From Sideroxydans sp. (GTDB taxonomy: Bacteria; Pseudomonadota; Gammaproteobacteria; Burkholderiales; Gallionellaceae), in the NCBI GenBank assembly GCA_029850585.1, contig JARCRQ010000075.1:1-44433 (forward strand): a DNA stretch of 44,433 nt, read 5' to 3'. A program made the position numbers and the translations under genes. Within the stretch, counting starts at the first letter, position 1, and every line of letters starts with the position of its first letter. This document shows, in pieces, positions 1-44,433 of the stretch. Below the pieces are notes generated by a model that was not told the DNA's origin, did not search any database, and worked only from the letters and a program-made list of their open reading frames with translations.

Positions 1-1
1 G

Positions 2-1261
2 TTTAATGAGTTTTGGAACACCGATTCCAAGACCGAGCTATATCACTTTATCGGCAAAGATATTTTGTATTTCCATTCGCTGTTCTGGCCCGCGATGTTG
101 AAATTCGCCAACTTGCGCACACCCACACAAATTTTCGCGCACGGATTTTTGACCGTAAACAACGAAAAAATGAGCAAGTCGCGCGGCACCTTTATCACCG
201 CCGACAGTTACCTCAAGCAAGGCTTAAACCCTGAGTATTTACGCTACTACTACGCCGCCAAACTCAACGGTACGATGGAAGACATCGACTTAAATCTGGA
301 AGATTTTGTGGCGCGCGTGAATTCCGATTTGGTCGGCAAATACATCAACATTGCGAGTCGCACGGCGGGCTTTATTAGCAAAAAGTTTGCTGGCGAGTTG
401 GCGACCGAGGCGCAAGCGAACAACGCTTTGTTGCAAGAGTTTATCGCCGCAAAAGGCTTGATTGCGACGGCTTACGAACAGCGTGATTTCGGCAAAGCGA
501 TACGCGAAATTATGCGTTTGGCGGATAGAGCTAACGAGTATGTCGCGCAGCAAGCACCGTGGGCATTAGCCAAACAAGAAGGTCAGGAAGCCCGTCTGCA
601 CGAGGTGTGCACGGTGAGTCTAAATATGTTCCGCTTACTCACCTTATATTTGAAACCTATCTTGCCTAAGCTCGCTGAACAGGTTGAGCAATTTCTGAAT
701 GTCGCACCGTTGCAATGGTCTGATGCTGAACAATTTTTGAGCGAAAAAATTAACGACTATGCGCACTTGGCAACGCGCATCGACCCCAAACTGATCGAAG
801 CGATGGTGGAAGCGAATAAACAAAGTATGCCTGCGGCGGAAGTAATCAAGAGTCCTGTTGCTACGACGCTTTTACCCTCACCCCAACCCTCTCCCTTAAA
901 GGGCGAGGGGGTGGTCGTCGGTGCTATTGCACCACTTATTTCGATTGAGGACTTCAACAAGATTGATTTGCGTGTCGCAAAAATCGTCAATGCGGAACAT
1001 GTCGAAGGCGCAGAAAAATTATTGAAATTGACGCTGGACATCGGCGAAGCCAATCCGCGCACAGTGTTCGCGGGTATCAAGTCGGCTTACGACCCAGCGA
1101 CATTAGTGGGGCGCATGACGGTGATGGTGGCGAATCTCGCGCCGCGTAAAATGAAATTCGGCATGTCGGAAGGCATGGTATTGGCAGCGTCGGGAGACGC
1201 GCCAGGGCTGTTTATTTTGTCGCCAGACGACGGTGCAGAAGCGGGAATGCGAGTGAAATAA
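2..1261 (+). CDS. metG: Methionyl-tRNA synthetase, C-terminal part (partial at window start)
   Basis: Class I aminoacyl-tRNA synthetase that charges tRNA-Met with methionine in the cytoplasm. The open frame runs in from before base 1, so the N-terminal Rossmann half with the HIGH motif is missing. The KMSKS signature (KMSKSRGTF) is near base 170, followed by the helical anticodon-binding domain. The last ~110 residues ([20 protein letters not shown] onward) form the Trbp111-type tRNA-binding domain used for dimerisation in long MetRS forms. Between these domains, at bases 875-910, a GC-rich palindromic repeat is read in frame and encodes a Pro/Ser/Gly-rich linker ([13 protein letters not shown]) not typical of MetRS. 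The gene ends in TAA; no terminator is obvious downstream. The family call is certain; the linker's effect is unknown. Confidence 0.97.
875..910 (+). repeat. GC-rich palindromic repeat, copy A (in frame in metG)
   Basis: CCCTCACCCCAACCCTCTCCC-type left arm, short AT-containing loop, then GGGCGAGGGG right arm. It is one of seven related copies in the window and is translated as [13 protein letters not shown] within the MetRS linker. Confidence 0.9.
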
Positions 1262-1326
1262 TGCGCTGCTAAACTCACTGTAGTGCGAGCACAAGTGATT
1301 GCAAAAAACATCCATCGTGCAAAAAA

Positions 1327-1494
1327 CTAAGTCGATCCCGCATAGCTCAACGCTAATAAAGTAATCGCATCGACGTGTTCTAGATACGCCAGCTTGACCA
1401 GAATCGCCTTGGCGGAAAAGCCTATGGCAGCCAGCAAGGCAAAGCTAACGCCGAAAATGACATCGCGCTGAATTTCAAGTTTTTGGGTGTGCAT
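1327..1494 (-). pseudogene. Truncated EamA/DMT-family transporter remnant
   Basis: A 55-codon frame from ATG (1492-1494) to TAG. It begins MHTQKLEIQRDVIFGV and continues with a hydrophobic first helix and the stretch GFSAKAILVKLAY, which I recognise as the first membrane segment of one EamA-type drug/metabolite transporter subgroup. A complete family member has about ten membrane helices and ~300 residues. Here similarity stops after about 50 residues (ALS, then YAGST and a stop), and the 66 bases between it and metG hold no continuation. I read it as the 5' end left after a deletion, not a functional microprotein, although a real 55-residue membrane peptide cannot be excluded. Confidence 0.6.
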
Positions 1495-1610
1495 AATTTT
1501 AGAATTGAGCTGTTGTAAATGAAACGGGCGAGCGATAGCAATGAGGATTTGCGCAGCACGGACTCAATCCAGTATATTCGCTGCCCTCAACCCTTTTGAA
1601 CGGAGCTGTC

Positions 1611-1946
1611 ATGAAATTTTCGAGCACAATTTTGCCTATCACTGCCGCTGTCCTAGTGCTTAGTTTAACGGGCTGCGCCAGTAAGCTGATAGGCGTACAA
1701 GCAGGCGCAGAACGCGTGTCGCTCGCCGAAGCCAATCAAGTGGCGAGCTGCAAACTCATCAGTAAAAACACCGTGAGCGTGCTAGCAAAAATGGGTTTTA
1801 TCGTGCGCGATGCGGCGGAAGTTGAAGAAAATTTATATCAACTGGCGCGCAATGATGCAGTCGATGCGGGTGCGGATACCGTGGTGAAAGGCGAATCTAC
1901 CGCCTTAGGGAGCCGCACTTTTTCGCTGTACAAATGTCGTCCTTAA
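1611..1946 (+). CDS. Small DUF4156-like lipoprotein
   Basis: A 111-residue protein starting at ATG 1611, preceded by a CGGAG ribosome binding site; an in-frame ATG 15 bases earlier lacks one. A signal peptide ends in a lipobox (LTGC, Cys near residue 22), so it should be a lipid-anchored envelope protein. The mature part (ANQVASCKLIS... DAVDAGADTVVKGES... FSLYKCRP) matches the DUF4156 pattern, with two conserved cysteines that could form a disulfide. Function is unknown in the family. It stands alone between the EamA remnant and the convergent coq7. Confidence 0.8.
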   Translation: MKFSSTILPITAAVLVLSLTGCASKLIGVQAGAERVSLAEANQVASCKLISKNTVSVLAKMGFIVRDAAEVEENLYQLARNDAVDAGADTVVKGESTALGSRTFSLYKCRP

Positions 1947-1988
1947 TGGTGCGGGTGAACAATGAGAAGTGAAGCCGTACTTACCCGC

Positions 1989-2615
1989 CTAGACCCAGTA
2001 CGCCGTCTTAGTCATCAGCTTGCCATTGAGCTGCATCGCCCATTGCACGGGGGCGGGTAAGGGTGCGCCACCTAGCTCAACTGCCATTGCCGCATGAGCC
2101 GCTTCATCGCTCGCCATTTGCGTGACGATGGCGCGGCTCTTGGCATCTTGGGCGGGCAAGTTTTGCAAATGACTTTGCAAATGCGCGCCGACTTGGCGTT
2201 CGGTTTCGGCTAAAAAGCCCAGATTCCATTTATCACCGAGCAAACCCGCCACCGCGCCCATCGCCAGCGAACCGCTGTACCAGAGCGGATTCAATACACT
2301 CAAATGCCCGCCCAATTCATGCACGCGCTGCGCCGTCCACGCCAAATGTTCGGTTTCTTCGGCTGCGGCGTGATGCAATTTTGCTTGCACCTCGACCGAG
2401 CGTGCCGTGAGTGCCTGACCTTGATACAACGCCTGTGCACAAATTTCACCCGTGTGATTGACCCGCATCAAGCCTTGCGCGCGCTGCTTTTCTGCTGCAT
2501 CCAATGCCGCTTCAGCAACATCCGCATCGGGATACGCGCGCGCGCTATGTGCCTGACTAAACAAGGTGCGCAAGCCTTTATCAAACTCAACAATGACGCG
2601 ATCTAAATTAAACAT
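1989..2615 (-). CDS. coq7: 3-demethoxyubiquinol 3-hydroxylase (Coq7 family)
   Basis: Di-iron monooxygenase that hydroxylates 2-methoxy-6-polyprenyl-benzoquinol, a late step of ubiquinone synthesis, at the inner membrane. The 208-residue length is typical of the bacterial enzyme. Ferritin-like iron ligands are visible: E in NHTGEICAQ, EETEH in the second helix pair, E in the LAETERQ region and DEAAH near residue 170. In many betaproteobacteria Coq7 replaces the flavin hydroxylase UbiF. It is transcribed alone toward the small lipoprotein gene; a GC-rich palindrome lies just upstream of its start. Confidence 0.95.
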   Translation of the reverse strand: MFNLDRVIVEFDKGLRTLFSQAHSARAYPDADVAEAALDAAEKQRAQGLMRVNHTGEICAQALYQGQALTARSVEVQAKLHHAAAEETEHLAWTAQRVHELGGHLSVLNPLWYSGSLAMGAVAGLLGDKWNLGFLAETERQVGAHLQSHLQNLPAQDAKSRAIVTQMASDEAAHAAMAVELGGAPLPAPVQWAMQLNGKLMTKTAYWV

Positions 2616-2641
2616 AAGGCATTCCTTTTCTGATTTCTACT

Positions 2642-2667
2642 CCCCTCGCCCACTGGTGGGAGAGGGG
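2642..2667. repeat. GC-rich palindromic repeat, copy G (intergenic)
   Basis: CCCCTCGCCC, loop, GGGAGAGGGG between coq7 and the PIN toxin gene. It is the only intergenic copy of the family in the window. With its own ends taken as start and end it lies in the inverse orientation relative to copy A. Confidence 0.8.
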
Positions 2668-2720
2668 ATAAGTCGCTATGCCGCTAACGGAAAAGCTGTT
2701 GGAACGACCCAGCCATTTCC

Positions 2721-3155
2721 TTAATGAACACTCGTTAGCACAAAGTTTTCTAGCAAAATAATGCGTCCTTTAACTTTGGCTTTGTGGTAATAACGCTCAT
2801 CAGCTGTGACTAAAAACGCATCAGCTTCATTTAATGCCACGGCATGATAAAGCGTATCGAACAAGTGATGCTGCATGTGTGCCGCCAAGTCAATCGCCGT
2901 CGCATATATCGCGGCAGACTCGCAGATGCGCCACGCCACATTTTGCAAATCGGCAATATCCAACTGCGCACGCTCAGCACTTTCTCGCGCCAATACTGCG
3001 CTGACCTCGGCTAGAAAATGTGGTGGCTGACGCAACACCACCTCGCCGTCGCTGACCGCACGCAGAATTTGCAAGGCTTGTTGCGCATGAAGCTCGTCGG
3101 GGTGGTTGCGAAAGAACCACTTAATCACCACGCTGGCATCCAACACTAAAATCAC
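2721..3155 (-). CDS. vapC: PIN-domain toxin (VapC-like)
   Basis: A 144-residue PIN-domain ribonuclease, predicted toxin of a type II toxin-antitoxin pair. The acidic metal-binding residues of the fold are visible: Asp in MILVLDAS, Glu in FLAEVSAV, Asp in LFDTLYH and Asp in LVTADERY. Relatives cleave tRNA or rRNA. The start codon is GTG (3153-3155), overlapping the antitoxin stop codon by four bases, so translation is probably coupled. The exact RNA target cannot be read from sequence. Confidence 0.9.
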   Translation of the reverse strand: MILVLDASVVIKWFFRNHPDELHAQQALQILRAVSDGEVVLRQPPHFLAEVSAVLARESAERAQLDIADLQNVAWRICESAAIYATAIDLAAHMQHHLFDTLYHAVALNEADAFLVTADERYYHKAKVKGRIILLENFVLTSVH

Positions 3156-3385
3156 GAGCGACCTGCTTCGCGTGCCTGACGGAAAGCAGCATCCGATAAA
3201 ACAGGTGCTGCGTCACGTCGTCCTAAGATGTTGCTAATCGCATCGCGACTACGTTGCCGACTGCGCGCGCGCTCCACCGCTTCGATCATCAGCTCCGCAA
3301 TGACCGCGCTTTTATTCTGTTGACTGAACACCTCATTGAAGCTCGCTTTAACATCCTCTGGAACACTAAAATTTACGGTTGCCAT
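3152..3385 (-). CDS. Ribbon-helix-helix antitoxin partner of the PIN toxin
   Basis: A 77-residue protein starting MATVNFSVPEDVKASFNEVF at 3385. I chose this ATG over the upstream one at 3421 because GAGG sits eight bases before it and the family pattern begins there. The N-terminal half resembles an RHH (CopG/ParD-like) DNA-binding fold. The C-terminal half (AISNILGRRDAAPVL...) would wrap the toxin. It overlaps the toxin gene by four bases. A perfect inverted repeat 18 bases upstream is the likely autoregulatory operator. Confidence 0.85.
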   Translation of the reverse strand: MATVNFSVPEDVKASFNEVFSQQNKSAVIAELMIEAVERARSRQRSRDAISNILGRRDAAPVLSDAAFRQAREAGRS

Positions 3386-3402
3386 TTTGCTTTCCTCGCA
3401 GA

Positions 3403-3421
3403 TTGTTGAAAAATTCAACAA
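3403..3421 (-). promoter_or_regulatory. Candidate autoregulatory operator of the RHH/PIN module
   Basis: Perfect 8-bp inverted repeat TTGTTGAA-aaa-TTCAACAA, ending 18 bases before the antitoxin ATG. RHH antitoxins usually bind such sites at their own promoter. Assignment is by position and symmetry only. Confidence 0.55.
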
Positions 3422-3453
3422 CTAATTATTCACCAATTGAAGTTACCCTGTCA

Positions 3454-3483
3454 AATAAAAAACGAGCCTCTCACGAGGCTCGT
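3454..3483 (-). terminator. Rho-independent terminator after porin 1
   Basis: A 9-bp stem ACGAGCCTC / GAGGCTCGT with a 4-base loop, followed on the minus strand by TTTTTTATTTG. It lies 45 bases beyond the stop codon of the porin ending at 3529. Confidence 0.9.
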
Positions 3484-3528
3484 TTACTAGCTACTTTCTC
3501 AAACAAACTGGCTTACGCCAGCAGTGTT

Positions 3529-4731
3529 TTAGAAGTTGTGAATTACGCCAACTGACAATGCGCTGGGGCTGTTACCCGCGCCTGGCGTAGTTAAACCACC
3601 GTGTGCATAGCCTGTTGCAGAGAACGCGGCATTCGCTTTGTTGCTGACTTTTGCATACGCGCCGTACACCGTAGTGCGTTTCGACAAGCTGTAGTCGTAA
3701 CCAACTGCCAGCAAAGTTGCGCCGCTATTGGCTTGTGATGCGCCGCTTACCGTCACATCACCCGCTTTAGCCACTTGTGCATTGATTGCGCCCGTTTCTG
3801 ACAGCTTGTATTGACCGCCTACTGTGAATACGCCTTGCTTCATGCCAGTGCGACCTGCTAAAACATTGGCTGTTGCTGCTGCATTGGCATCCGTCAAAAC
3901 GTACTGCGCACGCACTTGCGCGACCCCAAAACTATAGCCGCCCGCAAACGAAGTGACTGTTACCTTTGCACCTGCTGCTGCACCACCCGTTAAACTGCCA
4001 TTCGCCACGTTGACACCCGCAACCCCTAAGTTCAGGTAGTTAAATGCACCAAAAATACCATCTTGGTCATACGCTGCACGCAAAGCAAAGCTAGATGCCT
4101 TGTCCGCTTGGTTTTGGGTTGCGCCGCCAGTAAAGTTGGTGGTAGCAGGCGTGGTGCCAGCAGGAAATGCGCCGCTCAAAGATTGCGCTGAGTTGGGTAC
4201 AAAGCCCGCTGTGACTGTCATGCCGCTAAACGCGGGCGACATATAGCCAATCGCACGCCCCGAACGGCTAGGCACGGCAATCGCACCGTTACCGCCAAAA
4301 CCACCTGCGGTCATATTGCCCGCATCGCCGACTTTGTCGCCAAAGAAGTTGGCATCGTTGGCGTACATATTTGCCAGCGGCAAACGACCTGCAACCACCG
4401 TACCTAAGCCACCTTTAAGACCCAGATAGGTGTCGCGTTGCGCGCCTAACAAACTATTACCGCCTTGTGCCAATACTTCAGTTTCGTATTGATAAATGGC
4501 ATTCACGCCGCCGCCCAAATCTTCAGCACCTTTCAAACCAAAACGTGATGAGTTGCTGGTCAGGTTCAAACCGTTTTTAGTACCTGTTGCTGTCGTGCCA
4601 GCATTGCCGTTATTGCTGTCTAAAGACAGATGCGCTTTGCCGTAAAAAGTGATGTTCGCGTTATCCGCCAAAGCCAAAGTAGGTGCAGTCAAAGCAGCAG
4701 CAACAGCCAATACAATTAGTTTCTTTTGCAT
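3529..4731 (-). CDS. General outer-membrane porin 1 (Porin_4 family)
   Basis: A 400-residue trimeric beta-barrel porin for passive diffusion across the outer membrane. It has a typical 22-residue signal peptide (MQKKLIVLAVAAALTAPTLA then LADNANITFYGK). The first strands read ITFYGKAHLSLD, GLKGAEDLGGG is the usual porin turn, and the chain ends in Phe (VGVIHNF), the BAM recognition signature. The ribosome binding site AAGGAG lies 7 bases upstream. It is paralogous to the porin at 5040-6185: the signal peptides are nearly identical and the leaders share sequence, but the loops differ. Each has its own promoter and terminator, so they are separate transcription units. Substrate selectivity cannot be read. 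Confidence 0.93.
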   Translation of the reverse strand: MQKKLIVLAVAAALTAPTLALADNANITFYGKAHLSLDSNNGNAGTTATGTKNGLNLTSNSSRFGLKGAEDLGGGVNAIYQYETEVLAQGGNSLLGAQRDTYLGLKGGLGTVVAGRLPLANMYANDANFFGDKVGDAGNMTAGGFGGNGAIAVPSRSGRAIGYMSPAFSGMTVTAGFVPNSAQSLSGAFPAGTTPATTNFTGGATQNQADKASSFALRAAYDQDGIFGAFNYLNLGVAGVNVANGSLTGGAAAGAKVTVTSFAGGYSFGVAQVRAQYVLTDANAAATANVLAGRTGMKQGVFTVGGQYKLSETGAINAQVAKAGDVTVSGASQANSGATLLAVGYDYSLSKRTTVYGAYAKVSNKANAAFSATGYAHGGLTTPGAGNSPSALSVGVIHNF

Positions 4732-4811
4732 ATAAAACTCCTTAGGTGAGCGTTAGCGGCACATGCCAGTAACTGTGTTCAAAAACTCTCGGTTGAGAAT
4801 TTCAGGGGCGG

Positions 4812-4839
4812 ATTATGCGCATCGCCCCAAACGAAGCAA
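4812..4839 (-). promoter_or_regulatory. Sigma-70-type promoter of porin 1
   Basis: On the minus strand TTGCTT (4834-4839), 16 bases, then CATAAT (4812-4817), about 80 bases before the porin start. The downstream GAAATTCTCAACCGAG segment is shared with the porin 2 promoter. Confidence 0.6.
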
Positions 4840-4899
4840 CGCATTAACACGCGCATGTGGTTTTTTTGCGACACGCGTTGCCTGTGGCAACATCAGCCC

Positions 4900-4933
4900 A
4901 TAAAAAAACGAGCCTCCTAGGAGACTCGTTTTT
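4900..4933 (-). terminator. Rho-independent terminator after porin 2
   Basis: Stem ACGAG-CTCC / GGAG-CTCGT (one mismatch) with flanking A and T runs on both strands, about 107 bases beyond the porin 2 stop codon and before the porin 1 promoter. The T run on the minus strand is seven bases. Confidence 0.8.
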
Positions 4934-5039
4934 AGTTTTCTAACTCAACTTAGCCTAGCCGTTGCGGGCTAGTTGAAGTTATTATAACCAGCGACTTGCT
5001 GCGGTATTTTGCAGCTTAGTCGATTGGCTAGTAGTTTTA

Positions 5040-6185
5040 TCAGAATGAGTGACGTACGCCTACACCGAAACCTGACAAAGTTGCGCCAGCAGTTGATGCC
5101 AAAGGTGCAACGTCAACAAAGTTGTAAGTACCCGCTGCCTTGTTAGCCAACTGTGTGTACATACCATAAACTTCTGAACGCTTCGTCATTGCATAACCGT
5201 AACGCAATGAGATTTGTTTCGCGCCTGTGTTCACGTTCGCAGCACCACTGTTATCGCCAGCTTGTGTGTATGACAAACCGAAGTTGTTTGCACCCATTGC
5301 ATACTTGCCTGACAAAGCGAAAGTATTTTTCTTGGTGTCAACGCCAGCAGTGGTTGTTGCAGTCATGCTTTCATAGGTAACGCCAACTTGCATCGCATCC
5401 AAACTGTAAGCCGCAACCAAACGATTTGCGCTTTCTTTTGAGCCTGTTGTTGTTGCAGTAACTGAGAAGTTTTTATGCTGTTCAGTTGCCAAAGCAACGT
5501 AGATACCGTCTTGGTCGTAAGCAGCAGAGAACGACATCAGATTAGGCGTACCCAAGTTGTTTGCAGCGTTTGCACCAGCACCTGCGGTTGGATTTTCAAC
5601 GGTTGCATTCACAGTGCTGTAAGCACCTTTAACTTGGAAGCCAGACATTACTGGAGACCAGTATTGAACAGAGCTGTTTTGACGCAAGTTGAATTTTGCT
5701 GGACCAGCGCCCAACAAAGCGGTGTTAGTGGCGATAGAAGTGTTATCGAACAACTCTACTTTGTTATGCGCAACTTTGAATGGGGTATCCCAGTTACCGA
5801 TAAATGCCGTACCGAAATCACCTTTCAAACCAAGATTGCTATTACGCATACCGTTAAACACGCCAAGATTGGTTTGAGTTGTACCACCACCAGCATTACT
5901 AGTAGTCGCAAATTCATTACCCATCAAATTCACGCGCGTTTCAGCTTGGAAAAATGCAGTCAAACCATTGCCTACATTTTCTTCGCCCTTAACACCCAAA
6001 CGCGATGCGTTTGAAGTAACACGACCACGGCTGCCAGGAGCAGTTGCGGCAACTTTGTCAGATTTAACCAGTTCTACGTCCGCATCCACGACACCGTACA
6101 CAGACACGTTTGCGCTATCAGCCAAAGCCAAAGCAGGTGCAGTCAAAGCAGCAGCAACAGCCAATGCGATCAGTTTCTTTTGCAT
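5040..6185 (-). CDS. General outer-membrane porin 2 (Porin_4 family)
   Basis: A 381-residue outer-membrane beta-barrel porin. Signal peptide MQKKLIALAVAAALTAPALA is followed by LADSANVSVYGVVDADVEL, the typical first strand. GVKGEENVGNGLTAFFQ is the conserved early strand/turn and the protein ends VGVRHSF with the terminal Phe needed for barrel assembly. The ribosome binding site AGGAG lies 7 bases before ATG. Signal peptide and leader are nearly the same as in porin 1, but the body differs, indicating an old duplication. The two may be conditionally alternated, though nothing in the sequence proves it. Confidence 0.93.
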   Translation of the reverse strand: MQKKLIALAVAAALTAPALALADSANVSVYGVVDADVELVKSDKVAATAPGSRGRVTSNASRLGVKGEENVGNGLTAFFQAETRVNLMGNEFATTSNAGGGTTQTNLGVFNGMRNSNLGLKGDFGTAFIGNWDTPFKVAHNKVELFDNTSIATNTALLGAGPAKFNLRQNSSVQYWSPVMSGFQVKGAYSTVNATVENPTAGAGANAANNLGTPNLMSFSAAYDQDGIYVALATEQHKNFSVTATTTGSKESANRLVAAYSLDAMQVGVTYESMTATTTAGVDTKKNTFALSGKYAMGANNFGLSYTQAGDNSGAANVNTGAKQISLRYGYAMTKRSEVYGMYTQLANKAAGTYNFVDVAPLASTAGATLSGFGVGVRHSF

Positions 6186-6273
6186 ATAAAACTCCTAAAG
6201 TTTGTCATTCGTACCAGCGGCACGCGCCGCTAGTTGGGTTAAGAAAATCCTCGGTTGAGAATTTCTGGCGCGC

Positions 6274-6301
6274 ATTATGCGCAGGAGAAAATTACTGGCA
6301 A
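6274..6301 (-). promoter_or_regulatory. Sigma-70-type promoter of porin 2
   Basis: On the minus strand TTGCCA (6296-6301), 16-base spacer, CATAAT (6274-6279), within TGCGCATAAT. Spacing and -10 element match the porin 1 promoter, and the transcribed leader downstream is conserved between the two genes. Confidence 0.7.
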
Positions 6302-6342
6302 TAGCTGTCATGCAGATTTAACAAAAGTTTAATAAAGCCTAG

Positions 6343-6366
6343 TTTTGTTACGACGGCGTAACAAAA
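6343..6366. promoter_or_regulatory. Perfect inverted repeat upstream of porin 2
   Basis: TTTTGTTAC-gacggc-GTAACAAAA, 9-bp perfect arms, about 42 bases upstream of the porin 2 -35 box and 36 bases after the stop of the HEPN gene. It could be an operator for porin 2 or, with its A/T tails, a weak terminator of the HEPN/MNT unit. Confidence 0.45.
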
Positions 6367-6401
6367 GCAACGGTAGGAGACCGACGATGTCGTGCGAGCT
6401 G

Positions 6402-6929
6402 TTATGCCGCAATACGGGTGAATTCTTGAGTAAAGTCCGAGCTGGCGGGAGCAACCGCTAAATTCTCCAAGGTGTGCGCCAGCAAGCGTACAGAGGTTTG
6501 ATACAACATGCCTTGTAAGTCGTGCAGGGTATTGAAGTGTTCGGCAATGGCGGCGTAATCAACTTCGTAATCATGTGCCGCTAAGTTGCGCGCGGCACGA
6601 CACAGTTGCCATGCGGAGACACTGCTAATTACGCCGTTCTTTTCAAAAAACGACAATACTTTTAGAAAGCTGTCGGTGGGTTCGCTCATCAACATCGCGC
6701 TATGCCGCATCGCCGCACCTAAGGTGTCTTGTAGTTTGGCAAAGCGTTCATTGATAGCCGCTAATGATTCAAATAGCTGCGGGTCTTTTTTGCGTTGTGC
6801 GAGTTGCGTGGCGGTGAGTGGCCAGTTTATTTTTTGTTCGGATGCGTGCAAAAAATAGGCGCAGCGTTGGATGGCTTCGAGCAAGTTGGCAAGGTGTTGC
6901 CGCTCGGCGGTGAGGATGGTTTCGTTCAT
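6402..6929 (-). CDS. HEPN-domain toxin-like protein (HepT-type)
   Basis: A 175-residue alpha-helical protein. The key signature is R114-N-L-A-A-H119-D-Y121, which fits the RX4HXY motif of HEPN ribonucleases of the HepT type. In characterised MntA-HepT pairs the RNase is silenced by oligo-AMPylation of the Tyr in this motif. The gene overlaps the upstream nucleotidyltransferase by four bases (ATGA), as expected for such a pair. It is longer than typical HepT (~110-140 residues) and could be a DUF86-like relative. The toxin role is inferred from motif plus partner. Confidence 0.75.
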   Translation of the reverse strand: MNETILTAERQHLANLLEAIQRCAYFLHASEQKINWPLTATQLAQRKKDPQLFESLAAINERFAKLQDTLGAAMRHSAMLMSEPTDSFLKVLSFFEKNGVISSVSAWQLCRAARNLAAHDYEVDYAAIAEHFNTLHDLQGMLYQTSVRLLAHTLENLAVAPASSDFTQEFTRIAA

Positions 6930-7228
6930 TGTGTGCCACCGAGTGGAATGCCTGTTGCTAAGGCAATTTGTTGGAATGCACTGGGTGCTGCGCCGCGCCG
7001 CATGGCAATAATATCGACAGGCATCGCTAAGCTCGCTTCTAAGCTCAATTTAATTTGCGCGCGCTGCAACAACGAGGGCAACGTAGCATTTTCAATCAGT
7101 AAATCGACATCGCCACCCCGCACCGCATCATTGCAGCGCGAGCCGAATAGCCACACGCGCGCCTCCGCACCGACTAATTCGGCAACCGTTGTGCATATCG
7201 TGATTTGTTGTGAGGAGGTGAGGCGCAT
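6926..7228 (-). CDS. Minimal nucleotidyltransferase (MntA-type antitoxin)
   Basis: A 100-residue minimal nucleotidyltransferase. G29-S30, nine residues, D40-V-D42 is the GSX9DXD catalytic motif, and a third acidic residue (Asp73 in MPVDIIA) completes the metal site. In MntA-HepT systems this enzyme transfers AMP from ATP to the HEPN toxin and inactivates it. The stop codon overlaps the start of the HEPN gene, so expression is coupled. No distinct promoter or operator is visible in the 70 bases between it and rlmI. Confidence 0.82.
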   Translation of the reverse strand: MRLTSSQQITICTTVAELVGAEARVWLFGSRCNDAVRGGDVDLLIENATLPSLLQRAQIKLSLEASLAMPVDIIAMRRGAAPSAFQQIALATGIPLGGTQ

Positions 7229-7300
7229 GGTTCAAATCATAACAGTGCCGATAAAAATTATCTGCGATGCAGGTCGAGTAGCAATGCCGCTAGCCAGCCC

Positions 7301-8653
7301 CTAGCCCGCTACGCGCAGCAGCAAGCCTTTCAAATACGCGCCTTCGGGGAAGCTTAGCAACACGGGATGGTCGGCACTGGCGTGTAGATGGCGCACGATT
7401 TGCGCATCAACGCCCGCATCTAATGCCGCCCCCGCGATAATTTTTTGGAACAAGTCTTCGCTGATGCCGCCTGAGCAAGAATAAGTCGCCAACAAGCCGC
7501 CAGGATTGAGCAATTTGAAGCCGAGCAGATTGATGTCTTTGTAACCGCGCGCGGCTTTTTCGGCGAAGGCGGCGGTGGGTGCAAACTTAGGTGGGTCGAG
7601 AATAATCACATCAAATTTTTTGCCTTGATCGCGTAATTTGCGCAAGGCTAAAAACACATCGTCACACTGCCATTCGGCGGCATTCGCGTCCAAACCATTG
7701 GCGATTAAATTGCCCTCCGCAATGCGCAAGGCATCGGCTGACGCATCTATCGACAACACCGATTTCGCCCCGCCGCGTAAGGCATAAAGAGAGAAACCAC
7801 CCGTGTAGCAAAAACAATTCAGCACGGTTTTATCACGCGCGATGGTTTCGGTAAGCGCGCGATTGTCGCGTTGATCTAAATAAAATCCAGTCTTTTGCCC
7901 GTCCGCCACATCGACGTTAAAACGCAAGCCGTGTTCAACGACGTCAACCTGTTCGGGCAACACACCGCGCAACACGCCATTGCGTTCAGGCAAGCCTTCC
8001 AGGCCGCGCGAATCGGAATCGGAACGCTCGTAAATACACACGGGATTGCATAATTTTTGCAGCACATCAGCAATCGTGTCGCGCCAAAATTCCGCCCCCG
8101 CGCTGCCGATTTGCATGACTAACACCGCGCCATATTGGTCAACGATGAGCCCTGGCAAGCCATCCGATTCGGCGTGAATTAAACGCATCCCGCTGCTGGA
8201 TTCCCTCACCCCCCGCCCCTCTCCCGCAAGCGGGCGAGGGTAGCCAGTGCGCGCCGCTAATGCGTTGGCGATTTTGCGTGCAAAAAAATCTGCGGCTATG
8301 GTTTCGTCAGCACGCCACGACCACACCCGAGCACTGATTTGCGAAGCGGCGTTGTAAGCCGCCCACGCCAAAAATTCGCCGTCGCTACTTTTTACCGCAA
8401 CCGTTTGTCCATTTTTAGGCGCGCCATCAACGCGCTCAATCGCGCCCGAAAAAATCCACGGATGACGACGCTGCAAAGATTTTTCGCGCCCCGTTGCCAG
8501 CACGATAGTTGGCGCGGCATGCGCATCGCCTGCGCGCGGCGCACTGCTCTCGCGCGGCGTGCTGGCAGGCGTGTGCGCGCGGGTGCGTTTACGAAAATCG
8601 CGTTTGCCTGATGAGGCATTATTGCGTGTGGAAGTTGGTTTTTTATCAGTCAT
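7301..8653 (-). CDS. rlmI: 23S rRNA (cytosine-5) methyltransferase RlmI-like
   Basis: SAM-dependent RNA methyltransferase of the RlmI (YccW) family, which makes m5C1962 in 23S rRNA. A PUA-like RNA-binding domain begins near residue 48 (IVLATGREKSLQRRHPWIFSGAI), followed by HAESDGLPGLIVDQY and the Rossmann methyltransferase (VLNCFCYTGGFSLYAL). The catalytic loop is ILDPPKFAP and the second cysteine motif is YSCSGGIS. Two oddities: a basic, low-complexity N-terminal tail of about 48 residues that most homologues lack, and a palindromic repeat at 8203-8240 translated as a Pro/Gly/Arg-rich linker near residue 140. It lies just beyond xerC on the same strand. Confidence 0.93.
   Translation of the reverse strand: MTDKKPTSTRNNASSGKRDFRKRTRAHTPASTPRESSAPRAGDAHAAPTIVLATGREKSLQRRHPWIFSGAIERVDGAPKNGQTVAVKSSDGEFLAWAAYNAASQISARVWSWRADETIAADFFARKIANALAARTGYPRPLAGEGRGVRESSSGMRLIHAESDGLPGLIVDQYGAVLVMQIGSAGAEFWRDTIADVLQKLCNPVCIYERSDSDSRGLEGLPERNGVLRGVLPEQVDVVEHGLRFNVDVADGQKTGFYLDQRDNRALTETIARDKTVLNCFCYTGGFSLYALRGGAKSVLSIDASADALRIAEGNLIANGLDANAAEWQCDDVFLALRKLRDQGKKFDVIILDPPKFAPTAAFAEKAARGYKDINLLGFKLLNPGGLLATYSCSGGISEDLFQKIIAGAALDAGVDAQIVRHLHASADHPVLLSFPEGAYLKGLLLRVAG
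8203..8240 (+). repeat. GC-rich palindromic repeat, copy B (in frame in rlmI, antisense)
   Basis: CCCTCACCCCCCGCCCCTCTCCC, loop, GGGCGAGGG. The coding strand of rlmI reads the opposite strand, giving YPRPLAGEGRGVRES between the PUA-like domain and the HAESDGLPG segment. Confidence 0.9.
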
Positions 8654-8658
8654 ATTTT

Positions 8659-9564
8659 TTATGTTTTTCGTTTAGCTCTAGGGTGAGCCGTATCGTAAAT
8701 TTTGCTCAAGTATTGAAAATCTAAATGGGTGTAAATCTGCGTGCTGCTGATGCTGGCGTGTCCTAACATTTCTTGCACGGCGCGCAAATCGCCTGACGAT
8801 TGCAGCACCTGCGTGGCAAAGCTGTGGCGCAATAAATGTGGATGGACGCTGCTAGTAATGCCTTGCGTGATGCCCCATTGTTTTAAGCGTAATTGCACCA
8901 CGCGATGCGCGATGCGTAGCCCGCGCGCGCCGACAAACAAGGCGGTTTCATCGGGCTGGGCGAGTTGCTCGCGTACCGCCAGCCAGGCTTGCAAAGCGGT
9001 AATCGCAAAACTCCCCAGCGGCACAACGCGCTGTTTGTTGCCTTTACCCGTTACGATAAGTTCACCTGCGCTCAGTGCCGCAGGCAGCGCAACCGCCTCT
9101 AAACTGACCATCTCTGCTAAGCGTATCCCCGCTGTATAGAGCAGCTCTAACATGGCTTGATCGCGTATCGCGGCAAGCGTGTCATGGTTAATTTCCATCA
9201 AGCGCATCGACTGCTCGACCGACAAAGCCTGCGGCAAAGCCTTGTCAATTTTCGGGGCGCGCACGCCGATGCAGGGGTTGGCGGTGTAGCCGCAATCGCG
9301 GATTAAATAATTAAAAAAGCCACGCCAAGCGGACAGCACACGCGCCAAAGAACGTCCGCCTAAGCCCTTACCACTCAAGCTACGCACAAAACCGCGAATC
9401 TTTGTTGCGTCCACGCTGGCTAATGACTTATTGCCGAGTAACTCAAACAAACAATGCAAGTCGCGCGCGTAACTTTGCGCGGTCAGCTCGGAATAGCGTT
9501 TTTCAAAACGCAGCCATGCCAAATAGCCTTGCAAATAGCTTTCTAGTTGTGGCGCGAGGGACAT
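8659..9564 (-). CDS. xerC: Tyrosine recombinase XerC
   Basis: Site-specific recombinase that, with XerD, resolves chromosome dimers at dif during division. Its 301-residue length is typical. The N-terminal SAM-like DNA-binding domain (ESYLQGYLAWLRFEKRYSE) is followed by the catalytic domain with the active-site set: Arg in YTAGIRLAEM, Lys in GKGNKQRVVPL, HLLRHSFATQ, the second His in LGHASISSTQ and the nucleophile Tyr in IYTHLD. ATG directly follows the TAA of the DUF484 gene. The dapF-DUF484-xerC order is the conserved chromosomal context and argues against a phage integrase. Confidence 0.95.
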   Translation of the reverse strand: MSLAPQLESYLQGYLAWLRFEKRYSELTAQSYARDLHCLFELLGNKSLASVDATKIRGFVRSLSGKGLGGRSLARVLSAWRGFFNYLIRDCGYTANPCIGVRAPKIDKALPQALSVEQSMRLMEINHDTLAAIRDQAMLELLYTAGIRLAEMVSLEAVALPAALSAGELIVTGKGNKQRVVPLGSFAITALQAWLAVREQLAQPDETALFVGARGLRIAHRVVQLRLKQWGITQGITSSVHPHLLRHSFATQVLQSSGDLRAVQEMLGHASISSTQIYTHLDFQYLSKIYDTAHPRAKRKT

Positions 9565-10191
9565 TTAATGCGTGAGATAAGGATGCAAAGCGGCGGCAAC
9601 TGCCTCGGCGATGCGCTGCAAAAACACCGTACCCATTTCGGGATAAAAGCGTTGCTTGTCTTCGCTGGCGAGCACCAACATGCCGATTGTTTCTGCACCC
9701 GCAGGGAGCGGCAAATAGGCAAACGAATGCAAGCTCGCCGCACTCGCTGCAAACCACGCGCCGCTGTCGTGCGCGGCGTGATGCAAGCACACGGGATGCA
9801 CTTGTGCTTCAGCAAACGCCAGCACTTCCGCGCTCGGCGCGTTGATTTGCCAGAGGCGTAACACGCTGTGCGGCACACTAAAAATATCGCTTAATAAATG
9901 CGGAATCATGTCTTGCAAGGTCGCCAAATCACGCGCTGCAAATAGCGTTACCACAAACTCCTGTACCTTGCTTTGCAGCGCGTCATTTTCTTTGGCGAAT
10001 AGCAATAAATCGTGCAACTTTTTTTCTAACTCTTTGTTCTTTTCACGCACCGCCAGCAGTTGCCGCTCGCCTAGCGAAATGGTGCGACCGCCATGCGGGT
10101 GCGGCAAAATAATGCGCCCCAAGGTGTCGAGATGTGCTTCAAAAAATTTCGGGTTATCGGCTAAATACTGCGCTACGTCTTCGGCTCTCAT
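9565..10191 (-). CDS. DUF484 family protein (YigA-like)
   Basis: A 208-residue protein starting MRAEDVAQYLADNPKFFEAH at 10191. A longer upstream frame exists, but it would run into dapF and lacks family similarity. The N-terminal helix motif (DNPKFF..H) and the GAF-like C-terminal half (YLPLPAGAETIGMLVLASEDKQRF) match DUF484. A coiled-coil segment (REKNKELEKKLHDLL) lies between them. Function is not established; the gene is conserved between dapF and xerC. It starts eight bases after the dapF stop and ends exactly at the xerC start codon. Confidence 0.9.
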   Translation of the reverse strand: MRAEDVAQYLADNPKFFEAHLDTLGRIILPHPHGGRTISLGERQLLAVREKNKELEKKLHDLLLFAKENDALQSKVQEFVVTLFAARDLATLQDMIPHLLSDIFSVPHSVLRLWQINAPSAEVLAFAEAQVHPVCLHHAAHDSGAWFAASAASLHSFAYLPLPAGAETIGMLVLASEDKQRFYPEMGTVFLQRIAEAVAAALHPYLTH

Positions 10192-10199
10192 ATCTTTTC

Positions 10200-11024
10200 C
10201 TAAATGGCGATTTCGCCTGTAAATACGGTAATCGCCGGACCGGTTAGCAACACAGGCGTTTGTTCGCCCTCCCACGCGATGCTCAACGCGCCGCCGCGTG
10301 TCGCGACATGTACGGGGCTTTGCAGCAAGCCGCGTCGGATGCCTGCCACCACCGCCGCGCACGCGCCCGTGCCACACGCCAAGGTTTCGCCCGAACCACG
10401 TTCATAGACGCGCAACTTGATGCTGTGCGCATCGACGATTTGCATAAAGCCCGCGTTAACGCGCTTAGTAAAACGTGGGTGACGTTCAATCAGCGGACCG
10501 AGCGTCGCGACATCCGCCGTCTCCACATCGTCCACCACCTGCACCGCGTGTGGATTGCCCATCGACACCGCGCTGATTTGCAAGGTCGTCGTGCCGACTT
10601 GCAGCGGTTCGCTAATCGCGCCTGTGCCGTCAGTAAATGCGATGCGCTCAGGGTCAAATACGGGCGCGCCCATATTCACCGTGACGCGCCCGTCGTTTTC
10701 CAAACGCGGCACGATTAAACCATTCTTAGTTTCAACAATAATTTCGCGTTTGCTGGTGAGTTTTTGTTCATGCACAAAGCGCACAAAACAGCGCGCGCCA
10801 TTGCCGCATTGCTCCACTTCACCACCATCCGCATTAAAAATGCGATAGCGAAAATCGGCTTCTTTGCTATGCGCTTTTTCCACCAACAAAATTTGGTCGC
10901 AGCCCACACCAAAATTTCTGTCCGCCAATAAGCGCAACTGTTCGGGGCTAAGGGCAATGTCTTGGCGCACGCCATCAATCACCACAAAGTCATTGCCCGC
11001 GCCGTGCATTTTTGAAAATTTCAT
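10200..11024 (-). CDS. dapF: Diaminopimelate epimerase
   Basis: PLP-independent racemase converting LL- to meso-diaminopimelate for lysine and peptidoglycan synthesis. Its 274-residue length is typical. It begins [18 protein letters not shown]. The two catalytic cysteines lie in [11 protein letters not shown] and [10 protein letters not shown], and MGNPHAV is the conserved substrate loop. It is the first gene of the dapF-DUF484-xerC unit and is preceded by tag with a 2-base gap, so the minus-strand genes from the CoA-binding protein to rlmI could be one long transcript. Confidence 0.97.
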
Positions 11025-11026
11025 CG

Positions 11027-11599
11027 CTATCCTTTGCTGATTTCTAAATGTCTAAAACAATCTGTCGTATGGTCATTCACCATGCCTGTTGCTTGCATAA
11101 ACGCATAGCAAATGGTGCTGCCGACAAACTTAAAGCCACGCTTTTTTAACGCTTTACTCATCGCATCTGACTCGGCGGTGCTCGCGGGAACTTGCGACAT
11201 ATCGCGTCGCACATTTTGTAGCGGCGCGCCACCAACGAACTGCCAAATAAATTGATTGAAGCTGCCGAATTCGGCTTGCACGGCTAAAAATTGTTGCGCG
11301 TTAATCACCACAGAATTGAGTTTCAAACGGTTGCGCACAATGCCTGAATTTTGCATCAGCGATGCGATTTTTTCAGGGCGATACAGTGCGATTTTTTGCG
11401 CATTAAAATTATCCAAAGCGGCGCGATAATTTTCACGTTTACGCAAAATGGTAATCCAGCTCAAACCCGCTTGCGCGCCTTCCAAAATCAACAACTCAAA
11501 CAGTTTGTCATCATCGTGCAGCGGCACGCCCCACTCCGTGTCGTGATAACGCTGATACAAAACATCATCGCCCGCCCACACGCAACGCTTGTTAGTCAT
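11027..11599 (-). CDS. tag: DNA-3-methyladenine glycosylase I
   Basis: Base-excision repair enzyme removing 3-methyladenine from DNA. It has the family opening [21 protein letters not shown]. Zinc-site residues are visible as an early Cys and His and the C-terminal [25 protein letters not shown] is the conserved base-binding region. I chose the ATG at 11599 (MTNKRCVW) because E. coli Tag starts just before the Cys. The alternative ATG at 11614 adds five residues, and neither has a clear ribosome binding site. Either start overlaps the end of the upstream CoA-binding gene, so translational coupling is likely. Confidence 0.94.
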
Positions 11600-12026
11600 T
11601 GGGTTCAAAGCCATCGCATAGTTGCACGCAGTCGCGCCACATACAGCGATTCATCACCACCGTGATGCCCGCCGCTTGTGCGCGCAGTGCGGCGGTCGCG
11701 TCGATTACGCCGTCTTGCAACCAGAGATTTTTAATGCCGAGCGTGATGCAACTCTCGACAATTTCCGCGACAAATTCCGAGGCACGAAACACTTCCACGA
11801 GGTCGGGACGCTGCGGCAGACTTGCCAAGTCAGCATACGCACGTTGCCCTAACACCTCGTCCACCAGCGGGCGCACGGGAATAATTTGATAGCCGCGACT
11901 TTGCAAACCTTGCGCGACCCGAAAACTGGGACGGGCAGGATTAGGCGAAAGCCCGACCACAGCGATGCTTTTGACGGATTGCAATAGGCTGCGGATGTCA
12001 GTGATGCTAGGATTTTGGAAAGGCAT
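11592..12026 (-). CDS. CoA-binding domain protein (YccU-like)
   Basis: A 144-residue single-domain Rossmann protein with the succinyl-CoA ligase-type CoA-binding fold. IAVVGLSPNPARPSFRVA is the nucleotide/CoA loop, GYQIIPVRP is strand 2, and NLWLQDGVID and VVMNRCMWRD close the domain. Relatives (YccU/YneT-like) bind CoA, but the cellular role is not defined. It is the first gene of the minus-strand block and overlaps tag. Confidence 0.88.
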   Translation of the reverse strand: MPFQNPSITDIRSLLQSVKSIAVVGLSPNPARPSFRVAQGLQSRGYQIIPVRPLVDEVLGQRAYADLASLPQRPDLVEVFRASEFVAEIVESCITLGIKNLWLQDGVIDATAALRAQAAGITVVMNRCMWRDCVQLCDGFEPND

Positions 12027-12100
12027 AAATATAAAGTGGTAAATGGGGCGGCACTGCGTGGGAGAGCTTCAGCGGGCTTCCACTCACCACTTTTGCTAGG

Positions 12101-14080
12101 TTAAAAATCAAGTTTCAGCGTGACATAAGTGCGCTGGTTAAACACATTGCTGGCGACATATTCGGTGTAGTTATCTTTGAATAAATTTTGCACGACCCAC
12201 GCCACTTCGCCATGCACCCCTAACCAAGTTTGCAGACCTTGCGTTACGCGCACATCGACGCGTTTGTGCATACGCTGATAGTCGGTGCTGCCACGGTCAA
12301 AAGGTTGTAACGCACCTTGTTGGTAGTACGCCACGCTATAGCCAAATTGCTTGGCGAATTGTTGCGCGAACAGCGCGCTGACGGTATTCACGGGCGTACT
12401 CGCGGCGAGCAAATCGCCTTGCCCTGCTTGCAGCGCGTTGACATTGCTGCGGGCATATTCACGCGCATGGTTAAAGGTCAGGTGTGTGTCGCTGCTAAAG
12501 CTGTGTTTGAAGGTGGTTTCGATGCCGTTATAGCTGCCCGCTAAACCGTTGGCAAAACCGTTCGCGATGGGATAAATCACGTCACTGAATTGGTCATTGA
12601 ACACGCGTATATCCAAGCTGCTGGCGCGTTGATTAAATTGCCCTAGATAGCCGATTTCGCGCGACAAGATTTTTTCTGAAGCTAAATTTAAGCGGCGCGT
12701 GCCTACCGTAAAGCGGTCGCCAATTTGATACGCCAGCGCGGGCGAGTTGTAATTTTCGGCGATAGACGGCGTGCGATATGCGCGTGATGCCCCGACGCGC
12801 AGCGTGTGTTCCGCGCTGAGATGAAAATTGAACGAGCCGCGCGGCGAAAACTTCGTGCCATGTTGCCCTTCGTGTTCCCACATTGCGCCTAAGTTGCTGA
12901 TGAGCTGCTCAGTCACACGATATTCATCGTGTGCAAATAAGCGTGTAGCGGGCAGGCTGACGGCGTTGTGATGAACGGCACCTAGATAGTTGACCTGACC
13001 TTGCGCCTGATCTTGATTGAGTTCCACGCCATACACCACGCGCTGCACCTCGCTGAGAGGCACATTGTGTTGCACCGTCAACACGCTGCGACTCGCTGAG
13101 ACATTAGAACTCGCCGCTTGAGGAATCAATCCGGGTGAAAAACGTTCTTGCGTGCGGCTCAGTGTATGCGCGAGGCGCGTGCTGACTTCGCTGTGGTTAT
13201 CGGTTTGATGCAGCCAAGTGAGCATTTGCAAGCTGCTGGTGTTAATCAAATCGTGAAAAGGATTGAGTTGGCTTTGGCTGTCCCAAAAGCCCACCCCTTG
13301 CACATCGCGATTGCCCCCTAGTTGCACATCAAAACTATCGCGATTGTTGGGGTAATAAGTGGCGCGGTAATTGAGTAAACGCGCTTGATTGCTGTCGTTG
13401 CTGTTGTTCATGTCGGGCGCAAAAGCACTCGGCAAATGCGTAGCAGTACGGTCGTCATAACCGTTGTCGGCGGTGTAGCCTAAGGTCATACGATAATCAA
13501 ACTGTTCGCGATGCGCACCAAACTGTCCTTGCACATCGTTGATGCCTTTCGTGCCACGCGTGATTGCTACCGAGCTGCCGTGTTGCGCCCCCGCATCGCG
13601 CGTGATGATGTTAATCACGCCATGTACCGAGTTCGCGCCATACGATGCCGCCGCAGGACCCCTTATCACTTCAATGCGTTCGATGTCCGCCAAGGTAATC
13701 GGCAACGCCGCCCAATCTACCAAACTGGTGGGCGGCATATAGACGCTGCGCCCGTCGATGAGCACTTGCATGGAGTGCGCATATTGATCGAATGAACCGT
13801 GGTAGGACACAATCGGCTGCGAACCCTTGTAATAACTGACATACATGCTTGGCACCAACTTAAACACGTCGGGCAAACTGCGTAAGCCCGATGCCGTAAT
13901 CATGGCGCGATCGATGACCGTCATGGCATTGGGGGCTTCGGACAAAGGCTGGTTCAGGCGCGCTGCACTCAATACCACGGGAAATTCTTGCAAATAATCG
14001 GGCTCACTTTCGGCATATGCCGCGCCAGCGAGCAATAACAGCGTGCTGGCAGGAATCGCAAAAGTAGCGTGATTTAACAT
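12101..14080 (-). CDS. TonB-dependent outer-membrane receptor
   Basis: A roughly 660-residue ligand-gated outer-membrane transporter powered by TonB-ExbBD. A signal peptide starts at ATG 14080 (MLNHATFAIPASTLLLLAGA, cleaved after AYA). An upstream in-frame GTG at 14119 would add 13 residues ahead of it and is less likely. The plug domain reads EAPNAMTVIDRAMI to VIRGPAAASYGANSVHGVINIIT; the barrel follows and ends TYVTLKLDF with terminal Phe. Ligand is unknown: no siderophore synthesis, heme or cobalamin gene is adjacent. It is divergent from gltB. Confidence 0.9.
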   Translation of the reverse strand: MLNHATFAIPASTLLLLAGAAYAESEPDYLQEFPVVLSAARLNQPLSEAPNAMTVIDRAMITASGLRSLPDVFKLVPSMYVSYYKGSQPIVSYHGSFDQYAHSMQVLIDGRSVYMPPTSLVDWAALPITLADIERIEVIRGPAAASYGANSVHGVINIITRDAGAQHGSSVAITRGTKGINDVQGQFGAHREQFDYRMTLGYTADNGYDDRTATHLPSAFAPDMNNSNDSNQARLLNYRATYYPNNRDSFDVQLGGNRDVQGVGFWDSQSQLNPFHDLINTSSLQMLTWLHQTDNHSEVSTRLAHTLSRTQERFSPGLIPQAASSNVSASRSVLTVQHNVPLSEVQRVVYGVELNQDQAQGQVNYLGAVHHNAVSLPATRLFAHDEYRVTEQLISNLGAMWEHEGQHGTKFSPRGSFNFHLSAEHTLRVGASRAYRTPSIAENYNSPALAYQIGDRFTVGTRRLNLASEKILSREIGYLGQFNQRASSLDIRVFNDQFSDVIYPIANGFANGLAGSYNGIETTFKHSFSSDTHLTFNHAREYARSNVNALQAGQGDLLAASTPVNTVSALFAQQFAKQFGYSVAYYQQGALQPFDRGSTDYQRMHKRVDVRVTQGLQTWLGVHGEVAWVVQNLFKDNYTEYVASNVFNQRTYVTLKLDF

Positions 14081-14322
14081 GATGGCAAGTGTAGGGGCAG
14101 TGAATAAATTTAAGGTCACAGCGGTAATTTTATAATGGAAAACGGGTGCGTAGCTAAAGCAATCTATTTAGCCCGTAGATTCATGGCGCGGCGGTTGCCC
14201 AAGCGGGGCTAACAAGGTAATATCCCCGCCCTTTCGTTTTTGCAATGGTTCTGTTGTGGCGACAATCTGTCGTCACTTTTTTTGCTTAAACACCTGATAT
14301 TTGAATTTACTGGAGTAATGCC

Positions 14323-18986
<4,664 letters not shown>

Positions 18987-18987
<1 letters not shown>

Positions 18988-20450
18988 TGGGTAAGCCCAC
19001 AGGTTTTATGGAGTTTCAACGCCTCGCAGAAGCTAATCTGCCCGTCGCTGAACGCGTTAAAAATTACCAAGAATTCGTGCTGCATCTGAATGATGAGCAA
19101 GCCAAAACGCAAGGCGCGCGCTGCATGGATTGCGGTATTCCGTTTTGCACCAGCGGTTGCCCGATTAACAACATCATTCCTGATTGGAACGATTTGGTGT
19201 TTCGCGGCGATTGGCAAAACGCGCTGAATGTTTTGCATTCGACCAATAATTTCCCTGAATTTACCGGGCGTGTTTGCCCTGCGCCGTGCGAGTCGGCTTG
19301 CACGCTGAACATCAATAACGACGCGGTCGGCATCAAGTCGATTGAACACGCGATTATTGATAAAGGTTGGGAAAACGGTTGGGTTGTGCCTCATGTTGCG
19401 GCGCAAAAAACGGGTAAAAAAATCGCGATTGTCGGCAGTGGTCCAGCGGGTTTAGCGAGTGCGCAACAACTGGCGCGCGCAGGACATGACGTGACCGTGT
19501 TTGAAAAAAATAGTCGCATCGGCGGCTTGATGCGCTACGGCATTCCTGATTTCAAAATGGAAAAATTCCATATTGACCGTCGCGTCGCGCAAATGGAAGC
19601 GGAGGGCGTGACCTTCGTAACCAGCGTGTTTATTGGCACGGACAGCGACATCGGCGTGAACAATATGGCGACGCAAACGATCTCGCCTAGCGCATTACAA
19701 GCCGATTTCGACGCGGTGATTTTGGCGGGCGGCGCGGAAACGCCACGCGATTTGCCAGTGACGGGTCGCGAGTTGAGCGGCATTTATCCTGCGATGGATT
19801 TTTTGCCGCAACAAAATCGCGTCAACGCGGGCGATGTTGTGCCTGAGCAAATTAAAGCTACGGGCAAACACGTTGTGGTAATCGGCGGCGGCGATACGGG
19901 CTCGGATTGCGTCGGCACATCAAACCGTCACGGTGCAGCCTCAATCACACAATTTGAAGTGATGCCGCGTCCGCCAGAGCAAGAAAATAAATCGTTGGTA
20001 TGGCCGAATTGGCCGCTGAAAATGCGCACCTCAAGTTCGCATGAAGAAGGCGCGAATCGCGACTGGTCGGTTTCGACTAAAGCGTTTTTAGGCAGCGACG
20101 GCAAGGTGGAAAAACTGCTGTGCGTGCGCGTCGAATTCAAGGACGGCAAGATGGTTGAAGTGGCGGGCAGCGAGTTTGAAATCAAAGCTGACTTGGTGTT
20201 ATTCGCGATGGGTTTTGTCTCGCCCGTGCAAAAAATCTTGGACGCATTTAGCGTCGAAAAAGATGCGCGCGGCAACATCAAAGCGACGACCGAAGGCGCA
20301 CGCGCTTACTACACCAGCAAAGCTAAAGTCTTCGCCGCAGGCGACATGCGTCGCGGTCAATCATTGATCGTGTGGGCAATTCGCGAAGGTCGCCAATGCG
20401 CCCGCGCAGTGGATGAATTCCTGATGGGTGCATCGGTGTTGCCACGCTAA
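18987..20450 (+). CDS. gltD: Glutamate synthase (NADPH) small subunit
   Basis: FAD-containing electron-input subunit of GOGAT, passing electrons from NADPH to GltB. Its 487-residue length is typical. N-terminal cysteine clusters ([14 protein letters not shown] and CPAPCESAC) bind two 4Fe-4S centres. [14 protein letters not shown] is the FAD dinucleotide fold and [15 protein letters not shown] the NADPH fold; FAMGFV and [12 protein letters not shown] are the usual C-terminal FAD motifs. It overlaps gltB by one base. hemE follows after 18 bases and may share the transcript. Confidence 0.98.
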
Positions 20451-20468
20451 TTTAACTCGGAAAATATA

Positions 20469-21533
20469 ATGAACTTCAAACTTAAAAACGACACTTTTTT
20501 ACGCGCACTGTTGCGTCAACCAACTGAATACACACCGTTGTGGATGATGCGTCAAGCGGGTCGTTATTTGCCTGAATATCGCGCCACGCGCAAAGAAGCG
20601 GGCAGCTTTTTAGGTCTGTGCAAAAACCCCAATTACGCCACCGAAGTGACACTGCAACCGCTGGAGCGTTTTCCGTTGGACGCGGCAATTTTGTTCTCGG
20701 ATATTTTGACGATTCCTGACGCGATGGGTCTGGGTTTGTATTTTTCTGATGGCGAAGGTCCTAAGTTTGAACGCCCGTTGCGCAGTGCTGCCGACATCAT
20801 GGCATTGCGTCCAGCCGACATCGACAAAGACTTGCGCTACGTCACCGACGCGGTCAGTCAAATTCGTGGCGCGTTGAACGGCAGCGTGCCATTGATTGGT
20901 TTTTCGGGCAGCCCGTTTACGCTGTCGTGCTACATGGTCGAAGGTGGCGGTTCTGATGATTACGCCAAGGTCAAAACCTTGATGTATAACGACCCGAAAT
21001 TGATGCACCACATCCTCGAAGTGACGACGCAATCGGTCATCAATTATTTGAACGCGCAAATCGAAGCGGGCGCGCAAGCCGTGATGATTTTTGATTCATG
21101 GGGCGGCGTGTTGTCGTACGCAGCTTTCCATGAATTTTCACTGCCTTACACGCAACGCATCATTGACGGTCTGATTAAAGAAAAAGACGGCGTAAAAATT
21201 CCTAACATCGTGTTCACCAAAGGTGGCGGCATCTGGATAGACAGCATCGCCAACATCGGCTGCGACGCGGTTGGTTTGGATTGGACGATGGACATCGGCA
21301 TCGCGCGTCAAAAGGTCGGACACAAAGTTGCGCTGCAAGGCAACCTCGACCCAGTGGTGTTGTTTGCTTCACCCGATGCGATACGCGGCGAAGTTGAAAA
21401 AGTGTTGAGCAGCTACGGTTTCGGCAGCGGTCATGTGTTTAATTTGGGTCACGGTATTTCGCAACACACCAACCCCGATCACGCGGCGGCATTGGTGCAA
21501 GCGGTGCATGAACTGAGCCGCAAGTACCACTAA
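20469..21533 (+). CDS. hemE: Uroporphyrinogen decarboxylase
   Basis: Cytoplasmic enzyme decarboxylating uroporphyrinogen III to coproporphyrinogen III in heme synthesis. The 354-residue length is typical. The N-terminal signature [19 protein letters not shown] and the catalytic Asp in [14 protein letters not shown] are present, with [19 protein letters not shown] and the closing [16 protein letters not shown]. It follows gltD closely, and a REP-like element plus terminator ends the unit. Confidence 0.97.
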
Positions 21534-21540
21534 CGTAAAA

Positions 21541-21622
21541 GGTAGGAGCGAGCTGGCTCGCGACCCTTCGACAAGTTCAGGGAGAACGGTTTATATAGTT
21601 CGCGAGCAAACTCGCTCCTACC
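21541..21622. repeat. REP-like inverted repeat with nested second repeat
   Basis: Near-perfect 23-24-base arms (starting GGTAGGAGCGAG and ending CTCGCTCCTACC) with the GCTCGCGA core. They flank 35 bases that begin CCCTTCGACAAGTTCAGGG, a second dispersed-repeat motif. The arms resemble the GTAGGAGCGAGC-type REP sequences of Pseudomonas and other proteobacteria. It lies directly between hemE and its terminator. Confidence 0.85.
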
Positions 21623-21654
21623 AAAAAGCCGCAGTTAATCGCTGCGGCTTTTTT
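21623..21654 (+). terminator. Rho-independent terminator after hemE
   Basis: Stem AGCCGCAG / CTGCGGCT, 7-base loop, followed by TTTTTT. The upstream A run makes it potentially bidirectional. Confidence 0.92.
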
Positions 21655-21667
21655 ACGCCTAGGACTT

Positions 21668-21700
21668 TTGGTATTACAATACAAATTCTTGTAATACCAA
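21668..21700 (+). promoter_or_regulatory. Operator of the AbrB/PIN module
   Basis: Perfect 12-bp inverted repeat TTGGTATTACAA-(9)-TTGTAATACCAA, ending 12 bases before the antitoxin ATG. Size and position fit a binding site for a dimeric AbrB-type antitoxin that represses its own operon. A ribosome binding site (GAGG) lies between the repeat and the ATG. Confidence 0.7.
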
Positions 21701-21712
21701 CGCGAGGCAGCC

Positions 21713-21952
21713 ATGACCACCACACTCACCAGCAAAGGGCAAGTGACCATCCCTAAACAAATTCGTGACGCGCTCAATATGGCGGCGGGCTGTGCGGTGC
21801 AGTTCGCGGTGAATAGCGACGGTGAAGTGGTGCTGCATAAAGCCAATGCGCGCACCAGCCGCAAGCCAGACCGCTTTGAAGCTGCACGCGGCAAGGCGGA
21901 CATCAAATGGCGCACCGATGAATTGATGGCATTGTTGCGTGGTAACGACTGA
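21713..21952 (+). CDS. vapB: AbrB/SpoVT-fold antitoxin (VapB-like)
   Basis: A 79-residue swapped-hairpin AbrB-type DNA-binding antitoxin. It begins MTTTLTSKGQVTIPKQIRDAL, the classic SpoVT/AbrB motif. The C-terminal segment (FEAARGKADIKWRTDELMALLRG) should bind the toxin. Its stop codon overlaps the PIN gene start by one base (TGATG). It probably autoregulates through the upstream inverted repeat. It is a different family from the RHH antitoxin at 3.2-3.4 kb, so the two modules are unrelated. Confidence 0.92.
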   Translation: MTTTLTSKGQVTIPKQIRDALNMAAGCAVQFAVNSDGEVVLHKANARTSRKPDRFEAARGKADIKWRTDELMALLRGND

Positions 21953-22350
21953 TGTTGCTGGTCGATACCAATGTGCTAATCGACGTGTTGCAAGACGATC
22001 CCGCATGGGCAGATTGGTCTATTGCACAATTACGCGCGCAAGCAAAAGTTCATCCGCTCGCGATCAACCCGATTATTTACGCCGAGTTATCGCTCAATTT
22101 TTCGCACGTCGAAGTGTTGGATAAAACCCTCGCGAGTATGCAGTTGAGCGTGTTGGAACTGCCGCGCCCCGCCTTGTTTTTAGCGGGTAAAGCCTTTGCC
22201 CAATATCGTCATCGCGGCGGCAAAGGTAACAATGTCCTCGCTGATTTTTTCATCGGCGCGCACGCCGCCGTAATCGGTTGCGCGCTGCTAACCCGCGACA
22301 GCAAACGCTATCAAAGTTATTTCCCCACCGTAAAATTGATTACCCCATGA
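21952..22350 (+). CDS. vapC: PIN-domain toxin (VapC-like)
   Basis: A 132-residue PIN ribonuclease. Acidic residues Asp5 in LLVDTNVLID, Glu in IIYAELS, Asp in VLADFFIGAHA and Asp in LLTRDSKRY make the metal site. The conserved C-terminal pattern RDSKRYQSYFPTVKLI is common in this VapC subgroup. It is coupled upstream to its antitoxin and, unusually, downstream to the DNA methyltransferase gene through a 4-base ATGA overlap (22347-22350). Confidence 0.93.
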   Translation: MLLVDTNVLIDVLQDDPAWADWSIAQLRAQAKVHPLAINPIIYAELSLNFSHVEVLDKTLASMQLSVLELPRPALFLAGKAFAQYRHRGGKGNNVLADFFIGAHAAVIGCALLTRDSKRYQSYFPTVKLITP

Positions 22351-25007
22351 GTTTATACAGCCAACTGCAAGCAGCTCGTAGCGAAGAAGACGTTAAGGAC
22401 GCGTACATCAAAGCCTTGGGATTGAAGGGTTACACCAAGGGCTTGATTGATATTCAGAGCAAAGAAATTTGGTTTGAAGCCAAGGACACGGGCAAAACTT
22501 CCAGCTACGCGATGTTCACGCAACTGCTGCATTACGTTCAAGTCGCGCTCGATAAAGGCGAACCTGTACCGCCGTTTTTAGCGGTCATCGACACCGAAAA
22601 AGCCGCGCTGATGAAGAGTGCGGATGTGCTGCCGTTCTTGAAAAAGAAAACCGTGAAGTGGGGCAAGTCCGCCAGCCAATATACGCAAGACGCTTTGAAC
22701 GAAATCTCGGCTTATATCGGCGCGCATTTTGTCTCGTTCAAAATTGCCACGCACGAAGAAGAATTTATCAGCACCGTCAAAGCCGCGATTTTATCGGGCG
22801 ATATTATTCGCACACCGATTACGCCCGACAACCTAAAACAGGTGTTTGATAAATGGGTGGAAATGATCGGGCGCGAGATTAACGGCGTGACGGAAGAAGA
22901 TTACGCGCTGCTGTTTTTTGCCGACATCATGCACGACGGCACGGTGTCCACCCACGACAATTTGCCCGCCGAATTGCTGCATAAAAACGGCGCGCCCGTG
23001 TTTAGTCTCAATCGGCAGCCCTCATCCCAACCTTCCCCCGGAGGGGGAAGGGGCGAACGTGAAAAGCAATCGCAAATTTTCGAGCTGGGCAACAAAGAAG
23101 GCTACCGCCGCTTCTGGGCGATTTATCACAAACCGCCTAAAGCCGAACACCGCAATTATTTATTGGAACGCCGCGACAGCTTGATTCCACTGGACGAACG
23201 CAGTTTTAAGGGCGCGTACTACACACCCTTAGCGGTGGTCGATAAAGCCTACGACAAACTCACCGAGACCTTGGGCAAAAATTGGCAAAGGGAATATATC
23301 GTTTGGGATATGTGCTGCGGCGTAGGCAATCTGGAAGTCAAACACAGCAACCCGCGCAACCTCTACATGAGCACCTTGGACGAGGCGGATGTGGACGTAA
23401 TGAAAGCCACCAAAACCTGCGTCGCCGCGACCCGTTTTCAATACGATTATTTGAATGACGACATCGTCGATGCGTCCACCATGAGCGCGGAACTGTTTGC
23501 CGCCACCCCTGTAGCGGGCGAGCCTGTCGCCGCGACTGGCGCGACGAATTCAGCCCGCACGGTGGGCAGTATTGACTACAGCCTGACCAACAAAATGCCG
23601 CTGGGATTGCGCACAGCGATAGCGGAAGGCAAGAAGATTTTGGTGCTGATAAATCCGCCGTATGCGGAGGCTGCGAACACTTTAGGTAATGAGGGAAAGA
23701 CCGATGTGGCAACCACGCGCGCAGCTGCCAGCATGGGTGATTACGGCTATGCCTCGCGCGAATTATTTACTCAGTTCATTGCGCGGATTGCACAAGAAAT
23801 ACCCAATGCAACCTTGGCAATGTTCAGCACTTTGAAATATATCAATGCCTCTAATTTTGAAAAATTTAGGCAAGTTTGGAATGCAAAATACCTCGGTGGT
23901 TTTATTGTTCACAGCAAAGTTTTTGATGGAATCAAAGGTGATTTTCCAATTGGACTTTTAGTTTGGGCAACCGACCAAAATGCAGAAAAGAAACAGCCCA
24001 TTGTTGAAATTGCAACGGAAGTTTTTGATAAACGGATGCAAGCAATTGGCGAGAAGTATTTTTTCAATTTGCCGAATAGTCAAATGCTCACGAATTGGAT
24101 AGGTCGTCAGAAACCCAATGAAATAGAGGTTTTGCCGCTTATTAACGCCGTTACGCCCACTACCAAAACCAAGGGGGTGCGGCGCACACAATGGTCGGAT
24201 GGTGCAATCGGACACATGCTTTCTGACAGTAATGATTTACAAAATTCAGGACAGGCGACAGCGTTGTTTTCTTCTGTGCATAGCATCGGACACAAAGGTG
24301 GATTTTTTGTTACCGCCGAAAATCTTTGGCAAGCGTCGGTAATTTTTTCTGTACGTCGCTTGGTAAAACCCACTTGGCTTAACGACCGCGACCAATTTTT
24401 ACAACCGTCACAACCGCTCTCCGACGAGTTCAAATCTGATTGTTTGCTGTGGATGTTGTTCAACGGCAGCAACCTCACCGCTGGCGCAAACGACCTCGCA
24501 TGGAACGGTAAAAATTGGTCGCTGGTGAATCATTTCATTCCGTTTAGCGAAGCCGAAGTCGGCGCGCCGGATCGGTTTGAATCGGATTTTATGGTGGACT
24601 ATTTGGCGGCGTTGCCAGCGTTAAAAACACCCTCACCCCAACCCTCTCCCGCCAGCGGGCGAGGGAGCAAAAGCGAGGCAGGCAAACAAAGCGACGCTTC
24701 GCTTCCCTCGCCCGTTTACGGGAGAGGGACTGAGGGTGAGGGACTTTCAGCCGAAGCCCGCGCCGTGCTCGATGCGGGTCGCAGCTTATGGCAAGCCTAT
24801 TTTGCGCACACCGATGTGCGCACAGTGCGCGATGAATTAAAACTCAATCGCCCCGATGTGGGCTGGTATCAAATTCGCAACGCATTGAAAAAACGCAACG
24901 AGAGCGGCGACACCGCCCCTGTCGATTTCACACCGTTTGAAACCGCCTACAAAACCTTGAGCGAAAAACTGCAACCGCAAGTGTTTGAGTTGGGTTTTTT
25001 GCGTTAG
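22347..25007 (+). CDS. DNA adenine/cytosine-N4 methyltransferase, probable type IIG restriction-modification enzyme
   Basis: An 886-residue protein starting MSLYSQLQAARSEEDV inside the VapC stop codon. SAM motif I (DMCCGVGN) is near residue 320 and the amino-methyltransferase motif IV NPPY near residue 436. The N-terminal ~150 residues contain IDIQSKEIWFEAKD, which could be a PD-(D/E)xK nuclease core (Glu-Ala-Lys); this is inference. The C-terminal half probably recognises the target. Bases 23.8-24.0 kb are AT-rich compared with the rest, suggesting an exchanged recognition region. Three copies of the palindromic repeat are read in frame (near residues 225-237 and 762-799). If the nuclease core is real this is a single-chain restriction-modification enzyme; otherwise a solitary methyltransferase. 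Confidence 0.8.
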   Translation: MSLYSQLQAARSEEDVKDAYIKALGLKGYTKGLIDIQSKEIWFEAKDTGKTSSYAMFTQLLHYVQVALDKGEPVPPFLAVIDTEKAALMKSADVLPFLKKKTVKWGKSASQYTQDALNEISAYIGAHFVSFKIATHEEEFISTVKAAILSGDIIRTPITPDNLKQVFDKWVEMIGREINGVTEEDYALLFFADIMHDGTVSTHDNLPAELLHKNGAPVFSLNRQPSSQPSPGGGRGEREKQSQIFELGNKEGYRRFWAIYHKPPKAEHRNYLLERRDSLIPLDERSFKGAYYTPLAVVDKAYDKLTETLGKNWQREYIVWDMCCGVGNLEVKHSNPRNLYMSTLDEADVDVMKATKTCVAATRFQYDYLNDDIVDASTMSAELFAATPVAGEPVAATGATNSARTVGSIDYSLTNKMPLGLRTAIAEGKKILVLINPPYAEAANTLGNEGKTDVATTRAAASMGDYGYASRELFTQFIARIAQEIPNATLAMFSTLKYINASNFEKFRQVWNAKYLGGFIVHSKVFDGIKGDFPIGLLVWATDQNAEKKQPIVEIATEVFDKRMQAIGEKYFFNLPNSQMLTNWIGRQKPNEIEVLPLINAVTPTTKTKGVRRTQWSDGAIGHMLSDSNDLQNSGQATALFSSVHSIGHKGGFFVTAENLWQASVIFSVRRLVKPTWLNDRDQFLQPSQPLSDEFKSDCLLWMLFNGSNLTAGANDLAWNGKNWSLVNHFIPFSEAEVGAPDRFESDFMVDYLAALPALKTPSPQPSPASGRGSKSEAGKQSDASLPSPVYGRGTEGEGLSAEARAVLDAGRSLWQAYFAHTDVRTVRDELKLNRPDVGWYQIRNALKKRNESGDTAPVDFTPFETAYKTLSEKLQPQVFELGFLR
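23019..23055 (+). repeat. GC-rich palindromic repeat, copy C (in frame in methyltransferase)
   Basis: CCCTCATCCCAACC, TTCCCCC and GGGGGAAGG arms; translated SSQPSPGGGRGE. It interrupts the segment between VFSLN and FELGNKEGYRRFWA. Confidence 0.85.
24630..24665 (+). repeat. GC-rich palindromic repeat, copy D (in frame in methyltransferase)
   Basis: CCCTCACCCCAACCCTCTCCC left arm, GCCAGC loop, GGGCGAGGG right arm; translated TPSPQPSPASGRGS. The left arm is identical to copy A in metG. Confidence 0.92.
24705..24742 (-). repeat. GC-rich palindromic repeat, copy E (inverse orientation, in frame)
   Basis: CCCTCGCCC, TTTACG loop, GGGAGAGGG then ACTGAGGGTGAGGG: the reverse complement of the copy D layout. 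With copy D, 40 bases away, it makes a composite inverted structure inside one coding frame, translated LPSPVYGRGTEGEG. Confidence 0.9.
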
Positions 25008-25020
25008 GCAGAACGAGAAA

Positions 25021-27258
25021 ATGCCGCTTCCATTAACTATGTCCATCGCCCGTATCGCCCTCGATATTCCGCTCGCCACTTTGTTTGATTACACGGTGGA
25101 TGCGGCTATGGATGTCGCGGTGGGGCAGCGCGTGATTGTGCCGTTTGGCACGCGGCAGATGCTGGGCGTGGTGATGGAATGCGTGGCGAGTTCCGACATG
25201 GATGCCGCAAAAATAAAACCCATCACGCGCGCTTTGCAGGATTGCGCGCCTTTGTCGCATGAGCTGTTGCGGCTGCTGAATTTTTGCAGCGAGTATTACC
25301 GTTATCCGATCGGGCAAACCGTGTTGCCCGCGCTGCCCACGCGCTTACGTTCGGATGAGCCGATTGTCGTGAAATCCATCGTGAGTTATCGCTTGAGTGC
25401 GCAGGGTGCGGCGTTGGATTTGAGCGCGCTGCCTAAGAATAAAAAAGTGCAGTTGCGGATTTTGAATTTGCTATTGGTGCGTGCGCATAGCAAGGCGGAA
25501 TTAAAAGCGGTGGCGACGACGGTTAGCGCGGCGTTGAAATTGTTGGTGAGTGAAGGGTGGGTGGAGGAGTTTGACGTTACGCAAAACCCTCACCTCAATC
25601 CTCTCCCGCAGGCGGGCGAGGAGGCAAACGAGAAGTGCCATTTATTTAATGGGGCACACACCTTAACGGTGGAGCAGCAAGTCGCAGTGGATGCGGTCAC
25701 CAGTGCGCAAAATTTCCAGTGTTTTTTGCTGCATGGCATCACGGGTAGCGGCAAGACCGAGGTGTATGTACACCTTATGCACCATGCTTTACAGCGCGAT
25801 GGGCAGGTGTTGTTACTTGTGCCCGAAATCAATCTCACGCCGCAGTTGGAGGACTATTTTCGCAGTCGTTTTCCCGATGTGGACATCACCAGTTTGCATA
25901 GTGGGCTGAGTGAAAGAGCGCGGTTGGAAAACTGGTTAGACGCGCAACAAGGGCGCGCCAAAATTATTTTAGGCACGCGTTTGTCGGTGTTCGCCGAGCT
26001 GCCAAAACTCGCGCTCATCATCGTTGATGAAGAACACGATGCGTCGTTCAAGCAACAAGATGGCTTGCGCTATTCGGCGCGCGATGTGGCGATTTTTCGC
26101 GCAAGTCAGCGCGGCGTGCCTATCGTGCTAGGCTCGGCCACGCCTAGCTTAGAGAGCTTTCACAATGCGCAAACGGGGCGATACAAAATGCTCACTTTGC
26201 AGCAGCGTGCCAATGCCAGTGCGCGCCTGCCGACGGTGCGCTGCATTCATACCAAACAAAATTTAATGAAGGACGGCATCAGCGAAATTTTGTTGCGCGA
26301 GATTGAATTACGCATCACGCGCGGCGAGCAAAGTTTGCTGTTTATCAATCGACGCGGTTATGCGCCCGTGTTGATGTGTGGCGGGTGTGGCTGGTTGTCG
26401 GACTGCAAAAATTGCGCAGGAAAAATGGTGCTGCATCTGCAAGACCAACGCTTGCGTTGCCACCATTGCGGCTATCAAATTCGCCCGCCTAAAGTGTGTC
26501 CCGACTGTGCCAGCAATGACTTGCATCCCATCGGCAGCGGCACGCAACGCATTGAGGAAGTTTTGCAAGAACGCTTTCCTACTGCGCGAATTCTGCGTGT
26601 CGATAGAGATAGCACACGCAATAAACGCGCTTGGCAAACCATGCGTGAACAGATTCATGCCAACGAGGTGGACATCTTGGTTGGCACGCAAATGTTGGCG
26701 AAGGGGCACGACTTTCCCGCGCTCACTTTGGTCGGCGTACTTAATCCTGATAGCGCGTTGTACAGCAGCGATTTTCGCGCCAGCGAAAAACTATATGCAC
26801 AGTTAGCGCAAGTGTCGGGACGGGCAGGTCGCGCCGATAAAGCGGGCGAAGTGATTATTCAAACCGAGTTTCCCGACCATCCTTTGTATCGCGCTTTGCA
26901 ACGCCACGACTTCAACGGCTTTGCCGCTGAACAGCTTGCCGAACGTGATATGGCGGGCTTTCCACCGTTTCATTTTCAAGCGATTTTGCGTGCTGAAGGC
27001 AAGGTAGAGGGCGAGGTTTATGCCTATCTCAATCAAGCGCGCACGGCGGCGATGGCGTTGGCTCATCCCGTCGAAGTATTGGGTGTCGTGCCTGCCGCGC
27101 TGGCACGTCGCGCCAATCATGTGCGCGCACATTTGCTGATTCAAGCAAGCTCTCGACGCGCGCTGCAAACTTTTTTACGCGACTGGCAATTTGATTTGGA
27201 TGCGATTCCGCATCACAAACTGCGCTGCGCGCTGGACATCGACCCCCTAGAGTTTTAG
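25021..27258 (+). CDS. priA: Primosomal replication restart helicase PriA
   Basis: ATP-dependent 3'-5' helicase that reloads DnaB at stalled forks. I placed the start at ATG 25021 (MPLPLTMSIAR, GAGAAA just upstream); ATG 25039 is an alternative that matches the usual family opening. The 3' DNA-binding domain (ALDIPLATLFDYTV) is followed by Walker A GITGSGKTE near residue 239 and the DEEH box (IIVDEEHDASFKQQD). The Cys cluster (CGGCGWLSDCKNC, CHHCG, CPDC from about residue 453) binds two zinc ions. Copy F of the palindromic repeat is translated as NPLPQAGEEA between the N-terminal and helicase domains. A 13-base gap separates it from the methyltransferase. Confidence 0.96.
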   Translation: MPLPLTMSIARIALDIPLATLFDYTVDAAMDVAVGQRVIVPFGTRQMLGVVMECVASSDMDAAKIKPITRALQDCAPLSHELLRLLNFCSEYYRYPIGQTVLPALPTRLRSDEPIVVKSIVSYRLSAQGAALDLSALPKNKKVQLRILNLLLVRAHSKAELKAVATTVSAALKLLVSEGWVEEFDVTQNPHLNPLPQAGEEANEKCHLFNGAHTLTVEQQVAVDAVTSAQNFQCFLLHGITGSGKTEVYVHLMHHALQRDGQVLLLVPEINLTPQLEDYFRSRFPDVDITSLHSGLSERARLENWLDAQQGRAKIILGTRLSVFAELPKLALIIVDEEHDASFKQQDGLRYSARDVAIFRASQRGVPIVLGSATPSLESFHNAQTGRYKMLTLQQRANASARLPTVRCIHTKQNLMKDGISEILLREIELRITRGEQSLLFINRRGYAPVLMCGGCGWLSDCKNCAGKMVLHLQDQRLRCHHCGYQIRPPKVCPDCASNDLHPIGSGTQRIEEVLQERFPTARILRVDRDSTRNKRAWQTMREQIHANEVDILVGTQMLAKGHDFPALTLVGVLNPDSALYSSDFRASEKLYAQLAQVSGRAGRADKAGEVIIQTEFPDHPLYRALQRHDFNGFAAEQLAERDMAGFPPFHFQAILRAEGKVEGEVYAYLNQARTAAMALAHPVEVLGVVPAALARRANHVRAHLLIQASSRRALQTFLRDWQFDLDAIPHHKLRCALDIDPLEF
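25588..25624 (+). repeat. GC-rich palindromic repeat, copy F (in frame in priA)
   Basis: CCCTCACCTCAATCCTCTCCC left arm, short loop, GGCGGGCGAGGAGG right arm, read as NPHLNPLPQAGEEA in the linker before the helicase domain. Confidence 0.88.
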
Positions 27259-27329
27259 AGTGCCGCTCCTAAAAAATCCAACCTTCGTTCACACGAAACA
27301 AGAAGCGCGGCGACTATGTTTCATGGGGA

Positions 27330-27413
27330 ATGCCCTTGCGGCATCGCGGCTTCGTTTATCGCACCAACCTTGCAGCTTTAGCTGCGTAGTTTGGTGGTGA
27401 TGCCCGAACGGGT
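27330..27413 (+). other. Three consecutive hairpins in the leader of the cytochrome gene
   Basis: The 200-base gap after priA holds three stems: ATGCC/GGCAT (27330-27344), a nested CACCAA/TTGGTG with inner GCAGC/GCTGC (27362-27396), and CCCG/CGGG (27403-27412). No long T run follows, so a simple terminator is not evident. The ribosome binding site AAGGAATTGAT precedes the ATG at 27461. It could be a structured mRNA leader or a dispersed repeat; no known riboswitch class is recognised. Confidence 0.4.
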
Positions 27414-27460
27414 AGAAGGTTAAATTTTTAGCTCGTCGTTAAACCCACCAAGGAATTGAT

Positions 27461-28207
27461 ATGGCTATCCACCGTTATTACACGCTGACTTTGAGCGAAA
27501 AGTTGCTCTACACCTCGTTCCTGTTGCTGGTGGGGCTGGGTTATTTAATGGCGACGGCGTATTTGTATGTCACGCACGAAATGAATGACAACAAGCCAGG
27601 GCTGTCGGTGGCGGACGTGGCGAATAGCTATTACGGCAACCGCAGCGGCACGCGTTTGGAGGCGGCGATTAGGGGGCCGATGGCAGGGTTTATCGAGGAA
27701 GAAGATCGCGGCACGATGGTGGCGTGGCTCAAAAGTGGTGCGCCTGAAAAAACTTTTGAGGGCGACATCAAACCGATTTTGAGCAAGACCTGTTTGAATT
27801 GTCATGTGGCGAGTTCGGGGCAAAACTTACCTGATTTTTCCAGCTACGCGGGGCTGCATAAATATGCCGAAGTCGATACCGGCATGTCGATGGCGAGCTT
27901 GCTCAAACTGTCGCACATTCATTTATTTGGCATCAGCATTTTGCTATTCATTTTGGGTTTTATTTTTATTCAAAGCGAAGTCAACGTGCACTTCAAACGC
28001 TTCCTCGTCGTGTCGCCGATGATTGCGGTGTTCGTCGATGTGTTGGCGTGGTTCTTAACTAAATGGGATGCGCATTACGCTGTGGTGGTCATCGTCGCAG
28101 GCGCGGTGTTGGGCTTCTCGATGGCGGCGCAAATTTTGATTTCGCTGTATCAAATTTGGCTGCTCAAAGCCCCCGCTCATCCTGATTTACATCCTCCGTT
28201 GAAATGA
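27461..28207 (+). CDS. Membrane-bound c-type cytochrome domain protein
   Basis: A 248-residue protein with an N-terminal membrane helix (LLYTSFLLLVGLGYLMATAYLY), a periplasmic segment with a single heme-c site C111-L-N-C114-H115, and about three C-terminal membrane helices (ISILLFILGFIFI, MIAVFVDVLAWFL, AVVVIVAGAVLGFS). A conserved His pair (LSHIHLFG) in the second helix region could ligate a heme. It probably moves electrons at the inner membrane. Its stop overlaps the start of the FAD dehydrogenase gene by four bases, so the two may work together. I know no established name for this family. Confidence 0.8.
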   Translation: MAIHRYYTLTLSEKLLYTSFLLLVGLGYLMATAYLYVTHEMNDNKPGLSVADVANSYYGNRSGTRLEAAIRGPMAGFIEEEDRGTMVAWLKSGAPEKTFEGDIKPILSKTCLNCHVASSGQNLPDFSSYAGLHKYAEVDTGMSMASLLKLSHIHLFGISILLFILGFIFIQSEVNVHFKRFLVVSPMIAVFVDVLAWFLTKWDAHYAVVVIVAGAVLGFSMAAQILISLYQIWLLKAPAHPDLHPPLK

Positions 28208-29595
28208 TAGACGCGCTAGTAAAAATCGTCGGCGCAGAGCATGTGCTGACTGGCGAGCACGCGCAACCGTATTGCCGCGATTGGCGCGGACGCTATGCAG
28301 GCACAGCTTTGGCAGTCGTTTTTCCAAGCAACACTGAGCAAGTCGCCGCCGTCGTGCAACTGTGTGCGGCAAACAATATCAGCATCGTGCCGCAAGGCGG
28401 CAACACCAGTTTGTGCGGCGGCAGCGTGCCCTTGCCTCGCGGCGTGCAAGTGCTGGTGAATGTGTCGCGCTTGAATCAAATTCGTGAATTGGACGCGCTC
28501 AATTACACCGTGACCGTTGAAGCGGGATGCAAATTGGCGACGCTGTACGCCGCTGCCGATGCCGCGAATCGTTTGTTCCCATTGGGCTTGACGGCTATCG
28601 CGCCGCACTGCGAAATCGGCGGCAATCTTTCTACCAATGCGGGCGGCATCGGCGTGTTGCGTTACGGCAACATGCGCGATTTAGTGTTGGGCGTGGAAGT
28701 GGTGCTGCCTGACGGGCGCATCTGGCACGGCTTGCGCAGCTTGCGCAAAGACAATACTGGCTACGACCTTAAACATTTATTTATCGGCGCGGAAGGCACG
28801 TTAGGCATCGTTACCGCCGCCGTGCTGAAGCTGTTTCCGCGCCCTAAAGCCGTCGCGCATGGCTGTATTGCAGTGCGTGACCCTGCCACGGCGGTGGCGT
28901 TGTTGGCGCATTTGCGTGCCAGCTGTGGCGACAATATCAGCAGCTTTGAAATTATCTCGCGCAGTTGTTTAGAGCTGGTTTTTAAGCACATTCCCGACAC
29001 GCGTGAACCGTTTGAGCAGCCTTATGAATGGATGGTGCTAACGCAATTAGCGCATGTGCTAGACACGCCTCTAGACGCGCCCTTACGCGCCGCTTTAGCC
29101 AGTTTTTCGGGCGAGGTTTTGGCTGCGGAAGTCACTGCGGATAAGGCACAAGCCGAACGCTGGTGGACGCTGCGACGCAACATCAGCGAAGCGCAAAAGC
29201 GTGAGGGCATCAGCATCAAACACGATGTGTCGGTGCCCATTTCACGCCTGGCGGAATTTATCGCACGCGCCAATCAGACCTTGCGTGAGCAATATGCCCA
29301 GAGCCGCATTGTGGCGTTTGGGCATATCGGCGATGGCAACATTCATTACAACATTTCGCACCGAGATGCCTTGCAAAATCAGGCTTTCATCGCCACGCAT
29401 GAAACGGCAATCAATCGTTGCGTGTATCAAATTGTTGCCGAATTAAATGGCAGCATCAGTGCTGAACATGGTTTGGGGCAACTCAAGCGCGACGAGATTC
29501 ATCAGTACAAAAGCGCGTTGGAATTGGAGTTGATGCAACGCGTTAAAGCCGCACTTGATCCGCACGGTCTGATGAACCCTGGCAAGCTCATTTAG
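28204..29595 (+). CDS. FAD-linked 2-hydroxyacid dehydrogenase (GlcD/D-2-hydroxyglutarate type)
   Basis: A 463-residue flavoprotein. The N-terminal FAD-binding domain carries VPQGGNTSLCGGSVP and the strand CEIGGNLSTNAGGIGVLRYGNMRDLVLG; the C-terminal FAD-oxidase domain includes FGHIGDGNIHYN and SAEHGLGQLKRDEI and ends GLMNPGKL. Members oxidise D-lactate, glycolate or D-2-hydroxyglutarate and pass electrons to quinone, cytochrome or ETF; the substrate cannot be read. The frame opens at ATGA over the cytochrome stop, which suggests that the membrane cytochrome is its electron acceptor (inference). Confidence 0.88.
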   Translation: MIDALVKIVGAEHVLTGEHAQPYCRDWRGRYAGTALAVVFPSNTEQVAAVVQLCAANNISIVPQGGNTSLCGGSVPLPRGVQVLVNVSRLNQIRELDALNYTVTVEAGCKLATLYAAADAANRLFPLGLTAIAPHCEIGGNLSTNAGGIGVLRYGNMRDLVLGVEVVLPDGRIWHGLRSLRKDNTGYDLKHLFIGAEGTLGIVTAAVLKLFPRPKAVAHGCIAVRDPATAVALLAHLRASCGDNISSFEIISRSCLELVFKHIPDTREPFEQPYEWMVLTQLAHVLDTPLDAPLRAALASFSGEVLAAEVTADKAQAERWWTLRRNISEAQKREGISIKHDVSVPISRLAEFIARANQTLREQYAQSRIVAFGHIGDGNIHYNISHRDALQNQAFIATHETAINRCVYQIVAELNGSISAEHGLGQLKRDEIHQYKSALELELMQRVKAALDPHGLMNPGKLI

Positions 29596-29778
29596 GCGTG
29601 TTGCGCAAGATGCGGCAATCCCTATCTCCATTGCTGTGCAAGGGTTTTGCGGGTGCGAATTTTTGCCCCCCAATAAAACTTAAACCTGCTACATTGCCGC
29701 GCCTGCTCAGCGAGTTTTTTATCTGAGTAGCGCGCCAAAAAAATTTATCTTGCAACTTAAATCCTCTGGAGAAACGAC

Positions 29779-31440
29779 ATGACAGCCACAACTGCCACGA
29801 CGCATCGCATGACTAATGAAGAAAAGAAAGTGATTTTCGCTTCTTCTTTAGGCACTGTTTTTGAATGGTATGACTTTTATTTATACGGCTCACTCGCAGC
29901 CGTGATTAGCAAACAATTCTTCTCTGGCGTAAACGAAACCACGGGATTTATTTTTGCCTTGATGGCGTTTGCCGCAGGCTTTGCCGTGCGTCCGTTTGGC
30001 GCGGTGGTGTTTGGTCGTTTAGGCGACATGATTGGTCGTAAATACACTTTCCTGATTACGATTTTGATTATGGGTTTATCGACTTTCGTGGTCGGCTTGC
30101 TACCTAATTACGCGACCATAGGGGTCGCCGCACCGATTATTTTGGTGTGTTTACGCTTGCTGCAAGGCTTGGCGTTGGGTGGCGAATACGGTGGCGCGGC
30201 AACTTATGTGGCAGAACATGCGCCGCACAATCGTCGTGGCGAATACACCGCGTGGATTCAAACTACCGCGACATTGGGTCTGTTCTTGTCGCTGATTGTG
30301 ATTTTGCTAACGCGCAATTTTACGGGTGAAGATTTTGAGGTGTGGGGCTGGCGCATTCCGTTCTTAGTGTCGATTGCCTTGTTGGGTGTGTCGATGTGGA
30401 TACGTTTATCTTTGAGCGAATCGCCTGCTTTTATCAAAATGAAAGCGGAAGGCACGGCTTCTAAAGCCCCAGTGACGGAATCGTTTGGTCAATGGAAAAA
30501 TTTGAAGTTCGTCATCATCGCCTTGTTCGGTTTGACCATGGGGCAAGCGGTGGTGTGGTACACAGGTCAGTTCTACGCTTTGTTCTTTATGACCAAAGTG
30601 CTGACGGTGGATGCGCAAACCGCCAACTTGCTGATTGCCGCGTCGCTGATTATCGCGACACCGTTCTTCATTGTGTTTGGTAAGTTGTCCGACAAAATCG
30701 GTCGCAAACCTATCATCATGGCGGGCTGCTTAATTGCTGCGTTGACTTACTTCCCAATCTTCCAAGCGTTGACGCATTACGCCAATCCTGCTCTGGAAGC
30801 GGCGCAAGTTTCTGCACCGATACGCGTGGTAGCTGACCCTGCAACCTGTAGCTTCCAATTCGATCCAGTCGGCAAAGCCAAGTTCTTAAGCTCATGCGAC
30901 ATTGCCAAGGGCGCGTTGGTTAAGTCGGGTATTTCTTACGCCAATGAAGACGCTCCTGCTGGCACGGTTGCCTCCATCAAAGTAGGCGAAACGGTGGTAG
31001 CGAGTTTTGAAGGCGCGGGCTTAGACAAAGATGCGATGAAGGCACAAAGTGCAGCATTCGCAACGGCTTTAGGCGGCGCAATTAAGACGGCTGGTTATCC
31101 TGCTAAAGCTGACCCGCTGCGCATCAATCACGCCATGGTGTTGCTGTTGCTGGTGATTTTGGTGGTGTATGTGACCATGGTTTATGGTCCGATTGCGGCG
31201 ATGCTGGTGGAGTTTTTCCCGACGCGGATTCGCTACACCTCCATGTCGCTGCCTTACCACATTGGTAACGGCTGGTTCGGTGGCTTTTTGCCGACCGTAG
31301 CGTTTGCGATGGTGGCGTGGAAAGGCGATATTTACTACGGTCTATGGTATCCCGTTACGTTCGCGCTGATCACCTTTGTGGTCGGGATGTTGTTCGTTAA
31401 AGAAACTAAACATCGCGACATTCACACTTACGATCACTAG
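29779..31440 (+). CDS. MHS-family major facilitator transporter (ProP/KgtP-like) with periplasmic insert
   Basis: A 553-residue 12-helix MFS protein of the metabolite:H+ symporter group. GTVFEWYDFYLYGSLA is the helix 1 signature, FGRLGDMIGRKYTFL the A-motif loop and RLLQGLALGGEYGGAATYVAEHAP the helix 4 signature. The second half repeats it (GKLSDKIGRKPIIM). Residues about 335-447 form a soluble insertion between later helices with two cysteines (PATCSFQF...LSSCDIAKG) that could form a disulfide. MHS members carry proline/betaine, 2-oxoglutarate, citrate or related acids. The ribosome binding site GGAG precedes ATG. A strong terminator follows. Confidence 0.92.
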   Translation: MTATTATTHRMTNEEKKVIFASSLGTVFEWYDFYLYGSLAAVISKQFFSGVNETTGFIFALMAFAAGFAVRPFGAVVFGRLGDMIGRKYTFLITILIMGLSTFVVGLLPNYATIGVAAPIILVCLRLLQGLALGGEYGGAATYVAEHAPHNRRGEYTAWIQTTATLGLFLSLIVILLTRNFTGEDFEVWGWRIPFLVSIALLGVSMWIRLSLSESPAFIKMKAEGTASKAPVTESFGQWKNLKFVIIALFGLTMGQAVVWYTGQFYALFFMTKVLTVDAQTANLLIAASLIIATPFFIVFGKLSDKIGRKPIIMAGCLIAALTYFPIFQALTHYANPALEAAQVSAPIRVVADPATCSFQFDPVGKAKFLSSCDIAKGALVKSGISYANEDAPAGTVASIKVGETVVASFEGAGLDKDAMKAQSAAFATALGGAIKTAGYPAKADPLRINHAMVLLLLVILVVYVTMVYGPIAAMLVEFFPTRIRYTSMSLPYHIGNGWFGGFLPTVAFAMVAWKGDIYYGLWYPVTFALITFVVGMLFVKETKHRDIHTYDH

Positions 31441-31467
31441 CCTTAACGCTGTTGATTTTAGGTAACA

Positions 31468-31504
31468 GAAAAGCCCCGCTGATTTATTAGCGGGGCTTTT
31501 TTTC
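31468..31504 (+). terminator. Bidirectional rho-independent terminator
   Basis: Stem AGCCCCGCT / AGCGGGGCT, 7-base loop, TTTTTTT on the plus strand and TTTTC on the minus strand. It ends both the transporter gene and the convergent RIO-like kinase gene. Confidence 0.93.
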
Positions 31505-31525
31505 GTCGAGACGAGGCGTAGATAT

Positions 31526-32380
31526 TTAAGGCTGCTTGCGTTGCGCAATCGCTTCCAACCGCATTGCTTCATCCTTGAGCGTATCGTTGATTTCGCGCAC
31601 CACACTGCGTATATCGACGGTGCTTTCGTCATGCTTAAAGCATCCGGTCAGTACGCTGTCCACCTTTAATTCGCTGCGCTGATACAGCGACCAAATCTCG
31701 TTGCCGTAATCCGTGGCGTTTAGCTCTGGCGCAAATTGTCCGAAGTAACTGGCAAGATTTGCTACATCGCGCAGCAGCATTTTTTTGGCTTGATTATTCG
31801 CTGCCGCGTCGATGGCTTGTGGCAAGTCGATGATGACGGGGCCGTCACTATCAACCAGCACGTTGTACTCAGACAAGTCGCCATGCACGATGCCCGCGCA
31901 CAACATGCGCACCACTTGGCGTATCAGTTGTTGATGATAATCGCGTGACGTTTCGGCACTTAAGGTGAGGTCGTTGAGACGCGGCGCGGCGTTGCCGTCC
32001 GCATCGGTAACGAGCTCCATCAACAACACGCCTTCGTGAAAGTTGTACGGGCGAGGCACGCGCACGCCAGCGGCAGCCAACTGATAGAGCGCGTCAACCT
32101 CGGCGTTTTGCCACGCCTCTTCTTGCGCTTTACGACCGTAATTCGTGCCCTTTTCCATCGCCCGCGCGCGGCGTGAATTTTTAACTTTGCGCCCTTCGGT
32201 GTAGTCGGTGCTTTGATGAAAACTGCGCTTGTCGGCTTCTTTGTAAACCTTGGCGCAGCGAATCTCCGTCCCGCAGCGCACCACATACACCGTGGCTTCT
32301 TTGCCGCTCATCAGTTGGCGCATCACTTCATCGACTAAGCCGTCTTCAATCAGCGGTAGGATTCTTTTCGGTGTTTTCAT
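31526..32380 (-). CDS. RIO1-like serine protein kinase
   Basis: A 284-residue bacterial RIO-type kinase. I chose ATG 32380 (MKTPKRILPLIEDGLVDEV); the longer frame would run back into the pseudouridine synthase gene. A winged-helix-like start is followed by the P-loop region GKEATVYVVRCG, Lys in CAKVYK, catalytic loop VHGDLSEYN and metal loop VIIDLPQA. In Pseudomonas a similar kinase (PA4780-like) is part of a local regulatory cluster, but its substrates are unclear. It lies four bases after the pseudouridine synthase gene on the same strand. Confidence 0.9.
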   Translation of the reverse strand: MKTPKRILPLIEDGLVDEVMRQLMSGKEATVYVVRCGTEIRCAKVYKEADKRSFHQSTDYTEGRKVKNSRRARAMEKGTNYGRKAQEEAWQNAEVDALYQLAAAGVRVPRPYNFHEGVLLMELVTDADGNAAPRLNDLTLSAETSRDYHQQLIRQVVRMLCAGIVHGDLSEYNVLVDSDGPVIIDLPQAIDAAANNQAKKMLLRDVANLASYFGQFAPELNATDYGNEIWSLYQRSELKVDSVLTGCFKHDESTVDIRSVVREINDTLKDEAMRLEAIAQRKQP

Positions 32381-32384
32381 GCGC

Positions 32385-33083
32385 TTAAAATTTCTCGTGT
32401 GATTGCAAATATCGCCACGTTGCAGGCGGTAATTTTGCCAGTGCCACGCGACCGATACGAATACGTTTGAGCGCGATAAGCTGCAAGCCGACGGTGAGAC
32501 AGGCGTGCGCAATTTGCCCTGCGACCAAGCCTTTTACCGCGAAGCGTAGCTTGGTTTCGTTTTGCCAACTGACCTTGATGGGTGCGAGCGCACGACCGTT
32601 AAATTTCAAGCCGTGGTTCAACAAGCGTAAGCCCTCTGCCGACAACGTACCCGCCACTTCAACGATGTATTCCTGCTCAAGCAGCGCGGCATCGTCGTTG
32701 AGCTTGCGTGCCACGCGCCAGTCTTGCGTCGCCACCACCAGCCCGCTGGCGTTGCGTTCTAAGGGCAAACAGGCGGTCAGGTGCGCGCTGTGTTGTTTAA
32801 GCAAACGAATCCCTGACTCATCCTCGGCGGCGCGCGTATCGGCGTTAATTAGCAAATCGGGTGCGAGCGCGGCTTGATGCACCAACAAGGTGACGGGTTC
32901 TAAGGGCAGGGCAACCGCATCGGGATGTAATTCGACCAATTCCTCATCCACCATAAATTGCGGCTCTTCAACTACCACGCCCGCGACGCTGACCCAGCCG
33001 CCGGTAATCAACAGCTCCGCCTCGCGGCGTGAGCAAGCGGTCATTTCAACCAAGCGTTTGGAGAGGCGGATGGGAGCTGTCAT
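32385..33083 (-). CDS. RsuA/RluF-type pseudouridine synthase-like protein
   Basis: A 232-residue protein with an N-terminal S4 RNA-binding domain (IRLSKRLVEMTACSRREAELLITGGWVSVAG) and a pseudouridine synthase-like domain. Where canonical enzymes have the catalytic Asp in GRLDxxTxGL, this protein reads LPLERNASGLVVAT, so Glu or Asn occupies the position of Asp. KRIRIGRVALAKLPPATWRYL is the conserved C-terminal end. Activity is therefore uncertain: it may modify RNA through a variant active site or act only as an RNA binder. I believe related proteins elsewhere share the variant motif, but could not check. Confidence 0.75.
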   Translation of the reverse strand: MTAPIRLSKRLVEMTACSRREAELLITGGWVSVAGVVVEEPQFMVDEELVELHPDAVALPLEPVTLLVHQAALAPDLLINADTRAAEDESGIRLLKQHSAHLTACLPLERNASGLVVATQDWRVARKLNDDAALLEQEYIVEVAGTLSAEGLRLLNHGLKFNGRALAPIKVSWQNETKLRFAVKGLVAGQIAHACLTVGLQLIALKRIRIGRVALAKLPPATWRYLQSHEKF

Positions 33084-33150
33084 AGATATAAATGTGGGGG
33101 ATTTACGAAGTTGCGCGGTAGTGAGGGCGTATCTAAAAATCTTATAAATA

Positions 33151-33182
33151 AAAAAGCCCGATACTTGCGTATCGGGCTTTTC
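33151..33182 (-). terminator. Rho-independent terminator after the cold-shock gene
   Basis: A 10-bp stem AGCCCGATAC / GTATCGGGCT, 4-base loop, followed by TTTTTTATTTAT on the minus strand, 16 bases beyond the cold-shock gene stop. Confidence 0.93.
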
Positions 33183-33197
33183 AACATCAATCAGCGA

Positions 33198-33401
33198 TTA
33201 CGCTGCTTGGATGTTTGATGCTTGCTTACCCTTAGGACCTTGAGTAATTTCAAACGTTACTTTTTGGCCTTCTTTGAGTGATTTGAAACCGTTCATGTTG
33301 ATCGCTGAGAAATGCGCGAACAAATCTTCGCTACCATCATCAGGAGTTACAAAACCGAAACCTTTTGCATCGTTAAACCATTTAACTGTACCAGCTGCCA
33401 T
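33198..33401 (-). CDS. CspA-family cold-shock protein
   Basis: A 67-residue single-OB-fold RNA chaperone that melts mRNA structure. RNP1 is KGFGFV and RNP2 is DLFAHF; the chain starts [17 protein letters not shown], the family consensus. AAGGAAG precedes ATG. It is transcribed alone with its own terminator and a leader of at least 100 bases. A terminator-like hairpin lies just upstream of the ribosome binding site. Confidence 0.97.
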
Positions 33402-33417
33402 GTGACTACTTCCTTAT

Positions 33418-33438
33418 AAAAAAACGGGAACATTCCCG
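33418..33438 (-). promoter_or_regulatory. Terminator-like hairpin in the cold-shock gene leader
   Basis: On the minus strand CGGGAATGTTCCCG followed by TTTTTTT, then ATAAGGAAG and the start codon 17 bases after the T run. The 5-bp stem with U tract is a plausible transcription attenuator, or the hairpin could fold and melt with temperature. Confidence 0.5.
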
Positions 33439-33567
33439 CAGAATATTTGAATCTAAGATTGCTCATGGCAAAACCAGGACTGCAAAAACTTTGAATCAAA
33501 TACCGAGTGGCTTTATACGCGTGCTGGAATAGTATCGTCAAGCGAATTTTTCATGGCAGTGAATTAT

Positions 33568-34410
33568 TTATTTACTAGCGGTGATTTCGCTCAGTCGCTC
33601 GGTCACATCTTTTCCTATACCACGATAGCCCGTAAAACGCCCTTGTAGGTCGAATATAGGCTCGCCGCTGACCATTAAATATTGCGTGATGCCGTGAATA
33701 TCAGTACGGCAATAAACGAAGTCTAAGAAAGGTTTGCGTGCGGCGATGTTGGCTTCCAGTAGGTCACGTTCGGTGGTTTGCCAAGTTGCATCTGATCCAT
33801 CTCGGGTCGTGCCTAGTTGCTCATCAAAACGCAGTCCTAGCATTTCAAATACAGGGCCGAAAATTTTAGTGAAATGACCGTGTTTGTCCTGCTCCCAATA
33901 CCAATCCGAAGACAGTTCGGTGAGGCGGCGAAAGCGTGCTTCGCTGGCACGCAGTTCGGCGGTGCGTTCCTGCACGGTCTGTTCCAGCAGTTGATTGTGT
34001 TGCGCCAGTTTTTTGTACAGCAGGCGCACTTCCAGCATGTTGCGGATACGCGTCTGTACCTCGATCAGATCGAATGGTTTGCTGACAAAATCTTTCGCGC
34101 CTGCGGCCAGTGCTTGCAGCTTGTGCGCGGGTTGTGCGGTGATAACTAAAACGGGCAGATAATCATCTTCTTTAATCTGTTTTAACGCTTCCATGACCTG
34201 AAAACCATCCATGCCTGGCATTTGTAAATCGAGCAAAATTAAATCGTAAGCGTGCTGACGATGCAGCTCAGCTACCGCATAGGGATCGGTGGTGCTGGTG
34301 ATGGCAAGGTAGCCTGCCTCGCGCAACATTTCATTGAGCAAGTGCACGTTGGCAGCTTGGTCATCCACAATCAAGATGCGGGCAGTTAGGATTTCAGTGT
34401 TATTTATCAT
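33568..34410 (-). CDS. Response regulator with PAS domain (REC-PAS)
   Basis: A 280-residue protein. The REC domain (about residues 10-130) has ILIVDDQAANVHLLNEML with the acidic pair, phospho-acceptor Asp in LILLDLQMPGMDGF and the conserved Lys in VSKPFD. A coiled coil (LAQHNQLLEQTVQERTAELR) leads to a PAS/PAC domain (FRRLTELSSDWYWEQDKHG to YRGIGKDVTERL). There is no DNA-binding, GGDEF or phosphatase output, so it probably acts through protein contacts. It overlaps the hybrid kinase gene by 11 bases, indicating a phosphorelay partner. Confidence 0.9.
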   Translation of the reverse strand: MINNTEILTARILIVDDQAANVHLLNEMLREAGYLAITSTTDPYAVAELHRQHAYDLILLDLQMPGMDGFQVMEALKQIKEDDYLPVLVITAQPAHKLQALAAGAKDFVSKPFDLIEVQTRIRNMLEVRLLYKKLAQHNQLLEQTVQERTAELRASEARFRRLTELSSDWYWEQDKHGHFTKIFGPVFEMLGLRFDEQLGTTRDGSDATWQTTERDLLEANIAARKPFLDFVYCRTDIHGITQYLMVSGEPIFDLQGRFTGYRGIGKDVTERLSEITASK

Positions 34411-37132
34411 GGTTATGTTCCAGTGTGGTGCGAGGTGTAACGACGGTCTTGGCTTGCTGGAGTGCTTCGTCTAAGGCACGCAAAAATTCATCTACTTTGA
34501 TGGGTTTGGTGAGATAGCGAAAAAATCCTGCTTGTAGCCCTTGTTCAATATCGCGCGGCATAGCATTCGCGCTCAACGCTAGGACAGGAATATGTTGCGT
34601 GCGTGCGTCAGCACGGAGTATCTGCATCGCTTGTGTGCCGCTAATACCAGGAAGATTGATGTCCATCAGGATGAGGTCTGGTTGTTGCACACGCGCCATC
34701 GCGATGCCTTGCTTACCCTCTTTCGCACTGAGCATTCTGAGCTGCGGATGCTCGGCAATAATTTGTTCAACTAACATCAAATTAGCGGGATTATCTTCTA
34801 CATAAAGTAGCGTGTGCAGTGCAGTATTGATGCCAGTGCCAGTGCCAGTGCCAGTGCCAGATTGCGTGCTCATATCACGGATTAACTCAAAGCAAAATTC
34901 ACTCCCCACGCCGAGACGACTTTCTACGCTTATCGCTCCACCCATGAGCTCAATGAGCTGCTTGGTGACAACCAAGCCTATTCCCGTGCCTTCTTCTATG
35001 CCGTTCTCTTGTCCGAGACGATTGAAGGGTTGGAAGAGTTGTTGTAATTGTTGTGGCGACAAACCTGTGCCCGTGTCTTTGATGCTGATGCGCAGGCGTT
35101 GCGGGCGAAGCAAGCTACACGTCACTTCCACTGTGCCTTGCGGACGGTTGTACTTCACTGCGTTGGAAAGTAAATTAGCCAGCACCTGTTTGAGGCGGGT
35201 GCGATCCGCATAAGCACACCAGCTCGTATCGAACGGCACGAAGCTCACCTGTATGCCGTATTGTTGGGCTTGTGGCTCGATCATGGCTTGGCACTCCTGC
35301 ATCACTTCAGTTAGTGCGACTGCTTCATGCGATAGCGATAATTTGCCCGACTCAATAACGGCGAGGTCGAGAATTTCGTTAATCAGTTCGAGCAAATACC
35401 AGCCCGCTTGAGTGATGTGATGCAGTCGCTCAGCTTGTGTGCTGGAGGGGAGGGGTTGACCCACTTCGAGTAGCTGTGCGAAACCTAAAATCGCATTCAG
35501 CGGGGTGCGTAGCTCATGGCTCATGCGCGATAGAAAGGTGGATTTGGCTTGATTGGCGTTTTCTGCCAAGGCGGTAGTTCGCGCCAGTTCGGTATTTTTT
35601 TCTTGCAAGGCGTGATACAGCATCACTTGCTCGGATTCAATTGCTTTGCGCGTGGTGATGTCACGCAAAATACCCGTGAAATAACGCTCGTTGCCTAACC
35701 ACATTTCGCTAATCGCCAGTTCCATAGGGAAGCGGCTACCATCTTTACGCACGCCTAATACCTCGCGTCCTAAACCGTTGCGCGCCACGCTATTTGCAAA
35801 GTAATACTCCAATGAACCCGCGCGTTGATCTTGATCTAGCTCAGGGATTAAGCGATTAAAGTTTTGCCCAATTAGTTCGCTACTGAGATAACCAAACATC
35901 GTTCCAGCAGCAGGATTCACGGTGGTGATAATGCCGCCGCGCGCGCGCAAAGTAATGATGCCGTCCACCACGGTGTTCAGTATGGTTTGAATCAGGGCGG
36001 TGTTGTCGCGCAAGGCTTGTTGTATGACATATTCCGCACTGATGTCGCGGAATACTAGTACCGTCCCGACCATGCTGCCAGTTTTATCCCGTATCGGAGC
36101 CGAGCTGTCGGCGATGTCGCGCTCACTACCATCGCGGGCAATCAGCACGGTATGGCTTGCCAAGCCTTGTATCGTCGCATGCGCGAGGGTTGCCAGCACA
36201 GGCGGCGTGACCGCTAAGCGGGTTTCTTTGTTGATAATGAGGAAAATTTCAGCCACTGGTTTACCTATTGCCTGCTCTTGCGACCAGCCCGTCAGCTTTT
36301 CTGCCACGGGGTTTAAGAGCGTCACACACCCAAACAAGTCGGTGGCGATAACAGCATCGCCGATGGAAGCGAGCGTGACCGCGAGTTTATTTTCGCTGAC
36401 TTGCAAGGTGAAATTGGTGTCGTGTAGTTGTTGGCTAATTTGTTCTTGTGCTTCGAGCAGATGACGCGTTTGGAGATGAACTAAATTCTTTAAGCGTTGC
36501 TGGGTATCGCGATACAGCAGGTAGGCGAAGCCCAGCGCAAATAGCAAGGCAAATAAACTGGCGGCAACAATCAGTGCAAAGAGTTGGCGCATATTCATGC
36601 GGAATTCTTCCTCGCGCTGCGTCAACACCAGCTCTTCAATGCTGATAAAACTATCCATTTCGGTGCGTATTTGGTCCATCAAGTCTTTACCCACGCCACT
36701 ACGCACCCTAGCAACCGCATCGGTGGGGTGCTGCGTATTGCGTAAGCTGATGACTTCTGACATTTCGGCTAATTTGGCATGCACTAAAGGGATGAGCCGC
36801 GCTAAGTGTTGTTGCGCAGGCTGAATTAGCGTGATGCGCTGCAAGTCTTGCAGATTGGGCGCAATGTGGTCGCGTACCCGTAGATATGGCTGTAAAAAAT
36901 CCGCATCACCTGTTAATAAATAGCCGCGCTGGCTGGTTTCGGCATCGCGCAGTTGAGACAGCAAGGTTTGCGCACCGCTCAGCACCGCGTAAGTGTGTTG
37001 ACGTACTGCCGCCGCTTCTTCAATTTGTCTAAAAGTCCAAAATGACACCGCCACGCCCAGCATCACCAGTAGCACTGCGCTGCTAAACCAGGCCATCATT
37101 TTGTGCGTCATTTTCATAGCGGCGGCCTTCAT
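34400..37132 (-). CDS. CHASE3-PAS-PAS hybrid sensor histidine kinase
   Basis: A 910-residue inner-membrane kinase. Order: membrane helix (about residues 15-34), periplasmic CHASE3 sensor (DAETSQRGYLLTG near 63-75), second helix (about 183-207), PAS 1 (about 245-370), PAS 2 (about 378-497), HisKA with phospho-acceptor His539 in MSHELRTPLNAILGF, HATPase (NLLSNAVKYN, DTGTGLS, GTGIGLV) and C-terminal REC with Asp824 in LILMDINLPG. Between HATPase and REC is a Gly-Thr repeat linker encoded by a tandem 6-base repeat. ATG overlaps the stop of the Crp/Fnr gene by one base (TAATG), so these three genes form one operon. The signal is unknown. Confidence 0.95.
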   Translation of the reverse strand: MKAAAMKMTHKMMAWFSSAVLLVMLGVAVSFWTFRQIEEAAAVRQHTYAVLSGAQTLLSQLRDAETSQRGYLLTGDADFLQPYLRVRDHIAPNLQDLQRITLIQPAQQHLARLIPLVHAKLAEMSEVISLRNTQHPTDAVARVRSGVGKDLMDQIRTEMDSFISIEELVLTQREEEFRMNMRQLFALIVAASLFALLFALGFAYLLYRDTQQRLKNLVHLQTRHLLEAQEQISQQLHDTNFTLQVSENKLAVTLASIGDAVIATDLFGCVTLLNPVAEKLTGWSQEQAIGKPVAEIFLIINKETRLAVTPPVLATLAHATIQGLASHTVLIARDGSERDIADSSAPIRDKTGSMVGTVLVFRDISAEYVIQQALRDNTALIQTILNTVVDGIITLRARGGIITTVNPAAGTMFGYLSSELIGQNFNRLIPELDQDQRAGSLEYYFANSVARNGLGREVLGVRKDGSRFPMELAISEMWLGNERYFTGILRDITTRKAIESEQVMLYHALQEKNTELARTTALAENANQAKSTFLSRMSHELRTPLNAILGFAQLLEVGQPLPSSTQAERLHHITQAGWYLLELINEILDLAVIESGKLSLSHEAVALTEVMQECQAMIEPQAQQYGIQVSFVPFDTSWCAYADRTRLKQVLANLLSNAVKYNRPQGTVEVTCSLLRPQRLRISIKDTGTGLSPQQLQQLFQPFNRLGQENGIEEGTGIGLVVTKQLIELMGGAISVESRLGVGSEFCFELIRDMSTQSGTGTGTGTGINTALHTLLYVEDNPANLMLVEQIIAEHPQLRMLSAKEGKQGIAMARVQQPDLILMDINLPGISGTQAMQILRADARTQHIPVLALSANAMPRDIEQGLQAGFFRYLTKPIKVDEFLRALDEALQQAKTVVTPRTTLEHNHDK
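34832..34860 (-). repeat. Hexanucleotide tandem repeat in the kinase linker
   Basis: Nearly five tandem copies of GCCAGT (plus strand), encoding alternating Gly-Thr at residues about 759-767 between the ATPase and receiver domains. Gain or loss of units keeps frame and changes linker length by two residues. Confidence 0.9.
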
Positions 37133-37875
37133 TAAGCAAAGCCTGGTGAGGTCTTAGCATCTTGCAGTAAACGATAGAACTCTTTTTTCACTACCTGGTA
37201 GCACTCGCAAGCGTGTGACTCCAATCCCGCTCTATCCAGCACGGTGATGTGTCCGCGCCGATAACTGATGAGTCCTTCACGTTGCAGATTGCCGGCGATC
37301 TCGGTGATGCCTTCGCGGCGCACGCCCAACATGCTGGCGATCAACTCTTGGGTCATGGTTAACTCGTTGCTGGGTAAGCGATCCAGCGTCAGCAGCAGCC
37401 AGCGGCACAACTGTTGCTCCACTGAATGATGGCGGTTGCACACGGCAGTCTGCGACATTTGTGTCATCAACGCTTGGGTGTAGCGCAGCATCAGCCGCAT
37501 CATCGGCCCAGCCAGATCGAACTCTTCCATCATTTGCTTGGTTTTAAGCCGGTAACCGTGGCCGCCAGTCTGCACCGTGGCTTGGCTGGGTGTGGTGTTA
37601 CCGCCCATGAATAGTGAGATACCGAGTACACCCTCATTACCCACCCCTGCAATCTCCGCCGATGCGCCATCTTCCATGACGTAATGCAGTGACACGATAG
37701 CCGTGGTAGGGAAATACACATACTGCAACTGACCGCCCGATTCACACAGCGCTGCGCCTAGCGGCAGGTTGATGAGCTCTAAATTTACGGCAAGACGCGC
37801 CAAACTATCCGCAGGCAGAGCTGCTAGCAGATGGTTTTGTTGATGAGAGTGAGGCACGGGCGGCTTGGCGAACAT
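37132..37875 (-). CDS. Crp/Fnr-family transcription regulator
   Basis: A 247-residue regulator. The cyclic-nucleotide-binding-like beta roll (INLPLGAALCESGGQLQYVYFPTTAIVSL...GNEGVLGIS) lacks the canonical cAMP-contact RxxxS pattern, and no N-terminal Fnr Cys cluster is present. It is followed by a C-terminal winged helix (LTMTQELIASMLGVRREGITEIAGNLQREGLI). It is the first gene of the Crp-kinase-REC operon and is divergent from the first DUF3494 lipoprotein across 325 bases with several palindromes. It is a strong candidate to regulate the nearby surface-protein genes (inference). Confidence 0.9.
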   Translation of the reverse strand: MFAKPPVPHSHQQNHLLAALPADSLARLAVNLELINLPLGAALCESGGQLQYVYFPTTAIVSLHYVMEDGASAEIAGVGNEGVLGISLFMGGNTTPSQATVQTGGHGYRLKTKQMMEEFDLAGPMMRLMLRYTQALMTQMSQTAVCNRHHSVEQQLCRWLLLTLDRLPSNELTMTQELIASMLGVRREGITEIAGNLQREGLISYRRGHITVLDRAGLESHACECYQVVKKEFYRLLQDAKTSPGFA

Positions 37876-37967
37876 GCTCTTTGGGTCTGCTTATTGAGTG
37901 GCTAAGGGAGGCTTGTTTAAGCCTAGAAAATCTTATAGCACGTTATGCGCGCTAAGGCGGCGAACTG

Positions 37968-37994
37968 TTGATTAAGTCGGAACAACTGAATCAA
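37968..37994. promoter_or_regulatory. Inverted repeat upstream of the Crp/Fnr regulator gene
   Basis: Arms TTGATTAAGT and ACTGAATCAA (9 of 10 positions pair) with a 7-base spacer, 93 bases upstream of the regulator's start. The arms resemble half-sites of the Fnr type (TTGAT/ATCAA) but with longer spacing. Confidence 0.4.
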
Positions 37995-38058
37995 TAAACC
38001 AAGCGTAGTAAACATTATTTATGTCTGACTAAACTAACAAAAATAATCCTGTAGTTAT

Positions 38059-38072
38059 GTGCGACAGCGAAC
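38059..38072 (+). promoter_or_regulatory. Shared GTGCG-type palindrome (copy 1), upstream of first DUF3494 gene
   Basis: GTGCGACAGCGAAC, preceded by AT and followed by AGA; imperfect version of the GTGCG-N4-CGCAC palindrome found upstream of all three DUF3494 genes. It is 128 bases before the ATG at 38201. Confidence 0.5.
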
Positions 38073-38108
38073 AGAGTGCATTTTAGTTTATGCCGACACT
38101 ACGTTTGC

Positions 38109-38126
38109 CTTGGTGACGTCACCAAG
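38109..38126. promoter_or_regulatory. Perfect 18-bp palindrome upstream of first DUF3494 gene
   Basis: CTTGGTGACGTCACCAAG, perfectly self-complementary, centred 83 bases before the ATG at 38201 in the region divergent from the Crp/Fnr gene. A dimeric regulator site is likely. Confidence 0.6.
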
Positions 38127-38200
38127 ATTAGTCACTGCGCAGCATCATGCAGCTGCCTATCAGAATCTCTAACGGGATTCATTATTTCAGGAGAATTAAC

Positions 38201-39046
38201 ATGAACACATCGAAAAATATTTGCAAGTCACTCTTGTGGTCAAGCACCGTATTGTTGAGCGCGATATTGGCGGCATGCGGTGGTAGCAGTAGCAGTAGTG
38301 GTGGTGGCGGTACAACGGTTAATACTGGCTTAGGGGCAACCGGCGCGGTGTGTAGCGGCGCGAGCTGTGTGAATCTGGGTGCGGCTGGCAACTATGCGAT
38401 TCTGGCCAAGACTAACGTCTCGACCGTGCCTAATTCGGTGGTGACCGGCAACGTGGCGGTGAGTCCTGCTGCGCGAACTTTCTTGACCGGTTGGTCGTTG
38501 ATCACTGAGCCTACCGATACTTCGTTCGGTTCTGCGCAGGTGTCGGGTCGTTTGTTCGCTGCCGATAATGTGGGTGGCACAACCTCGGTCAATCTGACCA
38601 CTGCGGTCGGGGATATGGGCACGGCTTATACCGCAGCAGTAGGGCTTGCTCCTGCTGGTGGTGGACTGATTACCGCTTGTCCAGGTGCGGGTGCTTTTGG
38701 TGGCTTGACACTGGCTGCGGGTGTTTATAAATGCACCCCGGCAGTAGGCATCGCCGCTGCGACTAACCTCACCCTCAACGGTACGGCTACCGATGTCTGG
38801 GTCTTCCAGATGGCGGGTGGCTATACGCAAGCTGCGGCAACTAAGGTTATCTTGACCGGTGGTGCACTACCGCAGAATGTGTTCTGGGTTTCGGCTGCGA
38901 CCGTGACCGTTGGTGCGACCGCAACGATGCAGGGCGTGGTCTTGTCGCAGACCGATATCGTGATGGGCGCAGGTTCGACAGAGAACGGTCGCTTGTTGGC
39001 ACAGACTGCGGTGACACTCAATCAAACCACGGTCACCCAGCCTTAA
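38201..39046 (+). CDS. DUF3494 ice-binding-like lipoprotein 1
   Basis: A 281-residue lipoprotein. The start at 38201 follows CAGGAGAATTAAC; a longer frame from 38147 lacks such a site. The signal peptide ends LAAC26GGSSSSSGGGG, so it is lipid-anchored with a flexible Ser/Gly tether. From about residue 55 it matches the DUF3494 (ice-binding-protein-like) beta-helix: LGAAGNYAILAKTNV, GNVAVSPAARTFLTGW, LAAGVYKCTP, DVWVFQMAGG, PQNVFWVSAATVTVG and GRLLAQTAVTLNQTTV. Some relatives bind ice; others may be adhesins. A terminator follows. Confidence 0.88.
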   Translation: MNTSKNICKSLLWSSTVLLSAILAACGGSSSSSGGGGTTVNTGLGATGAVCSGASCVNLGAAGNYAILAKTNVSTVPNSVVTGNVAVSPAARTFLTGWSLITEPTDTSFGSAQVSGRLFAADNVGGTTSVNLTTAVGDMGTAYTAAVGLAPAGGGLITACPGAGAFGGLTLAAGVYKCTPAVGIAAATNLTLNGTATDVWVFQMAGGYTQAAATKVILTGGALPQNVFWVSAATVTVGATATMQGVVLSQTDIVMGAGSTENGRLLAQTAVTLNQTTVTQP

Positions 39047-39064
39047 CTGAAGTGTAAGTTGTTG

Positions 39065-39095
39065 TGAAAAAAGCCGTCGCGAGACGGCTTTTTTT
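39065..39095 (+). terminator. Rho-independent terminator after DUF3494 lipoprotein 1
   Basis: Stem AGCCGTC / GACGGCT, 4-base loop GCGA, followed by TTTTTTT. Confidence 0.92.
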
Positions 39096-39233
39096 ATGCG
39101 GAAAATTTCCTTGGAAAAATCTCAACGGGCGCGAGTGATGAAAAAATCCGTGCATGAGATTCGATCTGGCGATATGTGAGTTTAGAGATGCCGTTGTGGA
39201 AAGAGGGCAACGGCGGGTAGCCAAATGATGTGG

Positions 39234-39578
39234 TTAGCCTGCAACTAACTGCTCGTGCTGGCGTGAGCTACTAAGAATCGAGGTTAAGAGCAATTGCCAA
39301 GCCCAGCCCAAGATGTAAGGGTGGCGAGTTAATAAACTCAGGCCATGACGGGCTAGACCGAGTAAACCGCTGCGGCGCAGCGACAGTATTGCCGCCAGCC
39401 CACCCGCCAGTACGGCAGGGTGCGCATGCAGATAACGCGCTGTGCGCAGGCCGCTATCGGCCCAAGCCAACGGGCGCTCGAACTGTTCGCTGAGTTGCGT
39501 CAGTGCGCTACGTTGCGCAGCAATTTTTTCCAGCAGCAAGTGTCGGCGCTGCGCCAGATCGGTTAAGCGTCGTGTCAT
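39234..39578 (-). CDS. YqjK-like small protein
   Basis: A 114-residue protein with an N-terminal helical segment (RRHLLLEKIAAQRSALTQLSEQF) and a hydrophobic C-terminal half (AVLAGGLAAILSLRR, YILGWAWQLLLTSIL). Gene order (DUF883, YqjE, then this) and the RxxLLxxIxxQRxxL opening match YqjK of the E. coli yqjCDEK group. Its function is unknown. Its start overlaps the YqjE stop (ATGA). It is the last gene of the five-gene minus-strand envelope run. Confidence 0.75.
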   Translation of the reverse strand: MTRRLTDLAQRRHLLLEKIAAQRSALTQLSEQFERPLAWADSGLRTARYLHAHPAVLAGGLAAILSLRRSGLLGLARHGLSLLTRHPYILGWAWQLLLTSILSSSRQHEQLVAG

Positions 39579-39952
39579 GGCCGAGCATCCAGATGCGCTA
39601 TGTCTTGCGCCAATTCAGCTAAGCTGTTGGCAAATAGTCTGGGTCGGGCGCGTGCGAGACAGCGCAATTTATACATCAGGATGAGAGCCGTGATAAAGAA
39701 AGTCGCAGCTAGACCGGCCAACACCAATTCACGGTGATTATCCCAACACAGCACCACGATCAATACCGTGCACAACAGTATGCTTAAGCCCAAGCAGAAT
39801 AGAACGATGCTGCCGAGCAGCAGCATCTGCCCGACGCGCAAGCGCTCTTCTTCGATCTCACAGGCGAGTAGTTCTAAGCGCGTCTGCACGATGTCGAGCA
39901 GCGTGCTTGTCATGCGCTTGAGTGAGTCCATCAATCCTGGCGAGTGCGACAT
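39575..39952 (-). CDS. YqjE-like membrane protein (phage-holin-family fold)
   Basis: A 125-residue protein starting MSHSPGLMDSLKRMTSTLLDIVQTRLELLACEIEEE at 39952; the longer frame would overlap the DUF883 gene. An amphipathic N-terminal helix is followed by two membrane helices (MLLLGSIVLFCLGLSILLC and LVLAGLAATFFITALIL). Databases label this family phage holin, but YqjE is a chromosomal stress-associated envelope protein. It begins two bases after the DUF883 stop. Confidence 0.85.
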   Translation of the reverse strand: MSHSPGLMDSLKRMTSTLLDIVQTRLELLACEIEEERLRVGQMLLLGSIVLFCLGLSILLCTVLIVVLCWDNHRELVLAGLAATFFITALILMYKLRCLARARPRLFANSLAELAQDIAHLDARP

Positions 39953-39954
39953 AT

Positions 39955-40281
39955 TCAGCGGCGTGCGATCAGCAAGCCGACGATAGCTCCCACGCAAGCC
40001 GAGATGCCGATCGCCTTCCACGGGTGGTCATGCACATACTGATCGGTATCCTGGGCAGCTTGTTGCGCGCGCTCGCTGACTGCGGACTCGGCATCCCCTA
40101 AGCGCGCTTTAACAGTTTCTAATCGCGCTTGGATGCGCTCGCGCGCGTTCGCCGCCTCGGCCCCTGCTTGATGAACGGTGGCGCGTAGCAGCGCTTCCGC
40201 GTCGGCCATCACCAAGTGCAGATCTTCCATGAGTTTGTCCTTGGGGTCGGCATGCTGTTGATGAGTTGGTTTAGTGGTCAT
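39955..40281 (-). CDS. ElaB/YqjD-type DUF883 ribosome-associated membrane protein
   Basis: A 108-residue protein with a long charged helix (DLHLVMADAEALLRATVHQAG...RARLETVKARLGDAE) and the family-defining C-terminus VHDHPWKAIGISACVGAIVGLLIARR, a tail anchor. ElaB and YqjD bind ribosomes at the inner membrane in stationary phase; that role is by family. AAGGA precedes ATG. It heads the YqjD-YqjE-YqjK order. Confidence 0.92.
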   Translation of the reverse strand: MTTKPTHQQHADPKDKLMEDLHLVMADAEALLRATVHQAGAEAANARERIQARLETVKARLGDAESAVSERAQQAAQDTDQYVHDHPWKAIGISACVGAIVGLLIARR

Positions 40282-40353
40282 GATGATATTCCTTGTGGTT
40301 AAAATTCTTGCGCAACACGTGCTGTATGGCTGGGCCGCACTATGGTCACGCGG

Positions 40354-40491
40354 TCATCCTTGGATGACTCTGAGCAACACGACCACTAGCGCAATCACCA
40401 GTAAGATATGGATAAATCCCCCCATGGTATAGGCCGTGATAAGTCCCAGCAGCCATAGGATGAGCATGACAACAGCGATGGTATAAAGCAT
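40354..40491 (-). CDS. Lmo0937-type small membrane protein (45 residues)
   Basis: A 45-residue frame starting MLYTIAVVMLILWLLGLITA at 40491 with AAAGGA upstream. Two membrane helices are separated by YTMGGFIH and the chain ends LLRVIQG. This is the Lmo0937/DUF5670 pattern common next to stress genes. The overlapping longer frame in another phase is a shadow. It is part of the minus-strand run between the glycine-zipper lipoprotein and DUF883. Confidence 0.85.
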   Translation of the reverse strand: MLYTIAVVMLILWLLGLITAYTMGGFIHILLVIALVVVLLRVIQG

Positions 40492-40517
40492 GTTTATTTC
40501 CTTTCAGATTTTGTTGG

Positions 40518-40558
40518 CGTGCATAGCCATGCACGTCTATATCGGCTGAACACAGCCG
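40518..40558. other. Two back-to-back hairpins between small envelope genes
   Basis: CGTGCAT-agcc-ATGCACG (40518-40535) and CGGCTG-aaca-CAGCCG (40543-40558), both perfect, with no U tract. They separate the lipoprotein from the Lmo0937-type gene and might set mRNA stability or relative expression. Confidence 0.55.
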
Positions 40559-40570
40559 TGCTTATTCGTA

Positions 40571-40747
40571 CTACTTACTCAGGCCGTAGCCGACCACTCC
40601 ACCAATGACTGCCCCACCCACGACGCCGACGCTACTGCCCGATCCGGCTACTGCTCCTACCCCAGCACCCACTGCGACACAGCCTGCACTCGCGAGCAAG
40701 ACGCTCAGCATCGTTAAATGCAAGGCAACTTTACTTATCTTATTCAT
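40571..40747 (-). CDS. Small glycine-zipper lipoprotein
   Basis: A 58-residue protein starting at ATG 40747 (AGGAG eight bases upstream). Signal peptide MNKISKVALHLTMLSVLLAS is followed by AGC, with Cys as the lipidation site. The remainder is a glycine zipper (VGAGVGAVAGSGSSVGVVGGAVIGGVVGYGLSK), as in osmotically inducible OsmB/SlyB-like lipoproteins. Its leader and ribosome binding site match those of the third DUF3494 gene at 19 of 20 bases. It is the first gene of the minus-strand envelope run. Confidence 0.85.
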   Translation of the reverse strand: MNKISKVALHLTMLSVLLASAGCVAVGAGVGAVAGSGSSVGVVGGAVIGGVVGYGLSK

Positions 40748-41144
40748 GTGCTTCTCCTCATTAAGTTGTTTCAAGCTAGGTAGATGCCGATGCACGTAGT
40801 TGGCCTGCATGGGCGGCTGGGTTTATAGATAGCCATGTTGAGTCAAGATTGTGTTGATGTAATGCTGTTTCATGGCGACTCCCTGATGCTGTATTGATCT
40901 GTCGGTGCATAGCGCACTGCACCTGGAATCATCATCTGCTGTGTGCCGTTAGCGCTCTGTGCGTTGCCGCACGGAAGGTGCGGTGATGCGTGAATAAATG
41001 CGATACGCGTGAAGGATGTCCACGTGCGGCGTGGTCGGGTTAGGCAACCGAGCAGAGCAAACGGATATCCAGTCGAACCCCGCTTTAGTAAAAGCGATGC
41101 TCGATCACTGCGATGTCGAATCACAGATAAACAAGGAGAAGCAA
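40748..41144. other. Divergent intergenic region of glycine-zipper and DUF3494-2 genes
   Basis: About 400 bases with no credible gene. It holds a GGTGCA/TGCACC hairpin (40904-40923), the GTGCG-type palindrome at 40959-40972 and a CCGCAC/GTGCGG hairpin (40967-40983), so it probably contains the promoters of both flanking genes. Confidence 0.6.
40959..40972 (+). promoter_or_regulatory. Shared GTGCG-type palindrome (copy 2), upstream of DUF3494-2
   Basis: GTGCGTTGCCGCAC followed by GGAA: GTGCG and CGCAC arms with 4-base centre. It lies 172 bases before the ATG at 41145. Confidence 0.6.
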
Positions 41145-42293
41145 ATGAACATATTTAATCGTATTAGCAAACCACTGACGTGGTTCACGGCAGTGCTACT
41201 GGTCGCAGGTTTGGCTGGCTGCGGTGGTGGCAACAACCCCGCCGCTCCCGCCGCTACTGGCAACGCCATCACCAATTATGCGTTTGTCGGACACACCGGT
41301 GCGCCGGTGATAATCGATCAGGCTCCCAGCGTGAAAACCATCACGCTGACCTTGCCGTTTGGCACGAACGTGACGGCATTGGTCGCGACTTATACGACCA
41401 CGGGTGCCAGCGTCAAAGTAGGCACAGCGCTGCAATCCAGTGGCACTACAGCCAATAACTTTGCCAGTCCAGTGACTTATACCGTGACGGCTGCCAATGG
41501 CAGCGCCGTAACTTATGTTGTCACCGTTAACGTACTTGCAGCGGCCAGCAATCCCACCCCGCCAACGTTGGGTGAAGCAGGCCGCTTCGTGATCTTGGCA
41601 CCTGCCGCGATCACCACCACTGGGGTCACTGCGATTAGTAATGGTGATTTGGGCATCTCACCCGCAGCACGGACCTTGATGACGGGATTCACCCCAGTCG
41701 GTGCAACCGGTACTGTGACCGAGTTGGTGAGTGGCACGACATACGCAGCCAATGATGCCAATCCCGCACCGTTCCCTTTTCCCCTGCATTTTTCTACACC
41801 AGTGGTTGGTTCACCATGGACCTCCACGGCTGCGATGCTGACTCAGGCTAATACGGATCTAGGTATCGCGGACACCTTCCTCGGTTTTGATCCCAATCCG
41901 TCTGCGGTCACGCAAGTGTGCCCTACCCAGTTGGGTGGTTTGACGCTTACTCCTGGTGTGTACAAGACTGCAGCAAACGTTCTGATCAGCACGGGTACGT
42001 TGACGTTGGATGGACAGGGTAATGCGAATGCGGTGTTCATCTTCTCCATCGGTGGCACGCTGGGTACGGGTGCACCTGGCGGCAACATCGTGCTGGTGAA
42101 TGGCGCGTTGGCCAAGAACGTGTACTGGCGTACTGCGGGGATCACTACTATCGGTGCAGGTACAAGCTTCAAGGGACAGGTGTTCGCTGCAACGCAAGTG
42201 AATGTAAATTCCGGAGCGAACATCACCGGTAGTCTGTATGCCATCACGGATCGCGTGACGCTGATTGCCACCACGCTTACCAAAGCTCCGTAA
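41145..42293 (+). CDS. DUF3494 ice-binding-like lipoprotein 2 with N-terminal Ig-like domain
   Basis: A 382-residue lipoprotein starting at 41145 (AAGGAGAAGCAA before ATG). The lipobox is LAGC26GGG. Residues about 38-135 (AITNYAFVG... TLPFGTNVTALVATYTTTGASVKVG... PVTYTVTAANGSAVTYVVTV) resemble a DUF5018/cadherin-like Ig-fold module. DUF3494 follows: LGEAGRFVILAPAAIT, GDLGISPAARTLMTGF, LTPGVYKTAANVLIS, LTLDGQGNANAVFIF and VYWRTAGITTIGAGT. The Ig module would hold the beta-helix away from the membrane. Ligand (ice, sugar or cell surface) is not readable. Confidence 0.88.
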   Translation: MNIFNRISKPLTWFTAVLLVAGLAGCGGGNNPAAPAATGNAITNYAFVGHTGAPVIIDQAPSVKTITLTLPFGTNVTALVATYTTTGASVKVGTALQSSGTTANNFASPVTYTVTAANGSAVTYVVTVNVLAAASNPTPPTLGEAGRFVILAPAAITTTGVTAISNGDLGISPAARTLMTGFTPVGATGTVTELVSGTTYAANDANPAPFPFPLHFSTPVVGSPWTSTAAMLTQANTDLGIADTFLGFDPNPSAVTQVCPTQLGGLTLTPGVYKTAANVLISTGTLTLDGQGNANAVFIFSIGGTLGTGAPGGNIVLVNGALAKNVYWRTAGITTIGAGTSFKGQVFAATQVNVNSGANITGSLYAITDRVTLIATTLTKAP

Positions 42294-42690
42294 GGCAGTT
42301 AGGGTTTTAGCTAGTCGCAAGGGAGAGGTCGTCTTAGCACGGTCTCTTTTTATTTAAGCGGATACACAGAGTATGGATAAGCGTGGTATTGCAATAAGCC
42401 ATCGCCCGTTAAGTGCTACAGCATCTGGACTTGAAGCGGTATTCAGAAATATTTATGCCAAATGTGCGCTAGCGCACGGAACAGCGCGAACAAAGAGAGG
42501 ATAAAGACTATACGTGTGACAAAGAGCTTTACTGCCGTTCGATGAAAAAGTTGCAATGGCGTGGATGAAGTTGAGGCTCACTAGGTTGCCAAACGTATTA
42601 GTAACAACGACCTTCGCAAGCCAATAGTAGTGCCCGCAACAGCTTGATGGATTTTATCAGCGTAGTTCGGGATTAAATGAGGAGAAGCAA
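42294..42690. other. Intergenic region between DUF3494-2 and DUF3494-3
   Basis: About 400 bases with no credible coding frame. It holds a weak GAGA/TCTC hairpin with TTTTT near 42321-42354, which may end the upstream gene. It also holds the GTGCG-type palindrome at 42464-42477. Confidence 0.6.
42464..42477 (+). promoter_or_regulatory. Shared GTGCG-type palindrome (copy 3), upstream of DUF3494-3
   Basis: GTGCGCTAGCGCAC, a perfect 14-bp palindrome followed by GGAA as in copy 2, and 213 bases before the ATG at 42691. Confidence 0.65.
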
Positions 42691-43632
42691 ATGAACAGAA
42701 TTAATCGCGTGATGACAACAACGGCAAACAGCCCTATGCGTCAATTGACTTGGAGCATGGCTGTGTTGTTTGCGGCTCTGGCGGCAGGCTGTGGCGGCAA
42801 CGATCCCATCTTGGGTGGCGGGGGCGGCGGCGCTAAACCGGGTGCAGGTGGCCCCGCGGCGGGCGCGGCGAATATGCTGGGCTTGGCTGCGCCTATGGGC
42901 ATCGCGGCAACTGCCGGGGTAACCAATACCGGCACTGTGCCGATTTCGCATATCAATGGCGATGTGGTGTTAGAGCCACTTGCACAATGTAACAACGTGA
43001 ACGTGGATGCCATCGGCGGTTTTGGTCTGTGCGGCGGCTTCGCTCCCACCATTACCGGCAAAGTCATCAGTCCTCTGTATCCCGATGGCGGTATGACGGC
43101 CCGCGCGATTAAGGCTGATCTTAAAGCAGCCTTTCTCAGCATCACGCCTCCAGCAGGTCCTCCTGCGGCAGGCTCTTTGGGTGGCGCGACGAATATCCCT
43201 GCTGGTACGACCTTGGGCGGTCTAGTGGGTAGTCCTTATGTACCGGGAACGAATCTGTTCACGCCGGGCGTCTATCAATCGCTCACCTCCATCATGATCA
43301 CTGGTGATCTTACGCTGGATGGTCAGGGTAATCCGAATGCCATCTTCGTCTTCCAGTCTTCCAGCAGCACGGGTACGGCGACCTCCGCACGCATCTTGCT
43401 GATCAACGGGGCCAAGGCTTCCAACGTGTGGTGGCAGGCGGCTAGTTCGGCGACGCTAGGAACGAACTCAGTGTTCCAGGGAAATATCTTGGCGGGTGCC
43501 AGCATCACCATGAATACCGGCGCGACCTCATGTGGCAGATTGCTGGCTGGGGCGTTCACAGCGGGCGCGTTCGTGCTGGACTCGAACGTGATTTCCGTAC
43601 CTGGCAATGTCAATGCACCGCTTTGCATTTGA
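42691..43632 (+). CDS. DUF3494 ice-binding-like lipoprotein 3
   Basis: A 313-residue lipoprotein; GAGGAGAAGCAA precedes ATG 42691. A rather long signal peptide ends LAAGC34GGN, followed by a Gly-rich tether. The DUF3494 domain begins near residue 60 (AANMLGLAAPMGIAATAGVTNTG), with GDVVLEPLAQCNN, NLFTPGVYQSLTSIMI, LTLDGQGNPNAIFVFQ, ASNVWWQAASSATLG and GRLLAGAFTAGAFVLDSNVI. Several cysteines (NNVNV region, FGLCGG, TSCGR, PLCI) could form disulfides, unlike lipoproteins 1 and 2. The third tandem paralogue, it is followed by the OmpA-type gene. Confidence 0.87.
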   Translation: MNRINRVMTTTANSPMRQLTWSMAVLFAALAAGCGGNDPILGGGGGGAKPGAGGPAAGAANMLGLAAPMGIAATAGVTNTGTVPISHINGDVVLEPLAQCNNVNVDAIGGFGLCGGFAPTITGKVISPLYPDGGMTARAIKADLKAAFLSITPPAGPPAAGSLGGATNIPAGTTLGGLVGSPYVPGTNLFTPGVYQSLTSIMITGDLTLDGQGNPNAIFVFQSSSSTGTATSARILLINGAKASNVWWQAASSATLGTNSVFQGNILAGASITMNTGATSCGRLLAGAFTAGAFVLDSNVISVPGNVNAPLCI

Positions 43633-43774
43633 TTTGACTGACAGAAGTTGGTCAAACGCATCAGTACATCAGTTAGTACAGGCGGCTCTTGCCGTAATAG
43701 CAAAGCCTCGTGTACGTCAGTAGATTTATATGGGTGGCAGCTAACAGCCGTCCTTAATCAATTTGGAGAACAAC

Positions 43775-44433
43775 ATGAAACGAATTTCTAAAACCGCAGG
43801 GCTAATGGGTCTAGTAAGTATCGCAGTGATAAGCAGCGCATCTGCTACTACGGATGATGCATTTTGGTATATCGGCGGCAACGTCGGCCAATCGCGCGCC
43901 AAAATTGACGATGCACGCATCAGTGCCCAGCTACTCGCAACGGGACGCACACCAATCTCTATCGTCAATGACGAACGTAATGCCGCCTTCAAGCTGTTGG
44001 GCGGTTATCAGTTCAACAAAAACTTTGCTGCTGAGGCGGGATATTTCAATTTAGGGCAGTTTGGTTATGCGGCTAGAACCGCGCCAGCGGGCAGCTTGAA
44101 CGGCACAATTAAGGTGCAAGGCGTGAATCTTGATTTGGTTGGTCTGTTGCCGATGAGCGAGAAGTTTGCCGCTTTTGGTCGTGTAGGTATGAACTACGCG
44201 CAAGCTAAGGATACTTTCACCAGCACGGGTGCAGTAGCCACACCGACCACACCTAACCCCAGCAAGAATGCGCTCAACTACAAAGCCGGTTTGGGATTGC
44301 AATATGACTTCAGTCATGCCGTTGCGATGCGTGTGGAAGCAGAGCGTTACCGTATCGATGATGCGGTCGGTCGCAAAGGCGACATCAATTTGTATTCGCT
44401 GGGTCTGGTTTATCGCTTTGATGAACGTAAGGC
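43775..44433 (+). CDS. OmpA-type outer-membrane beta-barrel protein (partial at window end)
   Basis: At least 219 residues, open at the window end. ATG 43775 follows TTGGAGAACAAC. The signal peptide reads MKRISKTAGLMGLVSIAVIS then SASA. The barrel starts FWYIGGNVGQSRAK and continues with alternating strands (AAFKLLGGYQFNKNFAAEAGYFNLG, INLYSLGLVYRF). It matches the eight-stranded OmpA N-terminal barrel; whether a peptidoglycan-binding C-terminal domain follows is outside the window. A role in envelope anchoring near the DUF3494 lipoproteins is inference. Confidence 0.85.
   Translation, partial: MKRISKTAGLMGLVSIAVISSASATTDDAFWYIGGNVGQSRAKIDDARISAQLLATGRTPISIVNDERNAAFKLLGGYQFNKNFAAEAGYFNLGQFGYAARTAPAGSLNGTIKVQGVNLDLVGLLPMSEKFAAFGRVGMNYAQAKDTFTSTGAVATPTTPNPSKNALNYKAGLGLQYDFSHAVAMRVEAERYRIDDAVGRKGDINLYSLGLVYRFDERK

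What the first reader, a model, noticed from the sequence alone, without database searches (positions are those of the whole stretch)
875..25624. Dispersed GC-rich palindrome inserted in frame in several essential genes
Seven copies of one repeat (CCCTCACCCCAACCCTCTCCC-loop-GGGCGAGGG type; 875, 2642, 8203, 23019, 24630, 24705, 25588). Six are read in frame inside metG, rlmI, the methyltransferase (three) and priA, at apparent domain borders, and encode Pro/Ser/Gly-rich linkers in either orientation. That points to a mobile palindrome tolerated in coding sequence, comparable in concept to Rickettsia palindromic elements.
Basis: partly seen in the sequence, partly recalled or inferred. Interest (0 to 1): 0.82.

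Follow-up and report, generated by a model that had tools for sequence, protein, structure and literature searches.

The report
Nuclease-paired palindromes inside essential proteins
Short DNA hairpins have settled inside many essential genes of an iron-oxidiser relative without breaking their reading frames, and elsewhere the same hairpins bracket a small nuclease gene that sits inside other proteins in the same way, which suggests that this enzyme helps the hairpins to move.

Summary
Observation confirmed: seven copies in the window. Six are in frame in metG, rlmI, one uncharacterised ORF (three) and priA; the copy at 2642 lies between coq7 and a PIN gene. The genome (Gallionellaceae) has 50 model matches, 45 in stop-to-stop ORFs of at least 150 aa, including ileS, murC, mpl, lysA, waaA and murU. 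They are insertions: relatives, a paralogue or PDB orthologues lack them at metG, ileS, rlmI, murC and the uncharacterised ORF, and the same linkers carry other inserts in relatives. The repeat is the published intrastrand-triplex motif TM_ECO, reported as always intergenic in E. coli MG1655.

New here: pairing with DUF559 (YcjD), a Vsr-like nuclease. Of 60 DUF559 loci, 53 have such a palindrome within 160 nt, 38 on both sides. DUF559 number follows repeat number in 120 Gallionellaceae genomes (rho 0.73; Y1 transposases 0.19). Palindrome-DUF559 units sit in frame inside HrpA, MetG, MmeI-type enzymes, asparagine synthetase and HsdM; in metG and one MmeI-like gene our genome has a solo palindrome in the same linker. 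Best reading: solo copies are non-autonomous ends of a DUF559 element. That DUF559 cuts or moves them is inferred. My searches found no paper linking the two.

The parts
875..917 (+). palindrome copy in frame in the metG 3' part (ORF 2-1258), encodes [12 protein letters not shown] between the anticodon-binding and tRNA-binding domains
   Evidence: strict TM_ECO match; insert shared with relative G028, absent in G094
2638..2666 (-). palindrome copy, hairpin only (no head), between coq7 and a PIN-domain gene
8203..8248 (+). palindrome copy inside rlmI (ORF 7304-8671, minus strand), read antisense as YPRPLAGEGRGVRE in a loop
23019..23059 (+). palindrome copy in frame in ORF 22245-25004; absent from a paralogue (L062) that has 4 residues where this gene has 23
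24630..24673 (+). first copy of an inverted pair in ORF 22245-25004
   Evidence: strict TM_ECO match
24697..24742 (-). second copy of the inverted pair; the pair is identical in a paralogue whose flanks are 91 percent identical
25587..25630 (+). palindrome copy in frame in priA (ORF 24961-27255), linker before the helicase domain
2..1258 (+). metG, 3' part (open at the window start)
7304..8671 (-). rlmI (stop-to-stop ORF)
22245..25004 (+). host ORF with three copies (stop-to-stop; no Pfam or NCBIfam match; NPPY motif)
24961..27255 (+). priA (stop-to-stop ORF)

Best explanation
The repeats are copies of the TM_ECO intrastrand-triplex palindrome (pyrimidine head CCCTCACCC, then a hairpin CCCTCTCCC-loop-GGGCGAGGG, sometimes in inverted pairs). 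They are the non-autonomous ends of a mobile element whose autonomous form is palindrome - DUF559 (YcjD-like, Vsr/PD-(D/E)XK-type nuclease) - inverted palindrome. Shown: physical pairing of DUF559 with such palindromes, co-occurrence across genomes, co-variation of palindrome type with the nuclease tree, full units in frame inside several unrelated host proteins, and solo palindromes in our genome in linkers where a relative has the full unit. Inferred: DUF559 nicks or breaks DNA at the palindromes or at target sites, and the element, or its palindromic ends alone, is copied into the break by repair or replication. Insertions that stay are those that keep the frame and fall in loops or inter-domain linkers, so the host protein survives with an extra Pro/Ser/Gly-rich stretch or even with a whole nuclease domain.
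For: DUF559 loci: palindrome within 160 nt on at least one side in 53 of 60, both sides 38; reversed-pattern control 4 of 60; 0.165 per kb further out in the same loci. Control genes: 1 hit in 89 kb around 30 best-scoring Y1 genes, 2 in 74 kb around 20 weaker-scoring Y1 genes, 4 in 162 kb around 29 ileS, 12 in 115 kb around 29 metG, itself a host gene. Co-occurrence in 120 Gallionellaceae: Spearman 0.73; DUF559 in 50 of 51 genomes with at least 20 copies against 8 of 35 with at most 2; Y1 in 43 of 51 against 24 of 35, p 0.11, Y1 rho 0.19. Phylum sample of 398: DUF559 in 66 of 85 repeat-bearing against 44 of 313 repeat-free genomes. Palindrome type needs 6 changes on the DUF559 tree, least of 500 shuffles 9. 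Full units in frame: MmeI-type gene of our genome, MetG of G065, HrpA (11 of 14 examined at one point; for G030 between residues 242 and 244 of solved E. coli HrpA), asparagine synthetase and HsdM. Same linker solo here and with DUF559 in relatives: metG and an MmeI-like gene. Host-assigned embedded DUF559 domains fall in one clade (SH-aLRT 96, 19 rows) with members from families f1, f8 and f39. E. coli strain 118UI YcjD ends in LSPSPQPSP, reading into an exact TM_ECO copy; in K-12 MG1655 ycjD ends in a shortened hairpin (RSPSP) and one exact TM_ECO copy lies between it and fabI.
Against: No transposition, cleavage or excision has been observed; everything is comparative. 11 of 50 phylum genomes with at least 5 strict repeats have no strong DUF559 hit, and 44 of 313 repeat-free genomes have DUF559. 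7 of 60 DUF559 loci show no such palindrome (one flank is cut by a contig end; three have other inverted repeats). Inserts are not clean additions: RlmI gains about 9 aa net against its closest relatives although the element is longer, and the insert at 23019 replaced 4 residues. Our genome has a single DUF559 domain, locked inside an MmeI-type gene, and none is in the window. Genomes are related, so counts are not independent. A Caulobacter DUF559 protein is interpreted by its authors as a mismatch-repair nuclease (PMC12907096, passages).
Confidence: 0.75

Rival explanations
1. The palindromes are REP-type elements moved by a Y1 (RAYT or IS200-like) transposase, and DUF559 is a passenger.
For: Inverted pairs and an imperfect hairpin with a one-sided head resemble REP/REPIN anatomy (resemblance recalled). 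Y1_Tnp genes occur in 91 of 120 family genomes, one in ours, and their number correlates weakly with repeat number (rho 0.19, p 0.037).
Against: 8 of 51 repeat-rich genomes have no Y1 hit. The palindromes are nearly absent around the 51 Y1 loci looked at. Three of six Y1 loci scanned for repeats (L187, L194, L196) carry other inverted repeats of 23-24 nt across the gene region.
Confidence: 0.07
2. DUF559 is a classical homing endonuclease that moves only its own full unit into a cognate site; solo palindromes spread by some other route, such as template switching at the triplex structure.
For: The HrpA units form one clade and 11 of 14 sit at one point, as homing would give; one paper files a DUF559 gene in the EDxHD homing family (PMC9403480, passage).
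Against: Solo copies and full units share linkers in metG and an MmeI-like gene and repeat number follows DUF559 number; in 3 of 14 HrpA ORFs DUF559 lies elsewhere in the same ORF.
Confidence: 0.2
3. DUF559 is a host repair nuclease that removes or processes triplex hairpins; genomes with many palindromes keep it, and its gene collects palindromes as neighbours.
For: The own-genome domain matches a solved endonuclease-like protein (3hrl); in Caulobacter the DUF559 protein VsrA drives an SOS response in cells without a methylase.
Against: A host gene would not be expected in frame inside HrpA, MetG, MmeI-type, asparagine synthetase and HsdM proteins with palindromes beside it.
Confidence: 0.1
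4. Ordinary low-complexity linkers: Pro/Ser/Gly-rich loops that arose by drift, with palindromy due to base composition.
For: The sites are permissive linkers of variable length in relatives.
Against: 0 pattern matches in 200 shuffles of the window; reversed-pattern control 0 in our genome; sites without the insert in relatives and in a paralogue; near-identical copies in unrelated genes.
Confidence: 0.01

Closest known systems
TM_ECO intrastrand triplex motif (Holder et al. 2015, PMC4666352: abstract, sections 15, 16, 18 and passages seen; Hoyne et al. 2000, cited there, not read)
   Same: Same purine-strand motif CCCTCNCCC N3-6 GGGNGAGGG N3 GGGNGAGGG, inverted pairs, found in proteobacteria
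   Different: Reported as always intergenic in E. coli MG1655 and not associated with mobile elements; here mostly intragenic, in frame, and paired with DUF559
Intragenic GTAG and CGTC REPs (Di Nocera et al. 2013, PMC3733652: section 15 and passages, abstract in part)
   Same: Short palindromes, singles and dimers, read in frame inside conserved genes; REPs in recB of two Xanthomonas species at about the same site
   Different: Other sequence families, RAYT-linked or with no dedicated transposase; most copies intergenic
Rickettsia palindromic elements (described in PMC10969869, passages; primary papers recalled, not read)
   Same: Palindromes in frame in unrelated genes
   Different: About 150 bp there; no enzyme known (recalled); here about 35-45 nt with a nuclease-bearing form
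Homing endonucleases and inteins (EDxHD family mentioned with DUF559 in PMC9403480, passage)
   Same: Nuclease reading frame embedded in a host gene
   Different: No splicing domain in the Pfam scans; the nuclease domain is an in-frame insertion; palindromic ends

Membership tests
TM_ECO intrastrand triplex motif | Purine-strand pattern CCCTCNCCC N3-6 GGGNGAGGG N3 GGGNGAGGG | tested here: met
   13 of 50 own-genome copies strictly, 31 of 50 with up to 2 mismatches and second loop 3-6; window copies 875 and 24630 strict, 8203 and 24697 relaxed only, 2638, 23019 and 25587 fail both
TM_ECO intrastrand triplex motif | Forms a triplex | not testable with these tools
   shown for the E. coli sequence in PMC4666352 (abstract); only hairpins were folded here
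TM_ECO intrastrand triplex motif | Intergenic location (reported for E. coli MG1655; not part of the sequence definition) | tested here: not met
   45 of 50 in stop-to-stop ORFs of at least 150 aa
REP/REPIN with RAYT | GTAG-tagged hairpin | tested here: not met
   no GTAG tag in the 19 copies listed or the 20 aligned
REP/REPIN with RAYT | RAYT gene flanked by the same palindrome | tested here: not met
   Y1 loci taken as RAYT candidates by PF01797 only
Rickettsia palindromic elements | Palindrome inserted in frame in unrelated conserved genes | tested here: met
Rickettsia palindromic elements | Sequence identity to an RPE family | not tested
   no RPE sequences were compared
DUF559 (PF04480) Vsr-like nuclease | Profile match over cut-off and related solved structure | tested here: met
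   own-genome domain E 5.7e-40; 3hrl E 3e-26; invariant D-F and E-x-D-G-x-Q-H residues in 27 aligned; Vsr-likeness stated in PMC12907096
Homing endonuclease | Cuts the empty allele | not testable with these tools
   no assay
Intein | Splicing domains around the nuclease | tested here: not met
   Pfam scans of MetG (G065), MmeI-type (own, G002, G039), HrpA (G050, G036, G030), asparagine synthetase and HsdM fusions list DUF559 and host domains, no splicing domain, at E up to 1e-3 or 1e-5

The most novel reading that the evidence does not exclude
DUF559 with flanking triplex palindromes is a class of mobile element of its own: a Vsr-like nuclease that moves itself and, in trans, its solo palindromic ends, with a sub-clade specialised for living in frame inside host proteins as an unspliced domain. 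The same pair (YcjD and TM_ECO) lies side by side in E. coli, so the unexplained E. coli triplex repeats would have their enzyme.
Probability: 0.55. Interest if true: 0.95.

Novelty: new variant of a known kind. Interest (0 to 1): 0.86.

Why it matters
Repeats of this type were counted 3610 times in 262 proteobacterial genomes with no assigned function (PMC4666352). A partner enzyme makes their spread testable in E. coli K-12, where an exact copy lies between ycjD and fabI and a shortened hairpin forms the end of ycjD. It also shows a way for mobile DNA to live inside essential genes without splicing, adding linkers or a nuclease domain to proteins such as MetG, IleS, MurC, PriA and HrpA, and it maps insertion sites that these enzymes tolerate.

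Tried and rejected
RAYT/Y1 as mobiliser: tested and set aside. Rfam: no match in the window at gathering thresholds. Coding preference: own genome 35 of 41 (9 of 50 dropped near locus ends) against 0.83 for random positions, so no preference; Gallionellaceae relatives G065 11 of 14, G052 5 of 11, G080 4 of 4; four distant genomes 14 of 19 against 0.93 for random positions, inconclusive because ORFs are over-called at the 61-69 percent GC measured there; two fetched loci of a fifth genome, L279 and L280, were left out of that count. Target-site duplications: no systematic test; none stood out in the listed flanks. The DUF559 tree and part used the wrong strand for reverse-strand loci and are withdrawn; the DUF559 flank counts rest on the same assumption and are replaced; the control-gene counts scan whole loci on one pattern and do not depend on strand. 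The counts were typed by hand; DUF559 hits weaker than 1e-10 were left out. Alignment A3 mixed DUF559 with MetG badly and was not used.

Papers: PMC4666352 abstract, sections 15, 16, 18 and passages; PMC3733652 section 15 and passages; PMC10969869, PMC12907096 and PMC9403480 passages; all others search listings only. The statement that no paper links DUF559 or ycjD to these palindromes rests, in an open-licence library that lacks most subscription journals; of the 14 papers naming DUF559 I opened two.
Full report
Where it is. The window is contig C75 of a 1.97-Mb, 101-contig assembly, 95.7 percent complete. Its PriA is nearest to Gallionella and Gallionellales MAGs, at best about 73 percent identity over the full length.

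Observation. All seven repeats are present. Six are in frame in metG, rlmI, ORF 22245-25004 (three) and priA; the seventh is intergenic. A model from 20 own copies finds 50 matches in the genome at E up to 0.1. 45 of 50 lie in stop-to-stop ORFs of at least 150 aa; the stricter count is 35 of 41, like random positions (0.83). Host genes by profile include ileS, murC, mpl, lysA, waaA, amgK, murU, cobQ, a fadB-like gene and restriction enzymes. Five of the six frames are used: PSPQPSP, PHPNPLP and LTPTLS types in sense, PRPLAGEG and LPSPxGRG types in antisense.

Insertions, not ancestral linkers. (a) A paralogue of the window ORF (81-91 percent identical) lacks the 23019 copy: AGKN where the window gene has a 23-residue stretch, net 57 nt. 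(b) IleS: of 29 relatives aligned, the two closest, G028 and G094, lack our inverted pair; L079 carries a similar pair and L085, L091, L093 carry different inserts at the same place; many others have a native linker of about 20 residues there. (c) RlmI: 21 of 30 aligned rows have the short native loop; 9 rows, ours included, carry inserts of different sequence or orientation at one point, and a palindrome of this kind (up to 3 mismatches) was found in 6 of the 8 other insert-bearing rows. (d) MurC: the two PDB orthologues printed abut at the insert. (e) PriA: 26 relatives show short linkers or inserts of various kinds in one linker; the palindrome pattern matches in L003, L004 and L005. (f) MetG: our insert is shared with G028, so it is inherited, but absent in G094. 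These linkers are reused landing sites.

What the repeat is. Its purine strand fits the published TM_ECO triplex motif, described as always intergenic in E. coli MG1655. Intragenic in-frame REPs of other families are known. The strict asymmetric element is in 85 of 398 Pseudomonadota genomes with no reversed-pattern match; the hairpin pattern is in 101 of 120 Gallionellaceae genomes, with 0-10 reversed-pattern matches per genome and strand, mostly 0.

Searching for the mover. Y1 transposases do not fit. The metG copy, used as a query against E. coli genomes, fell on ycjD, a DUF559 gene, in the ten best records listed. In our genome the only DUF559 domain lies between two inverted copies. Systematic tests followed: DUF559 in 145 of 398 and 83 of 120 genomes at E up to 0.001; palindromes within 160 nt in 53 of 60 DUF559 loci, 24 of 30 phylum-wide and 29 of 30 in the family; rank correlation 0.73. 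The 60 loci are the ones the two searches returned, the best-scoring hits with one per genome in each search, chosen without regard to repeats. Palindrome sequence type follows the nuclease tree (6 changes, least of 500 shuffles 9; 49 rows with a type, 11 without); the tree is quick and poorly resolved.

Embedded nuclease units. DUF559 with palindromes beside it is in frame inside an MmeI-type enzyme of our genome, of G002 and of G004; inside MetG of G065; inside asparagine synthetase of G406 and HsdM of G165; in an MmeI-like enzyme of G039 and G067; and in HrpA of 14 genomes, picked by ORF length. Of these 14, 11 have the insert at one point, in frame, with no stop and with 1-4 palindromes in it (in some only upstream of DUF559); 3 (G098, G022, G110) have DUF559 elsewhere in the same ORF, and G110 keeps two palindromes at the usual point. 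For G030 the insert falls between residues 242 and 244 of solved HrpA. One long-ORF case, G402, showed no such palindrome, and G164 and G355 were seen but not assigned to a host. The 19 host-assigned embedded domains in the tree group in one clade (SH-aLRT 96); that tree held 51 rows, with only 5 of the 30 phylum loci, and L296 (G355, long ORF, unassigned) falls outside the clade. In metG and the MmeI-like gene our genome has a solo palindrome where relatives have the full unit.

E. coli. In strain 118UI the ycjD frame ends in the palindrome and two exact TM_ECO copies lie at and beyond its end. In K-12 MG1655 the end of ycjD is a shortened hairpin and one exact copy lies between ycjD and fabI.

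Reading. Solo palindromes are the non-autonomous form of this element. The enzyme's action is inferred. Counter-evidence is listed under Best explanation.

Noticed in passing
window 21541-21622: A second kind of palindrome, GGTAGGAGCGAGC...GCTCGCTCCTACC-like arms 36 nt apart, after the ORF 20469-21533; looks like a GTAG-type REP pair (type recalled).
   Followed up: no
window 24628-24745 and L062 3043-3155: The inverted pair is 100 percent identical in two paralogous genes whose flanks are about 91 percent identical, as if by gene conversion or strong constraint.
   Followed up: partly
L085, L091, L093 (ileS) and L001, L009 (priA): Other in-frame inserts with different peptides (SPLCKRGARGDL; PSTGSGRT types) occupy the same linkers as the CCCTC palindromes; they may be other repeat families with partner enzymes of their own.
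   Followed up: no
window 4640-4747 and 6094-6201: 108-nt direct repeat, 87 percent identical, at the starts of two similar-sized minus-strand ORFs; perhaps a gene duplication.
   Followed up: no
L294, L287, L286: DUF559 genes without CCCTC palindromes are bracketed by other inverted repeats (66, 20 and 15 nt), some themselves palindromic.
   Followed up: partly
L363 (G110), L359 (G098), L361 (G022): DUF559 lies at a second place within the HrpA ORF; G110 keeps palindromes at the usual place, which suggests movement inside one gene.
   Followed up: partly
L341 2295-2535 and L366 1706-1930: E. coli ycjD ends by reading into a palindrome (full in strain 118UI, shortened in K-12), and an exact TM_ECO copy lies between it and fabI.
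   Followed up: yes
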